Source: Bacteroidales bacterium
Lineage (GTDB): Bacteria; Bacteroidota; Bacteroidia; Bacteroidales; UBA932
Direction: 5' to 3'
NCBI GenBank assembly: GCA_017427885.1
Contig: JAFRRW010000011.1
Span: 372,001 to 436,000 of the forward strand
DNA: 64,000 nucleotides
Shown: piece by piece, positions 1 to 64,000 of the stretch
Numbering within the stretch: position 1 is the stretch's first letter
How the letters are laid out: the number at the start of each line of letters is the position of its first letter
Program-made: the position numbers and the translations under genes
Notes under the pieces: generated by a model
Database searches by the model: none
The model's input: the letters and a program-made list of their open reading frames with translations, nothing else
What the model was told of the DNA's origin: nothing

Positions 1-168
1 CTTGATTCCGAACACGCGCTCGAACTCCATGAGAAGCTCCACGGTGTCGAGGGAATCGGCTCCAAGGTCATTTGTAAAATTCGCAGTCTCGGTAACTTCG
101 GACTCTTCTACTCCGAGTTTGTCAACGATTATCGCCTTGACCTGTTTTACAACTTCTTCTTCAGTCAT
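1..168 (-). CDS. acpP: Acyl carrier protein AcpP (5' part only, cut by window edge)
   Basis: The first 56 residues of a typical housekeeping acyl carrier protein are present and begin [20 protein letters not shown]. The phosphopantetheine attachment motif [10 protein letters not shown] is intact, with Ser near residue 39. The ATG is at 168-166, and the reading frame runs off the left edge, so about 20 residues are missing. ACP carries growing acyl chains in cytoplasmic type II fatty acid synthesis. It stands alone behind its own promoter and is much closer to standard AcpP than the three ACPs of the polyene locus. The gene to its left, often fabF in bacteria, is not visible. Confidence 0.93.
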
Positions 169-221
169 GATTGAAAATTTTTAGTTTATGTTTTAAATAT
201 ACGTTTTCTAAAAAGGTCGTG

Positions 222-251
222 CAAAGTAAGTAAAAAAAACCGAGAAACAAA
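222..251 (-). promoter_or_regulatory. Candidate Bacteroidetes promoter for acpP
   Basis: On the minus strand a -33 TTTG (251-248) is followed after 18 bases by TTACTTTG (229-222). That is one mismatch from TAnnTTTG. The acpP start lies about 50 bases downstream. The spacing is one base short of the usual 19-21. Confidence 0.5.
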
Positions 252-284
252 AATTTGAGGTGAAATCTCCTGCTCCAAGCCGGG

Positions 285-1079
285 TCATACTTGTCCTTCA
301 AGTCTCTGCGACTTACTGAGTTTCAGCCATATCCTGAGACCGTTGAGGGAATTGAGGAAGTAGAATACATATTTCACCAGCATCACCACCGTGTAGCCCG
401 AAGCACCGGGGCTCGTCAGCCGGTTGGTCCAGAGGAGAATGGACACGATGTTCACGAGGATCCACAGGTACCACTGCTCGGTGAAGGCGAGGGAAAGGAG
501 GACCTGACCGAGAATGTTGAGCACGACGAGGGAGGCGTCCAGCAGGATCTTGGCCTTGTCGATCTCGACGATCTTTCCGGCCCTGAACTGCGCCAGGTCG
601 ACGCCATACAGTATCGAATAAGCAACCGTAGTGCCTATCACGAATGCTGCCGCAATCTTGAGCCAGTCCTTTCCGGTGAACCTCCTGGCATTCACCTTGG
701 TCTCCCGCGTCTTCCCTTTATCGTCAGTCACCCGGTCTCCCGCCCCGCGCCTGCGCCACTGCCAGAATCCCACGAACTGCATCGGAAGGAAGTACAGCAC
801 GTGAAGGGCGAAAGTCCCCATTATGCCGCTGTCATAATACACGATCGAGCAGCAGACCACGTCGAGCAGGCCGAACAGGAAGGTCCAGATGCTTCCGTTG
901 GCGGAGAGCACAGCGTTGGTAACCCCGGTGACCGCCGCCGCACAGGCGATTGCCTGCATCAGCACCCTCGCTCCCGGAGTACGTACCTGGTATATGAAAC
1001 TGTATATGGCTATCAGCACCATCCCCGCCAGCAGGAAGGCGCTGAACCAGAAATTGAATCTTTCTTCCCTTGTCTTCAT
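285..1079 (-). CDS. pnuC: PnuC-family nicotinamide riboside/mononucleotide transporter
   Basis: This is a 264-residue integral membrane protein with about seven hydrophobic segments. It matches the PnuC family in length and in its aromatic membrane motifs, FVGFWQW near residue 105 and EQWYLWILVNI near residue 205. PnuC proteins bring NAD precursors, usually nicotinamide riboside, across the inner membrane by facilitated diffusion; a cytoplasmic kinase then traps the substrate. No NadR or kinase gene is adjacent, so the exact substrate (riboside or another vitamin) is inferred from family only. A basic insert around residues 110-130 lies between two membrane segments. Confidence 0.85.
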   Translation of the reverse strand: MKTREERFNFWFSAFLLAGMVLIAIYSFIYQVRTPGARVLMQAIACAAAVTGVTNAVLSANGSIWTFLFGLLDVVCCSIVYYDSGIMGTFALHVLYFLPMQFVGFWQWRRRGAGDRVTDDKGKTRETKVNARRFTGKDWLKIAAAFVIGTTVAYSILYGVDLAQFRAGKIVEIDKAKILLDASLVVLNILGQVLLSLAFTEQWYLWILVNIVSILLWTNRLTSPGASGYTVVMLVKYVFYFLNSLNGLRIWLKLSKSQRLEGQV

Positions 1080-1239
1080 TTCAGATACGCAAATATCGCA
1101 ATTATTTTCTTTTTGAAGACTTTCTACTACCCGGAGGAGACGTTCCCATAAGCGAGCATTGCGGCGTCAGCCGTGTATCTGGGAGCGTTGGGAATGTCTC
1201 CTCCGGGAAAAGGCTTTCACCGAAGAGAGACAACTGCTA

Positions 1240-3036
1240 TTATTCCGAAGCGTTCAGGGCCTCGTGGATGCGCCGGGCGAGGGCGGGGCCGACGAAGGCG
1301 GCAAGGTCCGAGACCGGGGCGGAGGCTATGCGGGCGACGCTGCCGTAATGGAGGAGGAGACGGCTCTCTGTCTGTTCGCCAACGCCTTTGATGTCCCTCA
1401 GGGCAGAATGGATCTGACTCTTGGATCGCAGGTTGCGATGGAAGGTTATGCCGAAGCGGTGGGCCTCGTCGCGGATCTGTTGGAGGACCTTCAGCGCCAG
1501 GGAATTGCGGTCTATGAAAAGAGGATAGGGGTCACCCACGCGGATGACTTCCTCCAGCCTCTTGGCCAGGCCGATTACGGTCAGTTTCTCCGTGAGCCCC
1601 AGTTCCGCCAGGGCCTGGTAGGCGAAATCCAACTGCCCCTTGCCGCCGTCAATGACCACCAGTTGTGGCAGGTCGTCCGGGGCCTCGGCCAGCATACGGG
1701 AATACCTCCGGTTAACCACTTCCTTCATCGAAGCATAATCGTTGGCTCCGACGACCGTCTTTATCTTGAACCTGCGGTAATCCTTCTTCGACGGCACTCC
1801 CCCGCGGAAGACCACGCAGGACGCCACCGGGTTCGTCCCCTGGATGTTGGAATTGTCGAAACACTCCATATGCTCCGGCAGCACCTTCATTCCCAGGGCC
1901 TTGCGGAGCTCCTCCAGGACCATCGAACGGTACTCGTCGGGATTGGTGCGCTCCCTCTGCTTAATCGAATTGAAATGGAATTCCTTCGCGTTCTTGGCGC
2001 TGAGTTCCAGCAGGGCCAGTTTGTCCCCCCTGCCCGGTATCCTGAATTCAACGCCGGGAATCTCCACGTCCGGGAGGAACGGGACCACCACCAGCGGCGC
2101 CAGGTCACCGAACTTGGACTCTATCTCGGCTATGAACTCGCTCAGTACGGCCTCCCTTTCCTCCTCGATGTTCAACCTGAACCCCAGGTTGAGCGACTGG
2201 ATTATGGCTCCCCCGCGCACTCTGAGGAAATTGCCGAAGGCCTCGGTGCCATCGAAGATCAAGGAGAACACGTCGGCGTCCCTTTCGTCCGCGGACACTA
2301 TCACCGACTTCGAATAATGCTTCTCAAGGGCCTCTATGCGGTCTTTATATACCTGGGCCTCCTCGAACCTCAGGGCGGCGGCGGCCTCGGACATAAGGGC
2401 CTTGTACCCCTGGATAACATCGCCGAGCCCTCCCTTGAGAAGATTCTTTATCTCATTGATATAATCCCCATATTCCTTCTTCGAAATCTTCCCCACGCAG
2501 CAGCCACGGCACCGGCCGATATGGAATTCCAGGCAGGGACGGTATTTTCCCCGCAGGATCCCCTCAGAAGTCATCTTCAGGTTGCAGGTACGGAGAGGGT
2601 AGCTGCTGCGAAAGAAATCCACCAGGCTCCTGGCATAGAGGGCTGAACTGTAAGGACCGAAATAGGAGGAGCCGTTGCGGACCACCCTCCTGGTGATATA
2701 GACCTTAGGAAATTCGTCGGCGGTGACGCAGATCCACGGATAGGTCTTGGAATCCTTCAGGAGGATGTTGTAGCGGGGCTTGTACTGCTTGATCAGGTTG
2801 TTCTCCAGCAGGAGGGCGTCCGCCTCGGAATCCACCACGCTGAACTGGGCGTCGGCTATCTTGGAAACCAGGATCCTGGTCTTGGCATTGAGCCTATCGG
2901 GGGACACGAAATACTGGGCCACCCGCTTGTGGAGGTCCTTCGCCTTACCCACATAAATCACCGTTCCCTCGGAGTCATAGTATCTGTAGACTCCGGGGGA
3001 ATGGGGAAAAAGCGCTATTTTTTCTTTGACGGTCAA
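1240..3036 (-). CDS. uvrC: UvrABC system protein C
   Basis: This is full-length UvrC (598 residues), the dual-incision endonuclease of nucleotide excision repair. The N-terminal GIY-YIG nuclease domain covers about residues 13-90 (SPGVYRYYD, VIYVGKAKDLHKRV). A UVR UvrB-contact motif is near residues 200-235 (FEEAQVYKDRIEALEKH). The RNase H-like nuclease domain covers roughly residues 375-530 and includes ECFDNSNIQG and VIDGGKGQL. Helix-hairpin-helix motifs end the protein (IKGVGEQTESRLL). Its ATG directly abuts the stop of the upstream DUF1080 gene with no spacer, so translation is probably coupled although the functions are unrelated. Confidence 0.97.
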   Translation of the reverse strand: MTVKEKIALFPHSPGVYRYYDSEGTVIYVGKAKDLHKRVAQYFVSPDRLNAKTRILVSKIADAQFSVVDSEADALLLENNLIKQYKPRYNILLKDSKTYPWICVTADEFPKVYITRRVVRNGSSYFGPYSSALYARSLVDFFRSSYPLRTCNLKMTSEGILRGKYRPCLEFHIGRCRGCCVGKISKKEYGDYINEIKNLLKGGLGDVIQGYKALMSEAAAALRFEEAQVYKDRIEALEKHYSKSVIVSADERDADVFSLIFDGTEAFGNFLRVRGGAIIQSLNLGFRLNIEEEREAVLSEFIAEIESKFGDLAPLVVVPFLPDVEIPGVEFRIPGRGDKLALLELSAKNAKEFHFNSIKQRERTNPDEYRSMVLEELRKALGMKVLPEHMECFDNSNIQGTNPVASCVVFRGGVPSKKDYRRFKIKTVVGANDYASMKEVVNRRYSRMLAEAPDDLPQLVVIDGGKGQLDFAYQALAELGLTEKLTVIGLAKRLEEVIRVGDPYPLFIDRNSLALKVLQQIRDEAHRFGITFHRNLRSKSQIHSALRDIKGVGEQTESRLLLHYGSVARIASAPVSDLAAFVGPALARRIHEALNASE

Positions 3037-5469
3037 TTACTTGCTGAGGTCAAGAATCCTGACGTTCCTGATTTTCAGACCCTCGCCGTGACCACAGAAG
3101 GAAATGTATCCTTCCTTGTTGAACATTCCCGGATGATTCCTGTGGTCCACCGTATAAGGGTTGTTGCCGGAACCGTCGGGAGCCACGTTGTGGCCCTTGC
3201 AGGCCTTGCGCACGTCGCCATCCACGATAACCTCGCCGTTCACGGTCACCTTTATGTGGGTGCCTCGGACCTCGATTTCCTCGGTCTCCCACTCTCCGAG
3301 AGGCTTGTGCTTGATCCTCTTGGCAGGGATGACTCCATAGACGGAGCCATGTACCTGATAGGCGTTGAGGTTGGCGTACATAGGGGCGTCGTGGTCGAGT
3401 ATCTGCACCTCGCACATTCCGTCATAGGCGGCGTCGACTTCCATCGGGGTCCTTACACCCACTCCGTTGTTCACACCCTCCTCCAGGAAGCAGAATTCGA
3501 AGCGATAAATGAAGTCCTTGTATTTCTTCTTGGTGTAGAGATTGCCGGTGCCACCGTAAGCCGCAGTCACGTAGATGGTACCGTTCATCAGGGTGTAATT
3601 CACCAGGTTGCCCTGCCATTTGTCGAGGTCCGTCCCGTCGAAGAGCATCTCGAATCCCAGTTTCTCCTCCTCTTCGGTAAGGGAGGATATGGGGGACGGG
3701 GAATATTTGGACAAGATGCTCTCGATCTCGTTCACCGCATAGCCGTCGTCGGCGTCGCCGGTAGCCAGCAGGATGTCCTTGGCCTTTGAGAAGACGGACT
3801 CCATTTCATTGTAGTCAATCTCTTCCTCGCTCTTGTCCACGATGTTCTTGGCCGCATAGGAGGCGGCTCGCCTGACGGGCTGTGCGGGGTCGTCGATGAA
3901 CTTCCCGGCAAGCTTGAACGCCCTCATCGTAGGAATGTTGCCTACTACGGAAAGTATGTCGGCCTTGCGTCCCGCCTCCTTGGTGAGGTCCAGGATCTCG
4001 GACAGGCGGAAAACCTTCCTGTTAGGGTCGGTTTCATTGGCGTTCATCAGGGAAACGTAGTTGGGAATGATGTCCTGATAAGTGTCAGGGCTGGTCTTGA
4101 TGGCAGTAATGAGAACCGGGGCGGCCTTGTAATTGGTCATCTTCGAAAGGGCGCGGACGGCCGCGGGGCTCTCCATTGCGGCCCTGGCGAGATAACCCAC
4201 CGCAGAATCGGTGTTGGAAGAAGCGAGTGCGTTGTAGAGCCTCGAAGGGTTGTTCATCCCGGGAAGTATCCCACTGATGACATCATACCTCTCCTGGCCT
4301 CCAAGATTCTTTATCGATGCATCGAGGACGTCGGACAGGATGCCGACCTCGGATTCGGGAGCCTTGTCGAGAAGGGCCGCTACCTTGGCGACGTCATCCG
4401 TAGTCACAAGGCCTTTAAGGAGTTTTTCGGCGGAGATGCGGGTGTCGGCGTCGTCGGAAGAAGCCAGGGAGAACACGTTAGGGGCGGCTCCCAAAATCCT
4501 GCGGGCCGAAGCCAGACTGAGGAGGTTGCCGTTGTTCCCGTCTTTGGCCAGGGCGTCCATTACCGCTCCGGAAATGTCACCATTGAAAGATTTGAGGGCC
4601 GAAAGGGCTTCCGCTCCCTTTTCCCCGCCTTTGGAAAGCAAGGAAATCAAGGAGGAAAGGGCTTTGGCCCCACCCAGCTTGCCGGCGGCTGTTACTGCCG
4701 TGGAGCCGAGTTCTCCGGCCTTGGGAGCCTGTGAGAGCACGAGGTCTAAGGCGTCTTGGATATTGTTGTTGCCAAAGAAGTTGAGGGCGTCGGTCCTGGC
4801 TCCGTCGGAAAGTTTCGACCAGGATTTGGTGAGGAAGGAGGCCACTGCAGGGACTCCCGCCTTGTCGGTCACGTAATCAAGGACCGCATTGCGGTAGGGG
4901 CGGTCATTGTCCTTAAGGGACTTTCCGAGGAATTTGAGGGCCTTGTCGGAGGTCATCCCGTTGACCAGTGTGGCCGCAGCGGCGCATTTCTCTCCGGGAT
5001 TGGCTGATTTGAGAAGGGACTTCGCCAACTTGGGGTCGTCGGCCGGCACTTCAAGCGGTTCCGGATTAACGACGGGACCAAGCACATAGGCGTTCCACTC
5101 CAGGAACTGCTTGTTGTACTTGTCGGCACAGGCGGCGGCTCCGGCCTTGAATCCTGCGAGGACCGCCTCCCTGTACTGGGTATTGGCCGGATCCGTGGCA
5201 TATTTCGTGACTCCGCTCAGCGCGTACTCCACGAGGTTGTTTTTACCCTTGTCCTGGGGGACGAGCATAGAAGCGAGGATTTCCACCGACCTGGGCGCCG
5301 CCTTCGCGATGTCGGACATCGCGCTGTTGAAAGCGGTGGCATCCTGGGCGGGCATCTCTGCCAAAACGTCTGCTACTATGGTCTCAACCGTCCTCTGGCG
5401 GGCGTCCTGGGCGAGGACGAGGCTGAAGGACAGGAGGACTGATATGACTATGGAAAATATTCTTTTCAT
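3037..5469 (-). CDS. Secreted HEAT-like repeat protein with C-terminal DUF1080 (3-keto-disaccharide hydrolase) domain
   Basis: This 810-residue protein has a clear signal peptide (MKRIFSIVISVLLSFSLVLA). Residues about 30-590 are alpha-helical and repeat-like, with many short Ala/Leu/Ser helices that resemble HEAT/armadillo repeats. Residues about 598-810 form a DUF1080 (PF06439) domain: LFDGTDLDKWQG at the start, then NNGVGVRTP, ILDHDAP and GYISFCGHGEGLKIRNVRI. DUF1080 members act as hydrolases or lyases on 3-keto-glycosides, or bind glycans, with a concanavalin-like fold. The next gene upstream, 12 bases away, is a Gfo/Idh/MocA dehydrogenase that could supply the 3-keto substrate. The periplasmic location and the pairing are inferred; the actual sugar is unknown. 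Confidence 0.85.
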   Translation of the reverse strand: MKRIFSIVISVLLSFSLVLAQDARQRTVETIVADVLAEMPAQDATAFNSAMSDIAKAAPRSVEILASMLVPQDKGKNNLVEYALSGVTKYATDPANTQYREAVLAGFKAGAAACADKYNKQFLEWNAYVLGPVVNPEPLEVPADDPKLAKSLLKSANPGEKCAAAATLVNGMTSDKALKFLGKSLKDNDRPYRNAVLDYVTDKAGVPAVASFLTKSWSKLSDGARTDALNFFGNNNIQDALDLVLSQAPKAGELGSTAVTAAGKLGGAKALSSLISLLSKGGEKGAEALSALKSFNGDISGAVMDALAKDGNNGNLLSLASARRILGAAPNVFSLASSDDADTRISAEKLLKGLVTTDDVAKVAALLDKAPESEVGILSDVLDASIKNLGGQERYDVISGILPGMNNPSRLYNALASSNTDSAVGYLARAAMESPAAVRALSKMTNYKAAPVLITAIKTSPDTYQDIIPNYVSLMNANETDPNRKVFRLSEILDLTKEAGRKADILSVVGNIPTMRAFKLAGKFIDDPAQPVRRAASYAAKNIVDKSEEEIDYNEMESVFSKAKDILLATGDADDGYAVNEIESILSKYSPSPISSLTEEEEKLGFEMLFDGTDLDKWQGNLVNYTLMNGTIYVTAAYGGTGNLYTKKKYKDFIYRFEFCFLEEGVNNGVGVRTPMEVDAAYDGMCEVQILDHDAPMYANLNAYQVHGSVYGVIPAKRIKHKPLGEWETEEIEVRGTHIKVTVNGEVIVDGDVRKACKGHNVAPDGSGNNPYTVDHRNHPGMFNKEGYISFCGHGEGLKIRNVRILDLSK

Positions 5470-5481
5470 GGCTTCGGATTA

Positions 5482-6789
5482 TTAGATCATTGATGCCCAG
5501 GGTTCGCGCATAGGCTGGTTGATGAGCTGGTTGGCAGCGTCGTCCCCGATGAAGGTCTGGGTCTTCGGGTCGAAATGCAGGGTCCTGCCGAGCCTTACGG
5601 CGATGGCGCCCATGTTCACGATCGTGCAGCTGTGGTGGCCATTGATCTCGTCGAGGGCAAAATGCTGGCGGCTACGCACGCACTCGAGGAAGTCTGTGTG
5701 GCGGGGAGCCGGGTCCGGAAGTTCATTGAGAATATCCTGGACGTGAGGGATCGTGCACTCGAATCCCTTGTACACCTTTCCGTTGGGGCCTTCGATGTAG
5801 GGAACCTTGCCTTCGCTTTCGAAGCCTTCTCCCTCGAGGATGATCTTGCATCCGTCTTCATAGGTGTAAATCACCCTGCGCCAGATGCCCACCGCGTCGG
5901 GGTGCTGCTGGGGAGCGTCCACCTCCACCTTCACGGGGAAGGTGTCATCCTTGCCGAGCATATACTGGACGGGGTCGATATAGTGCTGGCCCATGTCGCC
6001 GAGTCCGCCGTTGTCGTAGTCCCAGTATCCGCGGAAACTGCCGTGGACCCTGTGCGGATGATACGGCTTGACGGGAGCGGGGCCGAGCCAGAAGTCGTAG
6101 TCGAGTTCAGGAGGTACGGGCTGAGGTTCGAGATTCTCCATACCCCTCCAATAGAATTTCCAGGCGAAGCCGGTGGCTCCGGAGATCCTCACGGTAAGGG
6201 GCCATCCGAGAAGGCCGCTGTCGATGAGTTTCTTCAGGGGCTCGACCGTCGTACCAAGGCCGTAGAACGTGTCCGTGAAACGGAACCAGGTGTCCAGGCG
6301 GAACACCCTGCCGTATTTCTTTACGGCCTCGACGACCTTCTGCCCTTCCCCGATGGTCCTGGTCATCGGTTTCTCGCAGAAAATGTCCTTGCCGGCCCTC
6401 GCAGCGGCAACGGCCATTATACCGTGCCAGTGGGGAGGGGTGCAGATGTGGACGACGTCCAGTTCCGGATCTTCGAGCAGATCTCGGAAATCGTGGAAAG
6501 CCTTGAGCGTACGCCCATAGTCGTTCTTTCCCCTGTCGATTGCGCGCTGAAGGTGGTTCGCGTCGACGTCGCAGACTGAAATCAGACGATAGTTGTCGTC
6601 ACTGGAAAAATGCTGCCTGGCAAAGGCGATGCTGCCGGTGCCGATGATTCCCTTCGTAATCTGGTCGCTAGGAGCCACCAGCCGGCTCCCGGCCTCTCCC
6701 ATTTTTCCGAATACGCTCCTAGGGAGGATCGTCAGACCCAGAGCCCCCAGGCCCGCTTTCTTGAGAAAATCTCTTCTTGATTCACCCAT
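5482..6789 (-). CDS. Tat-exported Gfo/Idh/MocA family oxidoreductase
   Basis: The 435-residue protein begins with a twin-arginine signal (SRRDFLKKAGLGALGL), so it is probably folded with its cofactor and then exported. The mature part has a Rossmann NAD(P)-binding fold starting near residue 47 (GTGSIAFARQHF; CDVD). The family EKP motif follows (EKPMTRTIGEGQKV), and a GDMGQHYID segment holds the expected catalytic His. Such enzymes oxidise or reduce sugar hydroxyls. In Bacteroidota, secreted members paired with DUF1080 proteins take part in 3-keto-glycoside breakdown. It leads a two-gene unit with the DUF1080 gene. A small hairpin (AAGGTC/GACCTT, 6823-6837) lies in the leader. Confidence 0.9.
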   Translation of the reverse strand: MGESRRDFLKKAGLGALGLTILPRSVFGKMGEAGSRLVAPSDQITKGIIGTGSIAFARQHFSSDDNYRLISVCDVDANHLQRAIDRGKNDYGRTLKAFHDFRDLLEDPELDVVHICTPPHWHGIMAVAAARAGKDIFCEKPMTRTIGEGQKVVEAVKKYGRVFRLDTWFRFTDTFYGLGTTVEPLKKLIDSGLLGWPLTVRISGATGFAWKFYWRGMENLEPQPVPPELDYDFWLGPAPVKPYHPHRVHGSFRGYWDYDNGGLGDMGQHYIDPVQYMLGKDDTFPVKVEVDAPQQHPDAVGIWRRVIYTYEDGCKIILEGEGFESEGKVPYIEGPNGKVYKGFECTIPHVQDILNELPDPAPRHTDFLECVRSRQHFALDEINGHHSCTIVNMGAIAVRLGRTLHFDPKTQTFIGDDAANQLINQPMREPWASMI

Positions 6790-6879
6790 AATGATTATAT
6801 GTTTTGATGTTATCGTCTTCCGAAGGTCGCAGACCTTGTAAAATTAATCAAATATTTTGAGAAATCCCGGAATATGGGG

Positions 6880-6916
6880 AATAAAATAAAGACCGGCGCC
6901 ATTCCTGACGCCGGTC
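6880..6916 (-). terminator. Intrinsic terminator after rpsC
   Basis: On the minus strand a perfect 8-bp stem (GACCGGCG, 6916-6909; CGCCGGTC, 6898-6891) with a 10-base loop is followed by TTTATTTTAT. It lies 20 bases past the rpsC stop, so the ribosomal operon ends here instead of continuing into rplP. Confidence 0.85.
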
Positions 6917-6936
6917 CTGCAAAGTGCAATCCGAAT

Positions 6937-7719
6937 CTACCTGGATTCGGAATCGCGGGAACCGCGACGCTCGCGACGGTCTCCGCGGTCGCCTCCACGG
7001 CGCTCGCGGCGGTCGCCACGGTCACCTCCGCGGGGACGGCCTCCCTGGGGAGCCTGCATGTTGGCGGCGGTGCCGGCGTTGGGACTGAGGTCCTGCTTGC
7101 CGTAGCGCTCACCGTTGCAGATCCACACCTTGATTCCGAGGGCGCCGACCTTGGTGCTCGCAACTGCGAGTGCGTAGTCAATGTCAGCACGGAAAGTGTG
7201 GAGAGGGGTGCGGCCTTCCTTGAACATCTCGCTGCGGGCCATTTCGGCTCCGCCTACACGGCCGGCGATCTGGACCTTGATGCCCTCGGCGCCAACCCTC
7301 ATCGTGGTGGCGATGGCCATCTTGATGGCCCTTCTGTAGGACACGCGGCCTTCGATCTGGCGGGCGATGCTGTTGGCAACGATGTTGGCGTCAACCTCAG
7401 GCCTGCGGACCTCGAAGATGTTGATCTGGACATCCTTCTTGGTGACCTTCTTGAGCTCTTTCTTGAGCATCTCGACCTCGGCTCCGCCCTTACCGATGAT
7501 GACGCCCGGACGGGCGGCATGGATGGTGACGGTGATGAGCTTGAGGGTCCTCTCGATGACGATCTTGGAGAGGTCGGCCTTGGCGAGGCGGTTGCTCAGA
7601 TACTTGCGGATCTTGTAGTCCTCCGCGATTTTCTCTGCGTAGTTGCCACCGACCCAGTTGGAGTCCCAACCACGGGTGATGCCTATTCTATTGCTGATAG
7701 GATTTGTTTTCTGTCCCAT
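6937..7719 (-). CDS. rpsC: 30S ribosomal protein S3
   Basis: This is ribosomal protein S3, which binds the 30S head near the mRNA entry. The start is standard ([21 protein letters not shown]). A KH domain is marked by [19 protein letters not shown] near residues 75-90, and the S3 C-terminal domain by YRRAIKMAI and [15 protein letters not shown]. At 260 residues it is longer than E. coli S3 (233). The excess is a C-terminal tail with two exact 11-residue repeats ([11 protein letters not shown], residues 230-251) followed by RGSRDSESR. It is the last gene of this ribosomal unit; the usual next gene, rplP, is absent. Confidence 0.98.
6967..7032 (-). repeat. Tandem RGG/RGD-type repeat in the rpsC tail
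   Basis: Two consecutive 33-base units each encode [11 protein letters not shown]. At DNA level they are similar but not identical, so selection on the protein, not a fresh duplication, probably keeps them. Arg/Gly/Asp-rich tails of this kind usually contact RNA. Confidence 0.85.
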
Positions 7720-7721
7720 AA

Positions 7722-8144
7722 TTAATTTTCCTCCACTGTTGCTGGTTTCTTGACATCCAGGATGACGGTGACGTGGTTGGAACGCTTGCGTATCCTGCCG
7801 GCCCTGCCCTGAGGCATAGGACGGATTCTCTTGATGGTGCGGCCTTCATCGACCATTATGGTCTTGATGTAAACGTTTCCGCCATCAAGTTCCTTGGCCT
7901 GGTCGGGGTTCTTGGCCTCCCAGTTGGCGATGGCGCTGCGGATCAGCTTCTCCAGACGGATTGAAGGGGCCTTCTTCGAGAACTTGAGGAGATCCAGTGC
8001 ATGGTTGACTTCCTCACCCCTGACAGTGTCGGCCACCAGACGCATCTTGCGAGGCGAAGTGGGGACATCGTTCAGCTTGGTTATGGCTGTGGCCTTGCGG
8101 GCTTCCTTGAGCCTTTCGGCCATTTCTCTTTTACGTTTTCCCAT
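7722..8144 (-). CDS. rplV: 50S ribosomal protein L22
   Basis: Ribosomal protein L22 lines the peptide exit tunnel. Signature segments are visible: [14 protein letters not shown] near residue 29, and the C-terminal beta-hairpin region [24 protein letters not shown] that reaches into the tunnel. The 140-residue length is normal for Bacteroidota, with a slightly extended N-terminus ([20 protein letters not shown]). The stop is 2 bases before the rpsC start. Confidence 0.98.
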
Positions 8145-8156
8145 TGTTCAGGTCTC

Positions 8157-8426
8157 CTATTTGTTATTGCCGGAATGGCCCCTGAATATTCTCGTGGGGG
8201 CGAACTCGCCGAGTTTGTGTCCTACCATGTTCTCAGTGACATAAACGGGAATGAACTTATTTCCATTATGGACTGCGATGGTATGGCCGACGAAATCCGG
8301 GGAAATCATGCTTGCGCGTGACCAGGTCTTGACGACCTCTTTTTTCTTGCTACCTTCATTCATAGCAAGGATCCTCTTCTCCAGGGCTTCCTGGATATAC
8401 GGACCTTTTCTTAACGAACGACTCAT
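8157..8426 (-). CDS. rpsS: 30S ribosomal protein S19
   Basis: S19 sits in the 30S head and contacts S13 and the A-site finger. The 89-residue sequence starts [19 protein letters not shown] and has the family pattern [23 protein letters not shown], then [20 protein letters not shown]. The position between rplB and rplV is the usual order. Confidence 0.98.
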
Positions 8427-8448
8427 AAATCTCTAAGTTTGATTCCGT

Positions 8449-9276
8449 TTATTTCTTCTTCCTTCTTTCGATGATGAACCTGTTGGAGCTGGCCTTCGGG
8501 TTGCGGGTCTTGTAGCCCTTTGCAGGGAGACCCTTGCGGGACCTCGGGTGACCACCGGAGGCACGGCCTTCGCCACCACCCATCGGGTGGTCGACAGGGT
8601 TCATGACGACGCCCCTGTTGTGAGGCCTGCGGCCCTTCCAACGGTTGCGTCCGGCCTTACCGGAAGACTCCAGGTTGTGGTCTGCGTTGGACACCGTTCC
8701 GACGGTGGCGCGGCAGTTCACGAGAACCATCCTCGTCTCGCCCGAAGGGAGGCGGAGGATTGCATAGTTGCCTTCACGTGCTGCGAGCTGGGCGAAAGCG
8801 CCGGCGGAGCGGGCCATCGCGGCTCCCTGTCCGGGACGGAGCTCGATGTTGTGCACGAGGGTACCAACGGGAATCTCTGCCAGAGGCAGGGCGTTGCCGA
8901 CTTCGGGGGCGACCCCGGAACCGGAGCAGATAACCTGACCGACTTTGATGCCGGCAGGAGCGATAATGTACTTCTTGACGCCATCCTCATACTCGACGAG
9001 GGCAATGCGGGCCGTCCTGTTGGGATCATACTCGATGGTCCTCACGGTAGCGTTGCAGTTGTCCTTGTCGCGGAGGAAGTCGATGATTCGATACATCTTC
9101 CTGTGACCGCCGCCGATGTAGCGCATGGTCATCTGGCCGGTGTTGTTGCGGCCGCCGGTGTTCTTGATACGTTCAAGAAGGGGTTTGTAGGGCTTCTTCG
9201 CGGTGATTTCGTTAAACGCGCTGATGGCCTTGTTCCTCTGGCCCGGAGTCGTGGGCTTGAATTTCTTGATTGCCAT
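8449..9276 (-). CDS. rplB: 50S ribosomal protein L2
   Basis: L2 is a core 23S rRNA-binding protein needed for subunit joining and peptidyl transfer. The 275-residue sequence begins [16 protein letters not shown]. It has the RNA-binding segment [13 protein letters not shown] and the C-terminal family signature [18 protein letters not shown], which includes the conserved His of the peptidyl-transferase-proximal loop. It is in the standard operon position. Confidence 0.98.
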
Positions 9277-9291
9277 TTCCTGTCCCTCCCT

Positions 9292-9579
9292 TTAGATGTT
9301 AGCGTAGAAGTCGATCTTATCGTCGCCCTTGAGGGTTACGTAAGCTTTCTTGTAGTCATTGTCACGTCCGGAAAGAAATCCGCTCCTGGTGTAGCGGGAC
9401 TTCCTCTTTCCGTGGCACTTGATGGTATTCACGTCCTGAACGGACACGTTGTAAGCCTGCTCGACGGCGTCCTTGATCTGGAACTTGTTGGCCTTGGGAT
9501 CCACGTAGAAACCGTAGACACCCTTGTCGGCCATGGCCGTAAGCTTTTCGGTGATGATCGGTTTAATCAAAATTCCCAT
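9292..9579 (-). CDS. rplW: 50S ribosomal protein L23
   Basis: L23 is at the exit of the peptide tunnel, where trigger factor and SRP dock. The 95-residue sequence begins MGILIKPIITEKLTAMADKG. It has the family core YGFYVDPKANKFQIKDAVEQ and then VNTIKCHGKRKSRYTRSG. It lies between rplD and rplB as usual. Confidence 0.96.
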   Translation of the reverse strand: MGILIKPIITEKLTAMADKGVYGFYVDPKANKFQIKDAVEQAYNVSVQDVNTIKCHGKRKSRYTRSGFLSGRDNDYKKAYVTLKGDDKIDFYANI

Positions 9580-9591
9580 CTCTCTGTCGTT

Positions 9592-10221
9592 TTAGCGCTC
9601 GTTCCTTTCGGTGAGGATGTCCTGGACGCCGTCCACCATCACGAGCTTGCAGGAGTTCATGATAGCGTAGGTGTTGATCTCGTCCACGGAGATAACCTTC
9701 ACCTCGGGGAGGTTGCGTGATGAAAGGAAAATGTTGTCGGAGTTCTGGGGAAGGACGAAGAGGATCTTCCTGTCTCCCGCCTTGATGGCGTCGAGGATTC
9801 CCCTGAATTCCTTGGTCTTGGGAGCGTCCATTGCGAAAGGCTCCACAAGGATGATCCCGTTCTCCTTTGCCTTGTAGGACAGGGCGGAGATGCGGGCAAG
9901 CGATTTGACCTTCTTGTTGAGCTTGGTGCGGTAATCGCGGGGCTTGGGACCGTGTACGCGGCCGCCGCCTACGAATATACCAGCCTTGCGGGACCCGTGA
10001 CGGGCGCCGCCGCCACCCTTCTGGCGGCCAAGCTTCTTGGTTGAATAGTTGACTTCGCTGCGGTCCTTTGTCTTGGCGGTACCCTGGCGCTGGTTGGCGA
10101 GGTACTGCACGACATCGAGATATATTGCGTGGTCATTGGGCTCTGCGCCGAAAACGCTGTCAGCGAGAACGACCTTCTTTCCGGATTCGGTTCCGTCGAT
10201 TTTCAATACTGGCAATTCCAT
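9592..10221 (-). CDS. rplD: 50S ribosomal protein L4
   Basis: L4 is a 23S rRNA-binding and tunnel protein that in E. coli also represses the S10 operon. The 209-residue sequence begins MELPVLKIDGTESGKKVVL. It has the extended tunnel loop (KLGRQKGGGGARHGSRKAGI) and the closing domain KVISVDEINTYAIMNSCKLV. Because this operon begins at rplC, any L4 feedback would have to act on the short rplC leader; this is inference. Confidence 0.97.
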   Translation of the reverse strand: MELPVLKIDGTESGKKVVLADSVFGAEPNDHAIYLDVVQYLANQRQGTAKTKDRSEVNYSTKKLGRQKGGGGARHGSRKAGIFVGGGRVHGPKPRDYRTKLNKKVKSLARISALSYKAKENGIILVEPFAMDAPKTKEFRGILDAIKAGDRKILFVLPQNSDNIFLSSRNLPEVKVISVDEINTYAIMNSCKLVMVDGVQDILTERNER

Positions 10222-10223
10222 AA

Positions 10224-10850
10224 CTAAGCCTCCAAAATTACATAAGAACCCTTTGCTCCGGGAACGGAGCCCTTTACTACGATAAGGTTGTTTTCAGGAA
10301 GAACCTTCACGACCCTGAGGTTGAATACCTTCACCCTCTCGTCTCCCATATGTCCCGCCATCCTCATTCCGGGGAATACACGGGAAGGCCAGGAAGATGC
10401 ACCCATGGATCCGGGATGACGGAGCCTGTTGTGCTGGCCGTGGGTACGTCCGCCCACTCCCTGGAAATGGTAGCGGTGCACGACGCCCTGAAAACCCTTG
10501 CCCTTGGAAGTACCGGTAACGTCCACGAAGGGAACATCAGCCTTGAGGAGGTCCTCGAGGGTGATGACGTCACCTAGTTTCAGATCCCTGGTGAAGTCGG
10601 CCTTGAATTCGACCAACTTGCGCTTGGGAGTGGTTCCTGCCTTTTTGAAATGCCCCATCAAGGGCGCGCTGGTGTGTTTCTCTGAAATTTCGTCATAGGC
10701 AAGCTGCACGGCGGCATAACCATCTTTTTCAACCGTACGCAGTTGCGTGACAACACACGGACCAGCCTCAATGACGGTGCATGGAATATTTTTTCCATCA
10801 GCACCGAAAACGGAAGTCATTCCGACTTTCTTTCCAATTAATCCAGGCAT
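10224..10850 (-). CDS. rplC: 50S ribosomal protein L3
   Basis: L3 initiates 50S assembly and reaches the peptidyl-transferase centre. The 208-residue sequence begins [19 protein letters not shown]. The central loop has the family signature [15 protein letters not shown], followed by [23 protein letters not shown]. It is the first gene of this unit: immediately upstream there is a consensus promoter and then an unrelated gene, with no rpsJ. Confidence 0.98.
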
Positions 10851-10891
10851 TGGTTTCGTTAATTAATTGTATAATAATGTTTTATCACATT

Positions 10892-10907
10892 CCGCCTATT
10901 TTGGCGG
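10892..10907 (-). promoter_or_regulatory. Hairpin at the 5' end of the rplC leader
   Basis: A CCGCC/GGCGG inverted repeat with a 6-base loop lies 5-20 bases past the -7 element, where transcription should start. The rplC mRNA would carry a 5'-terminal hairpin. It could stabilise the transcript or take part in feedback control; the sequence alone does not say which. Confidence 0.45.
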
Positions 10908-10911
10908 GCTG

Positions 10912-10943
10912 CAAATATACGATTAATTTTCCTATTTGACAAA
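10912..10943 (-). promoter_or_regulatory. Consensus Bacteroidetes promoter for the rplC operon
   Basis: On the minus strand a -33 TTTG (10943-10940) is followed after 20 bases by a perfect -7 TATATTTG (10919-10912). The L3 start codon is about 60 bases downstream. This is one of the two best two-element promoter matches in the window. Confidence 0.85.
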
Positions 10944-11005
10944 GTTTTCAACACGAAAATGAACAGGAAAAGGACCGCCGGAACACAGTGAACATCACTT
11001 TTTGT

Positions 11006-11040
11006 AAAAAACGATGAGAACGGGATTTCCGCTCTCATCG
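11006..11040 (-). terminator. Intrinsic terminator downstream of the 11085-11606 gene
   Basis: On the minus strand a long hairpin (CGATGAGA paired with TCTCATCG, with further pairing of CGG and CCG inside) is followed directly by six T. It ends the gene at 11085 and isolates the rplC promoter from read-through. Confidence 0.85.
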
Positions 11041-11084
11041 TCATACTTTGTTTCCAGGGAAAAACCGAGGCAGTGACCGGCTTG

Positions 11085-11606
11085 TCAGAAGACCAGGGCC
11101 AGGCCGACACCGGGGCCTGCGGAACAGCCGGTCAGTTGCAGGGAGACCCCGGACTGCTTCGCGTTGTAGTCGTCGGCTATCCAATTCAGACGGCTCTTTC
11201 CTATGATCGTCAGAGGAATTCCCACATCCAATGCGACTCCGCCCAAGACCGCCACGAGCATTGACCCGTAAAATCCCATTATCACCGATTCGCTCATCCC
11301 CTCCACGCCTTCTTCGTTGGAATTGGCCGCCAGGATGCCTATGCATCCGCCGAGACCCGCCAGGGCGGTTACTCCACCGATGATTATCAAGTTCCTGCCG
11401 GTCCTGTACTGTTTCAGGGCGCCGACATATGTCTCATCGTAGATGTCCCTGCCTATGAGCTGAAGCATCTGGGCGTCAGTATAGACCGTCCCGCTTTCAC
11501 CGTAAAAGTTTCCTCCCTTGAACTTCAGGAATTCGGGGTTCGTCTGGGCATTCGCAAAGCAGGCACCCAGAATGAAAGCCGTCAAAATCAAAGCGATTCT
11601 TTTCAT
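11085..11606 (-). CDS. Small secreted or membrane-anchored protein of unknown function
   Basis: I do not recognise a named family. The 173-residue protein starts with a signal peptide (MKRIALILTAFILGACFANA). A soluble stretch follows, with YTDAQMLQLIGRDIYDETYVGALKQYRTGR. Two Gly-rich hydrophobic segments come next, about residues 72-95 (IIIGGVTALAGLGGCIGIL) and about 108-132. A short C-terminal region ends in GPGVGLALVF, which looks like an outer-membrane-type terminal strand. Similar architecture (signal peptide, a tyrosine-rich region, then a glycine-rich hairpin of membrane segments) occurs in many uncharacterised Bacteroidales proteins. It has its own terminator and lies 12 bases downstream of the acyltransferase gene, so the two are probably co-transcribed. 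Confidence 0.7.
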   Translation of the reverse strand: MKRIALILTAFILGACFANAQTNPEFLKFKGGNFYGESGTVYTDAQMLQLIGRDIYDETYVGALKQYRTGRNLIIIGGVTALAGLGGCIGILAANSNEEGVEGMSESVIMGFYGSMLVAVLGGVALDVGIPLTIIGKSRLNWIADDYNAKQSGVSLQLTGCSAGPGVGLALVF

Positions 11607-11618
11607 ATCATTTAAGTT

Positions 11619-12752
11619 TTAAAGTGTTTGCCTCGAAAGGGCGGCCTTGTTCCTGACGGGAGCGGAATACATTCCGAGAAGGATCTTCTTCAGGGTATCG
11701 CTTTCAGGATATCCGTCTAGTTCGGAAAGATGGCTGACAAACTCCTCTTTCTGCCGCACCGAATAACGGTCCGAAGACTCGCCATAAAAGATATCGTGCG
11801 CAATGTAATTGTTCGGATAAAGAGTATATGAGGAAAGGATGGCGCGGTCTATCATTTCAGCCACGGCCTTGGTGAATTCCCCCCTTGAAAGTCCGGCCAG
11901 GGGGCTGAGGTCCTTTTCCGTCAAGCACCGGCCGGCCGAAACGTGGACGCGTCCCTTCTTCTGGGTAATCCCGGTCAGGATGCTCTTGAGGTCTTCCCCC
12001 GGCTGCTTGGCATAAGGAAGGCCGGTGGCCCTCTTGCAAAGCTCCACGCTCTTCAGGATGTCACAGGGCTCCCATTCATAGGAAATGGACAAGGGGACGA
12101 TGTTCAACTCCGCGAGGGACCTTGCCCTGTCGGCGCCCCCGCTCTGGCACAGCATCGTGATGATGCCCCTGTCGGTCCGGTCGTCGCCGTCCTTCGTCCT
12201 TCCGTTCCTCTGGGCGATCCACGCCGATTCGTGCTTTTCGGTTATGGTATGCCGGATATAGTTTGAAAGGTAATTGGACTTCTCCAGGAATTCCCTGCCC
12301 GAGGCGACGGTGGTCGGTCTCTCGACGCGGAACATCTTGTTGGACTTCCCGAAATCTATGACGAACTGTCCCTGCATCAGGTTGGCGCCGAAAGTTATTT
12401 CGGACGTGGGCAGGCAGGCGTCGTCCAGGAGGACCTGAAGGAAGGCTGCGTCCAGCACGATATCCCTGTGGTTCGACACGAACAGGTAGCTCTTGTCCGG
12501 ACTCAGGGCGTCCAGTCCGTCAACGGTAACTCCGTCAGTGGTTTTTCCTATGATGGAGTATATGGCGGAATACATGAACTTCTTCTGGAAGTCACGGACG
12601 CTCCGGCAGGACAGCAACAAGTCTGCGACCACGGACGGATTCTCATCAGGGAACAGGAATGCACAGACAGGACCGAAAGACGGATCGGCAACTATTCTCC
12701 GCATCGCTGCAGGAATCTCCGAATCATTATATGGGCGAATGTCGTCGAACAT
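11619..12752 (-). CDS. PlsC-like acyltransferase domain protein
   Basis: A phosphate/glycerolipid acyltransferase domain lies in the middle of the protein. YLFVSNHRDIVLDAAF holds the His-based motif, but the Asp pairs are HRD and H-x5-D, not the usual HX4D. FRVERPT, AWIAQRNGRTKDGDDRTDRG and LNIVPLSISYEWEP complete the motif set. It probably acylates a lipid in the inner membrane; the substrate is unknown. The start at 12752 (MFDDIRPYND) is chosen because a -7 element (12798-12791) lies just upstream. An in-frame ATG at 12842 would lie upstream of that promoter. The gene is divergent from the esterase at 12872 and near the polyene locus, so a role there is possible but unproven. Confidence 0.8.
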   Translation of the reverse strand: MFDDIRPYNDSEIPAAMRRIVADPSFGPVCAFLFPDENPSVVADLLLSCRSVRDFQKKFMYSAIYSIIGKTTDGVTVDGLDALSPDKSYLFVSNHRDIVLDAAFLQVLLDDACLPTSEITFGANLMQGQFVIDFGKSNKMFRVERPTTVASGREFLEKSNYLSNYIRHTITEKHESAWIAQRNGRTKDGDDRTDRGIITMLCQSGGADRARSLAELNIVPLSISYEWEPCDILKSVELCKRATGLPYAKQPGEDLKSILTGITQKKGRVHVSAGRCLTEKDLSPLAGLSRGEFTKAVAEMIDRAILSSYTLYPNNYIAHDIFYGESSDRYSVRQKEEFVSHLSELDGYPESDTLKKILLGMYSAPVRNKAALSRQTL

Positions 12753-12790
12753 GTCTTTCAGGGCCAGACCCGCGTCTGGGACAAGCGGTG

Positions 12791-12798
12791 CAAATTTA
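12791..12798 (-). promoter_or_regulatory. -7 element for the 11619-12752 acyltransferase
   Basis: TAAATTTG on the minus strand fits TAnnTTTG exactly, about 38 bases before the chosen ATG. No clear -33 TTTG is present. Confidence 0.5.
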
Positions 12799-12826
12799 CA
12801 AAAAAAAACGGAGAGATGCGGTCTGA

Positions 12827-14176
<1,350 letters not shown>

Positions 14177-14179
14177 CAA

Positions 14180-14413
14180 ATGACAGACATTAAATCCACA
14201 ATCAGGGCGATGCTGGAGGAAGCGCTTCCCCTCGTGAACCTGGATTCGGAATACCTGTTCAGCGAACTCGATTCCCTCGGCGTGACTACAATCCTCATGC
14301 TGCTTTCCGACAAGTACGATATAAAGCTGGACTCTTCCGACGTCACGCCGAAAAATCTCAAATCCCTGGAAAGCCTTGCCGCCCTGGTGGAGAGGAAAAT
14401 AGCCGATAAATGA
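14180..14413 (+). CDS. Acyl carrier protein of the polyene locus (ACP-1)
   Basis: This 77-residue ACP-like protein has a phosphopantetheine site in SELDSLGVTTI, with Ser near residue 32. The motif is LDSLG, a little different from the GxDSL of standard ACP. Its TGA overlaps the ATG of the acyl ligase (ATGA), so the two are translationally coupled and the ligase most likely loads this ACP. This pairing is typical of aryl-polyene starter loading. The sequence is unlike AcpP at the left edge. Confidence 0.88.
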   Translation: MTDIKSTIRAMLEEALPLVNLDSEYLFSELDSLGVTTILMLLSDKYDIKLDSSDVTPKNLKSLESLAALVERKIADK

Positions 14414-15732
14414 CCATAGAGGACCATATCTGGCAGAACGCCTCCGACTTCCCCGGAAAAACCGCCATTGTCTGCGGCGGGGAAAGCTGCACCTATGAAG
14501 AGTTGAAGAGGAGGATTGAGGAAAAGGCAGGAGAATTGTCGGCTAAATACCCTCCGGGACGGATCGTATGCCTGAGGGCCTACCCTGACATCGATTTCCT
14601 TGTCACCTATTTCGCCCTCCACAAGGCCTGCTGCGCCGCGGCGCCTCTTGAAAAGGACATCCCCGAGGCCGCGTTCGAAAGGATATCAGCCGAGATGGCA
14701 GCCCATTCCGTTCCAGAAGGCACCGCCGACATCCTGTATACCACCGGCACCACCGGGAAGTCCAAAGGAGTCATCATTAGCCACCGGACGATAATAGCCG
14801 ACGCAGAGAACCTCATCGCCGGGATGGGCTTCAGCCACGACCTCGCTTTCGTGGTCAACGGGCCGCTGAACCATATCGGGAGCCTTTCGAAGGTCTATCC
14901 CGTCCTGATGCTGGGCGGAACCCTGATCATAGTGAACGGACTCAAGGACTTCGACCTTTTCTTCGGAGCCTTCGATTACCCGGCCGGGAAGTTCGCGACC
15001 TTCCTGGTCCCGGCCAGCATCCGCATCCTGCTCCAGTTCTGCCCTGACAGGCTGGCGGAACTCGCCGGCAGGATGGATTTCATCGAAACCGGCGCCGCTG
15101 CGATGTCCCAGTCTGACATGGAGGCCCTTTGCCGTCTGCTGCCTTACACAAGGATGTACAACACCTATGCATCTACGGAGACCGGCATCATCAGCACCTA
15201 CGACTTCAATGACGGGAAATGTGTTGCCGGCTGTCTCGGACGGCCGATGCCACATTCCTTCTTTTCCATTACTGAGAAAGGACTCCTGGTCTGCGGCGGA
15301 GACACCCTGATGACAGGATATCTCGGAGATCCCGAAAACACCGCAGCCATATTGAGGGACGGCCTGATCCATACCTCCGACATCGGCGCCATAGACAAGG
15401 AAGGAATGCTCCATCTGCTGGGGAGGGAAGACGACGTCATCAACGTCGGAGGCTTCAAGGTCTCTCCCACCGAAGTGGAAGACGCCGCCCTTTCGTTCCC
15501 AGGCATCAGGGATTGCGTGTGCATTGCCGTCGAAAGCCCCATAACCGGGCAGGCCCTGAAACTGCTGGTGGTGACGGCCGACGGAGAAAAACCCGATTGG
15601 AAAGCCTTGGCCCGCCACCTTAAAACAAAACTGGAGACCTACAAGATTCCTATGAATTATGGCTTGACCGACAAGGTATGCAGGACCTTCAACGGGAAGA
15701 TCGACCGCAAGCATTACAGGAACAATGGCTAG
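14410..15732 (+). CDS. AMP-dependent acyl-ACP/CoA ligase (starter-unit loading)
   Basis: This 440-residue member of the ANL adenylating family has motifs in order: the phosphate-binding loop TTGTTGKSKGVIISH (near residue 110), YASTETGIIS (A5-type), HTSDIGAIDKEGMLHLLGR (A7), INVGGFKVSPTEVED (A8) and the closing catalytic Lys motif NGKIDRKHYR. It activates a carboxylic acid with ATP and transfers it to a phosphopantetheine, probably on ACP-1. The relatively short N-terminal domain fits an aryl or short acyl substrate, such as the adenylating ligases of aryl-polyene clusters. The stop shares a CTAG with the stop of the convergent DUF5686 gene. Confidence 0.88.
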   Translation: MTIEDHIWQNASDFPGKTAIVCGGESCTYEELKRRIEEKAGELSAKYPPGRIVCLRAYPDIDFLVTYFALHKACCAAAPLEKDIPEAAFERISAEMAAHSVPEGTADILYTTGTTGKSKGVIISHRTIIADAENLIAGMGFSHDLAFVVNGPLNHIGSLSKVYPVLMLGGTLIIVNGLKDFDLFFGAFDYPAGKFATFLVPASIRILLQFCPDRLAELAGRMDFIETGAAAMSQSDMEALCRLLPYTRMYNTYASTETGIISTYDFNDGKCVAGCLGRPMPHSFFSITEKGLLVCGGDTLMTGYLGDPENTAAILRDGLIHTSDIGAIDKEGMLHLLGREDDVINVGGFKVSPTEVEDAALSFPGIRDCVCIAVESPITGQALKLLVVTADGEKPDWKALARHLKTKLETYKIPMNYGLTDKVCRTFNGKIDRKHYRNNG

Positions 15733-18245
15733 AAATTCAGGTCCATTCCGACCTTGATGCACGAATTGCCGCCGTCGGGATTCCTTCTGGAAAGACGCCA
15801 GGCATAATCTATCCTGAACAGCCTCAATATATTAGAAAGTCCCACGCCTATCTCATAATAAGGGGCTCCCGCAAGGCTCTGCATCCCCGAGACGGGTATT
15901 ATGTCGCTCTCTTCAAGATTGGATGGCCTTATGCTGCCGAAAGCGGCCTTGAAGGAAAGGATCTCCCTCCAGTCCAGTTTCCTTATAAGGGGTATCTTGC
16001 CTAAAATGAGGCCGTCGAAATTGTGTTCGAAAAAGACATTGGCCCATCTGTCGGAGGCGAATTCAAAGTATTGCATGCAGGAGAACGCCGTGTTGTCCGA
16101 GAACAAGCCCTGATTCCCCTCGTGGAGTTTCAGGAAAGTGTATGGGACGTCGCCCCAGATCGTTCCCGCGTTGATGCTGACCATGCTGAACCCGAACGGA
16201 GTGCCGGGGATGTGCCAGTCGATGGATATCTCTCCCCGGATAAAGGGATCTTCATAAAGCCCCTGCCCGGTTTGAACGGGGACCTTCCTGTCCATTGAGA
16301 AAATACCGCCAGTCAGGTCAAGGGAAACGACCGGATATCTGGTAAAAATATGCACCTTGTCGAAAAAGCCCCGGTTGATGCGTTCATCCCAGGCGAAACG
16401 TGCCTTAAGACGCACCTGGGAGGCGTCTACGTAATCCAGGACAGCCCCGTCGCGAAGGTACAGGGGCACCTGTTCATTCCCGTATACGCGGCGGCGTTCC
16501 GCCCTGAAATAGCCTGAAAGTGAACGTGAAAACTCGTGCTCGTAATCAAGCCCATAGCGCATCAGCAACGACTGCCGGTCGTTCCTGTGGCTAGTCAGGG
16601 AGTTGATCATATTATTTCCGGACAGGGCTCCCGTCCCCTGCCCCAGCTGCACGTAATCCTTGGAAAACAACGCTGTCAGCTTCCGCGTCCTGTCCCGGCG
16701 GATGACATACTCCACGGACCCTCCGCCCTTGATTTTCCTGTCGTTGAATCCGTAACCGATCGAACCCGCTAGGCGGATTTTCTGATTGAAATACCGCGTG
16801 GTACGGAAACCCGTCCCGATATGCAGCCCTTCCGTAGGATTGTATGTCACGGTCTGTATCCAGGGACCTATGCCTATCGGGGAATCCTTCCATTCCACAT
16901 ATCCCACGACCAGGGAACGCGTGAACCCGTATAGCGCATTGTATGACGGGGATTCCTGTACCTGCCGTATCGCATCGACTATCTTTTCCTCCCTCGGGGT
17001 AAGGGGTATCGGCCTGTTCGCCGGCCAGTCAAAACCGGCTTCCTGGGGGACGACCGTCACCGGATCGTCATTCCTGCGGTATTCTTCCGGTATTTCCACT
17101 TCAAAAACCGGAGTATCGTACCATTGCCTCCTGTTGCCCAGGAAAGACACCACCTTCGAACTGTCGCTGACGGAAATGGAAAAATCGATGAACACGGTCT
17201 CGTCTTTCGGGAACCACCGTCCCGAGGGCAGACGGGTATAATCCATGCTGTAGTCGACATGGCGGATCCAGTTGACATTCGACCTGTCTGCGAGGCGTAC
17301 TCTCGCCGAACGAATCGCATAATCCTCGGCATCGATGTCAATCTGTCCGTCAAGGGCGGGGGAAGTGACCAGCGGCTTGGGATGGAAGCGCAGGCAATAG
17401 GTTTTCCGGCCCTCTACCATCAAGCTGTCTACAAGGTAATAGTCATAGAAAGGATGGCCGTAAGAAGCGATGGGGGAAGGAAGGCTGAGGTTGAAAAGGG
17501 ATATGTTGTTGTCGTAAAGGTTGGCTTTCAGAAGATGGTGGCCGGAATACCGGGTAAGGATATTGTCGGGGTCCACGCCGGTAATCTGGTTTGCCTTGAT
17601 CACCTCTTTCTCAAGAGACTTTGGCTTGCTGTGAAAAAGGACGGACCTGGTTTCGGAAAGCAGGATGGGATAATACTCGGCGCCGGTCACCGCCGAGGTG
17701 TCCTTGCATTCCTCGATGGGGGCTAGGGCCTTGTGGAACAGCGAACTCTTCACGAGCCACTCCGCATTGGTGGCATCCAGTTCCGTACGGGAATAAAGGT
17801 CCACGGTCCATTCCGGATACTTGTCCGGATTGTGCCCGTCCCGCCTGGCATCCAGCGCTTTAAGGAAACGCTTTATCCTCTCGTTGTTCGGTTTTACGAC
17901 GGCCGCCTGCAATTCGGCCTTGTTCTGCTCCAGCACGAAGTTGACTTCCGTGAAAACCCCGGGAGTTATCTTTATCGACGCCGTATAGTAGCCTATCAGG
18001 CCGGCCTGAAGTTCCAGATGCGACTCATCCCGCGTCTCGAGATAATAACGGCCCTCGAGATCCGTGGAGATACCTATAGTGGAACCGGTGAAATAGACGC
18101 TTGCGAAAGGTATGGGGAGACCGTTCGCAGCATCGGTGACGACCCCGCGGACTTTCGTGACCTGGGCATTTGCGCACAGGCACAGGAAAAGAACGATGGC
18201 CGAAACGAAAAAACTCCTTTCAATATTAGCTGTAAAGCCCCCCAT
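15729..18245 (-). CDS. DUF5686 / carboxypeptidase-regulatory-like outer membrane protein
   Basis: The 838-residue protein has a signal peptide ending near CANAQ. A carboxypeptidase D regulatory-like beta-sandwich follows at residues about 30-115 (VRGVVTDAANGLPIPFASVYF). A DUF5686 region follows, with long beta-rich stretches and a C-terminal set of amphipathic strands ending in IKVGMDLNF, a likely outer-membrane barrel terminus. The function of DUF5686 proteins is unknown. It overlaps the ketoreductase gene by 20 bases, so it is the last gene of the ketosynthase-FAD oxidoreductase-ketoreductase unit. It is the only surface barrel in the locus, which suggests a role in placing or exposing the product; this is inference. 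Confidence 0.82.
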   Translation of the reverse strand: MGGFTANIERSFFVSAIVLFLCLCANAQVTKVRGVVTDAANGLPIPFASVYFTGSTIGISTDLEGRYYLETRDESHLELQAGLIGYYTASIKITPGVFTEVNFVLEQNKAELQAAVVKPNNERIKRFLKALDARRDGHNPDKYPEWTVDLYSRTELDATNAEWLVKSSLFHKALAPIEECKDTSAVTGAEYYPILLSETRSVLFHSKPKSLEKEVIKANQITGVDPDNILTRYSGHHLLKANLYDNNISLFNLSLPSPIASYGHPFYDYYLVDSLMVEGRKTYCLRFHPKPLVTSPALDGQIDIDAEDYAIRSARVRLADRSNVNWIRHVDYSMDYTRLPSGRWFPKDETVFIDFSISVSDSSKVVSFLGNRRQWYDTPVFEVEIPEEYRRNDDPVTVVPQEAGFDWPANRPIPLTPREEKIVDAIRQVQESPSYNALYGFTRSLVVGYVEWKDSPIGIGPWIQTVTYNPTEGLHIGTGFRTTRYFNQKIRLAGSIGYGFNDRKIKGGGSVEYVIRRDRTRKLTALFSKDYVQLGQGTGALSGNNMINSLTSHRNDRQSLLMRYGLDYEHEFSRSLSGYFRAERRRVYGNEQVPLYLRDGAVLDYVDASQVRLKARFAWDERINRGFFDKVHIFTRYPVVSLDLTGGIFSMDRKVPVQTGQGLYEDPFIRGEISIDWHIPGTPFGFSMVSINAGTIWGDVPYTFLKLHEGNQGLFSDNTAFSCMQYFEFASDRWANVFFEHNFDGLILGKIPLIRKLDWREILSFKAAFGSIRPSNLEESDIIPVSGMQSLAGAPYYEIGVGLSNILRLFRIDYAWRLSRRNPDGGNSCIKVGMDLNF

Positions 18246-18954
18246 TGACAGAGATGCATTCTCCGGTTATATAAGAAGCTTCTTCCGAAACAAGGAAACC
18301 GACCACGGCCGCGACCTCTTCAGGACGGCCGAAACGGCCCATAGGGATCGTGCCCTTCAATGCGGCCTCGTCCAGCCCGGCGGTCATATCGGACGCTATA
18401 TACCCCGGCGCGACGGCATTCACCGTGATGTTCTTCCTCGCTATTTCCTGTGCGAGCGCCTTCGTCGCCGAAATCAGGCCTCCCTTGGCTGCGGAATAGT
18501 TGACCTGGCCCGGAAGCCCCTTCAGCCCGGAAAGGGACGAGACGCTGACGATACGCCCTCTCTTCTTTATTATCATAGGCTGAAGAACAAGATGGCAGAT
18601 ATTGAAAAAGCCTTTGAGATTCGTGTCCATCACTGAATCCCATTCCGATTCTTCCATCCAGATCAGCAGGTTGTCCTTGCGGATGCCCGCATTGTTCACG
18701 AACACTTCGATATATTCTTCCGGATTGTTCTTCTGCCACTCCGTGATCGCGGCCTCAGCCGACGCCGAATCGGAGACGTCGAACCGAAGCAACTCCCCGC
18801 TGCCGTCCATTGACTTTATTGACTGAAGGGTCTCTTCCGCAGCTTCCAGGTTTGACACATAGTTGACCAGGACGTGGTATCCCATCTCCGCAAGTTTCAG
18901 GCAGACCGCCCTGCCGATGCCGCGGCTCCCTCCGGTAACAAGTGCAACTCTCAT
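18226..18954 (-). CDS. 3-oxoacyl-ACP reductase (FabG-like SDR)
   Basis: This is a classical short-chain dehydrogenase/reductase of 242 residues. The cofactor loop is TGGSRGIGRAVCLKLAE, with NNAGIRKDNLL next. The catalytic set is Ser in VSVSSLSG and Tyr-x3-Lys in NYSAAKGG. The C-terminal end is ASYITGECISVNGGLYS. These match FabG, which reduces beta-keto-acyl-ACP with NADPH. It is the only ketoreductase in the polyene locus and fits the role of ApeQ in aryl-polyene pathways. The start codon overlaps the stop of the FAD oxidoreductase by 4 bases. Confidence 0.92.
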   Translation of the reverse strand: MRVALVTGGSRGIGRAVCLKLAEMGYHVLVNYVSNLEAAEETLQSIKSMDGSGELLRFDVSDSASAEAAITEWQKNNPEEYIEVFVNNAGIRKDNLLIWMEESEWDSVMDTNLKGFFNICHLVLQPMIIKKRGRIVSVSSLSGLKGLPGQVNYSAAKGGLISATKALAQEIARKNITVNAVAPGYIASDMTAGLDEAALKGTIPMGRFGRPEEVAAVVGFLVSEEASYITGECISVNGGLYS

Positions 18955-20294
18955 ATCGAAAATGTCTGTTTAATGTAATTATAACCAACTATCTGGGCAG
19001 AAGTGTGCAGGGCCGTAACCGACGTGCCCAGGAGTCCGTGAAGCCCGAGGCTCTGCCCGGTCAAATATACATTTTTTATGGGAGTCCTGGTACTGATGAT
19101 CGTGGCAAGTGCGGAATTACAATCCTTTTTCACGCCGAAAGCCGATGCTGAACCGGTGTAACGCTGCCAGGTAAGGGGGGAACTGGTATGAACGGCCCTG
19201 ACCGACCTGCCCAGTTCCGGAATCCGCTTTTCCGCCGCTTGTATAAGTTCCCGGGCCAGACCATCCTTCCATTCCTCGTAACCCTCTTCCCGCGTCGACG
19301 ACCACTCTCTGACAGGTGTCATCAACTCCAGCCTGTCCGCCCACCCGGAACCGTCTTCAGGAACGTTGAAACTGATGAATACACTGTTGTCGATTGTAAT
19401 GTTATGGTTGATGTAACGCAGGGTCTCCGGTTTCAGTTCAATATATGCCGAGAACACGCCGAAGGTGTCTTTCAATCCTGTTATCCTCCGCCTGTAGACA
19501 TCCCTCAGCCCTTCGGTCAGGGAAACCGTCGCCGCCGGGGTCATGCTTGATATTATCGACTCCGCCTTGAAACTCCTGCCTTCCGCAAAGACCTCCCCTT
19601 CCCTGATCCCCGTCACCTCGACCCCTGTCAAAATTTCCCCGCCGTTCCTCTGAACCTGTTCCGCCAACGTCGAAGGGATCAGCGAAGAAGGTCCCTTGAG
19701 CCGCCAGGCGCTTTCAATGAACGAGGCGTTGATCTGCGCATATTCATAGAAAGGGAGAGTGTCCAAATCCATCTCCATCCTCAACCCCATCGAGGACAGC
19801 ACCCTGCGGAGTTGCGGATTGGATATGGTTTCCTGAAGAAACGACCCTGCACTTTTGCTGAACAGGTTGAACTTGTCCGCCGTTATGTCCTTTATGGATT
19901 CCCTTACTTCCCTTAAAGCCCCGGTATATTTTTCAAGTGACTCCCTTTCATCGGGAAAATACTTAAGAAGGCCGCTGACAAACTCCCTGTCTCCGCAAGG
20001 GATGAGAAAACTCCGCCCGTCGAGGATTACTTCCTCGCCACAGTCCAGTTTAACCCACGGCAGGTCCATCAGTCCATGATACCGGAACAGCCACTCCAGC
20101 GGTCCGCCGGCGCCAAGGCCTCCTACGTAATGGAGACCGGTGTCGAAAGAGACTCCCCGGCGGGAAAATCCCTGGAGCATTCCTCCTATCCGGGGCTGTT
20201 TCTCCAGGACGAGGACGCGGCGGCCGCTCCGTGCCAGGATATTGGCACACATCAGTCCGCCGACGCCCGCACCTATGACGATTACGTCATACAT
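18951..20294 (-). CDS. FAD-dependent oxidoreductase, phytoene desaturase/CrtI-like
   Basis: The 447-residue protein starts directly with a dinucleotide-binding loop (VIVIGAGVGGLMCANILARSG), with LEKQPRIGGMLQGF after it. The rest follows the carotenoid desaturase/isomerase and retinol saturase pattern (SFDTGLHYVGG; C-terminal NVYLTGQSLGLHGLLGTSVTAL). Such enzymes desaturate, isomerise or saturate conjugated polyenes. Standard aryl-polyene chemistry does not need one, so it may tailor the polyene chain. It overlaps the upstream ketosynthase by 8 bases and the ketoreductase by 4, so the three are one translational unit. Confidence 0.85.
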   Translation of the reverse strand: MYDVIVIGAGVGGLMCANILARSGRRVLVLEKQPRIGGMLQGFSRRGVSFDTGLHYVGGLGAGGPLEWLFRYHGLMDLPWVKLDCGEEVILDGRSFLIPCGDREFVSGLLKYFPDERESLEKYTGALREVRESIKDITADKFNLFSKSAGSFLQETISNPQLRRVLSSMGLRMEMDLDTLPFYEYAQINASFIESAWRLKGPSSLIPSTLAEQVQRNGGEILTGVEVTGIREGEVFAEGRSFKAESIISSMTPAATVSLTEGLRDVYRRRITGLKDTFGVFSAYIELKPETLRYINHNITIDNSVFISFNVPEDGSGWADRLELMTPVREWSSTREEGYEEWKDGLARELIQAAEKRIPELGRSVRAVHTSSPLTWQRYTGSASAFGVKKDCNSALATIISTRTPIKNVYLTGQSLGLHGLLGTSVTALHTSAQIVGYNYIKQTFSI

Positions 20295-21504
20295 TTCTTA
20301 TGACAAGCGACGAATTGGTCCCTCCGAACCCGAACGAATTGGACAGGAACGTATCGAACCCCCTGTGAATCGTCGAGGATGGGATCAGGAGACGGGCGGT
20401 GTCCTCGTCGGGAGTCTCGAAATTGATGTTCCCGGCGATGAATCCGTCCTTCATCATCAGGATAGAATAGATGACCTCGCTTGCTCCGGCCATCCACATC
20501 TCGTGCCCCGTCTGGCTTTTGGTGCTGGTAACGGGAATCCGGCTGTCACCAAATACCTGATATATGGCCTTTGCCTCGTTGGCATCGCCCACCTGGGTGG
20601 ACGTGGCGTGGGCGTTGATGTACCCAATGTCGTTTATGGACAGGCCCGACTGGCGGATGGCCATCTCAAGGGAACGGGCGGGGCCGTTCACGTTCGGGGT
20701 GGAGATATGGTCTCCGTTGGAGGAAAAGCCATAGCCTATGACTTCGGCGATTATCCGGGCTCCTCTTTTTCTTGCGCTTTCATAGCTTTCCAGCACGACA
20801 GTCGCCGCACCCCCGCTGGGCACCAGGCCGTCCCTGTGCAGGTCGAAAGGGCGGCTTGCCGCGGAAGGATCGTCTTCCCTCGTCGAAAAGGCGGAGATTC
20901 CGTCAAAAGAGCCGGTGGCGGCCTCGTTGATTTCCTGGGCGCCTCCGCAGACGACTATGTCCTGCAGCCCGTTCCGGATGAGCAGGCTTCCCCATCCAAT
21001 CGAGTGGGATCCGCTTGCGCAGGCGGCGGAGAGGGTGAGGTTGATTCCCTTCAGATGGAAAATGACACCGAGGTTCATCGAGACCGTCGAATTCATCGAC
21101 TGGAAAATCGCCCCGGAGCCGCAGAGCATCGTATCCTTTTTCTCATTGATCTTCGACACCGACTGATATACGGCGTCGGCGGAACTGTCGTTGCCGTAAA
21201 TCAGGCCGACGTCGTGATTCTCCAGGTATTCCCCGTCGATTCCCGCCCAGGCCAGGGCGTCCCTTGTCGCACAATAGGCATATTGCGCCTGTTCGGGCAT
21301 ATATGCCCGCTGCGAACGGGGCAGTTCCTTCTTCAGGTCAGGCGCAGGGACGGAACCGGTCAGACCGGATCGGAATCCGTGCTCCTTGCGCATAGGGTCG
21401 AAAACAATCCCGGAGACGCCCCTGTACAGGGCGTCTCTGACGGAATCCAATGTCTGGCCAAGGCAGGAATAGATACCCATTCCCGTGATGACAACGCGGT
21501 TCAT
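20287..21504 (-). CDS. Beta-ketoacyl-ACP synthase (FabF/FabB-like, KS-1)
   Basis: This is a 405-residue condensing enzyme of the KAS I/II type. It keeps the full Cys-His-His set: Cys162 in SAACASGSHS, His in NAHATSTQVGD and His in TGHEMWMAGASE. The C-terminal glycine signature SNSFGFGGTNSSLV is intact. It extends acyl-ACP by decarboxylative condensation with malonyl-ACP. It leads a separate four-gene unit (KS-1, FAD oxidoreductase, ketoreductase, DUF5686) behind a -7 element at 21534-21527. It may prime or extend, while the other two ketosynthases are in the main operon. Confidence 0.92.
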   Translation of the reverse strand: MNRVVITGMGIYSCLGQTLDSVRDALYRGVSGIVFDPMRKEHGFRSGLTGSVPAPDLKKELPRSQRAYMPEQAQYAYCATRDALAWAGIDGEYLENHDVGLIYGNDSSADAVYQSVSKINEKKDTMLCGSGAIFQSMNSTVSMNLGVIFHLKGINLTLSAACASGSHSIGWGSLLIRNGLQDIVVCGGAQEINEAATGSFDGISAFSTREDDPSAASRPFDLHRDGLVPSGGAATVVLESYESARKRGARIIAEVIGYGFSSNGDHISTPNVNGPARSLEMAIRQSGLSINDIGYINAHATSTQVGDANEAKAIYQVFGDSRIPVTSTKSQTGHEMWMAGASEVIYSILMMKDGFIAGNINFETPDEDTARLLIPSSTIHRGFDTFLSNSFGFGGTNSSLVIRNV

Positions 21505-21510
21505 ATCAGC

Positions 21511-21528
21511 TGTCAGTTATTTCTGACA
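21511..21528. repeat. TGTCAG/CTGACA inverted repeat upstream of KS-1
   Basis: Two 6-base arms (21511-21516 and 21523-21528) are separated by 6 bases and sit at the predicted transcription start of the KS-1 unit. No T-tract follows on the minus strand, so a terminator is unlikely. It may be an operator or an mRNA 5' hairpin. Confidence 0.35.
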
Positions 21529-21534
21529 AAGTTA
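21527..21534 (-). promoter_or_regulatory. -7 element for the KS-1/FAD/ketoreductase/DUF5686 unit
   Basis: TAACTTTG on the minus strand fits TAnnTTTG, in the short gap between the hydrolase stop (21538) and the KS-1 start (21504). No clear -33 is seen in the upstream coding DNA. It would let these four genes be expressed apart from the 15-gene operon. Confidence 0.5.
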
Positions 21535-21537
21535 GCA

Positions 21538-22398
21538 TTATTTTATCGATAACAGCCAATCGAGAAATGACTGCTGCCAGGTGGAGGTCTCCGGGGTCAT
21601 TTTCTGCGGGTTCGCGCCGAAACCGTGTCCGCCTTCCTTGAACTGGAGATACAGGTTTGGAATGTTTGCTTCCTCAAGCGCTTCGTGCATGACGACGGAG
21701 TTCCGGTAATCAACGACAGGGTCGTCGACACAGTTGAGGAGGAATACCGGAGGCATCGAGGGCGGCACGTGCTTTTCAAGGGACAGGGAATCGCGCATGA
21801 CGGCATCGCCGACCCTGTTTTCACCCAGCAGGCCGCGGCGGGACCTCTTGTGGACGATGGCCTCGTCGGAGAGGGTCACGACGGGATAGATTGCGGCGAT
21901 GAAATCTGGCCTCAGCGCGCCCCCGGAATGGTCGGCGCCCGCCACGAAGGAGGTGTTGGAGAACTCCCCCGAGGAAAGGACCAGATGACCGCCAGCAGAG
22001 AATCCCATCACCCCTACCGGACCGGAAAAACCTTCCCTTATGATGCAGATAGCCCTCTGCAAATCACTTATCATATCCGGATGGCGGTTGCCGCGAAACA
22101 GAACGCGATATCCCGAAAGGAAATCCCCCACCCCGGCGACACGGTATTCCAACACATAGGCCGCAATCCCGTTGGAGGCCAGCCATTCCGCGACCATCGA
22201 TCCTTCCGAAAGCGTGTCGTGCCAATAGTAACTCCCGCCTGGGCACACTATTATCGCCGCCCGAGGCTCCCCTTCCGGAAGGACGGGAGTGAGCAACACC
22301 CGCTTGTGGCTGTCCGTCCCTTCCCAGATGTCGATCTGAGCCCACGACGGGAACGACATCTGCAGCAGACAGAACAGTATCAGGAACTTATACTTCAT
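21538..22398 (-). CDS. Secreted alpha/beta hydrolase (BD-FAE/acetylxylan-esterase-like)
   Basis: The 286-residue protein has a signal peptide (MKYKFLILFCLLQMSFPSWA) and an alpha/beta hydrolase fold. An oxyanion segment lies in IIVCPGGSYYWHDT. The nucleophile is in GVMGFSAGGHLVLSSGE, an Asp is in NCVDDPVVDYRNS, and the catalytic His is in FKEGGHGFG. Similar enzymes remove acetyl or feruloyl groups from xylan. Here it is the last gene of the 15-gene operon and overlaps the exporter gene by 11 bases. A role on an ester in the polyene product or its lipid anchor is therefore as likely as polysaccharide work. Confidence 0.87.
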   Translation of the reverse strand: MKYKFLILFCLLQMSFPSWAQIDIWEGTDSHKRVLLTPVLPEGEPRAAIIVCPGGSYYWHDTLSEGSMVAEWLASNGIAAYVLEYRVAGVGDFLSGYRVLFRGNRHPDMISDLQRAICIIREGFSGPVGVMGFSAGGHLVLSSGEFSNTSFVAGADHSGGALRPDFIAAIYPVVTLSDEAIVHKRSRRGLLGENRVGDAVMRDSLSLEKHVPPSMPPVFLLNCVDDPVVDYRNSVVMHEALEEANIPNLYLQFKEGGHGFGANPQKMTPETSTWQQSFLDWLLSIK

Positions 22399-25300
22399 CC
22401 TTCTTCAAATAAACCAGGTTGTCCGGTACGGCCTGGCATCTTGTGGCAGTAAGGTACTGGTCCTCTTCCTCCACGACCGCGGTCACCTTCATGTCCGGAT
22501 GGCTCAGCGCCACCAACAGGGGATAGACCCCATACCCTGCATCGGGAATCATCACTTCTTCCTCCGTCATCCGGTCGACCTGGTCAAAGGTCGGCTGGCG
22601 GAGAACCCTGCGGCACTCCGACTGGGCGTCGTGCCCCTTGTACCGGTAATTGTCCCTGACGAACCGTGCCACATACGACGCGGTCTCCCTTTCTTTCCTA
22701 ATTCGGTCGTATGTTTCCTGATACTGATGGCGGACCTGTCGTGTAAATGCGGCCAGGTCGCCGTCGGGCACGGAGAAACGCCGGCCGATCTCAAGATACA
22801 GGCCTGAATGGCGCAACGTGAAATCGTGCTTGGGCAGGGCGTACCCGAATCCGTGGATGTACAGAGGAAGGACCGGGATTCCGAGTTCCCTGGCGGCAAG
22901 GAACGCACCCCTGTGGAAACGCTGGATGCTGCAGTCCTCGCTTCTGGTGCCTTCGGGGAAAATGACGACTGAATAGCCCCGTTCCACCAGATTGCCGATA
23001 TGGCGGCCGTTCTCTTCCAGGCCGTATGAAATCGGGTAGAACTCGGCCTTCCTGATGACGGAACCATATAGTTTCCAGGCCCATTCGTTCGTCAGGCAGA
23101 CGATCTTCGGATGAAGGGCGAGGATGGCGAGGACATCGAAATGGGACTGATGGTTGCAGATATAGATGGCCGGTTTGGAGAAATCCTCATTCGCCGCGTT
23201 GTTCACGGTATATTTACCTCCCGGGATGGAATTGATGGCCAGCCTGGCCACCGAGCTGATCAGTCCGTGATAACGCAGGCGCTTTTTCTCGGAATCTTTC
23301 CCGAAAGCGAAGTACACCCAGCACCAGATGCTCACCACCACCAACGCAAGGAAGAAAACTATTGAGATATAGACGGTTTCAATAATGTTCCTTATTGTCA
23401 GCGGCGCCAGCCTTGGCGTACCGTCCCGGCGCTTTGTCAAGAACCGGAAGAGAAGGGGCGGGAGATAATATGCCATCGCGACCACGGTTATCATTCCCAC
23501 CATAGTGACCTGTGCCAGCGACCGCATGGCAGGGTGCTTCGCCAGGATCAGCACCCCTATCCCTATGAACATTACCAGCGCCGAAAGCGTCACGGCATTC
23601 TTGTAAGAACGCAGGATCTTCTTGCCGGTGGCATATTCATACATAAGCCCTTCCGTCATGAAGATCGTATAGTCGTCCCCCTGGCCGAAGATGAAGGATG
23701 CAAGGATGATGTTGATTATGTTGAATCCTATCCCGAACAGGTTCATCGTCCCGAGAATCCAGATCCAACCGATGGCCAGAGGGATGAAAGAGATGACGCA
23801 GAGTTCCAGGGAGGAGAAGCTCAGCCAGAGGAAGACGAACACTATCAGACTGCAAATCAGGCCGATCCTGTCGAAATCCTGATTGAGAAGGTCAACCATC
23901 GAATTGCTCAGGTCCGAAGAGAAGAAGCAATAGTCATTCTCCCCGAAACCGTTCCGCAACTCATTGCTGACGCTTTCTTTCCGGTCTTTGGGAACATTCA
24001 GGTATCCTATCGCCCGTGTAAGATCCCCATCCCGGAGGAACATAGTCTGGCCGACCGTACCGTATATCGGCTCGAACATCTCATATCCACCTGCCGGCCA
24101 TTCATTCTCAACCGACTGGAAGAAAGGAGCATAGGCCCAGTCGGTAAAACCCTCCGCCTTGGCGCCCGAACGGATCCGGTCCGGTATTTCCCGATGGTTT
24201 TCCCAGAAACCTTCCCACTGTGAAATACGTTTCTCCCGTTCCTGCACGGAGGGAAGGAAACCGCTCAGGCTCCGTATCTCCGGGTGCGACGAAGCGATCG
24301 CTTCCATTCCGGCCAGAACCGCTTCCGCATCTTCCCCTTCGCTGACTATGTACAGCGTTTCCGTTTCGGCATTGTCCCCGTTTATGGCGGAAAGGATCTC
24401 GAACCCCTCGCTTTGCTCCGGGGTCATATAATTGATTTGATGCAGGTCGGCGTTGAAAGAGACCCTGCGGCTGCCCCAGAAGAAGAAAACGGTCAGGATG
24501 AGGAACAACCAGAACACGACCTTCCTGCCCTTGTCGGAAATATGCACGAAACGGTCTATGTCAAGCCGGAGAGTTTTGCGCGCTTCACGGGAAGGCTTGA
24601 TGAAAACCGGCAGGAAGACCAGGACAAAGAAGATCGTCCCGATGAGAAGCATCGCGCCGACGAACCCGAAATCGTGGATGGCTTCCGCCTTGAGCAAGAC
24701 CAGGGACAGGAAGGCTCCAACGGTCGTCAGGTTCCCTACCAGAAGCGGATTGACCTGCTCAGCGAGTGCCTTTCGCTTGTCCGGCTGGTATTTCAGGTGG
24801 TCGATATAATGCAGGGGATAATTGACCGCTATGCCTATTATCATCGATCCTATCCCAAGGACTATGATGGAAATGGAAGATTTGAAAAGGGATATTAACG
24901 TGAGGGCGAAAAGGGCTCCCGCGGCGATCGATATCAATATCCACAGGACATCTGAGATCCTTTTGTAACTGAACCACAGAAGAAGCGAAATCAGCACCCC
25001 GGCCAGCACCAGGGCCCATACGCTGTCCTTCTTGATGCGGCTTGCGTTCTCCACCGCGACCAGAGGCCCTCCCGTGGAAACGATTTTTATTTCCGGACAA
25101 GATTCTTCCGCCTGTCTTTTCACCTGGTCTATGAAACCGGCGAGTTCTGCGTTCCGGGCGCTTTCGCTGCTCCCGTAAGGGGAAGTAAGGAAGAGAAGTC
25201 CCGTCTGCCTGTCGGAAGAGAATATCTGACCGTCTTCCACCGCACCGCCCGCATCGGGACGCAAGCGCGCAAGCCTCTGGAAAACAGGCGTGCTGATTCC

Positions 25301-25816
25301 GATCGGGTCATAACGGAGAATGGACGCGGATAATCCGGGATTCGCTATCGCTTCCTTGTTGCTCCGCATCCTGTCCCTGACATAATCCCGGTCCGCCAGG
25401 AGGGAATCCATCCTGGTATAGTCTTCGGGCAGGAGGAAATAAGGGAGATTGGATATGATGAAATCTGTAACGTCCAGTATATCGACATCGTCGACCTTGG
25501 TAAGGACTCCGGAGTATTTTCCTGTGGAATCCCGCTCGAGCCACACCTCTTCGAACCGGTTCATCGCCTCCAGGCGGGTATCGAAATCCCCTCCCGTGAA
25601 CATCAGAGATATCTTGTCGTCTCCCCCGAGGCGACGATAGACATCAGTATATTTCTTCGTCTGTTCGTTTTGGGGCAAAAAGGAGGAGATGTCTTCCAAA
25701 TAATGAAGCGAACCCGAGCGCCACAGACCCACGGCGAGAAGCAGAAGCAATATGCAGCCTGCGGCCACCTTGTGGGCGGTCATATAGTCGTAGATATGCA
25801 GTATCAGCCGTTTCAT
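22388..25816 (-). CDS. MMPL/RND-type exporter fused to PlsC-like acyltransferase and a C-terminal Rossmann-like remnant
   Basis: The 1142-residue protein has an N-terminal RND/MMPL transporter of about 870 residues, with two halves of a large periplasmic loop plus six membrane segments (for example IIVLGIGSMIIGIAVNYPL and NIILASFIFGQGDDYTIFM). An acyltransferase domain follows at about residue 884 with NHQSHFD (HX4D, His889/Asp894) and FPEGTRS. The last 55 residues (PDAGYGVYPLLVALSHPD, then VVEEEDQY) look like the first strands of a SAM-methyltransferase fold. Exporter-acyltransferase fusions are known from flexirubin/aryl-polyene loci, and this one probably moves the lipid-linked product out of the inner membrane. 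Its ATG overlaps the GT2 stop, so it is co-translated with it. Confidence 0.88.
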   Translation of the reverse strand: MKRLILHIYDYMTAHKVAAGCILLLLLAVGLWRSGSLHYLEDISSFLPQNEQTKKYTDVYRRLGGDDKISLMFTGGDFDTRLEAMNRFEEVWLERDSTGKYSGVLTKVDDVDILDVTDFIISNLPYFLLPEDYTRMDSLLADRDYVRDRMRSNKEAIANPGLSASILRYDPIGISTPVFQRLARLRPDAGGAVEDGQIFSSDRQTGLLFLTSPYGSSESARNAELAGFIDQVKRQAEESCPEIKIVSTGGPLVAVENASRIKKDSVWALVLAGVLISLLLWFSYKRISDVLWILISIAAGALFALTLISLFKSSISIIVLGIGSMIIGIAVNYPLHYIDHLKYQPDKRKALAEQVNPLLVGNLTTVGAFLSLVLLKAEAIHDFGFVGAMLLIGTIFFVLVFLPVFIKPSREARKTLRLDIDRFVHISDKGRKVVFWLFLILTVFFFWGSRRVSFNADLHQINYMTPEQSEGFEILSAINGDNAETETLYIVSEGEDAEAVLAGMEAIASSHPEIRSLSGFLPSVQEREKRISQWEGFWENHREIPDRIRSGAKAEGFTDWAYAPFFQSVENEWPAGGYEMFEPIYGTVGQTMFLRDGDLTRAIGYLNVPKDRKESVSNELRNGFGENDYCFFSSDLSNSMVDLLNQDFDRIGLICSLIVFVFLWLSFSSLELCVISFIPLAIGWIWILGTMNLFGIGFNIINIILASFIFGQGDDYTIFMTEGLMYEYATGKKILRSYKNAVTLSALVMFIGIGVLILAKHPAMRSLAQVTMVGMITVVAMAYYLPPLLFRFLTKRRDGTPRLAPLTIRNIIETVYISIVFFLALVVVSIWCWVYFAFGKDSEKKRLRYHGLISSVARLAINSIPGGKYTVNNAANEDFSKPAIYICNHQSHFDVLAILALHPKIVCLTNEWAWKLYGSVIRKAEFYPISYGLEENGRHIGNLVERGYSVVIFPEGTRSEDCSIQRFHRGAFLAARELGIPVLPLYIHGFGYALPKHDFTLRHSGLYLEIGRRFSVPDGDLAAFTRQVRHQYQETYDRIRKERETASYVARFVRDNYRYKGHDAQSECRRVLRQPTFDQVDRMTEEEVMIPDAGYGVYPLLVALSHPDMKVTAVVEEEDQYLTATRCQAVPDNLVYLKKDEV

Positions 25817-26565
25817 CCGTTCCTCCGCCTGAAAAGCCGGTTGAAGAGCATCCTCGGATAACCATAGACGACGGCCATCACGCAGAGACAGGTGTTGAGC
25901 AGCGAAATCCGCAGGAAATCCCAGAAAGGCCTGAAATGGGACACCCGGTCGGCGGGATATTCCACGTCAATGGGAACGGGGACGAGGGAGAGGCCTTTCC
26001 AGGCTGAAAAAACCAGCAGGAGCAACTCTGCCTCATACCTTTTCGTCATCATCCGTACACCGCCGAGGTCCGGCAGGGAATACACCCTGAAGCCCGTCTG
26101 GGTGTCTGGCAGGGACCGCAGCGTCTGCACCGTAAACCAGAAGTTGGAGAACCGGTTGGCGAACGTATTGCCGGCGGGCATCCCGTTGGCGGTAAGGTTG
26201 CGGCTGCCGATCACTATCGTCCTCCTGTCAGCGTGGTCCATCAGCACGGGGATGTCCTCCGGCCTGTGCTGGCCGTCGGCGTCCAGCGTCACGGCAAAAG
26301 CGAATCCGGATTCCCTGGCTGACAGGAAAGCCGCCTTCAGGGCGGCGCCCTTACCTTGATTTTCAGGGAACGTGATCACCCGGACACGGTCCGGATGGTC
26401 CTGGCAGACCTTTTCAAGCACAAGTCCGGTCCCGTCCGTCGACCCGTCATCGACGACGAGCACCGGGAACCCGTGCCGGAGAGACCGGAGCACGACATCC
26501 CCTACCGTCCCGGCATTGTTGTATGTCGGGATGATTACCGTAGCGTGCTTCTCTCCTGCTTTCAT
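25813..26565 (-). CDS. GT2 family glycosyltransferase (dolichol-phosphate-mannosyltransferase/ArnC-like)
   Basis: The 250-residue GT-A protein has the N-terminal nucleotide-sugar motif VIIPTYNNAGTV, then VVDDGSTDGT and the metal-binding TLDADGQHRPEDI. TQTGFRVYSL follows the catalytic region. A hydrophobic stretch near the C-terminus (FLRISLLNTCLCVMAVVYGY) can sit in the membrane. Such enzymes usually load a sugar onto a polyprenyl-phosphate carrier. GT2 genes are recurrent in aryl-polyene loci. Together with the half-size EamA transporter at 27422 it resembles the ArnC/ArnEF idea of building and flipping a lipid-linked sugar; this is inference. Confidence 0.88.
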   Translation of the reverse strand: MKAGEKHATVIIPTYNNAGTVGDVVLRSLRHGFPVLVVDDGSTDGTGLVLEKVCQDHPDRVRVITFPENQGKGAALKAAFLSARESGFAFAVTLDADGQHRPEDIPVLMDHADRRTIVIGSRNLTANGMPAGNTFANRFSNFWFTVQTLRSLPDTQTGFRVYSLPDLGGVRMMTKRYEAELLLLVFSAWKGLSLVPVPIDVEYPADRVSHFRPFWDFLRISLLNTCLCVMAVVYGYPRMLFNRLFRRRNG

Positions 26566-26568
26566 AAC

Positions 26569-26895
26569 TCAGCCGGCGGTGACTTTCATGCTTGCGCAAA
26601 CCACATCACGGTGATATACCTTTATCTCTCCGTCACCACCGAAGAAGAACGTCAGGGTGGTGTCTTCCTCGGGAATGACAGGCGACAGGAACTTTATGTT
26701 CTTCGCCGAAAGGATATCCATATCCCTTCCTCTCATCAGGCCCAGGAGTTCGACGGCCATCTGGACGAACGTGACGCCCGGGGTAATCGGATATCCCGGG
26801 AAATGCGCCTGATAGATGCCGCAACCGCGATCGATCCTTACGGTCACCGAATCGTCAGACCTTGAAACAATGTCGTATAATATCCCTTTAAGCAT
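26569..26895 (-). CDS. Hotdog 3-hydroxyacyl-ACP dehydratase, His-bearing half (FabZ/ApeI-like)
   Basis: The 108-residue hotdog protein has the FabZ active-site motif HFPGYPITPGV with its catalytic His near residue 30. The Glu/Asp that follows 14 residues later in FabZ (ILEAMAQ) is replaced by Gln (FVQMAVE). The other dehydratase of the operon, at 31360, has the complementary pattern. A shared active site of two unlike subunits, as for ApeI/ApeP in aryl-polyene synthesis, would explain both. It lies between LolA and GT2 with gaps of 2-3 bases. Confidence 0.86.
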   Translation of the reverse strand: MLKGILYDIVSRSDDSVTVRIDRGCGIYQAHFPGYPITPGVTFVQMAVELLGLMRGRDMDILSAKNIKFLSPVIPEEDTTLTFFFGGDGEIKVYHRDVVCASMKVTAG

Positions 26896-26897
26896 TG

Positions 26898-27425
26898 TCA
26901 GTCCTTGATGAAAAGAGAGGGATCCAGTTCCACGTCACGCTGAATGTCCTTGAAAGACAGTATCGTATAATCGCCGTCGCGCCCGAAGAGCTGGATTTCC
27001 TTGATCAGCAGGGAGTCGTTCTGGACTATGAGGACGATCCTCGTGAAAAGGCGCCTGAGGTCGTTCCGGATCGGGACCAGGGTGACGAAATACTGTTTGT
27101 CGTTGGATATTTCCGTTACGGAGAAATCTTTCCGGCCCGGCAGGCGGAACTGGCGGCCGCCCTGGACCCCTCCGTCGTGGACGGAAACCTTGTGGACAGG
27201 CTTGAGTATCTCCCAGCGGATCTTGTCGGGCTGCTGCAAATACAACAGACCCTCGCTGACGAGGTTTTCCTCCAGCATCGGAGAGTGTCTCGTCTGGGTG
27301 AAGCCCGCCTTGAGGCTCGTCCGTTCATTGGCGCTGAGAATCCTTTCCAACAGATCCTCCTGGGCGTACAAGGAAGAAACCTGGACAAGCAATAAAGCGA
27401 TTATGTATAAAAACCTCTTCGTCAT
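26898..27425 (-). CDS. LolA-like outer-membrane lipoprotein carrier
   Basis: The 175-residue periplasmic protein starts at the ATG at 27425-27423, which overlaps the stop of the upstream EamA gene (ATGA). A longer in-frame extension lies inside other genes and is not used. A signal peptide is present (MTKRFLYIIALLLVQVSSLYA). The LolA pattern follows: LKAGFTQTRHSP, SEGLLYLQQPDKIRWEILKP, VSVHDGG. LolA binds the acyl chains of lipoproteins and ferries them across the periplasm. In aryl-polyene and flexirubin loci a LolA-like protein is thought to do the same with the lipid-linked polyene. Confidence 0.88.
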   Translation of the reverse strand: MTKRFLYIIALLLVQVSSLYAQEDLLERILSANERTSLKAGFTQTRHSPMLEENLVSEGLLYLQQPDKIRWEILKPVHKVSVHDGGVQGGRQFRLPGRKDFSVTEISNDKQYFVTLVPIRNDLRRLFTRIVLIVQNDSLLIKEIQLFGRDGDYTILSFKDIQRDVELDPSLFIKD

Positions 27426-27778
27426 TTTGTGATAAGTACGCAGCCCGTTATGATCAGGAACACACCTATCCATTGCTCCCACGAAACCGACTCCTTGAAG
27501 ATGAGCATTGCGGCGAACATCCCGAAGAGATAGCTCAGGCAGGACAGCGGATAGGCTATGCCGAATGGATAATGCTTGAGGATGAACATCCACAGGACCG
27601 TCGCCACCCCGAACGCTATCCCGCAGCCCAGGAACCACCAGTTCGTCAGCTGGGCCCTGAAGAAATTCCACGTCCAACTGAAGGGACCCGCCGCCGAAAG
27701 GGCTATTTTCAAAAGAACCTGACCTCCGCAGAGAAAAAGGCTCTGCAGGATTGCCAGAGGAATCAGTTTAGAATACAT
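27422..27778 (-). CDS. Half-size EamA/DMT-family transporter (four membrane segments)
   Basis: The 118-residue membrane protein has four hydrophobic helices, for example LIPLAILQSLFLCGGQVLL, WWFLGCGIAFGVATVLWMFIL and WIGVFLIITGCVLI. It matches half of a ten-helix EamA protein and is like ArnE/ArnF or SMR proteins, which work as dimers. The start MYSKLIPL (27778) overlaps the upstream CLF-like gene by 11 bases; a further start at 27820 is less likely. Its position beside LolA, GT2 and an exporter suggests flipping of a lipid-linked intermediate. The substrate is not known. Confidence 0.78.
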   Translation of the reverse strand: MYSKLIPLAILQSLFLCGGQVLLKIALSAAGPFSWTWNFFRAQLTNWWFLGCGIAFGVATVLWMFILKHYPFGIAYPLSCLSYLFGMFAAMLIFKESVSWEQWIGVFLIITGCVLITK

Positions 27779-28361
27779 AGTCGCTCGAATTAAATGGTGG
27801 TGCGATTTCCCTGACAGCACCGTTCCCGTCGGAGGAAAGTACCATCGATACTGCCCTGTCTTCCAATGTTATGCCAATGGAACGCAGGGACTCCGCGCAG
27901 AGAGGCTCTTCCTCGTCGAACCAGCCGACCAGGGCGGTTTCAATCTCTCCCGAGCGTATCTGCATCCAGGCGTCAAGCAGGGCGCTTTCCAGGGAGGACC
28001 CGCGATGGGAATAGGTGGTGTTGTAGCCGTGGCAATGGAGATAGACGGCGATTACGGAACTGATCGTATTATGCGTCGACTGCATGAAATGGATCGGACG
28101 CATCGGCGTGTCGTCCAAAGCCAGGGCCGCTTTCAGGAACTCGACGGAATTCACGATGCAGCCATAATCGGTCGCCGTTATGATCGCGTCGGGAATTTCG
28201 ATACCGGCCTGTCCCAACGCCTCTTTCGAGGTCCAGACGGCGCGTTTCAGCAGGCGTCCCATCCGCCTGGCCTCCATCGGGGAAAGCACACTGCGGAAGT
28301 CTGGGTCGTTCCCGCCCAGGCACACGATCGATTTCAGATATACCTTCCTATTGCCGGTCAT
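27768..28361 (-). CDS. Ketosynthase-like chain length factor (inactive condensing enzyme subunit)
   Basis: The 197-residue protein matches the N-terminal half of the condensing-enzyme fold (PF13723 type). The nucleophile Cys is absent: the elbow reads FMQSTHNTISSVIAVY (residues 92-107) where ketosynthases have T-A-C-S-S. The later catalytic His motifs are also absent because the C-terminal half is missing. In type II polyketide and aryl-polyene systems such a chain length factor pairs with an active ketosynthase and sets chain length. It overlaps KS-2 by 14 bases, so KS-2 is the natural partner. Confidence 0.84.
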   Translation of the reverse strand: MTGNRKVYLKSIVCLGGNDPDFRSVLSPMEARRMGRLLKRAVWTSKEALGQAGIEIPDAIITATDYGCIVNSVEFLKAALALDDTPMRPIHFMQSTHNTISSVIAVYLHCHGYNTTYSHRGSSLESALLDAWMQIRSGEIETALVGWFDEEEPLCAESLRSIGITLEDRAVSMVLSSDGNGAVREIAPPFNSSDYVF

Positions 28362-29514
28362 AACGGGACAGGATTAAAGAAGAATCATTCCCTCCGAATC
28401 CGAAAGAATTGCACAGGACGTGCCTGACGGGTTTTCTTTCACCGGACGCCGGCATGATACACGCCGGATCGGGGGTGCTGAAATTGAGTTGGGGGAAAAC
28501 GATTCCCTCCCGGATGGCCAGCAGGCAGAAAACGGCTTCAATGGAGCCGGAGGCGCTTGTGGTATGCCCCGTGTATGCCTTGGTGGACGAAACGGGAGGT
28601 ATATTATCCTTGAACACGCGTCGCAATGCCGCGCTTTCTGAAGCGTCGTTGTTGACGGTGCCGGTACCGTGCGCATTGACATAGTCGATGTCTGCGGCGG
28701 TCAGGCCGGAAGAGGCCAGCGCTTTCTCCATCGCAAGGAACGCCCCGTCCCCGTTCTCGGAGGATGCTGTCTGATGGAAGGCGTCGCAGGCGTTTCCTCC
28801 GCCGCTTACAATCCCCAGCACGGGCGCTTCCCGACGCAACGCCGCAGATTCCTCTTCCAAAATCAGGTACGCCGCACCCTCCCCAAGGTTCAATCCCGCG
28901 CGGGAGGCATCGAACGGCCTGCAGCACTGCCCGTCCAGAATCATCAGCGAGTTGAAACCGTTGAGATGGAAGTTGGACAGTGCTTCCGCACCGCCGACCG
29001 CCACCCTTTCATAAAGGCCGTTCCTGATCAGGTTCGCCCCGAACAATATGGCATTCAACGCCGACGAGCAGGCCGTCGAGACCGTCGTCGAAGACGAAAT
29101 CACGCTGAACTGCGAGGCAATCGCTTCCGTCGAAGCGCCGCAGTCGTGGTATTTAGAAAATGACGGGAAACTCAATTCGGTCTTATCCATCCCGCCGACG
29201 GTCGTCCCGGATATGAGAGGGAAGGGCCCGACCTTGTCGTCCGACAGGAGACGGGACTGTTCCAACGCCTCCCGAAGGGCAAGGATACCCAGAAGGGAAG
29301 ACCGCGGATATTCTTCGTCCAAGCCGAGGCGGCTGCATATCAGGGCGTTTGAAACTGGAACCTCTCCGACCGGCTTGTCCCTGAGGGTTGTCGAAAGGAA
29401 TCGGACGGGGGCTATTCCGGACTTATGTGCTTCCAGGGCGGCAAGATTCTCTTCCTTGCCGCAGCCCAGGGCGCTGACCACGCCCGCTCCAGTTATGACA
29501 ATCCTCTCTTTCAC
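28348..29514 (-). CDS. Beta-ketoacyl-ACP synthase (KS-2)
   Basis: This 388-residue FabF-like condensing enzyme keeps the full active site: Cys149 in VSTACSSALNA, His in NAHGTGTVNND and His in AYTGHTTSASGSIE. SNSFGFGGNDSS closes the active site. Its stop overlaps the chain-length-factor gene start, and its start abuts the stop of ACP-2, so a KS/CLF/ACP core is translated from one stretch of mRNA. This is probably the main chain-elongating ketosynthase, in the role of ApeO. Confidence 0.92.
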   Translation of the reverse strand: MKERIVITGAGVVSALGCGKEENLAALEAHKSGIAPVRFLSTTLRDKPVGEVPVSNALICSRLGLDEEYPRSSLLGILALREALEQSRLLSDDKVGPFPLISGTTVGGMDKTELSFPSFSKYHDCGASTEAIASQFSVISSSTTVSTACSSALNAILFGANLIRNGLYERVAVGGAEALSNFHLNGFNSLMILDGQCCRPFDASRAGLNLGEGAAYLILEEESAALRREAPVLGIVSGGGNACDAFHQTASSENGDGAFLAMEKALASSGLTAADIDYVNAHGTGTVNNDASESAALRRVFKDNIPPVSSTKAYTGHTTSASGSIEAVFCLLAIREGIVFPQLNFSTPDPACIMPASGERKPVRHVLCNSFGFGGNDSSLILSRYDRQ

Positions 29515-29775
29515 TTACTTCGTCCTGTTGGCGGCAACGTAGTCCGCTATGACGGCAAAACTCTGGAAAACCTTCCTCCCCTCCTGGGGCGAGGCAAGGC
29601 GTATGCCATAATTCTTCTCGAGAAGGATCAGCAGTTCCAGGACATCGATTGAATCGAGACCAAGGCCTTCGGCCCCGAACAAGGGGGCGTGATCGTCAAT
29701 GTCTTCGGGAGTCATCCCGTCGAGATTAAGGGTCTCTATGACCTTTTCCTTCAATTCCCTGATTAAATCATCCAT
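29515..29775 (-). CDS. Acyl carrier protein of the polyene locus (ACP-2)
   Basis: The 86-residue ACP has the site GLGLDSIDVLELLILLEKNY with Ser near residue 42. It starts MDDLIRELKEKVIETLNLDG and is more acidic than ACP-1. It sits between the KS-like protein and KS-2, without a gap on the KS-2 side. It probably carries the growing chain or malonyl units, while ACP-1 goes with the ligase. Confidence 0.92.
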   Translation of the reverse strand: MDDLIRELKEKVIETLNLDGMTPEDIDDHAPLFGAEGLGLDSIDVLELLILLEKNYGIRLASPQEGRKVFQSFAVIADYVAANRTK

Positions 29776-29784
29776 ACTCTGAAT

Positions 29785-30276
29785 CTATTTTTCAACCAAT
29801 GATACTTGACATTCCCATTCTGTCTCCGTCCGGCAGTCTATCCAGGCGACTATCGCGGAACCGGTCTTCCGGTCCTGAAAGACATCCCCGACTATCGAAC
29901 GTATTCTCTCAAAATCATATTTTTCAATGATGAAGGCCGCTGTCTCCCCTTCGTAGCGGTTCCGTATCGCAATCTCCCCGCTGACTATGTTCGGGAGGGT
30001 ATATACGAAGAGTGCGGGGGAAGGGTAGTCGTCAATAGTCCCGGAATAATGCCTGTCGTCGCACTCGCACCCGAACCGGCTGAATGTAAGGACGGCACGG
30101 TCCTCCCGGGGCACGAACCGGTCGGGGTCGGACTTGAGCAGCAATTCCGTCCCCAGGAAACCCAGCTTGCAGAGGATGTCCATCTTGAAAAACTTGGGAT
30201 ATTCCTCCATCTGTTCCCTGTACAATGCCACCAGGTCCGTCCCTGACGGGATATTCACTGTGCGGATCACTCTCAT
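29785..30276 (-). CDS. Degenerate ketosynthase-like protein of unknown role
   Basis: This 163-residue protein is not readily named. It begins MRVIRTVNIPSGTDLV. A segment SPALFVYTLPNIVSGEIAI (near residues 87-105) resembles the nucleophile-elbow region of condensing enzymes, followed by RNRYEGETAAFIIE. No Cys is at the elbow and no His motifs follow, so it cannot condense by itself. I infer a second CLF-like half of the thiolase fold, which might pair with KS-3, the gene it overlaps by 4 bases (ATGA). It could also be an unrelated fold; confidence in function is low, in the gene high. Confidence 0.65.
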   Translation of the reverse strand: MRVIRTVNIPSGTDLVALYREQMEEYPKFFKMDILCKLGFLGTELLLKSDPDRFVPREDRAVLTFSRFGCECDDRHYSGTIDDYPSPALFVYTLPNIVSGEIAIRNRYEGETAAFIIEKYDFERIRSIVGDVFQDRKTGSAIVAWIDCRTETEWECQVSLVEK

Positions 30277-31370
30277 ACCCTGCCTCCTTTCCTGAACAGC
30301 AACGCTCCGTTGACGCCGCCGAATCCCGACATCAGCTTGATGAAGGCCCTTCCTTCACAGGGCCGTTCCTCCGATGAGATGTTCACGTGACGGGAAACCC
30401 CGATTTCCGAGAAACCCCTGGTCGGAAGGACGACGCCGTCCTCGCACGAAAGGATCGAAAGGATTGATTCGATCACTCCGGCGGCACCCATTGTGTGGCC
30501 GAGGAATCCCTTGAGGCTGTTTATCGGTATATCGCCGAGACCCGCACGGTCAAGGGCGACGGCTTCCATCTCGTCATTGAACAACGTGGCCGTCCCGTGA
30601 ACGTTCACGAACGCGAGATCCTTTACGTCGATGGAATCCAAGACATAACGGAGCACCTTGTAACTGCCCTCTCCGGTCCTGGAAGGACTTGATATATGGT
30701 AGGCGTCATTCCGGACGGCTCCGTCGGCGATCTCCCAGCCTTCTTCTGAGCGTCCCAGGACAATGGCCGCCGAAGCCTCGCCCAGGTTCAGTCCGTCGCG
30801 GGAGTCGTCGAACGGCTTGCAAGGAGAGGCCGAAACAGCCTTCAACGACTGGAATCCGGATATGATGAAACGCGACTGGACTTCCGCCCCTATGACGACG
30901 GCGTAGTCGCACCTCCCGGAAAGGAGCATCCGGCGCCCCTGCAACAACGCGGCCAGGCCGGAGATGCAGGCGTTCGAGACGACCAGCGGAGGATTGGGAT
31001 TATGAAAATATGAAGCAATCCTTGCCGCGGACTCCGCAATCGAATAATCGCTTTCTTCGGATCCCAGCGCCTCGATGTTGCCTTTTATGGTCGAAAGGAT
31101 GAATGAGACCCGGGGCGAGGAAGGATCGATACCGGAAGCCTCGATCGCCTGAGAGGCGGCTTTGATGCCTATGGTGTCAAAAAAAGAAAGATTGTCCAGG
31201 ACGGACCGGTCTTCGAAGAGGGAGACGACGGCGTCCTGTCCCAGGGGAGAACCCTGAGGAAGGAGCCCGAGTGCGGATTCCCCTTTCCGGACGGCCTCAT
31301 ATGTTTGACGCGCCGTCTGTCCGAGAGGGGTAAGGGCCCCATATCCAAGACAAGCTATCCTATCCTTCAT
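30273..31370 (-). CDS. Beta-ketoacyl-ACP synthase (KS-3)
   Basis: The 365-residue condensing enzyme is shorter and more divergent than KS-1 and KS-2 but keeps the triad: Cys135 in VVSNACISGLA, His in NVHGTATLFND and His in GFLGHTMGAAGVIE. The glycine signature is FGGVNGAL. The elbow NACISG differs from TACSS, suggesting a different acyl substrate. It overlaps the ATP-free hotdog dehydratase gene upstream by 11 bases and the degenerate KS-like gene by 4, so a KS-3/KS-like pair parallels the KS-2/CLF pair. Confidence 0.9.
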   Translation of the reverse strand: MKDRIACLGYGALTPLGQTARQTYEAVRKGESALGLLPQGSPLGQDAVVSLFEDRSVLDNLSFFDTIGIKAASQAIEASGIDPSSPRVSFILSTIKGNIEALGSEESDYSIAESAARIASYFHNPNPPLVVSNACISGLAALLQGRRMLLSGRCDYAVVIGAEVQSRFIISGFQSLKAVSASPCKPFDDSRDGLNLGEASAAIVLGRSEEGWEIADGAVRNDAYHISSPSRTGEGSYKVLRYVLDSIDVKDLAFVNVHGTATLFNDEMEAVALDRAGLGDIPINSLKGFLGHTMGAAGVIESILSILSCEDGVVLPTRGFSEIGVSRHVNISSEERPCEGRAFIKLMSGFGGVNGALLFRKGGRV

Positions 31371-31791
31371 CCTTGATCACCGTTTTAATCTGGGCTCCCG
31401 CAATTTTCTCTTCCCCGCAATATACATTGACTTCGGCCAGGCTGATGCCCATCATCTCGTGAAGAAGACGCACCTCCGTGGTCAGCACGTCCCCGCTCCC
31501 GGGATGACGGGAGATGGAAAAGTCCCTTACCTGTCCGAGCATCCCTATCTGAATGGGAACGTGAAGGATATATTTGGAAACATACCCGACCCTCGCCGCC
31601 ATCGCCTGGGCCATATGCTCGATGACGCCTGCCGAACTCAGGACTCCGTTTTCTATCAACACGCCCTCCGACGGAACAGCATACCGCACGACCGTGACGG
31701 CATCGTCAAAAGAAACGACACTGTCGATGAAAACGAACGGAGGCTGCTGTAGAAGGACGTCCTTTGCAAGGACCGGAGTAAACGTCGTCAT
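31360..31791 (-). CDS. Hotdog dehydratase, Glu-bearing half (ApeP/FabZ-like)
   Basis: The 143-residue hotdog protein begins with QPPFVFIDSVVSFDDAV. Where FabZ has HFPGxPxxPGV it has VLIENGVLSSAGV, so the catalytic His is missing. The following IEHMAQAMAARVGY keeps the Glu. This complements the dehydratase at 26569, which has the His but a Gln in place of the Glu. Aryl-polyene ApeP proteins show the same FIENG-type pattern. It probably dehydrates 3-hydroxyacyl-ACP only in complex with the 26569 protein. Confidence 0.85.
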   Translation of the reverse strand: MTTFTPVLAKDVLLQQPPFVFIDSVVSFDDAVTVVRYAVPSEGVLIENGVLSSAGVIEHMAQAMAARVGYVSKYILHVPIQIGMLGQVRDFSISRHPGSGDVLTTEVRLLHEMMGISLAEVNVYCGEEKIAGAQIKTVIKDEG

Positions 31792-32669
31792 GCCCAGAAA
31801 TCATAAAAGTTATACCACTGGGCAGGATACCGTCTGACAATCTCTTCCAGGTGCCGGGCATAGGCGTCGCACAGGGTCTGGACGGAATCGGCCCGGGAAA
31901 GTCCCTTTGTGTCGGGCAATTGGAAGACGAACGCCCTGTATTTGCGGATGCTCTCTTTCATTACGAAGACCGCTATTTCCGGCAGGTCCCTCTGCACCGC
32001 TATGAGAAAAGGTCCCGCCGGAAAAGAGGCCTTCTGGCCGAAGAAATCGCTCCGGACGGTGCGTTCGGCCCCGAAAACCCGGTCACCCGGGATGGATACG
32101 ATTTCTCCATTTTCAAGGGCGTTGTTAATGGCAAATATATGTGACAGGTCCTCCCGGATGGGAATCATCTGAATGTTCGTTTCAGAAAAGCAGTCCCGGC
32201 GGCCCCGCATCACGGTTTCAGCTTCCCCGGAATAAACCAGCGCATTTATCCTCTTCGACGCTTTCAGGAAATATCCGGCAAGTTCGTAATTGCCAACGTG
32301 AGAGCTCAGCGTTACGAAACCCGAGTCCCTGCCGCACAGGGTGTCATACCCTTCCTTGCCTTCCGTCTCGATCTCGAAGGTTTTTCCCGCATAGGCGGCG
32401 AACCTGTCTATGACGACCTTCCCGAGGTTATACTCATTGACAAAAGTCATCAGGAACGACTTGACTGCTCCATATCCTATCCGCTTCCTGTAGAAACGGT
32501 AGGAATCCTTGAAGCCGTTTGCGAAGAGTATGTAAAAAGGGATGGTGAGGGACATCACGGCATATATCACCCACAAGGGGAAAATCCGGATCAACCGGAT
32601 GAGCGTCCGCTGCATCCAGGGTGTTCCGTCCGTTTTGCCTCTCCAGGCCTTATTTAACCCGTCAGCCAA
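31788..32669 (-). CDS. LpxL/HtrB-type lysophospholipid acyltransferase
   Basis: The 293-residue protein matches the lipid A late acyltransferase family. It has an N-terminal membrane anchor (IFPLWVIYAVMSLTIPFYILF), the catalytic HX4E motif in TLSSHVGNYELAG, GDRVFGAERTVRSDFFG and a C-terminal AQWYNFYDFW. Family members move an acyl chain from ACP to a lipid on the inner face of the inner membrane. In an aryl-polyene locus the role would be to pass the polyene from ACP to a lipid anchor. It overlaps ACP-3 by 8 bases, which fits direct use of that ACP. Confidence 0.88.
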   Translation of the reverse strand: MADGLNKAWRGKTDGTPWMQRTLIRLIRIFPLWVIYAVMSLTIPFYILFANGFKDSYRFYRKRIGYGAVKSFLMTFVNEYNLGKVVIDRFAAYAGKTFEIETEGKEGYDTLCGRDSGFVTLSSHVGNYELAGYFLKASKRINALVYSGEAETVMRGRRDCFSETNIQMIPIREDLSHIFAINNALENGEIVSIPGDRVFGAERTVRSDFFGQKASFPAGPFLIAVQRDLPEIAVFVMKESIRKYRAFVFQLPDTKGLSRADSVQTLCDAYARHLEEIVRRYPAQWYNFYDFWA

Positions 32670-32916
32670 GTTTCTCCGAGATAAAGTTGCAAAAATCGTC
32701 GAATGTCTTTATCTGCTTGAAATCCTCAGGTTTCATCTTGAACCCGAATTCCTGGTCCACAAGCACGACCACGTCGACGATCTCCAGCGAATCAATGCCC
32801 AGATCGTCTTTCAGGCGGGCGTCGCCCTGTATCTTGTCCTCTTCTATCTCAAGCTCGTTTACAAGAAAATCTATTACCTTTTTTTCGATTTCGTTCAAAG
32901 TCATCTTTATCGTCAT
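32662..32916 (-). CDS. Acyl carrier protein of the polyene locus (ACP-3)
   Basis: The 84-residue ACP has the site DDLGIDSLEIVDVVVLVDQEF with Ser near residue 43. The first ATG (32916) overlaps the stop of the methyltransferase in an ATGA; a second in-frame Met at residue 5 is possible. It is the closest of the three locus ACPs to standard ACP. It lies between the O-methyltransferase and the LpxL-type acyltransferase. Confidence 0.92.
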   Translation of the reverse strand: MTIKMTLNEIEKKVIDFLVNELEIEEDKIQGDARLKDDLGIDSLEIVDVVVLVDQEFGFKMKPEDFKQIKTFDDFCNFISEKLG

Positions 32917-34004
32917 TTGGTTTTACAAATCAATATGCTGTGTCCCTGTCCCAGGCCGTCGTGGATGGACTCGACTTCCAAAGATGCGGCATCGATGAGG
33001 CGGATCATGTCGTCCGAATGATACATCTTCGAATTGCCGTTCGCCATCACGGTAAAATACAGGGAGGTCATAGTCAGGCAGAATGCGGCGGGCTCGAAGC
33101 GCTGACGGTCCCAGAACGTTTCCATTATGCACAGCCTCGTTTCCGGACGCATGATCTTCGAGATTCGCGTAAGGATGGAGAGTATCTCCTCCTCGGAGAA
33201 ACAGTCCAGAAACTGGCTCATCCATATCACGTCGGGATCGAGGTCGTCGGGAAAAGCGGCGTCGGGCGACAGCATGTTCATCGGACGGCCGTGGATGCGG
33301 TCCGCCCCGGCCGAGCCTGCGACCGCCTTCCTCATCATTTCCAGCTGCTGGGGCAGGTCTATGATCGTGACCTCCACCTTCGGATCGTATGCCACGCACT
33401 GGCGGGCCCACAGACCGGTGTTTCCGCCGACGTCCAGGATGCGTGAGGGGTGCAGTGAAAACACTATTTCCAACGCCTCGTCGAACGAACTGTTGGAATA
33501 GAAATGGTCGAAGCCGAACCAGCTTCTCTTGACCTGGTCGGGCAGGGAAGAAAGGGCCTCGTAGATCGTGGGCCAGTCCCCGAAATGCTCAAGGCCGGCC
33601 GGACGCCCTTCGTTCAGGGCCTCCTCGAGACGGAAGAATCCCTCGTAGTTCACGTCGTGGACGAAATCCACGTTGACACGGGTCGCCGGATCGTTCAGCA
33701 AAAACCAGCCGACCTTCGAAAGGGAGTAAGTGTCTTTCTCCGGGTCGACCAGTACCGTGCCTATCGAAAGGGACGCCTCCAGGAGGACCTTGACCGCATA
33801 CTGGCTCAACGAAGTCGCAGCGGAAATCTCCTCTATTTTCATCTCCTTGTCCCTGAGCATATCCAGTATGCCATATTTCAGCATCATACGGCTTACCTGG
33901 AACACGATTGGGCCGAAAGCGATAAACTCCGCAGAGCGTTGCGCCTCCCTCGCCGTCAAATGATCCTGCGAATATGCCTTGGATAAACTTGGAAATAAAT
34001 TCAT
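32913..34004 (-). CDS. SAM-dependent O-methyltransferase (plant-type/CrtF-like)
   Basis: The 363-residue protein has an N-terminal helical dimerisation domain with a winged-helix part (YGILDMLRDKEMKIEEISAATSLSQYAV). The SAM-binding loop is ILDVGGNTGLWARQ near residue 170, with IIDLPQQ after it and DVIWMSQFLDCFSEEE. This is the pattern of O-methyltransferases such as CrtF and plant COMT. It would methylate a hydroxyl on the aryl or polyene head. The start is ATG 34004; a TTG at 34031 is excluded as it lies in the predicted promoter. It is the first gene of the 15-gene operon. Confidence 0.88.
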   Translation of the reverse strand: MNLFPSLSKAYSQDHLTAREAQRSAEFIAFGPIVFQVSRMMLKYGILDMLRDKEMKIEEISAATSLSQYAVKVLLEASLSIGTVLVDPEKDTYSLSKVGWFLLNDPATRVNVDFVHDVNYEGFFRLEEALNEGRPAGLEHFGDWPTIYEALSSLPDQVKRSWFGFDHFYSNSSFDEALEIVFSLHPSRILDVGGNTGLWARQCVAYDPKVEVTIIDLPQQLEMMRKAVAGSAGADRIHGRPMNMLSPDAAFPDDLDPDVIWMSQFLDCFSEEEILSILTRISKIMRPETRLCIMETFWDRQRFEPAAFCLTMTSLYFTVMANGNSKMYHSDDMIRLIDAASLEVESIHDGLGQGHSILICKTK

Positions 34005-34028
34005 ACCGCCTATTCTTGTATTAAACGA

Positions 34029-34060
34029 CAAAGATGGCCTTTTTTGATGGATTTAACAAG
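34029..34060 (-). promoter_or_regulatory. Weak candidate promoter for the 15-gene polyene operon
   Basis: On the minus strand CTTG (34060-34057) precedes CATCTTTG (34036-34029) by 20 bases. Each differs by one base from TTTG and TAnnTTTG. The methyltransferase ATG is 25 bases downstream. A weak promoter would fit a regulated locus. Confidence 0.35.
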
Positions 34061-34104
34061 AACACCCCTTATAATACTGCCGCGTTTTAATTGGAATATT
34101 TGAT

Positions 34105-34112
34105 TATATTTG
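34105..34112 (+). promoter_or_regulatory. -7 element for cdaA
   Basis: TATATTTG fits TAnnTTTG exactly, 24 bases before the cdaA ATG. A -33 TTTG is not clear (TTTT at 34085-34088 is the closest). The element is back to back with the polyene operon start. Confidence 0.6.
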
Positions 34113-34136
34113 CATGATAAGATATAATATATCCGT

Positions 34137-34952
34137 ATGGTCCCTCTGGAAATATTCGGCTTCCTGCACCTTTCCCTCACGGATGTCCTGGACATCCTGA
34201 TGGTGGCCTTCCTGATCTTCTACATCTTCCGGTGGATCAGGGGTTCGGCCGCGGTGAACATATTCCTGGCCGTGCTCCTTCTCTTCCTTCTGAGGGTGCT
34301 CGCCGCCGCGTTCAACATGAAGATGATGTCCGCCTTCCTGGGCACCTTCCTGGACCTGGGAGTCCTGGCCCTAATCATCATCTTCCAGCCGGAGATCCGC
34401 CATTTCCTGATAAGGTTCGGCAACAACAGCATCTACAAGAAAGGCGGCTCCTTCCTTGACAACCTCCTGGGCATCAAGGATACTTCCCTCGGCAACGTCA
34501 CGGTGAACGAGATCACCGAGGCCTGCCGCCAGATGTCGGCCGACAAGACGGGAGCCCTCATCGTGATTCCACACAAGTCGAACATCGACCATATAATCGA
34601 GACCGGGGACAAGATCGACTCCAACGTGAACAGGAGGCTCATTATGAACCTGTTCTTCAAGAACTCCCCCCTGCATGACGGTGCGATGATCATAAGCGGC
34701 AACCGCATCGTGGCGGCCCGATGCACCCTCCCCATCACCTCCAAGACCGACATCCCGCCCAGCCTGGGAATGAGGCACAAGGCCGCCATAGGCATCTCCG
34801 AAGAGACCGACGCCGACGTCATCGTGGTGTCGGAGGAGACGGGCGATGTTTCTTATGTAAAAGGCGGGAACCTGACCCACATCAACAACCTTAACGAGCT
34901 GAAGCTTCTCCTGGGACAGGCTCTCGAAAAACCCTCCAAACAGGAAGAATAA
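34137..34952 (+). CDS. cdaA: Diadenylate cyclase CdaA
   Basis: The 271-residue protein makes c-di-AMP from two ATP. It has three N-terminal membrane segments (residues about 12-90) and then a DAC (DisA_N) domain. The conserved motifs are LHDGAMIISGNRI (DGA) and SLGMRHKAAIGISEE (RHR-type, with RHK here). c-di-AMP controls potassium and cell-wall homeostasis. It is followed 3 bases later by mutS2 in an apparent housekeeping run. Confidence 0.95.
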   Translation: MVPLEIFGFLHLSLTDVLDILMVAFLIFYIFRWIRGSAAVNIFLAVLLLFLLRVLAAAFNMKMMSAFLGTFLDLGVLALIIIFQPEIRHFLIRFGNNSIYKKGGSFLDNLLGIKDTSLGNVTVNEITEACRQMSADKTGALIVIPHKSNIDHIIETGDKIDSNVNRRLIMNLFFKNSPLHDGAMIISGNRIVAARCTLPITSKTDIPPSLGMRHKAAIGISEETDADVIVVSEETGDVSYVKGGNLTHINNLNELKLLLGQALEKPSKQEE

Positions 34953-34955
34953 GCC

Positions 34956-37475
34956 ATGGGCGAGGACAGAAGGAGACTTGAGGAGAAACTCGGTTTCGAC
35001 CGGGTGAGGAAGATGGTTTCGGACCGGTGCTCCACGGAATACGCCGCGGACAGGGTCGCGGGCGAGGACTTCTCGAACGACCCCTCCGTCATCCGCCACC
35101 GCCTCACCCTCACCGACGAGATGAGGCTCATCCTGATGTTCGAGGAAACCTTTCCCACGGGCGGATACATCGACACCCTCGGCTTCCTGATCCCCCTTGA
35201 AAAAGAAGGTTACAGCATCGACGTCCTTTCCCTCGGGAAGATGAAGACGATGCTGGACACCGTGCGGAAAGTCACCAACTTCTTCTCCTCCATAAAGGAT
35301 GGCATCTATCCGGAAATGAAGAAGATGGCCGCCCCGGTGCCGGCCTTCCCGGAAGTGATCCGCCGGATCGACATCATCCTTGACAAATACGGGGAGGTTA
35401 AGGACGGCGCCTCGGAGGAACTTTCAAGGATAAGGAAAGGCATCAGGGACAAGGAGGCCGCAATCTCGAAAAGGGCCGCGGCCCTGCTGAAAAAGGCCCA
35501 GGAAGAGGGTGTGGTGGACGCCGACGCCAGCCTGTCGGTCCGCGACGGCAAACTCCTGATCCCGGTGGCCACCGCCAACAAAAGGAAGGTGGCGGGATAT
35601 GTCTATGATGAAAGCGCCTCCGGGAAGACCACCTTCATCGAGCCCGCGGAGGTGGTGGAACTGGAGAACCAGATAAGCGAACTGAGGTTTGAGGAAAGCC
35701 GGGAAATCGCCCGGATTCTGGCAGAATTCAGCGATTTCGTAAGGCCTTACGTACCGGATATGCAGACAGCCGCCAGATTCCTCGGAGAAATTGATTTCAT
35801 AATGGCGAAGGCCCAGGTGGCCCTGGACTTCAAGGCCGGGATGCCCCTTGTGGCCGAAAGGATGGAAATGAACCTGCGGAAGGCCAGGCATCCCATCCTG
35901 GAAAAGGCCCTGCGCAAGGAAAAGAAGGAAATGGTTCCCCAGACGGTACGCCTGACTCCGGAAAAGAGGATACTGCTGATATCCGGCCCGAACGCCGGCG
36001 GTAAGTCCGTCTGCCTCAAGACGGTAGGCCTTCTCCAATATATGTTCCAGTGGGGTATGCTTATCCCAACTTCCGAGACCTCCGAAATCCCCGTATTCGA
36101 CAGGATGATGGTGAGCATCGGCGACGACCAGTCCATCGACAATGACCTCAGCACCTACAGTTCCTTCCTTTCCGAGATGAAGAAGATGCTCTCCCTCGCC
36201 GACGGACGGACCCTGGTGCTGATCGACGAGTTCGGCTCCGGCACGGAACCGGCCGCCGGGGGAGCCATCGCGGAAGCAATCCTTTCCGAACTGGACCGCC
36301 GCGGCACATATGGGGTTATCACCACCCACTACACCAACCTCAAGCTATACGCCGCCGGGCCCGGAACGGGCGTCATCAACGGGGCGATGCTCTTCGACGA
36401 GCGCAACATAGCCCCGCTGTTCCAACTTGAAACCGGCCTTCCCGGCAGTTCCTTCGCCTTCGAGATGGCCCGCAAGATGGGCCTTCCCGAACCGGTGGTG
36501 AAGGACGCCGAGACCAGGGCGGGAGAAGGATATGTTGGGATCGAGAGGAACCTCCGCAGGATTGCGAGGAACCGCCGCATCCTCGAAGAGAGGCTGCAGA
36601 AGATAAAACTGACCGACAAGACCCTCGACAGCATCACGGAGAAATACAAGAAGGAACTGGAGGAACTCCAGAAGAAGAAAAAGGAGATTCTGGAAACCGC
36701 AAGGAAAGAGGCAGAGGACATCGTGAAGGGGGCCAACAGCCAGGTGGAGAACACCATCCGGACGATAAAGGAAGCCCAGGCCGAAAAAGAGAAGACCAGG
36801 GAGGCGAGGAGCGAACTCCAGGGATTCATCACCGCCCTTCAGGAAAAGAAAGTGAAGGAGCAGAAGAATCACGACGACTATATCGAAAGGAAGATCCGGC
36901 AGCTGGAGGAGAGGAAGGAGAAGGAAAGGGCCAGGAAACTGCGCCGGGGGGAGACCGTTCCGGAAGAGGAGCCGCTGATCGCGGCGGGTATGAAAGGGGA
37001 GCCCCTGAAGGTCGGGGAAAAGGTCCGCGTAAAAGAAAGCGGCCTTGTCGGGGAGGTCTCCCGGGTGTCTTCCAAATCCATCAGCGTGATCGTCGGCAAC
37101 CTTACGACGAACGTGCTCCCTTCCAAGGTGGAAAGGATTTCCTCCAACGAATTCAAGGCCGCCACCGGGAACAGGGATTCCAGGCCCGTACAGAGGGTGG
37201 ATCCCGGCATCACGAGGCGCCGGCTGGATTTCAAGCCGGAGATCGACATCCGCGGGGAGAGGCTCTCCGACGCCCTCGACATAGTCACCCATTTCATCGA
37301 TGACGCCATTATGCTGGATATGGGTTCTGTAAGGATAATCACCGGAAAGGGCACCGGGGTGCTCCACGAGGAGGTCCAGAAATACGTCCGGACGATCCCC
37401 GGAGTCAAGCAGGTCCGGGACGAGGACCTCAGCCTCGGCGGCTCCGGAGTGACGGTGGTGACATTTGACAATTGA
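34956..37475 (+). CDS. mutS2: Endonuclease MutS2
   Basis: The 839-residue protein has the MutS-type core and ATPase domains, with Walker A in SGPNAGGKSVCLKTVG, Walker B in LVLIDEFGSGTEPAAGG and the signature STYSSFLSEMKKML. A long coiled coil of Lys/Glu-rich residues covers about 530-680. A KOW-like region follows, and then a C-terminal Smr nuclease domain (EIDIRGERLSDAL; IITGKGTGVLHEEV; near residues 755-839). It lacks the MutS mismatch-recognition domain. MutS2 acts in recombination control and, in Bacillus, in splitting collided ribosomes. Confidence 0.96.
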   Translation: MGEDRRRLEEKLGFDRVRKMVSDRCSTEYAADRVAGEDFSNDPSVIRHRLTLTDEMRLILMFEETFPTGGYIDTLGFLIPLEKEGYSIDVLSLGKMKTMLDTVRKVTNFFSSIKDGIYPEMKKMAAPVPAFPEVIRRIDIILDKYGEVKDGASEELSRIRKGIRDKEAAISKRAAALLKKAQEEGVVDADASLSVRDGKLLIPVATANKRKVAGYVYDESASGKTTFIEPAEVVELENQISELRFEESREIARILAEFSDFVRPYVPDMQTAARFLGEIDFIMAKAQVALDFKAGMPLVAERMEMNLRKARHPILEKALRKEKKEMVPQTVRLTPEKRILLISGPNAGGKSVCLKTVGLLQYMFQWGMLIPTSETSEIPVFDRMMVSIGDDQSIDNDLSTYSSFLSEMKKMLSLADGRTLVLIDEFGSGTEPAAGGAIAEAILSELDRRGTYGVITTHYTNLKLYAAGPGTGVINGAMLFDERNIAPLFQLETGLPGSSFAFEMARKMGLPEPVVKDAETRAGEGYVGIERNLRRIARNRRILEERLQKIKLTDKTLDSITEKYKKELEELQKKKKEILETARKEAEDIVKGANSQVENTIRTIKEAQAEKEKTREARSELQGFITALQEKKVKEQKNHDDYIERKIRQLEERKEKERARKLRRGETVPEEEPLIAAGMKGEPLKVGEKVRVKESGLVGEVSRVSSKSISVIVGNLTTNVLPSKVERISSNEFKAATGNRDSRPVQRVDPGITRRRLDFKPEIDIRGERLSDALDIVTHFIDDAIMLDMGSVRIITGKGTGVLHEEVQKYVRTIPGVKQVRDEDLSLGGSGVTVVTFDN

Positions 37476-37499
37476 CAACAACTTGACTGACTTATAATT

Positions 37500-37883
37500 A
37501 TGGAAACTTCAAGGATGGCGCTGGGGCGCAGGGGCGAGGATGCTGCCTGTGGGTTCCTGACGGAGAGGGGACAGGAGATCGTTGAGAGGAATTGCAGGCG
37601 GGGACATCTGGAGACGGACATCATCACCGTCGACGGGGAGGGGATACATTTCGTGGAAGTGAAGAGCCGGACTGCGCCGGTGGCGGCCGCCCCGCAGGAG
37701 AATGTAACCCCGGCCAAACAGAGGAAACTCGCGGCCGCCGCGCTGAGGTATCTGAATGCTTCGAAAGACGCAAGATTGGCACGGGATATGGAGGTAATTT
37801 TCGACGTGGTTTCCGTCGTGTTTGACGGCGGAAAAACCGAGATAGAATATTTCCCGAGAGCCTTCGTACCGTTTTATGTTTAG
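37500..37883 (+). CDS. yraN: YraN family (UPF0102) putative endonuclease
   Basis: The 127-residue protein has the restriction-endonuclease-like fold of UPF0102. The signature is RRGEDAACGFLTERG, then the nuclease pattern with Asp in ETDIITVDG and Glu-x-Lys in HFVEVKSRT. Its biological role is not known; it may act on Holliday junctions or branched DNA. It lies in the plus-strand run with mutS2 and manC. Confidence 0.9.
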   Translation: METSRMALGRRGEDAACGFLTERGQEIVERNCRRGHLETDIITVDGEGIHFVEVKSRTAPVAAAPQENVTPAKQRKLAAAALRYLNASKDARLARDMEVIFDVVSVVFDGGKTEIEYFPRAFVPFYV

Positions 37884-37913
37884 ACCACATAATTTATTGA
37901 TACTAAATAATAT

Positions 37914-39002
37914 ATGAATAAACACCAATACTGTGTAATTATGGCCGGAGGCCGGGGAGGCCGTTTCTGGCCTCTCACCAGGGAGAACCGCCCCAAACAG
38001 TTCGTCGAGGTCGGAGGCAGGGGAAGGACCCTGCTCCGGCTCACATACGACAGGTTCGCCAAGATCTTCGCCCCCGAAAACATACTGGTGGTCACCCTTG
38101 CAAGATACGGAGCCCTGGTGCGGGAAAGCATCCCGGAACTTCCCGAGGAGAACCTCCTGCTGGAGCCCTACAGCCGCGGCACGGCCCCCTGCATAGCCTT
38201 CGCCACCTGCGAACTCCTCCGTCGGGACCCTGAGGCCACGATGGTGGTGACTCCAGCCGACCAGATTATTTTCGACGAGGACGGCTTCCGTGACACCGTC
38301 ACCAAGGTGATCGGCCACGCCGGGACCAACAGGGCCCTCGTCACCATAGGCATAGTGCCCGACAGGCCGGACACCAATTTCGGCTACATCCAGATTGCCG
38401 GAGGGAAGAACAACACGACGGTGCCTATGAAGGTGAAGACCTTTACCGAAAAGCCCGACGCCACCCTTGCCGCAGTGTTCTGCAAAAGCGGGGAATTCTA
38501 TTGGAATTCAGGTATTTTCGCCTGGCAGGCAAAGGTGATTATGGAAGAGATGGACCGTCATATCCCGGAGGTCACCAGCCTCTTCTCCGGATGGGAGACG
38601 GCCCTCGGTTCCACCTCGAGGCAGGAATTCCTGGAAAGGGCCTATTCCAGCTGCTCGAATCTTTCGATAGACTATGGGGTGATGGAAAAGACCAACTGTG
38701 CCTGGCTCTATCCCGCAACATTCGGATGGTCGGACATAGGCAGTTGGGAAACCCTCTATAAAGTCCTTTCCGACAAGGATGAAAATGACAATTTCATCAA
38801 TGCCCGGAGGGCCTTCCTGGAACACAACCATCACTGCCTGATGTGGTCGAAGAACCGGAACAAGGTGCTGGCCGTCAGTGGTTTGCAGAACTATGCCGTC
38901 ATAGACACCGACGACGTCCTGCTGATCTGTCCCCTAGATTCTTCGGAAATCAAGGAACTCACCGCCGGTGTGGCGATGCCGGATTTCGAGGACTTCCGCT
39001 GA
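37914..39002 (+). CDS. manC: Mannose-1-phosphate guanylyltransferase
   Basis: The 362-residue nucleotidyltransferase has the signature IMAGGRGGRFWPLTRENRPKQF at its N-terminus, and the conserved FTEKPD motif near residue 180. FGWSDIGSWETLY follows. It makes GDP-mannose from mannose-1-phosphate and GTP. The isomerase domain found in bifunctional ManC/AlgA is absent. GDP-mannose could feed surface polysaccharide, fucose synthesis, or the GT2 of the polyene locus. Confidence 0.94.
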   Translation: MNKHQYCVIMAGGRGGRFWPLTRENRPKQFVEVGGRGRTLLRLTYDRFAKIFAPENILVVTLARYGALVRESIPELPEENLLLEPYSRGTAPCIAFATCELLRRDPEATMVVTPADQIIFDEDGFRDTVTKVIGHAGTNRALVTIGIVPDRPDTNFGYIQIAGGKNNTTVPMKVKTFTEKPDATLAAVFCKSGEFYWNSGIFAWQAKVIMEEMDRHIPEVTSLFSGWETALGSTSRQEFLERAYSSCSNLSIDYGVMEKTNCAWLYPATFGWSDIGSWETLYKVLSDKDENDNFINARRAFLEHNHHCLMWSKNRNKVLAVSGLQNYAVIDTDDVLLICPLDSSEIKELTAGVAMPDFEDFR

Positions 39003-39020
39003 TTTATTGCGGGAAATGCT

Positions 39021-39028
39021 TAATTTTG
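39021..39028 (+). promoter_or_regulatory. -7 element for aspS
   Basis: TAATTTTG fits TAnnTTTG, 27 bases before the aspS ATG, in the gap after manC. No clear -33 TTTG was found. Confidence 0.55.
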
Positions 39029-39055
39029 TCGCCTTGAAAAAATAACAGAAGGAAT

Positions 39056-40822
39056 ATGTACAGAGACCACACTTGCGGAGAACTCCGCATTTCGGATGTT
39101 GGAAATAAAGTTACCCTGGCGGGCTGGGTGCAGAAGGCCCGCAAACTCGGAGGTATGACCTTCATTGACCTGCGCGACCGCTACGGCATCACCCAGCTGG
39201 TGGTTGAGGCCGACGCTCCGGAGGATCTCGTGAAGACGGCCACCTCGCTTGGCAGGGAATTCGTCATCCAGGCCCTCGGCACCGTGGTGGAACGCTCCAG
39301 CAAGAACCCCAAGATGCCCACCGGCGACATCGAGATAAGGCTCGAGGCCATCCACATCCTCAACGAGAGTCTCACCCCTCCCTTCACCATCGAAGACGTT
39401 TCCGACGGAGGCGACGACCTCAGGCTCAGGTACAGGTATCTCGACCTTCGCAGGAATCCCCTGCAGAAGGCCCTCCAGCTCAGGCACCGCATCTGCCACG
39501 AGGTGCGCAATTACCTCGATTCCCACGATTTCCTCGAGATTGAGACCCCCTTCCTCATCAACTCAACCCCCGAAGGAGCCCGCGATTTCGTGGTCCCTTC
39601 CAGGATGAACCCTGGAACTTTCTACGCCCTTCCCCAGAGCCCCCAGACCCTCAAGCAGAGCCTTATGGTGGCCGGAATGGACCGTTATTTCCAGATAGTC
39701 AAGTGCTTCAGGGACGAGGACCTGCGCGCCGACCGCCAGCCCGAGTTCACCCAGATAGACTGCGAGATGAGTTTCGTGGAGCAGGATGACGTCCTCGATA
39801 TGTTCGAAGGAATGATGAGGACACTGTTCAAGAACATCCTCGGCGTCACCATCCCCAACCCGATTCCCAGGATGACCTGGTTCGAAGGGATGGACAAATA
39901 TGGTTCCGACAAACCGGACATCCGCTACGGAATGACCATCCACGAAATCACCTCCCTGGCCCAGGGACACGGTTTCGGAGTCTTCGACGGAGTGCCCTAC
40001 GTGGGCGCCATAGCGGTCGAGGGCGCCTCCGGATGGTCCCGCAAGCAGGTGGACGAACTCACTGAATGGGTGAAGCGCCCCCAGGTGGGAGCGAAGGGCC
40101 TCGTGAACATCAGGCTCGCCGAGGACGGAAGCGTGAAGTCCTCTGTCGACAAGTTCTTCTCCCCCGAGGACCTCAAGGCCATCGCCGAGGCGGTCGAAGC
40201 CAAGGCCGGAGACCTCATCCTTATCCTCTGCGGAGAAAAGAGAAAGACTCAGACGCAGCTCGGGACCCTGCGCATCGAACTCGGCAACAGGATGGGCCTG
40301 CGCGACCCGAAAGTCTTCGCTCCCCTTTGGATCACCGATTTCCCCCTCTTCGAGTGGAACGATGAAGAGAACAAATGGGACGCGATGCACCATCCCTTCA
40401 CTTCCCCCAAGCCCGAACATCTGGACTACTATTTCAGCGACAAGCCCGAAGATATCCTGAAAGTCTGCGCCAACGCCTATGACTTCGTGCTGAACGGCAA
40501 CGAACTGGGCGGCGGTTCCATCAGGATCCACAACCCCAAGGTCCAGGAGCGTATGTTCCAGATCATAGGAATCGGTGAAGAGGAGGTGATGAGGAAATTC
40601 GGCTTCCTGATCAACGCCTTCAAGTACGGCGCACCTCCCCACGGAGGCCTCGCCTTCGGACTCGACCGCGTCTGCGCCCTCTTCGGCGGAGCCGACACCA
40701 TCCGCGACTACATCGCCTTCCCGAAGAACAACCAGGGTAAGGACATAATGCTCGGAGCCCCCTCGATCATAGACCAGAAGCAGCTCGACGAACTCAGGCT
40801 CGACCTGAGGCCGGCGGAGTAG
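39056..40822 (+). CDS. aspS: Aspartyl-tRNA synthetase
   Basis: The 588-residue class II synthetase has an N-terminal OB-fold anticodon-binding domain ([20 protein letters not shown]) and a catalytic core with motif 2 ([19 protein letters not shown]). An insert (GAD) domain covers the middle, and motif 3 is [16 protein letters not shown]. It charges tRNA-Asp with aspartate. The size and order match the bacterial-type enzyme. It converges with the GH92 gene, stops separated by 1 base. Confidence 0.98.
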
Positions 40823-40823
40823 T

Positions 40824-43800
40824 TCAATACCTTGCCGGACGGGTGGTTATAAGGTCGATGAAACGGGCCTTTACCGCCTCCGCCTGTTCCTCGGTTACCG
40901 TAAAATACCTGTGCTTTCCGAAAACGGAAGGCGTGAACGACGTCGTTCCGTCGTCGTTCACGGTAATCATTCCCGGGCCGGACATCGTGAACCAGTCGCC
41001 CCCTTCGACCGCATAGAGGACGGCCGTAAGGTCCCAGGTGGGACGGTCGTAGGGCATTTTCATATAAGACTTGTAACCTTCGGCCATCGGATGGGGGAAA
41101 CCCCAGTCCAGGTCGTTCTGAATGCTGTCCCCGGGATATAGGATTGCGATTCCAACCTCGAACGGAGAGGTTACGATCTCACCCGGCCAGTTGGCGAAGA
41201 CGTTCTGGCAGGCGGGGATGTCCTTTACCACGTTATATTCCTTTGACGGATTCTCCCTGAAGTCCCCGGCCATCGTGTTAAGGGAGATCACCTTCCTGGC
41301 GACCAGATCCTTCCCGTTCAAAGGGGAATATTCGTCAGGCCCGGAATCCAGCAGGCGGCTGAGGTTGGTGGAAAAACCGACGGAAACTATCTTCACGGAC
41401 TTGTCCGGAAGGCCGGCCAGTATCTTCCGGTACAGGACGTAGGCGTCGGGAAGGGCCTCGTAGTCTATTCCCGAACGCTCAAAGAGGGGATTCCCCGTGG
41501 AGTCCTTCATCATCACGACCGCCTTGGCGTAATTGACCCCGTCGTTCTCGCAGTCCGCCCCGTTCCGGATGCGGCCGATGGGTATGCCGTGGCCGTACCA
41601 GGTGTTAAGGATATCGGCATATTCCGCAGGGGCAGTCCCGTCCTTGTTGATCATAATGGCAAGGAGGTTGACCTTCCCGCTCTCGACATATTTATACAGG
41701 AGGTCGAGGGCCATCGCGTCGTCCACGTCGTTCCCCAGGTCGGTTTCGAAAATGACGTTGAGGGGGGCCTGCGGAGGAGGGACCGGGCCGAGCCAGAATT
41801 CAAGACGGGAGCCGGCCTTGAGTTCCGTTATGTCTATGTGGCTGTCGCACACGGGTTTACCATTGAGCGTAACCTTCTGGATATAGATGTTTTCCGGCCC
41901 GTTACCGTGGGCGATGATCCTAACCGGGCCCCTGGAAGTCTGTATGTCTATCCTGTCGAATACCGGGCTGGTAAGTTCATAGACATTGTTCCCGGGGCAG
42001 GAAGGATGGAGACCGCAGGCGGCAAGGATGTACCAGGCCGACATCTGGCCGCAGTCCTCGTTGCCGCAGATTCCCTCGACGGCGTTCCGGTAGGCGTTCG
42101 CGCAAATCGTCCTGGTCCATTTCTGGGTTTCGGCGGGAGAGCCGAAGGCGTTGAACAGGAAGGGGACGAAATGGACGGGTTCGTTGGCGTGGTTGTAATA
42201 GCCGTTCCAATGAAAATCCAGAGGAGTATTGGCAAAAAAGTTCCTCAACTCTTCAAGGGCCTTCTCCCTGCCTCCGAGCAGATATGCAAGACCGTCGGGA
42301 TCGTGGGGAACGAACCAACCCTGCTGGTAGAGGTTGCACTCGGTGGCCCCGAATCCCTCTTTCATCCTTCCTTCAGGAGGCAGTTCCGTCCACGTTCCGT
42401 CGGCGTTCCTTGGACGGAACCATCCGAAATCAGGGTCGAACACGTTCCTGTACGCCTGTCCCCTTTTACGGTAATATTCCGCTCCTTCCGGATCTCCGGC
42501 GGCATCGGCAATCACGCCCAGGCACCAGTCTCCGTAGGCATATTCCAATGTCTCGGAAACCACCTGTCCGCCGGGGGCGAAGCCTATGTCCCCATTGCCC
42601 GAATGGGCCGAGGTGTTCTTTCCGTAGAGGTAGGCCTTCTCAAGGTCAAAGCCCTCGATCCCCTGGGCCACCGCATCGGCGATGACGCTCAGCATAGGGT
42701 TTCCGAGCATACATCCCGAATAGGCGTTCGCTATTTCCCACCTGGGGTAGAATCCGTTCCCGCTTTCTTCAGCCAGGGTTATTGCCGAATTGATGATATC
42801 CGTCGTAATCTTCGGATTGATAAGGGTTTGCAACGGCATCTGGCTACGGAATACGTCCCATCCGCTGAAAATCGTCCTCTTTGTGAAATAATCACCCGGT
42901 TCGTGAATCTTCCCGTCCCCTCCGGTATATTTCCCGTCTACGTCGCAGAATGTCCTGGGGTCTATCATCGTATGGTAGAGAGCGGTGTAGAAAACCGTCT
43001 TCTGGTCCTTACTGCCTCCCTTAACCATTATCTTTGAAAGTTCCCTGTCCCACATCGCGACGGCTTCCCTGTGCAGGTCGTCGAAGCCCTTCCCGGCGAT
43101 CTCCGCCTCGAAGTTCTTCCTAGCCCCCTCGAGCCCTGTGAAGGAGATGGCAGCCTTGAAGGTGACCTGCTCCTTGTCTGCTGTGGGGAATTCCGCAAAA
43201 AATCCAATGTGGCGGCCCTGGAGTGAATCCTTCCCGCGGATAATGTCAGCTTCATCCACCCTTGCGAGGTAGGGCAGGCTCACCATTCCGTCCCTCCTGG
43301 GCGACATGTCCTCGGGAATGTCGGCCGACCAGAATCCGTAATTAGCGAAAGGATGGTCGAGTTCGGCGTGGAAATATACCGTGTAGTCGGCCTTGCCGTC
43401 GCCGTGGCCCCAACCTCCGCCTTCCGGAGGACAGTACATCCATCCCTCTATCGTCCTGTCGTCGATGACCTTGACGAATTCCTCCATCGCGGTGCCCCCT
43501 ACCCTCCTTGCGAGGTCGATCTGGATGCGGGAAGCCCCGTTGGCGGGATAGGTGAATCTGAGGGCTCCGCCGTGGGGCGAGGCAGTAGTTTCCGCAAGGA
43601 TGCCGTAATCCGTCAGGAAGGCGCTGTAGTAGCCTGCGGAAGCCTTTTCGGTCTCCTTGTCATATCTCGACCTCCATCCTTTGAAGGATCCGTCCTCCTT
43701 ACCGGCCGTAGTGTAGAATTCTCCTGTCGTGGGCATAACGAGGAGGTTGCCGAAGTCACCGTAATAGCCCACGCCACTCATCTGGGTGAAGGCGAACCCC

Positions 43801-44051
43801 TCTATGGTCCCGTGCTCGTAACTGTATCCGGGCCCGTTGTCCCCTCCGGTGATGGTGTTGGGGCTCACTTGGGTCATTCCGAAGGGAGTCGCGGCTCCCG
43901 GGAAGGTCTTGCCCAGACCGTGATACACTCCAGCGGCGTCGATGCTCGTGGAGGCCCCGATGAAGGGATTGACATAGGATGAAAGCCCCTGCTTTCTACC
44001 GCAGCCGCAGACTATCGCCACGGCCAGGATGATGACTTCGATTCTCCTCAT
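40824..44051 (-). CDS. GH92 alpha-mannosidase fused to a nucleoside-hydrolase-like domain
   Basis: One open frame of 1075 residues. Residues about 1-20 are a signal sequence with a possible lipobox (AIVCGCG). Residues about 25-755 are a GH92 exo-alpha-mannosidase: SYVNPFIGAS, NGPGYSYEHG, FSGWDVFRSQMP, ANEPVHFVPFLFN, and GNEDCGQMSAWYIL which holds the catalytic acid/base region. After a short Pro-rich linker (PVPPPQAPLN) residues 765-1075 are an inosine-uridine-type nucleoside hydrolase with the metal site FETDLGNDVDDAMAL. The two families normally occur as separate proteins. There is no stop codon or frame change at the junction (near 41760). It follows the tricorn-like gene by 10 bases, so both may be one transcript. 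Confidence 0.9.
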   Translation of the reverse strand: MRRIEVIILAVAIVCGCGRKQGLSSYVNPFIGASTSIDAAGVYHGLGKTFPGAATPFGMTQVSPNTITGGDNGPGYSYEHGTIEGFAFTQMSGVGYYGDFGNLLVMPTTGEFYTTAGKEDGSFKGWRSRYDKETEKASAGYYSAFLTDYGILAETTASPHGGALRFTYPANGASRIQIDLARRVGGTAMEEFVKVIDDRTIEGWMYCPPEGGGWGHGDGKADYTVYFHAELDHPFANYGFWSADIPEDMSPRRDGMVSLPYLARVDEADIIRGKDSLQGRHIGFFAEFPTADKEQVTFKAAISFTGLEGARKNFEAEIAGKGFDDLHREAVAMWDRELSKIMVKGGSKDQKTVFYTALYHTMIDPRTFCDVDGKYTGGDGKIHEPGDYFTKRTIFSGWDVFRSQMPLQTLINPKITTDIINSAITLAEESGNGFYPRWEIANAYSGCMLGNPMLSVIADAVAQGIEGFDLEKAYLYGKNTSAHSGNGDIGFAPGGQVVSETLEYAYGDWCLGVIADAAGDPEGAEYYRKRGQAYRNVFDPDFGWFRPRNADGTWTELPPEGRMKEGFGATECNLYQQGWFVPHDPDGLAYLLGGREKALEELRNFFANTPLDFHWNGYYNHANEPVHFVPFLFNAFGSPAETQKWTRTICANAYRNAVEGICGNEDCGQMSAWYILAACGLHPSCPGNNVYELTSPVFDRIDIQTSRGPVRIIAHGNGPENIYIQKVTLNGKPVCDSHIDITELKAGSRLEFWLGPVPPPQAPLNVIFETDLGNDVDDAMALDLLYKYVESGKVNLLAIMINKDGTAPAEYADILNTWYGHGIPIGRIRNGADCENDGVNYAKAVVMMKDSTGNPLFERSGIDYEALPDAYVLYRKILAGLPDKSVKIVSVGFSTNLSRLLDSGPDEYSPLNGKDLVARKVISLNTMAGDFRENPSKEYNVVKDIPACQNVFANWPGEIVTSPFEVGIAILYPGDSIQNDLDWGFPHPMAEGYKSYMKMPYDRPTWDLTAVLYAVEGGDWFTMSGPGMITVNDDGTTSFTPSVFGKHRYFTVTEEQAEAVKARFIDLITTRPARY

Positions 44052-44061
44052 TTATAAATAT

Positions 44062-47000
44062 TTATTTAGTATCAGGAAGGCCGAGGTCCTTGAAGGTCCT
44101 GGGGGCGGGAACGCCCGGCAGCGGCTTGCGGGACTTGATCTGCTCGAGGGCGACGGACACCGCCTTGAGCAACTGCTCGTCCTCCCCGTTCCATTCCTTT
44201 ATCGGATCGTTCTCGAGCACTATGTCGGGATCGACTCCGTGGTTCTCCACAATCCACTGTCCGGTCTTGGAGTCGTAATTCGTGAAGAAGGGAACCCTTA
44301 CGTCGGTGCCGTCCATATAGGGAAGGGAGCCGCTGATGCCGATGATTCCTCCCCAGCTCCTGGTGCCTATGATGGTGCCGAGGCCGGCAGCCTTGAACGT
44401 CCAGGGGAAGAGGTCTCCGTCGGAGGCGCTGTACTTGTTAACCAGCAAGACCTTGGGGCCGGTGTGGGTGGCGTCGGGCACCGTGCCGGTAAGGTCGGAA
44501 CCCCTTCTCATTGTCATCCTGAGGACCTCCCTCTGGAGACGCTCTATGACCATAGGGGAGATGTTTCCGCCGCCGTTGCCGCGGTCATCGATGATGAGGG
44601 CCTCCTTGTCGAGCTGGGGATAATAATACCTGATGAACTCGCTGAGTCCCTCGACACCCATATCAGGAATATAGATATAACCAACCTTGCCGCCGGATTT
44701 CTCGTTCACGGTCTTTATGTTGTTCTGCACCCACTCATAGTGGTAGAGGGGGAATTCGTCGTCGATGGGTTTCACCACAACCTTTTTCCCTCCGGCCGAA
44801 GCGGAGGTGTTCACGGTGAGTTCGGTGAGAACCCCAGCCTTCCCTGCGAGCAGGGAATAGATGTTGGGGACATCCTTGACCGAAACACCGTCCACCGCGG
44901 TGATGAACTGGCCCTCGGAGACCCCGATGCCCGGCTCGGTCAGCGGCGAACGCAGAATCTCCCTGTAGGGGGCGCCCTGGAGGATCCTGTCTATACGGAA
45001 GAAGCCGGAGCGGTCCTTGGAAAGTTCGGCGCCGAGCAGGCCCATCTTCTCCCTCGGGGCCTTTGGATATTCTCCCGGAGAGATATAGGCGTGGCCGCAA
45101 CCGAGTTCGGAAATCATCTCCCCTATCACATAGTTGAGGTCGAGCCTGGTCCTGACGTAGGGCAGGAGGGCGGAGTATTTCTCCTTGAGGGCCTTCCAGT
45201 CCCTTCCGTGCATGTTTTCAAGGTAGAATCCGTCCCTGAAGGCCCTCCAGACCTCGTCGAAGATCTCCGGCCATTCCTGGGAATAGTCCACCGTGGCGAC
45301 GACATCCTTCATCGACACCTTCTCGCCCTTCATCTTGGGGCCGAAGTCGGCGACGAGGATGTCCCTTCCGTCCATCAATATGGCCTTCTTGTTTCCGGGG
45401 CGGTAGTTCAGCATACCCTTCCCGGCCTCCTCGTCTTTTCCTGTCTTGAAATCGTACACCTTCAGCCCGTCGCGGCCTCCGTACCATATTTTCTTTCCGT
45501 CACAGTAGAAGTTGTATCCCGCATTTACCGGGACCTTTATCACCCTGGCCTGCAGGCCGTCGGTATCGACGACGACGTTCTCTTCCTTCTTGTCGTCCTT
45601 CCCGTCTTTCGCCGCGGGTTTTCCGCCGTCGGCGGGAGCCTTGGCCGCCTCGTCCTTACCGGGCTTGTCTGCGGCCCCGATTCCGTCGGTGGGCAGGAAA
45701 GGCGAAGGGGTGTCCTTGGCCAGAAGGGCCATATAGGTCGCATTGCTGTTGGAAGTGGCGAAGTCCCATTCCACGCTGCTGTAGATGGGATGGACCTCGG
45801 TACCCGAGGTGAAAAGGAGATATTTCCCGTCGGAGCTGAAGGAAGGCCTCATCGAGTTGTACCATCCGTCGGTGACGGGATACTCCTTGAGGGAGGCGAC
45901 GTTCAACAGGTAAACTATCGAGAACTGATTGGCCCCGTCCTTCGAATAGGCGATCCATTTCCCGTCGGGAGACCAGACGGCGTCGCGGATTTCCCCGTGG
46001 GGATTGGTGGTGAGATTCCTCCTGGCGCCGTCGAGGGACACCACGTCCAGGCGGTTCTTGCGGTCGGAGATGAGGATGCCTTTGCTGTCGGGGGACCACT
46101 GCAGGGCACGGATATATGTGTCCGCACCCTTTGTAAGCTGGCGGACGGACCCGGAGGCCACCTCGTAGAGATAGAGTTCCGTCTCACCCGTGGAATCCCC
46201 AATCCAGGCTATGTACTTGCCGTCGGGGCTCCATTCAGCTCCGCGGTCGTTGGATCCGGGAGAGAGGGATATGTTGCGGGTGACCCCTGCCGTGGCAGGG
46301 ACGTCAAACACCTCGCCGCGCACCGTCACCGCCAGGCGGGTACCGTCGGGTGAAAGGGACACGTTGCGGACGCTGCCGCCGAGGTTCTTGCGCTCCGTGC
46401 GGGAATAGACATTGTCGGAAGTCAGGGTGACGTTCACCTTCGTCGCCTTCTTCGTCGAGGGGTCGAACCTGAATATGTATCCTCCTTTCTCGAAAACGAT
46501 TGTCCTGCCGTCGGAAGAAGGGAACTTGACGTCGAAATCCGTGAAATCGGTTACCTTGGAGGTCTGTCCGGTGGCCGTATCGTAGCAGAACAGGTTCATT
46601 GTCATATCGCGGTCCGACGCGAAGTATATCTCGTTGCCTATCCACATCGGGAAGATGTCCTGGGCATCGTTGTCGGTAATCGGCCTTACGGTCTTCCCGT
46701 CATATATCCATACTTCGTCGGCCATTCCTCCGCGATAGTACTTCCATGTGCGGAACTCCCTCATTACACGGTTGTAAGCCAGTTTTTTCCCGTCGGGCGA
46801 CCAGGAACAGAAGCCTCCCTGAGGAAGAGGTATCTCCTCCGGCATCGACCCGTCAGGGGACACTTTCCACAGATTCCCCTCGAAACCGTCGCCGATGCGG
46901 TTGCGGTAGACAATGTATTTCCCGTCTGGAGTCCAGCCCATCACTATGTTGTTCGGGCCCATCCTGTCCCCGATGTCGTCCCTGGAATTCGTGGAAGTGT

Positions 47001-47316
47001 AGGTAACCCTGCGTGGTTCTCCTCCTCCTGCCGGAATGACATACACTTCGCGATTGCCGTCATATTCCCCGGTGAAGGCTATTGTTGAACCGTCCGGACT
47101 ATAACGGGCGAAAATTTCGAATCCGACGTGGGAGGTCAGCCTTCGGGCCTCACCTCCGGTTACAGGCACGGTATACAGGTCTCCGGCATAGGTGAAAGCT
47201 ATGTCCCTGCCGTTCGTGGCGGGGAAACGGAGAAGACGGGCTTCACCGACTGGAGCGGCGGAGGCAGCGGCCGAGAAAAGGACCATTGCCAGGAGAATTG
47301 TTTTTCTTGCATCCAT
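44062..47316 (-). CDS. Tricorn-like S41 protease with beta-propellers and PDZ domain
   Basis: The protein of about 1084 residues has a signal peptide (MDARKTILLAMVLFSAAASA). The N-terminal two thirds contain repeated SPDGK/WSPDGK propeller motifs, as in tricorn protease and TolB-like proteins. A PDZ-like segment (SEGQFITAVDGVSVKDV) and the S41 catalytic domain follow. GCGHAY supplies the His, NKYSASDGD the nucleophile Ser and GTRSWGG the oxyanion part. It breaks down peptides outside the cytoplasm. The start at 47316 is preferred over an ATG at 47337, which would lie in the -7 element. Confidence 0.93.
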   Translation of the reverse strand: MDARKTILLAMVLFSAAASAAPVGEARLLRFPATNGRDIAFTYAGDLYTVPVTGGEARRLTSHVGFEIFARYSPDGSTIAFTGEYDGNREVYVIPAGGGEPRRVTYTSTNSRDDIGDRMGPNNIVMGWTPDGKYIVYRNRIGDGFEGNLWKVSPDGSMPEEIPLPQGGFCSWSPDGKKLAYNRVMREFRTWKYYRGGMADEVWIYDGKTVRPITDNDAQDIFPMWIGNEIYFASDRDMTMNLFCYDTATGQTSKVTDFTDFDVKFPSSDGRTIVFEKGGYIFRFDPSTKKATKVNVTLTSDNVYSRTERKNLGGSVRNVSLSPDGTRLAVTVRGEVFDVPATAGVTRNISLSPGSNDRGAEWSPDGKYIAWIGDSTGETELYLYEVASGSVRQLTKGADTYIRALQWSPDSKGILISDRKNRLDVVSLDGARRNLTTNPHGEIRDAVWSPDGKWIAYSKDGANQFSIVYLLNVASLKEYPVTDGWYNSMRPSFSSDGKYLLFTSGTEVHPIYSSVEWDFATSNSNATYMALLAKDTPSPFLPTDGIGAADKPGKDEAAKAPADGGKPAAKDGKDDKKEENVVVDTDGLQARVIKVPVNAGYNFYCDGKKIWYGGRDGLKVYDFKTGKDEEAGKGMLNYRPGNKKAILMDGRDILVADFGPKMKGEKVSMKDVVATVDYSQEWPEIFDEVWRAFRDGFYLENMHGRDWKALKEKYSALLPYVRTRLDLNYVIGEMISELGCGHAYISPGEYPKAPREKMGLLGAELSKDRSGFFRIDRILQGAPYREILRSPLTEPGIGVSEGQFITAVDGVSVKDVPNIYSLLAGKAGVLTELTVNTSASAGGKKVVVKPIDDEFPLYHYEWVQNNIKTVNEKSGGKVGYIYIPDMGVEGLSEFIRYYYPQLDKEALIIDDRGNGGGNISPMVIERLQREVLRMTMRRGSDLTGTVPDATHTGPKVLLVNKYSASDGDLFPWTFKAAGLGTIIGTRSWGGIIGISGSLPYMDGTDVRVPFFTNYDSKTGQWIVENHGVDPDIVLENDPIKEWNGEDEQLLKAVSVALEQIKSRKPLPGVPAPRTFKDLGLPDTK

Positions 47317-47334
47317 AAGTAGTTCGATTTTATT

Positions 47335-47342
47335 CAAATATA
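47335..47342 (-). promoter_or_regulatory. -7 element for the tricorn-like/GH92 unit
   Basis: TATATTTG on the minus strand is an exact match, about 19 bases before the chosen ATG at 47316. It sits between the GH31 stop (47355) and the protease gene, so the two have separate promoters. Confidence 0.6.
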
Positions 47343-47354
47343 GTCTTTTTACGA

Positions 47355-49679
47355 TTATTTCAAAACTATGCTGGTTCCTGCCCCAGAATATACTGCTTCG
47401 GCATCACAGGCATCTCTGTCAAGGGCGGTTCCTGCGTCCGGACGGACCAGGACGACCCGGAATCTGCGCGTCAGGGGCATTCCGGGATAGCTTCCTTCCC
47501 TGTCGCCTATCGAAAGTGTCCTTGCCGCATCGTCCCAATGCATAGGAATCCTGCTGTAAATCCCCTTTTCGCAGGCATAGCCGTCGCCTTCATCCTCATA
47601 AAGGGTGAAATCTCCGTCGGCTCCGGCATATATCCTGACCTGGATGTCGTCCCAAGGCCGTTCCGAAGCGTACTGGACGTCCGGACCCACAGGCAGGACG
47701 GTTCCGGCCTTGACGTAAACGGGTATGCGGTCGCGGGGAACGGTAAGGTCGAAAGAAACATTCCCTTCAACCGGCATGCCTTCCCAGAAATCAATCCACC
47801 TTCCTTCCGGGAGGTACACGCTGCACGTATCGTCTTCTCGGAAGACTGGGGCGACGAGAAGTGCGTCTCCGAACAGGAACTCTTCCTCCTGGCGCCAGGT
47901 CCTGCGGTCTTCAGGCCAGTCGGCGAAAAGAGGACGCATAAGAGACGCACCCTCCGAACTGACCCTCCAAGCCTGGGTGTAAATGTATGGAAGTAGAAGG
48001 TAACGGAGACGGATTGCAGCTTCCTGGATGTCAAAGTCGCGCCCGCCCCTCGTGCCGAACTGGAATATCTCTCTCGTCGTATGGGTGCCATGAGACCGCA
48101 TCATCCCGGTAAAGACGGCAAGTTGCATCCATCGGTCATACAGCTGTCGGAAGCCGGGATTTGCATTTCCTCCTGGATAGGACCCGGAGGAATAGAAGCC
48201 TCCGATATCCGAATTGTGATATGGAATGCCACAAAGGGACAGGTTGAGGGCCGATGTAACCTGGTCACTCAACGAAATCCAGGTGGAATGGAGGTCCCCT
48301 GACCAGACGTGAGCCCCGTATCGCTGCAGGCCTGCTGTGGCGCTGCGTGTCAGTATCATCACTCGGCGATCGTCAGTCAGATTCCTTTGATGGTCATATA
48401 CCCCTCCCACGGAATAAAGGGGGAAGGAATTGAGCATCGACCGCAAAGACCCCTCTGAAGTCTGATACGACAATTCGTTCCCGGTCAAGGATGGATGTTC
48501 TGGTTCGGTGGCATCCAGCCACCAGCCATCCAACCCTGCAGCCCAAAGATTCCTTTCTATGTATCCCCAGTAAATTTCCCTGGCGCGGGAATCCCAGGCG
48601 TCATATACCCGGGCTCCGCTTCCCCAGGGATAAGTGTCGTTCGGAAGCAGGAGGTTCCCTTCATCCAGCTCCTTATATATATCCGTTTCCGAGCCGAAAG
48701 ACGGCCAGATTGAGATAAGGGCGTGGGCGTGCATCCCGTGGATCTCATCCATCATTCCGAAAGGGTCAGGGAAGCGCGGATTCAGGAACTGGACCGCATT
48801 CCAGTGACCGTCGTCCCCCCAATACTGCCAGTCCTGTATGATACCGTCCAGGGGAACGCCCAGCTCCCGGTATTTCCTGACTGTGCTTACCAGTTCTTCC
48901 GCAGACCTGTACCTCTCCCGCGACTGTAGGAAACCGAAAGCCCACATCGGATTCATCGGAACCTCGCCTGTCAGAATACGGATATTCCTAATAACCGCGT
49001 CTGCACTTCCTCCACCAAGGATAAAGTAGGAAAGGTTTTTCCCAGCCGTTGACGTAAAGGTGAAACCTTCATCCCCGCTCCGGTATTCCGTGGGAGAATA
49101 ATTGTCCCAATAAATGGCATAACCCTTTATGGAATGGACAAGGGGTATGGCTATCTCGGTGTTGACATTCTCAAGATAATATTCTTTTCCCATCTGGTCC
49201 ATCCCGCTGCCCTTGTGCTGGCCAAGGCCATATATTGCCTCGTCCTTATCCAGCAGGAAACCCTGACTAATCCCATTCCGGGTCTCGGATTCTGGCCCTT
49301 CACGGACCAGAAGATCCCCGTTGTAACGATAGAACATTATGGTTCCTGTAGCGATGTTCAGTTCAACCGACAGCGAATCCGTCGTGAGGCGGACCTTTCC
49401 GTCTTTGCTTTTCCTGACATCGTGCCTGACTTTGCCGGGACGAAGGACCACGGACGCCGTAGGGGACAGGTCGGCCTCGCCTTGACGGGGGGATTTCACC
49501 ACCTGGATGATATCAGGAGCATAGCACACCACGTCGATCCTGCACTGGTCTCCCTCGGCCGTCAATCCTTGGGACGTTTTACGTATAGGACCTTCGCAGG
49601 AACACATGACAAAAAATGCAGTCAGAACCAGCGGGAGAAAAGGCGACGGCATTGACGGGACAGTCTTTCTGTCAAACAT
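47355..49679 (-). CDS. GH31 family alpha-glycosidase (alpha-xylosidase/glucosidase-like), secreted
   Basis: The 774-residue protein has an N-terminal hydrophobic segment with a possible lipobox (LTAFFVMCSC), so it is probably a periplasmic or surface lipoprotein. The GH31 barrel has the nucleophile Asp in GWWLDATEPE and the acid/base Asp in VWSGDLHSTW. YGLGQHKGSG and NPMWAFGFLQSRERY mark the substrate-entry domain. The WLDATEPE pattern is seen in the alpha-xylosidase (YicI/BoGH31A) branch. The start at 49679 gives a positively charged N-terminus, but only 4 bases of leader follow the predicted promoter; Met10 at 49652 is the alternative. Confidence 0.9.
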   Translation of the reverse strand: MFDRKTVPSMPSPFLPLVLTAFFVMCSCEGPIRKTSQGLTAEGDQCRIDVVCYAPDIIQVVKSPRQGEADLSPTASVVLRPGKVRHDVRKSKDGKVRLTTDSLSVELNIATGTIMFYRYNGDLLVREGPESETRNGISQGFLLDKDEAIYGLGQHKGSGMDQMGKEYYLENVNTEIAIPLVHSIKGYAIYWDNYSPTEYRSGDEGFTFTSTAGKNLSYFILGGGSADAVIRNIRILTGEVPMNPMWAFGFLQSRERYRSAEELVSTVRKYRELGVPLDGIIQDWQYWGDDGHWNAVQFLNPRFPDPFGMMDEIHGMHAHALISIWPSFGSETDIYKELDEGNLLLPNDTYPWGSGARVYDAWDSRAREIYWGYIERNLWAAGLDGWWLDATEPEHPSLTGNELSYQTSEGSLRSMLNSFPLYSVGGVYDHQRNLTDDRRVMILTRSATAGLQRYGAHVWSGDLHSTWISLSDQVTSALNLSLCGIPYHNSDIGGFYSSGSYPGGNANPGFRQLYDRWMQLAVFTGMMRSHGTHTTREIFQFGTRGGRDFDIQEAAIRLRYLLLPYIYTQAWRVSSEGASLMRPLFADWPEDRRTWRQEEEFLFGDALLVAPVFREDDTCSVYLPEGRWIDFWEGMPVEGNVSFDLTVPRDRIPVYVKAGTVLPVGPDVQYASERPWDDIQVRIYAGADGDFTLYEDEGDGYACEKGIYSRIPMHWDDAARTLSIGDREGSYPGMPLTRRFRVVLVRPDAGTALDRDACDAEAVYSGAGTSIVLK

Positions 49680-49689
49680 AAAGGATTTT

Positions 49690-49697
49690 CAAATTTA
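49690..49697 (-). promoter_or_regulatory. -7 element for the GH31 gene
   Basis: TAAATTTG on the minus strand fits TAnnTTTG; no -33 is clear. It is divergent from the rsmA element 33 bases away. Confidence 0.45.
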
Positions 49698-49729
49698 TCT
49701 AAAGGTAATTATTTTCATTAGGATTCCGC

Positions 49730-49737
49730 TATCTTTG
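49730..49737 (+). promoter_or_regulatory. -7 element for rsmA
   Basis: TATCTTTG fits TAnnTTTG, 22 bases before the rsmA GTG start. Confidence 0.55.
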
Positions 49738-49759
49738 CATTATTAGATTCCGTTTTGCC

Positions 49760-50539
49760 GTGAAAGTAAAAGCGAAAAAATCCCTCGGACAGCATTTCCT
49801 TACGGACCTTTCAATAGCCCGGAACATAGTGGACGCACTTGAGTGTCCCGAAGGGAAAACCGTGGAGTCTGTCCTGGAGATCGGACCCGGTATGGGTGTT
49901 CTGTCGCAATATCTCCTTGAAAGGGAAGATGTTTCGCTGAAAATGGTGGAACTTGACCCTGAAAGCGTCGTCTGGCTCCGGGAGCACTTCCGGGGAATGG
50001 AAGGACGGCTCCTGCAGGCGGATTTCCTGAAACTCGACCTCGGAAAGATCTTTCCGGGACAGTTTTCAATAATAGGTAATTTCCCCTACAATATATCCTC
50101 CCAGATTTTCTTCAAGATATTGGAAAAACGGGACCTCGTACCCCAGGTCGTCTGCATGGTTCAGAAAGAGGTGGCCCAGCGCATAGCGGAACCTCCTGGA
50201 ACCAAGACCTACGGCATTCTTTCGGTCTTTCTCCAGGCCTGGTACGATATAGAATATCTCTTCACGGTAGGGCCCGGTGCCTTCGCCCCTCCCCCGAAGG
50301 TCAACTCCGCCGTCATCCGCCTCAGGCGCAATTCCCGCACATCGCTTGACTGCGACGATGCCCTGTTCCGCACAATCGTCAAGACCTCCTTCGGTCAGAG
50401 GCGCAAGACGCTGCGCAATTCCCTGCGCTCCCTCGCGGAAAGCAAAGGGAAGAGCCTCTCGGACGAGGTCTTTGACCTGCGGCCCGAAAGGCTCTCCGTT
50501 GAAGATTTCGTCGGTCTGACGAAATTCTTTGAATCTTAG
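49760..50539 (+). CDS. rsmA: 16S rRNA (adenine1518/1519-N6)-dimethyltransferase
   Basis: RsmA (KsgA) dimethylates two adenosines in helix 45 late in 30S assembly. The 259-residue sequence starts at a GTG (VKVKAKKSLGQHFL, translated with Met). It has the SAM loop LEIGPGMGVLSQYL, the catalytic NFPYNISSQIFFKIL (family NxPY), and the C-terminal domain ending FVGLTKFFES. The stop overlaps that of the convergent EF-G paralog. Confidence 0.96.
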   Translation: MKVKAKKSLGQHFLTDLSIARNIVDALECPEGKTVESVLEIGPGMGVLSQYLLEREDVSLKMVELDPESVVWLREHFRGMEGRLLQADFLKLDLGKIFPGQFSIIGNFPYNISSQIFFKILEKRDLVPQVVCMVQKEVAQRIAEPPGTKTYGILSVFLQAWYDIEYLFTVGPGAFAPPPKVNSAVIRLRRNSRTSLDCDDALFRTIVKTSFGQRRKTLRNSLRSLAESKGKSLSDEVFDLRPERLSVEDFVGLTKFFES

Positions 50540-52689
50540 TCCTCGTCTTTCTCCTGGGCTTCGTACTCCTCGAGAAGCTTCTTCTGGACATCGGCCGGAA
50601 CGGGCTGATATTCGGCGAATGACATCTCGAAGGTGGCGGAACCTGCGGTCAGGGAAGAAAGGACGGTGGAATACCTGTAGAGTTCTGCGAGAGGAATCTT
50701 GGCGTGAAGCACGGCGAAGGTGCCGTCCATATCCTGGCCAAGATACATTCCCCTGCGGCCGGTGATGTCCGACATGCAGGCTCCCTGATACTCCGAAGGA
50801 GTGGTGATGTCCACGTTGTAGATGGGCTCGAGGATCTTCGGGCCGGCCTCCTTGAAGGCCATGCTGAAGGCCTGGCGTCCGGCGATGATGAAGGCGATTT
50901 CCTTGGAATCCACCGGGTGCATCTTACCGTCGTAGATATAAACCCTGATGTCACGGGCATAGGAACCGGTGAGAGGGCCTTCGGTCATCTTCTGGTTGAT
51001 ACCCTTGAGGATGGCGGGCATGAAGCCAAGGTCGATGGCACCGCCCACGACGCAGTTGTTGAACTCGAGCTTTCCGCCCCAGGGGAGTTCCTGGATATCG
51101 GTGCTCTTGATGGGGAGGATGGTCTCCTTGCCCTCGATCTTGAAGGACTTGGGCTGAGGCTCGCCTTCGACGTAGGGATAGATGATCATCGCGACCTCAC
51201 CGAACTGGCCGGCGCCGCCGGACTGCTTCTTGTGACGGTAGCGGGCGATGGCCATCTTGGTGATGGTCTCACGATAAGGGATCTTCGGAGCGAAGAACTC
51301 GGCGTCATACTTGAACTCGTTCTTCAGGCGCCACTTGGCGTAGTTGATGTGCTGCTCGCCCATACCGCTGAGGATGGTCTGCCTGAGCTCGTTGGAATAT
51401 TCCACGCGGAGGGTGGGATCCTGCGCGGCGATCTTGTTCATCGCCTCGCCTACCTTGGCGTCGTCGTTCTTGTCGAGGGCGCGTACGGCGCAGGTATACT
51501 TGAACTTCGGGAACCTCATGTGCTCGATGGCCTCCTGGCCGGCGACGGCGAGGGTGGTGTCCTCCTTGCCTGCCTTGAGCTTCATGACGCAGCCGATGTC
51601 TCCGGCGCTGATCTTTTGGACCTCCTCTTTCTTGGCTCCGGCCGCGACGTAAATGGCGGAAAGACGCTCGCCGTTGCCGGTCTCGGGGTTGATGAGGTCG
51701 GCTCCCTTGGTGAGGGCTCCGCTCATCACCTTGAAATAGGACACGTCACCTAGATGGGGCTCGACGTCGGTCTTGAAGATGAAGATGGACAGGGGTCCGT
51801 TCTCGTTGCAGATGACGTCGCCGCCGGCAACGTTCTTCTCGATCTTGCCGAGCGGGGAAGGAGCCACGTTGATGATGAACTCCATCAGGTTCTTCACGCC
51901 CACGTCGTTCTTGGCGGAGAGGCAGAAGACCGGCATTATCTCGCGCTTTGCAAGGCCTGCGGCCAGACCCTTGCGGATCTCGTCGATCTCGAGGGACTCG
52001 GTGTCGAAATACTTCATCATCAGCTCGTCGTCACCCTCGGCAGCCTTCTCCATAAGCTCCTGGTGGAGGGTTGCGGCCTCATCGGCGTGCTGGGCAGGAA
52101 TCTCCTGCTCCTCGATGGTGCCGTTGGCGTCCTTGGCGACATAGTACTTCATCGTGAGGACGTCCACGAAACTCTTGAAGTTCACGCCGGGATCGACGGG
52201 GAACTGGATCTGCACGGGCTTGGTCCCGTAGATCTCCCTGAGGGATTCGATAGTGCGCTCCCAGTTGGCCTTCTCGGTGTCGAGCTGGTTGACGGCCACG
52301 ATGAGGGGAACTCCGTACTGGTCGGCGTAACGGGAGAAAATCTGGGTGCCCACCTCGGCTCCCTGCTGGGCGTTGACCACCAGCACGGCCGACTCGACCA
52401 CCTTGAAGGCGGCGATGGCGCCTCCGCAGAAATCATCGGATCCCGGAGCGTCGATAATGTTGAACTTCTTGTTCAGCACCTCTGCATAAAGAGGGGTGGC
52501 ATTCACGGATTTCTGGTTGGTCTGCTCGAACTCGGTGTTGTCTGAAACCGTGTTCTTGCCTTCGACCGATCCCCTTCTGTCGACGACCTTGCCCTCATAG
52601 AGCATAGCCTCGGACAGCGTCGTCTTTCCGGACTTGGAACTTCCGATGAGGACCACGTTGCGAATGTCTGATGTCGAGTATTGTTTCAT
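50536..52689 (-). CDS. EF-G paralog (EF-G2-like) lacking the catalytic His
   Basis: The 717-residue protein has all EF-G domains. The G domain holds a P-loop (GSSKSGKTTL), NQLD in place of NKxD, and SAK. G3 reads FNIIDAPGSDDF, where EF-G has DTPGHVDF, so the His that activates water for GTP hydrolysis is Ser84. The switch I ERGITI motif is replaced by QTNQKSVNATP. Domains III-V are complete (ALDKNDDAKVGEAM; SGGAGQFGEV; AGSATFEMSFAEYQPVP). Canonical fusA is not in this window. An EF-G paralog of Bacteroides has been reported to translate without GTP hydrolysis; whether this is the ortholog is inference. Confidence 0.92.
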   Translation of the reverse strand: MKQYSTSDIRNVVLIGSSKSGKTTLSEAMLYEGKVVDRRGSVEGKNTVSDNTEFEQTNQKSVNATPLYAEVLNKKFNIIDAPGSDDFCGGAIAAFKVVESAVLVVNAQQGAEVGTQIFSRYADQYGVPLIVAVNQLDTEKANWERTIESLREIYGTKPVQIQFPVDPGVNFKSFVDVLTMKYYVAKDANGTIEEQEIPAQHADEAATLHQELMEKAAEGDDELMMKYFDTESLEIDEIRKGLAAGLAKREIMPVFCLSAKNDVGVKNLMEFIINVAPSPLGKIEKNVAGGDVICNENGPLSIFIFKTDVEPHLGDVSYFKVMSGALTKGADLINPETGNGERLSAIYVAAGAKKEEVQKISAGDIGCVMKLKAGKEDTTLAVAGQEAIEHMRFPKFKYTCAVRALDKNDDAKVGEAMNKIAAQDPTLRVEYSNELRQTILSGMGEQHINYAKWRLKNEFKYDAEFFAPKIPYRETITKMAIARYRHKKQSGGAGQFGEVAMIIYPYVEGEPQPKSFKIEGKETILPIKSTDIQELPWGGKLEFNNCVVGGAIDLGFMPAILKGINQKMTEGPLTGSYARDIRVYIYDGKMHPVDSKEIAFIIAGRQAFSMAFKEAGPKILEPIYNVDITTPSEYQGACMSDITGRRGMYLGQDMDGTFAVLHAKIPLAELYRYSTVLSSLTAGSATFEMSFAEYQPVPADVQKKLLEEYEAQEKDED

Positions 52690-52722
52690 CTTGGTTTATG
52701 TAGTTAATTTTTTATTAGATTT

Positions 52723-52732
52723 CGCTTAAGCG
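52723..52732. repeat. Palindrome at the EF-G paralog transcription start
   Basis: CGCTTAAGCG is a perfect 10-base palindrome that overlaps the predicted +1 (about 52728). It may be an operator; no regulator is known. Confidence 0.35.
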
Positions 52733-52734
52733 TG

Positions 52735-52765
52735 CAAAACTAATAAAAAATCGCACCATAACAAA
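52735..52765 (-). promoter_or_regulatory. Consensus promoter for the EF-G paralog
   Basis: On the minus strand TTTG (52765-52762) and TAGTTTTG (52742-52735) are spaced by 19 bases, a full match to the Bacteroidetes two-part promoter. The start codon is about 45 bases downstream, leaving a 40-base AT-rich leader. Confidence 0.8.
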
Positions 52766-52774
52766 AAGAACTTC

Positions 52775-53014
52775 CTATAAATATCCGACAAGGCCGTATT
52801 TGGCGCTCATCCCCTCCGTCCAGTCCCTGCGGAGCGACGAGATTATCTCGTCTCCGCCATATCCCGTTTCAGACAGTATGAGGGCGCCGAGCCTGTCCGG
52901 ATCCGCACCCATGGCCCTGCAGAGCTCCCTGAAATCGACCGTCCCGTCCTTGTATACCTGTTCCTCGTCGAGCAGCTTCTCGAAAATCCTGTACTTTTCG
53001 TCAATGTCTTCCAT
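52775..53014 (-). CDS. Small acidic hypothetical protein
   Basis: I do not recognise the 79-residue sequence. It begins MEDIDEKYRIFEKLLDEEQV, has a central helix-turn-helix-like stretch (DFRELCRAMGADPDRLGALI) and ends with a basic patch and SAKYGLVGYL. Acidic N-terminal helices and no signal peptide suggest a cytoplasmic protein. The DFRELCRAMGADPDRL segment resembles the first helices of DNA-binding domains, which could make it a small regulator, but it is too short to name. Its stop is 10 bases before the -33 of the EF-G paralog promoter. Confidence 0.6.
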   Translation of the reverse strand: MEDIDEKYRIFEKLLDEEQVYKDGTVDFRELCRAMGADPDRLGALILSETGYGGDEIISSLRRDWTEGMSAKYGLVGYL

Positions 53015-53210
53015 ATCTCAGTTCATTTTCTGGTTTCCGGGGCAAAGTTCGCACACCTGCAATCAATAGACAAGAGGGAGGACCTTTCCGGCCGGGGTAA
53101 AACCAAGATTTTTTGTTTTTCTTTCCGTTTTTCGATTTTTCTTTTGAAAAAGCGACAGTATTTGTCTTTTCAAGACATTTTCTGTCTGCAGGAGTGGCGG
53201 AGGTGTAGCA

Positions 53211-53218
53211 TAATTTTG
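53211..53218 (+). promoter_or_regulatory. -7 element for the XRE-family gene
   Basis: TAATTTTG fits TAnnTTTG. It overlaps an in-frame GTG at 53218, so that codon cannot be the start and the ATG at 53245 is used. The 53015-53210 stretch has no other clear element. Confidence 0.5.
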
Positions 53219-53244
53219 TGTCCACGAACCCCCGTTTTTCAAAA

Positions 53245-53691
53245 ATGGACAATAATAGCATCATAACCAACATCCGGTATTTTAAAAATCTTCGGAAGAT
53301 GAGCCAGAAGGTACTCTCCGAAAGGACGGGCATCAACATAAAGACGCTGCAGCGGTATGAATCCGGTGAGACTCCCATCCTGAAAGAAGATGCCGCCGCT
53401 ATGATTTCCGAAGCGCTGGGGATTTCGGTCGAGGAACTCCTCCTGGGCTATAAACCCAGCAGGGACGCGGCGATGGAGGTTAAGGAAAACAAGATGAAAT
53501 ACGAGGCGTTGCTGGCAAGCGAAAAGGCCGCCTACGAAGAAAGGCTCCGGCAGAAGGACAAGGAGATTTCCCTTCTGGAAAAGAACAACGAGGACTTGCG
53601 CTCTTCCCTGGAAAGGGCGCACCAGATGAACAGGATGTATGAAAGGAGGCTCTCGGACCATCCCGAAAATGAGGAAAACCCTGAAAAATGA
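53245..53691 (+). CDS. XRE-family HTH protein with C-terminal coiled coil
   Basis: The 148-residue protein starts MDNNSIITNIRYFKNLRKMS. A lambda-repressor-type HTH covers residues about 8-65 (QKVLSERTGINIKTLQRYESGETP; EALGISVEELLLGY). A charged coiled coil follows (residues about 70-140, with KAAYEERLRQKDKEISLLEK and repeated heptads). The coiled coil probably dimerises the protein. It could regulate itself or the neighbours, but no target site could be assigned. rnhB follows 30 bases downstream. Confidence 0.85.
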   Translation: MDNNSIITNIRYFKNLRKMSQKVLSERTGINIKTLQRYESGETPILKEDAAAMISEALGISVEELLLGYKPSRDAAMEVKENKMKYEALLASEKAAYEERLRQKDKEISLLEKNNEDLRSSLERAHQMNRMYERRLSDHPENEENPEK

Positions 53692-53702
53692 TTAACTTCG
53701 TG

Positions 53703-53718
53703 CAATCGCCTACGATTG
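53703..53718. repeat. CAATCG/CGATTG inverted repeat before rnhB
   Basis: Two 6-base arms with a 4-base loop lie just before the rnhB start. No T-tract follows, so it is not an intrinsic terminator. It may hold back ribosome access or be an XRE site. Confidence 0.3.
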
Positions 53719-53721
53719 CCG

Positions 53722-54342
53722 ATGGGAAAGGAAATTCATCTTAAGGATCATCTGGAAGGCAACCGGCTGGAAGCCGGGTGCGACGAAGCGGGACGCGGCC
53801 CCCTTGCCGGGCCGGTCTTCGCCGCCGCCGTCATCCTCCCGGAAGGCTTCTCCCACCCTCTTCTGAACGACTCCAAGAAAATGAGCGGGAAGGACAGGGC
53901 CTTGCTCAGGGAAATCATCGAGCGGGAAGCCGTCGCCTGGGCCGTGGAAGCCGTCTCCCCAGAAGAAATCGATACCATCAACATCCTCAACGCTTCCATA
54001 ACCGGGATGCAGAGGGCAGTCCTCCGCCTCGATCCCAGGCCCGATTTCCTCCTTATCGACGGCAACCGGTTCAAGCCGTTCGACAGGTATTCGTCCAAAG
54101 ACTACAGGACCATAGTGAAGGGTGACGCCACCTTCACTTCCATCGCGGCCGCCTCCGTCCTGGCCAAGACCCACCGTGACGAGTTCATGAAAAAACTTGC
54201 CCTGGAATATCCCCAATACGGATGGGAACGGAATTTCGGCTATCCTACCAGGGAGCATCTGGATGCCATTAAAACCTGTGGCCTCACCCCCTGGCACAGG
54301 CGTTCCTTCCATCCCAAGGAACTCGAACCTACATTATTTTGA
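53722..54342 (+). CDS. rnhB: Ribonuclease HII
   Basis: RNase HII cleaves RNA in RNA-DNA hybrids and removes single ribonucleotides from DNA. The sequence has the acid pair in AGCDEAGRGPLAGPVFAAAV, the third Asp in FLLIDGNRF and the fourth near ASVLAKTHRD. It ends AIKTCGLTPWHRRSFHP, the family signature. The ATG at 53722 is preferred to the TTG at 53716; length is 206 residues. It is in a plus-strand run with the S46 peptidase, which has its own promoter. Confidence 0.96.
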   Translation: MGKEIHLKDHLEGNRLEAGCDEAGRGPLAGPVFAAAVILPEGFSHPLLNDSKKMSGKDRALLREIIEREAVAWAVEAVSPEEIDTINILNASITGMQRAVLRLDPRPDFLLIDGNRFKPFDRYSSKDYRTIVKGDATFTSIAAASVLAKTHRDEFMKKLALEYPQYGWERNFGYPTREHLDAIKTCGLTPWHRRSFHPKELEPTLF

Positions 54343-54343
54343 C

Positions 54344-54351
54344 TATATTTG
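54344..54351 (+). promoter_or_regulatory. -7 element for the S46 peptidase
   Basis: TATATTTG fits exactly, immediately after the rnhB stop. It sits 30 bases before the chosen ATG at 54381 and after an in-frame ATG at 54339, which is therefore rejected. Confidence 0.6.
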
Positions 54352-54380
54352 CTTTCCAAACGAACAAATTATTCATTCAA

Positions 54381-56537
54381 ATGAAAAAGATAACAGCCAT
54401 TATCGCCGCTCTCGCAATCTGCGCCAGCGCCTTTGCAGACGAAGGAATGTGGATGCTTCCACTCCTTCAGAAAATGAATTCGAAACAGATGATCCAGCTG
54501 GGCTGCCGCCTGACCCCCGACCAGATCTACAGCATCAACCATTCCTCCCTGAAGGACGCCGTCGTCCAGTTCGGAGGTGGCTGCACCGGGGAACTCATAT
54601 CGGACAGCGGTCTCCTGATAACCAACCACCACTGCGGATACAGCAGCATCCAGGGCCTTTCCTCGGACGAGCATAACTATCTCGAGGACGGCTACTGGGC
54701 GATGAACAAGGGAGAGGAACTTCCCGTTCCCGGGCTTTCGGTCACTTTCCTCGTGAGCATGACAGACGTGACCTCCGTATTGGAAAAAGTGGAGAAAGAA
54801 GCCCGCAAGCAGTTCAAAGGAGCGGACGACATCGATGACCAGGTGGCCAAGGCTGTAAGGAAGGCCGGAGACGACCTGTGCAAGGCCGCCGAAAAGGACA
54901 ACCCCAACACAACGGCGGTCCTCGAGGACTTCTACAACGAGAATGTCCATTATCTCATCATCTACAAGACCTACAGGGACGTCAGGTTCGTGGGGGCTCC
55001 CCCCGCATCGATGGGCAAGTTCGGAGGAGAGACCGACAACTGGATGTGGCCACGCCATACCTGCGACTTCTCGATGTTCCGGGTCTATGCGGGGGCTGAC
55101 AACGAGCCTGCCGAATACAGTGAAAACAATGTCCCCTACACTCCCAAGCAATCCCTGAAAGTGTCGCTCAAGGGGTATAAGGACGGTGATTTCACTATGA
55201 TAATGGGATATCCCGGAAGCACCCAGAGGTTCCAGACCGCCGAGCAGCTGAAGGAGATGGTCGAGAGCAACAACATCGGCGTAGCCGCACGCACCCTCCG
55301 CCAGGACATCATGTGGGAGGCGATGGAAGCCGACCCCTCGGTACGTCTGAAATATGCCAACAAATACGCAGGGAGCGCCAATGGCTGGAAGAAATGGCAG
55401 GGAGAGGACCTGGCCTTCAAGAAACTCAACATCATAGGCCGCGAAGAGCAGAAGGAGGCTGATTTCACCAACTGGGTGAATGCGAAGAAAAACCGCCAGG
55501 AGAAATACGGCGGAGCCCTTGAGAAGATCAACGAAGGAGTCCTCGCCGACAAACAGGCCACCCTCGACTCCCGCCTGCTGATCGAGACCCTCCTGAGAAT
55601 CGAGCTCTCTACCTTCCCTGCATCGGCAATGAGCCTGGTAATGAGGGAACTCAATGCAGGAAAAGACACTGCGGCGGCCCTCCAGACGGCTAGCGAAAGG
55701 CTCAAGGGCGCCTACAAAGACTATTACGAGCCCCTTGACCGCAAGGAGGCCTCGGCCCTTCTGAAATACTACCGCGACAACGCCAGGAGCGAGAACTATC
55801 CCGCCCTCGAAGGTAAGGATTTCGCTACGATGGACATCGACGCCTACGTGGATGAACTGTTCGACTCTTCCGCCTTCACCTCCTACGAGAAAGCATCAGG
55901 TGTCATCGAGGCCGGCATTGACGCCATCCAGGCCGACCCCGCATTCAAGTTCTACAACAGCGCCATCCTGGGGCCCCTTATGAAAGTCTATCCCGCAGCC
56001 TCCGCCCACGCGGGGCAGATTTCCGAAGGAGCCAAGGCGTTCGGAGCCGGACTGATGGAATGGAAGAAGGACGAACCCTCCTATCCCGACGCGAACTTCA
56101 CGATGAGGCTGACTTACGGTACGGTGAAATCCTACTCCCCCAAGGATGGTATCTCCTATTGGGACCACACCACCATCGCCGGAGTTCTTGAGAAAGAGGA
56201 TCCCGACAACTATGAGTTCCGCGTCCCCGCCAAACTCAAGGCCCTCTGCGAGGCCAAGGATTTCGACGGATACCTCGACGCCGACGGCACCCTCCACACC
56301 TGCTTCCTGACCAATAACGACATCACCGGCGGCAACTCCGGCAGCCCCGTCCTCGACGCCCACGGAAACCTTATCGGCCTGGCCTTCGACGGCAACTGGG
56401 AGAGCATGTCCAGCGACGTGATGTTCGAGCCTGACCTTCAGAGGTGCATCTGCGTGGACATCAGGTATGTCCTCTTCATGATCGACAGGTTCGGAGGAGC
56501 CGGCTACCTGATGGACGAGATGACTTTCGTAAAATAA
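54381..56537 (+). CDS. S46 family dipeptidyl-peptidase (DPP7-like)
   Basis: The 718-residue periplasmic peptidase has a signal peptide (MKKITAIIAALAICASAFA) and the mature start DEGMWMLPLL typical of the family. The catalytic His is in ITNHHCGYSSIQ and the Ser in DITGGNSGSPVLDAHG. The residue 18 after that Ser is Gly (LAFDGNWE). In the family Gly at this place goes with DPP7 (hydrophobic P1) and Arg with DPP11 (acidic P1). It removes dipeptides from oligopeptides, a main route of protein feeding in Bacteroidota. The Mrp ATPase follows 1 base after its stop. Confidence 0.94.
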   Translation: MKKITAIIAALAICASAFADEGMWMLPLLQKMNSKQMIQLGCRLTPDQIYSINHSSLKDAVVQFGGGCTGELISDSGLLITNHHCGYSSIQGLSSDEHNYLEDGYWAMNKGEELPVPGLSVTFLVSMTDVTSVLEKVEKEARKQFKGADDIDDQVAKAVRKAGDDLCKAAEKDNPNTTAVLEDFYNENVHYLIIYKTYRDVRFVGAPPASMGKFGGETDNWMWPRHTCDFSMFRVYAGADNEPAEYSENNVPYTPKQSLKVSLKGYKDGDFTMIMGYPGSTQRFQTAEQLKEMVESNNIGVAARTLRQDIMWEAMEADPSVRLKYANKYAGSANGWKKWQGEDLAFKKLNIIGREEQKEADFTNWVNAKKNRQEKYGGALEKINEGVLADKQATLDSRLLIETLLRIELSTFPASAMSLVMRELNAGKDTAAALQTASERLKGAYKDYYEPLDRKEASALLKYYRDNARSENYPALEGKDFATMDIDAYVDELFDSSAFTSYEKASGVIEAGIDAIQADPAFKFYNSAILGPLMKVYPAASAHAGQISEGAKAFGAGLMEWKKDEPSYPDANFTMRLTYGTVKSYSPKDGISYWDHTTIAGVLEKEDPDNYEFRVPAKLKALCEAKDFDGYLDADGTLHTCFLTNNDITGGNSGSPVLDAHGNLIGLAFDGNWESMSSDVMFEPDLQRCICVDIRYVLFMIDRFGGAGYLMDEMTFVK

Positions 56538-56538
56538 G

Positions 56539-57588
56539 ATGGACCAGTACGGCATTTTGAAACTGCTCCACGAAGTCAAGCACCCCGGCAAGGGGGACAG
56601 GGACATCGTGGAGCTTGGAATGGTGAACGACGTGTCAGTGAACGACAAGTCCGTGACCGTCACCCTGGCTTTCCCGGGCAGGAAAGACCCTCTTGCAAAT
56701 TATCTTGAGGGAAGCGTCCGGGCGGCACTGTACAGGCACCTTCCCTCCGGAATGAACGTGAACGTAAAGACCGTGGTGAAGGAAAAGGCCGTCAAGCCGC
56801 AGGAACTCGGTACCGAAGAAGTTGAAAAAATCGGTCATATCATCGGCATCGCCTCCGGCAAGGGCGGGGTTGGGAAATCCACCGTTGCCGTAAACCTGGC
56901 GGTCGCCCTCGCCCGTATGGGATATAAGGTGGGGCTGGCGGACGCCGACGTCTACGGACCCTCGGTCCCTACGATGACAGGGACGGAAGATGCCGCACCC
57001 GAAGCCGTGGACGAGGACGGCAGGAGCGTCATCCTTCCCATCGAGAAATACGGGGTCAAGTGGATGAGCATAGGATATTTCGCCAGGAAGGGACAGGCCC
57101 TGATCTGGAGAGGGCCAATGGCCAGCAGCGCCCTCAAGCAACTGGTCCTGCAGGTCAGATGGGGAGAGCTTGACTTCCTCCTTATCGATATGCCCCCGGG
57201 AACCGGCGACATCCACATCAGCCTGGTCAACGACATCCCTATGGAAGGCGCCATACTTGTCACCACGCCGCAGGAGGTCGCCCTGGCCGACGTCGAGAAG
57301 GCCATCGACATGTTCCGCAACGACAAGGTGGACAAGAAGGTGTTCGGTATCGTGGAGAATATGTCCTGGTTCACCCCCGAAGAGCATCCCGAACGCAGGT
57401 ACTACCTGTTCGGGAAAGACGGCGGGTTGAAACTGGCCGGGCATTTCGGAATACCCCTGCTGGGACAGATTCCGATAGTGCAAGACATCCGCGAAAGCGG
57501 GGACGCCGGGGAACCGGCAGCCCTTTCCTCCCGCCCCGACGCCCTTGCCTTCATCGAACTCGCCGGGAAACTGGCGGGAGCGGTCTAA
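56539..57588 (+). CDS. mrp: Mrp/ApbC-family P-loop ATPase (Fe-S cluster carrier)
   Basis: The 349-residue protein has an N-terminal MIP18/DUF59 domain (residues about 5-80) and then a MinD-like ATPase: the deviant Walker A in IASGKGGVGKSTVAVNLA, DADVYGPS and LIDMPPGTGD. It ferries or assembles iron-sulfur clusters in the cytoplasm. The C-terminal region reads ENMSWFTPEEHPERRYYLFGK; the CxxC pair found there in E. coli Mrp is absent, so cluster binding must use other ligands or is lost. Confidence 0.93.
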   Translation: MDQYGILKLLHEVKHPGKGDRDIVELGMVNDVSVNDKSVTVTLAFPGRKDPLANYLEGSVRAALYRHLPSGMNVNVKTVVKEKAVKPQELGTEEVEKIGHIIGIASGKGGVGKSTVAVNLAVALARMGYKVGLADADVYGPSVPTMTGTEDAAPEAVDEDGRSVILPIEKYGVKWMSIGYFARKGQALIWRGPMASSALKQLVLQVRWGELDFLLIDMPPGTGDIHISLVNDIPMEGAILVTTPQEVALADVEKAIDMFRNDKVDKKVFGIVENMSWFTPEEHPERRYYLFGKDGGLKLAGHFGIPLLGQIPIVQDIRESGDAGEPAALSSRPDALAFIELAGKLAGAV

Positions 57589-57593
57589 CTGCC

Positions 57594-59837
57594 TTATTTC
57601 ACATAGACGCGTCCGCCAGTGATCTTCTCACCGGCATTCCTGCCGAGCCAGACTTCGAACCAGCCTTCCTCGACACGGAAGTTCATGTCGGCATCCCATA
57701 GGGCGAACTGCCGGTTGGGGATTTCCAGTTCCACCTCACGGCTTTCGCCCGGCTCCAGGGTGATCCTCTTGAAAGCGGCAAGCTGCCTGAGAGGACGGAC
57801 TACGGATGCGAGTTCGTCGTGGATGTATGCCTGGACCACCTCGTCTCCCTTGACGGAGCCCGTGTTGGTGACCGTCACCTTAACGATGAGGGGCTCTCCT
57901 TTTTCAATGGTTTCCGGCATCTGCATATCGCCGTAGCCGAAGGTCGTATAACTCAGGCCGAAGCCGAAAGGATAGAGCGGTGATCCGTCGTTCTCGACAT
58001 AGCCGTATCCGCGGCCGCTGGACTTTATGGAATGGTATGAAGGATTCTGGCCTATGCTTCGGACCCAGGTGAACGGCAGACGGCCGCCGGGACTGTATTC
58101 TCCGGTGAGGACGTCGGCGATGGCCCGTCCTCCCTGTTCTCCGGGATACCAGGCCTCAAGGACGGCGGCAGCCCCGTCGACCCAGCCGGAAATATCTATA
58201 ACCGCCCCGTTGTGGAGGACTACAATAACTGGTTTACCTGTGGCTATCAGGTCCCTGACCATCTTTTCCTGGTCTATCCTGACCTCCAGGGACTGACGCC
58301 CGTCCACAATGAGTCCTCCTCCCGTCCCCCGCTCCTGCCTGACCGTACTGGACGGCAGGTTGAAACTGCTCCTGTCGCTCCCTTCCTCTTCCGTGATGGA
58401 CGGGAAGAAAATGACGACGTCGCATCCGCGGGCGGCCTGGACACTTTGCCCGGCAGGTGCGAGATACACCTCTGCGGAACCTTCGAAAGCCTTTTTCAAT
58501 CCCTCATAGGGAGTTATGCCTTCTCCTTTCCATCCTCCGATGCCGCCGCTGTAGTCACCGAGGTTAAGATGGTCGGCTGCGGGACCGAACAAGCCTATGC
58601 GACGGATCTTCCCCTTCCTGAGCGGCAGGATACCGTCGTTTTTCAGTAAGGTCATGCACTCGAGGGCGGCCTCATAGGCGAGATTGCGGTGCTCCTCGCA
58701 ACGGACGACGGCAGCGGCAGCCTCCGGATCGACGAACGGGTCATCAAAAAGGCCGATGCCGAATTTGACCTTAAGGATACGGCGGACGCTCTCGTCAAGG
58801 ATCTTCTCCGATATCTTCCCGGATTTCACCAGGTCGATCAGATGCTCGTTCGTGGTGTTGAGCTGGAGGTCCAGGCCGTTGTTCATGCTCAGCGCCAGGG
58901 CGTCCTCGGGAGTTTCCGCGACGTGGTGGTTCCTGCTAGCTATATCCACGGCCTCGTAGTCCGAAACGACTATCCCTTCAAAACCCCATTCATCCTTGAG
59001 GATATCCTTCAGCAGTTTCCCGTTGCAGCTGGCCGGTATCCCGTCCACGGAATTGTATGAACTCATTATTCCCCTTGCTCCGCCCTCTTCCACACAGGCA
59101 CGGAATGGCTCCAGATACACTTCACGCAGCTCTCTCCACGATCTGATTGACGCAAAGGAGTCGTGTCCTCCCTCTCCATAGTTGTCCACGAAATGCTTTG
59201 GTGTAGCCACGACGCCGTTCCCCTCGAGCCCCTTCACGTATGCGACGCCCATACGGGAGTTGAGGAGGACATCCTCTCCATAACTCTCCTGGCCCCGGCC
59301 CCAGCGCTGGTCGCGGGTGATGTTTATCACCGGTGCATATACCTGACGCACGCCGACTGCCCTCAATTCCCTGGCTACTACCTCCGCCTCCCTGGAATAC
59401 AGGTCTTCGTCGAATGTCGCCGCCATCCCTATGCTCTGGGGGAAACAAGTCGCATTCCCCCACTGGGCGCCGTGCAGGGCCTCCCCGTGCTGCAATACCG
59501 GGATTCCCCAGCGGTTGGCCTCCATTGAAAGACGGGTGTCCTCGTTGATGCGCTCCGCGACGGATTTCGGGTCATTGGGAAGATTGCCTTCAGGAAGGAA
59601 ATGTCCCACATTGCGGACGTGCCCCAATGCGTAGTTCCTTTTTTCATAGTACTCATTCATCCGAAGGAGTTCGGCACTCGCCTGGTTCACCTTCTCCTCG
59701 ACCGTCATCCTGGAAAGCAGGTCTTCAACCCGCTTCCCGACCGGCAGGTCGGCATCCCTGTATTTCGGTTCGTCATTGCACGCACTGAGACCGGCTGCAA
59801 CTATCATTGCAACCCCCAAAAGCATTCTCACTTTCAT
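57594..59837 (-). CDS. GH3 family beta-glucosidase-like lipoprotein
   Basis: The 747-residue protein has a lipoprotein signal (MIVAAGLSACNDEP), so it is anchored at a membrane. It has the GH3 domain order: (alpha/beta)8 barrel with the nucleophile Asp in GFEGIVVSDYEAVD, then the alpha/beta sandwich, then the C-terminal fibronectin III-like domain (TVTNTGSVKGDEVVQAYIHD). RWGRGQESYGEDVLL matches exo-beta-glucosidases and xylosidases. It follows the esterase gene by 28 bases with no promoter between, so they are probably co-transcribed and may work on the same plant glycan. Confidence 0.93.
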   Translation of the reverse strand: MKVRMLLGVAMIVAAGLSACNDEPKYRDADLPVGKRVEDLLSRMTVEEKVNQASAELLRMNEYYEKRNYALGHVRNVGHFLPEGNLPNDPKSVAERINEDTRLSMEANRWGIPVLQHGEALHGAQWGNATCFPQSIGMAATFDEDLYSREAEVVARELRAVGVRQVYAPVINITRDQRWGRGQESYGEDVLLNSRMGVAYVKGLEGNGVVATPKHFVDNYGEGGHDSFASIRSWRELREVYLEPFRACVEEGGARGIMSSYNSVDGIPASCNGKLLKDILKDEWGFEGIVVSDYEAVDIASRNHHVAETPEDALALSMNNGLDLQLNTTNEHLIDLVKSGKISEKILDESVRRILKVKFGIGLFDDPFVDPEAAAAVVRCEEHRNLAYEAALECMTLLKNDGILPLRKGKIRRIGLFGPAADHLNLGDYSGGIGGWKGEGITPYEGLKKAFEGSAEVYLAPAGQSVQAARGCDVVIFFPSITEEEGSDRSSFNLPSSTVRQERGTGGGLIVDGRQSLEVRIDQEKMVRDLIATGKPVIVVLHNGAVIDISGWVDGAAAVLEAWYPGEQGGRAIADVLTGEYSPGGRLPFTWVRSIGQNPSYHSIKSSGRGYGYVENDGSPLYPFGFGLSYTTFGYGDMQMPETIEKGEPLIVKVTVTNTGSVKGDEVVQAYIHDELASVVRPLRQLAAFKRITLEPGESREVELEIPNRQFALWDADMNFRVEEGWFEVWLGRNAGEKITGGRVYVK

Positions 59838-59865
59838 AGAAGTCCTTCCCGTCAGTTAATGTTTT

Positions 59866-61065
59866 TTATTTGAAAATCTTCCTTGCGAAAATGGTCAGAT
59901 ATATCCTCCAGTTGGCCCAGATGTGGCCGCCGGAGGTCTCTACGTATTCGTAGGGATAACCTTTTGAATCAAAGTAATTCCTCATTTTTTCATTTCCTTC
60001 GTAGAGGAAATCCGTCTTTCCGATGCCAATCCAGTAGAGTTTCGGCTTCTTGGCGAACAGGGTGGCGAGCTGGCCCTCAATCTCGGGGTCTATCTCATCC
60101 GACACCACCCTTCTGCCGTCGACATAGGAAACCTTGTTGACGAAGGCGGCAGCGGAGAACAGTCCCATATAGTCGAAGGTGTCCGGCCACCTCTTGGAAA
60201 TCTGGAAGGTGTGGCCGCCGCCCATCGAAAGGCCGCAGATGGCCCTGGCGGACTTCTTGGGAATGGTCCTGTAGTTCTTGTCTATGTAGTTGACCACGTC
60301 GGGGAAACTTTCGTCCATAGTCGCCGCGGCCTGTCCGCGCACCCTGCCTCCGACGGTCGAGACATTGACTCCGGCGTTGAACTCTCCGGGGGCCGCGGGA
60401 GTGTTGGGATAGCCGTTGGTCATCACCACGATCATAGGCTTGGCGCTGCCGTCCGCGATTACGTTGTCAAGGATCTGGGCGGCGCGTCCGAGCGTCGGCC
60501 AGGCGTCCTCGTCGCCGCCGGCTCCGTGCAGCAGGTAGAGGACCGGATATCTCTCCTTCCCTCCGACATAGCCGGCTGGGGTGTAAACGGTCATCCTCTT
60601 GTTCATCTTGAGTGTGGGGCTGTAGTACCACACCTTCGACATATTACCGTGGGGCACGTCATTGGCCTGATATAGCCAGCCACGGTCTCCCTGTTCGCGG
60701 GATACGATGAAGATGTTAAAGATTGATGTCACATCCCGGCAGACGAAGATGTTGGAAGGGTCCAGCATATCGGTGCCGTTGACCACGAAATGGTACTTGT
60801 AGAGTTCAGGATCCAGGACATCAGTCGTGTATTCCCATACACCGTCCTTGTTCTCCTTCATCTGGGCGTTGCCTTCAGGAAGGCAGTCACCCGAAACGGC
60901 CACCGTTATGGCCTTGGGAGCAAGCAGGCGGAAAGTCACCGTCCCGTCGGGATTGATTTCGGGGGAAGTGGTGTTGATCCTTCTTCCCAGGGCTTCCTGG
61001 GCAGACAGGCTGCAGCAGGCGACAGCCACCGCAGCGATGATGGTCATTATCTTTTTCATATACAT
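59866..61065 (-). CDS. Secreted CE1-like esterase with N-terminal Ig-like/CBM48-type domain (paralog of 12872)
   Basis: The 399-residue protein has a signal peptide (KKIMTIIAAVAVACCSLSA). An E-set/CBM48-like N-terminal domain (INPDGTVTFRLLAPKAITVAV; YKYHFVVNGTDMLDPS) and an esterase-D-type hydrolase follow. Ser is in ICGLSMGGGHTFQ, Asp in IGIGKTDF and His in VETSGGHIWANWR. This is the feruloyl/acetyl xylan esterase architecture. Same domain plan as 12872-14176, but with about a third of residues conserved by eye. Start Met1 or Met3 (61059). It leads the unit with GH3. A weak -7-like TATCTTTA lies at 61089-61082. Confidence 0.9.
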   Translation of the reverse strand: MYMKKIMTIIAAVAVACCSLSAQEALGRRINTTSPEINPDGTVTFRLLAPKAITVAVSGDCLPEGNAQMKENKDGVWEYTTDVLDPELYKYHFVVNGTDMLDPSNIFVCRDVTSIFNIFIVSREQGDRGWLYQANDVPHGNMSKVWYYSPTLKMNKRMTVYTPAGYVGGKERYPVLYLLHGAGGDEDAWPTLGRAAQILDNVIADGSAKPMIVVMTNGYPNTPAAPGEFNAGVNVSTVGGRVRGQAAATMDESFPDVVNYIDKNYRTIPKKSARAICGLSMGGGHTFQISKRWPDTFDYMGLFSAAAFVNKVSYVDGRRVVSDEIDPEIEGQLATLFAKKPKLYWIGIGKTDFLYEGNEKMRNYFDSKGYPYEYVETSGGHIWANWRIYLTIFARKIFK

Positions 61066-61125
61066 AAAAGTCTGATGACCATAAAGATAGTGTTTTCGAT
61101 AAAATAAACAACACCCCGGCCCTTA

Positions 61126-63672
61126 CTATTCTTTCTTTTGCAGTGCGGCAATGGCGAGAAGGGACAAGGCCAGAAGAAGCAGAAGGGTGACGGAAGAAGC
61201 CCGTGAAACCCTGGAACTGACGGAATAAACCTTGGGGTCGAACCTCATCACGAGGTCGTGTTCCCCTTCGGGAAGGATGGCTCCGCGAAGAATCCAGTCG
61301 GCCCTGAAAATATCCACCGAAGGACCGTCGCCCTCAACCCGGGCGTGCCATCCGTCGGGGTAATAGACTTCACTGAAAAGAACCGCCCTGGAGGAAGAAA
61401 CCTTGTAGTGGTAGTGAAGTTCGTTGGCGGCATAGGAGGTCATATATATCGTGTCGCCGGGAGCGGGAACCCCGGCCTCGACGCCCGCCTGGAAATCCTC
61501 GAAGTCCGGCCCGAGGACTGCCGTCCGGCGGAGGTCAACCTTGGAAAGGGACTCTATTTCTTCTTCGGGAGACGACACCGCTATGGCTGAATCGATGAAC
61601 CAGGCGTTCCCGAAAGCGTTCCCGTTCACTACGGGAGGATTCTCGTCGCCCAGGATGAGATATTTGCCGTTCAGCATCGAGATGACGGGAAGATACGGCA
61701 TCTTCGCTTCCGCCTCGGAAATCGTCTGGGCGTCCCTGATTGCGGAATAGAAACTGTTTATCTCCGGAGTTATATGCTTCTCTATCAAGTCCTGATATCT
61801 CTGAAGCTTCGCCGGGCTATACCCTCCTATTTCCTTGTGCCAGTAGGAAGAACCGGCATCATTGAATACGTTTCCGCTGAGGTCCAGCGTCCTGTACGAA
61901 AGGGCCGGATCCTCGAGGATCAACTTGTCGACCGGCCGCTGGGCGAACTGGCTGTTGAAACTCCTCGGAGTGATGAAATGGTCCGAATTGAGATATCTCT
62001 TGCCCACTGAGAACATATTCACGAGGACAAGCACGCCTATGGCGGCAATGAACACGTTCTTCATCGACCTTTCCTTCTCCTTTCCCCTGCTCTCGGACCA
62101 CCATACCAGGGCCAGGCTGACCAGCATTACCAGGCCGAAGCCCGTCCAGGCATCCTGGACCATCAGAGCCCGCCGGTCGGCCGCGAGAGCCTTTGCGAGA
62201 ATGTCTTCCATCGCGGAGTCCCCTGGAGCGGAGAACGTCCCGACGATTCCCGGGAACAGGGCGCAGACAAGGCAGAATCCAGCGGTCAGCGCCACCGCGA
62301 TCTTTCCCTTCGACATAACCTTTTTCATGTCCGCCTCTTCCCCGCGGCTGAAGGAATCCAGCCAAAGGAAACCCAGGACGGGAAGGGTGAACTGCAGGAT
62401 AATGAGCGCCATCGACACCGTCCTGAACTTGTTGTAGAGCGGAGCGACCGATGAGAACAGTTTGGTGAAGCCGATGAAATGGCTTCCGACCGCAAGGAGG
62501 ATGGCAAGGACCGTAGCGATCAGAACCCACCATTTCTCCTTCCCCCGATACAGGAGAAGGCCCATCAGGAACAGGAAGACCGTGATGATGCCCATATACA
62601 TAGGTCCGGCCGTGAAAGGCTGGGGACCCCAGTAAAGGGGAAGGTTTTTGGCTATTTCCTTGACATTGGTCTGGCCGTTATCCCTCAACAGGGCGATGGT
62701 CTCGGATTTGTCTGGATCGACCGCCCCGGCGGAAGACCCCCCGTTGAAATTGGGTATCATCAGGTTGGGAAGTTCCTCCCAGCCGTATGACCAGGCCGTG
62801 GCATAGGCAAGGTCGAGGCCTCCGGAAGCCCCGTCGTCGCTTGATTTCAGTTCAGACCCTCCGCGGGTAGAGTATTTCGTGTATTCCCAGACCGGGGCGA
62901 GTTTTATGGTGTTGGTGGCTATGCCGAGGAGGCCGACCGCCACCAGGAGGGCGGAAGCCGCGAGGAAACGGCCTATGACAACCTTTCCGGACCGCATGAG
63001 GGAAACGAAGAGGACTATGACATAGATGAATACCAGGATGGCAAGGTAGTAGGTTATCTGCTGGTGGTTGGCCTTCACCTGGAAACTCAGGGCGAGGGCG
63101 AAGAGCACCGCGCCGAGGATTGTCTTTGGCAGCCATTCTTTCCAAGTCCCATCCTTCTTGGAAGTTGCTGATTTATAGGTATATATCAAGGCCGCGAGCA
63201 CCCAGGGAAGGAAGGCTATGGCCTGCATCTTGGTGTTGTGGCCTACCTGTATGATCTGGAAATTGTATGAACAGAAAGAGACTGCTATGGCCCCGATGAC
63301 GGAGATGGGAATCGATATTCCCAGGGCCAGCATCAGGAGGAAGGCGCCGAGAAGGGAAATGAATATGTATGTCGCAGGGCGTTTCCCCGTCAGGAGAAGG
63401 TCGTAAAGTGGCTGGGTCCAGTCTCCCTGGCGGGGTGCGCTGATGACGGTGGTGGGCATCCCTCCGAACATCGAGTTGGTCCAGGCCGTCGGGTCATCGG
63501 GATGGACGGCGTTATGCTCCGTCATTTCGTGAGACATCCCTGTGTATCCCACTATATCCCCCTGGTTGACTATCTTACCTCCCAGCACCTGCGGTACGAA
63601 AGAATAGGAAAGTACCAGGAAAAACAGCACCGCGGTTGCTGCAAGGAGTATTTTGTTGACTTTCTCTTTCAT
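61126..63672 (-). CDS. YfhO-family polytopic membrane protein
   Basis: The 848-residue protein has an N-terminal membrane segment (ILLAATAVLFFLVLSYSFV). A long polytopic stretch follows, with many helices such as ISLLGAFLLMLALGISI, and two large soluble loops, the last near residues 560-815. The last helix is VTLLLLLALSLLAIAAL. It matches the YfhO family, GT-C-like membrane proteins that in Gram-positives flip or glycosylate lipoteichoic acid precursors; in Bacteroidota the role is unknown. The early loop NQGDIVGYTGMSHEMTEH is rich in acidic residues, as in GT-C active sites. Cotranscribed with the partial gene upstream (24-base gap). Confidence 0.85.
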   Translation of the reverse strand: MKEKVNKILLAATAVLFFLVLSYSFVPQVLGGKIVNQGDIVGYTGMSHEMTEHNAVHPDDPTAWTNSMFGGMPTTVISAPRQGDWTQPLYDLLLTGKRPATYIFISLLGAFLLMLALGISIPISVIGAIAVSFCSYNFQIIQVGHNTKMQAIAFLPWVLAALIYTYKSATSKKDGTWKEWLPKTILGAVLFALALSFQVKANHQQITYYLAILVFIYVIVLFVSLMRSGKVVIGRFLAASALLVAVGLLGIATNTIKLAPVWEYTKYSTRGGSELKSSDDGASGGLDLAYATAWSYGWEELPNLMIPNFNGGSSAGAVDPDKSETIALLRDNGQTNVKEIAKNLPLYWGPQPFTAGPMYMGIITVFLFLMGLLLYRGKEKWWVLIATVLAILLAVGSHFIGFTKLFSSVAPLYNKFRTVSMALIILQFTLPVLGFLWLDSFSRGEEADMKKVMSKGKIAVALTAGFCLVCALFPGIVGTFSAPGDSAMEDILAKALAADRRALMVQDAWTGFGLVMLVSLALVWWSESRGKEKERSMKNVFIAAIGVLVLVNMFSVGKRYLNSDHFITPRSFNSQFAQRPVDKLILEDPALSYRTLDLSGNVFNDAGSSYWHKEIGGYSPAKLQRYQDLIEKHITPEINSFYSAIRDAQTISEAEAKMPYLPVISMLNGKYLILGDENPPVVNGNAFGNAWFIDSAIAVSSPEEEIESLSKVDLRRTAVLGPDFEDFQAGVEAGVPAPGDTIYMTSYAANELHYHYKVSSSRAVLFSEVYYPDGWHARVEGDGPSVDIFRADWILRGAILPEGEHDLVMRFDPKVYSVSSRVSRASSVTLLLLLALSLLAIAALQKKE

Positions 63673-63696
63673 ATTTCGAATCTCTGCTTTCTATGG

Positions 63697-64000
63697 TTAT
63701 CGGCCGGACTTGAAATGGAAGACGCTGCGGACCGTCATCGACTCGTCCTGGGCGGTAAGGTATGAAACGGAATACCTTTTCCCTCCCTTCTCTACGTTCA
63801 CGACCACGTGGCCCCCTTCATATGACGCCTTGGCTACGTCCTTCATCCAGGCGGAATCACCGTCCTCGGCCCGCCGTTCGACCGGCATTATGGTAGGACA
63901 GACAATCCGGTCGTCGGGATAAATCGAGCGGTCGGTAAGGAGCCCCATCGTGTCCGGCGTGTTATGGAGCTGGTCCCAGACACAGCTGACGTACACTCGG
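63697..64000 (-). CDS. C-terminal part of an unidentified protein (cut by window edge)
   Basis: The last 100 or so residues of a frame that continues past the right edge. They include YVSCVWDQLHNTPDTMGLL, DDRIVCPTIMPVERRAEDGD and a final YSVSYLTAQDESMTVRSVFHFK. A GTG at 63996 could look like a start but the frame is open to its left (CGA codon), so the gene is partial. I do not recognise the family. Its stop is 24 bases before YfhO. Confidence 0.6.
   Translation of the reverse strand, partial: RVYVSCVWDQLHNTPDTMGLLTDRSIYPDDRIVCPTIMPVERRAEDGDSAWMKDVAKASYEGGHVVVNVEKGGKRYSVSYLTAQDESMTVRSVFHFKSGR

What the first reader, a model, noticed from the sequence alone, without database searches (positions are those of the whole stretch)
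14180..34004. Large aryl-polyene/flexirubin-type locus with an unusual gene set
Seen: three intact ketosynthases, two CLF-like proteins, two dehydratases, one ketoreductase, three ACPs, one ligase, LpxL-type and PlsC acyltransferases, LolA, MMPL, GT2, O-methyltransferase. Known: this set matches aryl-polyene/flexirubin clusters of Gram-negative bacteria. Inference: a membrane-bound conjugated polyene. Unlike the textbook loci it has a CrtI-like oxidoreductase, a DUF5686 barrel, an EamA half-transporter and a secreted hydrolase, and it lacks DarA/DarB, an aromatic ammonia-lyase and a thioesterase.
Basis: partly seen in the sequence, partly recalled or inferred. Interest (0 to 1): 0.75.

Follow-up and report, generated by a model that had tools for sequence, protein, structure and literature searches.

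The report
Polyene pigment cluster with swapped starter
This Bacteroidales genome carries a flexirubin/aryl-polyene pigment gene cluster of a known kind, but the two genes that normally supply its first building block from tyrosine are replaced by a different ligase with its own carrier protein, and the same replacement is seen in other lineages of the order.

Summary
The oddity is the start of the pathway. FlxA (tyrosine ammonia-lyase) and FlxY (coumarate ligase) are missing; an unrelated ligase with its own carrier protein (ACP3-LIG) is present. Among 74 FlxJ genomes FlxY was found in 65 and LIG in exactly the other 9; FlxA in none of the 9; 7 of the 9 show no aromatic amino-acid lyase. A FlxJ tree needs 3 changes, one inside the window's genus. 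In the window and 8 relatives a ferulic-acid-esterase-like gene directly precedes ACP3-LIG. Best reading: an exchanged priming module that loads an aryl acid straight onto ACP3. Salvage of plant hydroxycinnamate is plausible, unproven. New variant of a known kind.

The parts
11619..12842 (-). PlsC407: PlsC-like acyltransferase, recurrent neighbour (probable cluster member)
   Evidence: Pfam PF01553 21.2 bits, just below the 23-bit cut-off; homologue in 45 of 80 LIG loci and in G016, G215, G483, G535, G805
12872..14176 (+). EST434: CE1/ferulic-acid-esterase-like enzyme with a signal-like N-terminus (by eye), first gene of the starter operon
   Evidence: Pfam Esterase; best PDB match 6rzn ferulic acid esterase E=1.6e-73; Ser and His motifs kept in all 9 aligned operon copies
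14180..14413 (+). ACP3: starter carrier protein, DSL phosphopantetheine motif
   Evidence: Pfam PP-binding 26.7 bits; beside LIG in 9 of 9 LIG genomes; within 700 bp of LIG in 76 of 80 database loci
14410..15732 (+). LIG: AMP-forming ligase found where FlxA and FlxY are missing
   Evidence: AMP-binding and AMP-binding_C; present in exactly the 9 of 74 FlxJ genomes without FlxY
15729..18245 (-). DUF5686 protein with CarboxypepD_reg domain
   Evidence: Pfam PF18939, PF13715
18226..18954 (-). FlxB ketoreductase
   Evidence: NCBIfam NF053542 389 bits, cut-off 340
18951..20294 (-). CrtI/CrtD-like FAD oxidoreductase
   Evidence: Pfam Amino_oxidase; CrtD model below cut-off; homologues in FlxA/FlxY clusters
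20287..21504 (-). KS405 ketosynthase (ApeR-like)
   Evidence: Pfam; Cys motif; 34% to E. coli ApeR
21538..22398 (-). HYD286: BD-FAE type alpha/beta hydrolase with a signal-like N-terminus (by eye)
   Evidence: Pfam PF20434; in 42 of 80 LIG loci; next to FlxY in G016, G215, G657, G677
22388..25816 (-). MMPL exporter fused to PlsC-type acyltransferase
   Evidence: Pfam MMPL and Acyltransferase in one ORF
25813..26565 (-). GT2 glycosyltransferase
   Evidence: Pfam
26569..26895 (-). DH108: ApeI-like dehydratase
   Evidence: Pfam ApeI-like 23.2 bits, below the 28.5 cut-off; 22% to E. coli ApeI, E=2e-8
26898..27425 (-). LolA-like carrier (LolA2-type); start put at the ATG before the signal-like peptide, by reading
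   Evidence: NCBIfam LolA2_flexi 78.7 bits, cut-off 125; Pfam LolA
27422..27820 (-). EamA half-size transporter
   Evidence: Pfam EamA 40.5 bits, cut-off 28.2
27768..28361 (-). CLF197: chain-length-factor-like, no active-site Cys motif
   Evidence: Pfam Ketoacyl-synt_2; hhalign to KS388 97.3%
28348..29514 (-). KS388 ketosynthase (ApeO-like)
   Evidence: Pfam; active-site motifs; 32% to E. coli ApeO
29515..29775 (-). ACP2 (ApeE-like, 52%)
29785..30276 (-). U163: second, weakly CLF-like protein
   Evidence: hhalign to CLF197 73.7%, E 2.9e-5; lies in one ORF with KS365 in G056, G060, G129, G215
30273..31370 (-). KS365 ketosynthase
   Evidence: Pfam; active-site motifs
31360..31791 (-). DH143: FabZ/ApeP-like dehydratase
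   Evidence: NCBIfam FabZ 21 bits, cut-off 113; 28% to ApeP, E=2e-5
31788..32669 (-). LpxL-type acyltransferase
   Evidence: Pfam Lip_A_acyltrans
32662..32916 (-). ACP1 (ApeF-like, 37%)
32913..34031 (-). FlxJ-family methyltransferase
   Evidence: NCBIfam NF053543 578 bits, cut-off 560; 47.6% to E. coli ApeB

Best explanation
A flexirubin/aryl-polyene type II PKS cluster whose priming step has been replaced as a module. In C. pinensis flexirubin synthesis FlxA makes 4-coumarate from tyrosine and FlxY makes coumaroyl-CoA. Here an unrelated AMP-forming ligase (LIG) adenylates an aromatic acid and loads it straight onto its own carrier protein (ACP3). The KS/CLF, KR and DH enzymes then extend it with malonyl units to a conjugated polyene, FlxJ methylates the aryl head, acyltransferases put the acid on a lipid, and LolA plus the MMPL exporter move it to the outer membrane. 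Shown by sequence: the ACP3-LIG pair, its mutual exclusion with FlxY, repeated switching on a core-gene tree, and similarity patterns that fit horizontal exchange. Inferred: ligase activity and direct ACP loading (by analogy with ApeH-ApeE), a para-hydroxyphenyl starter (because FlxJ is kept), and all later steps. Most speculative (about 0.35): the acid is scavenged plant hydroxycinnamate released by the esterase EST434, and perhaps HYD286.
For: FlxB/FlxJ over cut-offs. 74 FlxJ genomes: FlxY (E <= 1e-120) in 65, LIG (E <= 1e-40) in exactly the other 9 (9e-12 if independent, which they are not). Among the 64 at least 90% complete and at most 5% contaminated: 59 FlxY, 5 LIG. FlxA (E <= 1e-150) in 0 of the 9 and 55 of the other 65. 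No aromatic lyase found in 7 of the 9; G000 and G633 have only HutH in a hut operon. ACP3 beside LIG in 9 of 9 and within 700 bp in 76 of 80. FlxJ tree: 3 changes, as many as the starred branches force; the window groups with FlxY-bearing genus-mates G003 and G016 at 99/98; one clade weakly rejected, AU p=0.032. For GT2, MMPL, HYD286, CrtI and PlsC407 the window is 45-58% identical to G016 and 30-53% to rumen-type loci L115, L117, L118, L119, but its ACP3 and LIG (and EST434 in L115) are 60-69% identical to those loci. Where G016 has FlxA (between KR and CrtI) and FlxY (beside HYD286), the window genes overlap by 4 bp or lie 33 bp apart.
Against: No chemistry. The substrate of LIG is unknown: its best PDB matches are NRPS adenylation domains, ahead of 2-succinylbenzoate, feruloyl-CoA and 4-coumarate ligases, so an amino acid or another acid is not excluded. 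LIG lies on the FlxJ contig in 6 of the 9 genomes; in G633, G746 and G775 it is on another contig, next to an MMPL homologue in two of them. LIG was sought only in FlxJ-bearing genomes. EST434 is directly upstream in only 7 of 80 loci, plus the window and G060, so the module does not need it. HYD286 also accompanies clusters that have FlxA and FlxY. The own genome is 81% complete, and G535, G633 and G713 are 86-89%. The exclusion rests on about three label changes, too few for a sign test, and these may be one gain and two losses. 11 of 80 LIG loci show no core gene in the fetched flanks.
Confidence: 0.78

Rival explanations
1. ACP3-LIG primes the polyene with 4-hydroxybenzoate or another acid made in the cell (as ApeH does in E. 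coli-type aryl polyenes), not with a dietary hydroxycinnamate.
For: ApeH loads 4-HBA directly onto an ACP (PMC8253772, passages); FlxJ is 47.6% identical to ApeB and ACP2 52% to ApeE, so the core tolerates a 4-HBA pathway.
Against: LIG is not close to ApeH (23% over 116 aa), within 11 kb of LIG in eight of the nine genomes (the script stopped before printing G060), showed no shared starter-making gene. Chorismate lyase was not searched for.
Confidence: 0.35
2. LIG activates a non-aryl acid or an amino acid, so the product is not an aryl polyene but another lipid-bound polyene.
For: Best profile matches are NRPS adenylation domains; a stand-alone ligase with its own small carrier protein resembles DltA-DltC (recalled).
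Against: FlxJ, the presumed head-group methyltransferase, is present in all 9 LIG genomes, though the sample was chosen for it.
Confidence: 0.15
3. Plain flexirubin cluster with FlxA, FlxY and DarA/B elsewhere in the unassembled 19% of the genome; ACP3-LIG is an unrelated neighbour.
For: Genome 81% complete; in many FlxY genomes FlxY lies on another contig than FlxJ.
Against: Five LIG genomes are at least 90% complete and also lack FlxY; 9 of 9 match; at least one polyene-cluster gene lies near LIG in 69 of 80 loci.
Confidence: 0.07

Closest known systems
Flexirubin (flx) cluster of Chitinophaga pinensis / Flavobacterium johnsoniae (PMC3992019, parts 1-2 read)
   Same: Several ketosynthases, ketoreductase, dehydratases, LolA, glycosyltransferase, exporter and acyltransferase as described there; FlxB and FlxJ by NCBIfam models
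   Different: No FlxA, FlxY or DarB found; no 4HBT thioesterase or LolB2 homologue in the locus; EST434-ACP3-LIG instead.
Aryl polyene cluster of E. coli CFT073 (apeA-R)
   Same: Homologues of ApeB (47.6%), ApeE (52%), ApeQ (43%), ApeR (34%), ApeO (32%), ApeJ (35%), weaker of ApeI and ApeP; ACP-loading logic resembles ApeH-ApeE
   Different: LIG is not close to ApeH; an extra ACP, a CrtI-like gene, DUF5686 and esterases; no ApeK-like thioesterase. Letters for genes other than L-R were given by gene order
Bacteroides xylanisolvens arylpolyene BGC called flexirubin-like (PMC12940132, passages)
   Same: Gut Bacteroidales member of the same kind
   Different: Its starter genes are not described in the passages seen; not compared here

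Membership tests
Flexirubin (flx) cluster | FlxB-type ketoreductase and FlxJ-type methyltransferase | tested here: met
   389 bits against cut-off 340; 578 against 560
Flexirubin (flx) cluster | Tyrosine ammonia-lyase FlxA | tested here: not met
   Only HutH (337 bits, cut-off 700) in a hut operon; genome 81% complete
Flexirubin (flx) cluster | 4-coumarate ligase FlxY | tested here: not met
   Best own match 225 bits, cut-off 520; genome 81% complete
Flexirubin (flx) cluster | Dialkylresorcinol enzymes DarA/DarB | tested here: not met
   DarB best own match 29.7 bits, cut-off 550; DarA not searched
Flexirubin (flx) cluster | LolA2 carrier | tested here: inconclusive
   78.7 bits, cut-off 125
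Flexirubin (flx) cluster | Pigment is an aryl polyene esterified to dialkylresorcinol | not testable with these tools
   needs chemistry
Aryl polyene (APE) cluster | KS/CLF pair, ApeQ-type KR, two dehydratases, ApeE/F-type ACPs | tested here: met
   CLF197 has no BLAST match to ApeC, and the dehydratase matches are weak
Aryl polyene (APE) cluster | Aryl-ACP ligase ApeH | tested here: not met
   LIG vs ApeH 23% over 116 aa, E=6e-6; function could be analogous
Aryl polyene (APE) cluster | Conjugated aryl polyene product | not testable with these tools
   needs chemistry

The most novel reading that the evidence does not exclude
Several lineages of gut and rumen Bacteroidales gave up making the aromatic head of their membrane polyene and instead scavenge it from plant cell walls: a secreted esterase frees p-coumarate or ferulate and a dedicated ligase-ACP pair, passed between species as a cassette, feeds it straight into the polyene synthase, tying a protective pigment to the host's diet.
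Probability: 0.3. Interest if true: 0.72.

Novelty: new variant of a known kind. Interest (0 to 1): 0.5.

Why it matters
[quoted passage not shown] A one-for-one exchange of the priming unit suggests that these pathways are modular, changes what head group and label source to expect, and gives a simple genomic marker (ACP3-LIG versus FlxA/FlxY) that may split the clusters into two chemotypes. If the starter is dietary, a bacterial envelope pigment would depend on what the host eats.

Tried and rejected
CrtI-like gene as the novelty: rejected, since homologues sit in clusters with FlxA and FlxY. DUF5686, EamA and hydrolase as foreign genes: rejected; they recur in relatives. A local TAL under another name: rejected for the held genome; the only lyase is HutH between urocanase and imidazolonepropionase genes (named by reading the translations; G633's copy by comparison). 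HYD286 as the TAL substitute: rejected as a general rule, because G016 and G657 have HYD286 together with FlxA and FlxY. EST434 as an obligatory part: rejected (in 8 of 80 loci, 7 of them directly upstream of ACP3, the eighth on the other strand at 29% identity). A shared starter-making gene beside LIG: none seen, whose script ended in an error before printing G060. Independent-pairs sign test: only 3 pairs, no power. LIG substrate from PDB similarity: uninformative. Structure prediction: not available.

Literature (search listings). In these listings I saw no paper on this ligase-ACP replacement; only open-licence PMC papers are held. Read: PMC3992019 (parts 1-2 of 5 of the text); passages only of PMC12940132, PMC9662046, PMC6469967, PMC8253772, PMC11885536, PMC10904984.
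Full report
What is there. The order is Bacteroidales: two genomes that the tool calls same-order (G483, G746) have ligases identical to loci titled Bacteroidales bacterium. The genus is unnamed and the habitat of the window itself is unknown. From 34031 down to 15729 on the minus strand 19 genes run head to tail, most of them overlapping by a few bases and none more than 33 bp apart. On the plus strand three coupled genes, EST434 (12872-14176), ACP3 (14180-14413) and LIG (14410-15732), run towards them. A PlsC-like gene (11619-12842) faces away from EST434. The locus is therefore about 22 kb, 11619-34031.

What kind of locus it is. The ketoreductase scores 389 bits against NCBIfam FlxB (cut-off 340) and the methyltransferase 578 bits against FlxJ (cut-off 560). 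LolA matches the flexirubin LolA2 model below its cut-off (78.7 of 125). Against the E. coli CFT073 aryl-polyene cluster (letters for genes outside L-R given by gene order) the window has homologues of ApeB (47.6%), ApeE (52%), ApeQ (43%), ApeR (34%), ApeO (32%), ApeJ (35%), and weaker ones of ApeI and ApeP. KS405, KS388 and KS365 keep the active-site cysteine motif; CLF197 lacks it; U163 resembles CLF197 by profile comparison (73.7%, E 2.9e-5) but not full ketosynthases.

What is not unusual. Clusters in other Bacteroidota were laid beside the window. CrtI-like genes stand beside the MMPL gene in G385 and G278, which also hold FlxA (849 and 854 bits; cut-off 700) and FlxY (676 and 634 bits; cut-off 520). 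EamA and the BD-FAE hydrolase recur in several Bacteroidales clusters. DUF5686 adjoins the cluster of genus-mate G016. DarB passed its cut-off in 4 of 19 FlxJ genomes and came close in 2. FlxJ occurs in 68 of 393 genomes sampled from the order at E <= 1e-60, so the cluster type is widespread but patchy; in the window's own genus it was found in 7 of 37 genomes.

What is unusual. The window lacks FlxA and FlxY. G016 (same genus) has FlxA between KR and CrtI, and FlxY beside the hydrolase; in the window those junctions are closed (4-bp overlap and 33 bp). I put together 74 FlxJ genomes (68 plus 6 same-genus genomes). FlxY at E <= 1e-120 is in 65 (64 over the cut-off, G002 with a fragment). A homologue of LIG at E <= 1e-40 is in 9: G000, G060, G483, G535, G633, G713, G746, G775, G805, exactly the nine without FlxY. 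Among the 64 genomes at least 90% complete and at most 5% contaminated the split is 59 to 5. FlxA at E <= 1e-150 is in 55 of the 65 FlxY genomes and none of the nine. A search for any aromatic amino-acid lyase (PF00221, E <= 0.001) in the nine found none in seven; the window's genome and G633 have one each, HutH inside a hut operon. The ten FlxY genomes without FlxA are G002, G003, G013, G025, G215, G474, G547, G572, G625 and G677; five of these (G002, G013, G215, G547, G677) show no lyase either. The Fisher value of 9e-12 overstates independence. LIG is on the same contig as FlxJ in six of the nine; in G633, G746 and G775 it is on another contig. LIG was not sought in genomes without FlxJ.

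Independent switches. A FlxJ tree of 77 rows (74 plus 3 outgroup genomes; none dropped) needs three changes of the LIG/FlxY label, as many as its well-supported branches force: the f180 group, the f25/f128 group, and the window alone, which sits with FlxY-bearing genus-mates G003 and G016 (99/98). The direction is not fixed: three changes may be one gain and two losses. The program flags one long row (G802) and one with odd composition (G657, next to the f25/f128 group). Holding the nine as one clade is weakly rejected (AU p=0.032). A sign test on three pairs has no power.

The module seems to travel. ACP3 is next to LIG in 9 of 9 genomes. 79 of the 80 titles name Bacteroidales or Bacteroidia taxa and one says only uncultured bacterium; many name rumen or gut samples. 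Named strains include Prevotella aurantiaca JCM 15754, Phocaeicola intestinalis, Caecibacteroides pullorum, Prevotella sp. AGR2160 and Prevotella conceptionensis. At least two of the 80 (L148, L164) carry the same ligase as G483 and G746. In these 80 loci (4.7 to 21 kb, often cut by contig ends) ACP3 lies within 700 bp of LIG in 76 and was found in 78; at least one of 16 cluster genes lies in the flanks in 69 and at least three in 60; FlxA and FlxY in none. EST434 is in 8, directly before ACP3 in 7. For the five core genes that can be compared (GT2, MMPL, HYD286, CrtI, PlsC407) the window is 45-58% identical to G016 and 30-53% to L115, L117, L118 and L119, yet its ACP3 and LIG, and EST434 in L115, are 60-69% identical to those loci; in G060 the module (50-59%) is no closer than the core (29-64%). 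A LIG tree (86 of 88 sequences; two were short; G775 not entered) puts the window's ligase among Prevotellaceae- and Bacteroidaceae-titled rows with moderate support and no starred set. The simplest reading is horizontal exchange of EST434-ACP3-LIG or ACP3-LIG into a resident cluster.

How it probably works. In C. pinensis FlxA makes 4-coumarate from tyrosine and FlxY makes coumaroyl-CoA (PMC3992019). In aryl-polyene pathways ApeH adenylates 4-hydroxybenzoate and loads it directly onto an ACP without a CoA intermediate (PMC8253772, passages). LIG is close to neither ligase by BLAST (23% over 116 aa, E about 1e-6, to ApeH; no significant match to FlxY), and ACP3 is additional to the ApeE-like ACP2 and ApeF-like ACP1. 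I infer that LIG charges ACP3 directly. Because FlxJ, whose relatives are thought to methylate a 4-hydroxyphenyl head, is retained, a para-hydroxyphenyl starter is the best guess. Elongation, reduction, dehydration, lipid attachment and export follow from the other enzymes and are inferred.

Where the starter comes from. With no TAL found, the acid must be taken up or made another way. EST434 has a signal-like N-terminus, resembles crystallised ferulic acid esterases (6rzn, E=1.6e-73), keeps the Ser and His motifs in all nine aligned operon copies, and heads the ACP3-LIG operon in the window, G060 and 7 of 80 other loci. That makes salvage of plant hydroxycinnamate attractive. Against it: most LIG loci lack EST434 nearby, and PDB similarity does not single out a substrate. 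I give this part about 0.35. I did not search for chorismate lyase.

Verdict. The locus is a new variant of a known kind: a flexirubin/aryl-polyene cluster with an exchanged priming module.

Noticed in passing
G016, G215, G657, G677 clusters (L047, L061, L113/L114, L111): The BD-FAE hydrolase gene sits next to the FlxY ligase gene in FlxY-type clusters, so an exported esterase may belong to the starter step in both types.
   Followed up: partly
G013, G215, G547, G677 (and incomplete G002): FlxY-bearing genomes in which no aromatic amino-acid lyase was found; how they obtain coumarate is open.
   Followed up: no
25813-26565 and 27422-27820: GT2 plus EamA half-transporter here, and GT2 plus polysaccharide deacetylase in FlxA/FlxY cluster G385, recall the ArnC/ArnD/ArnE logic of lipid-linked sugar modification (recalled); the polyene lipid might be glycosylated.
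   Followed up: no
22388-25816: MMPL exporter and PlsC acyltransferase are one 1142-aa protein; the versions in G385 and G278 are 1290 and 1283 aa.
   Followed up: no
L109:7600-9096: In G775 the ligase gene beside an intact ACP3 is split over two frames: a decayed copy or an assembly error.
   Followed up: no
L115:11310: A distant DUF5686 relative (21%) also follows LIG in locus L115.
   Followed up: no
L159: Prevotella aurantiaca (name means orange; recalled) carries ACP3-LIG with polyene-cluster genes; PMC9662046 (passages) lists it with the pigmented P. intermedia group, so the cause of its colour is untested.
   Followed up: partly
40824-49679 and 57594-59837: Neighbouring genes include GH92, GH31 and GH3 glycosidases and a tricorn-type protease.
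   Followed up: no
61126-63672: 848-aa ORF without a Pfam match at 1e-10.
   Followed up: no
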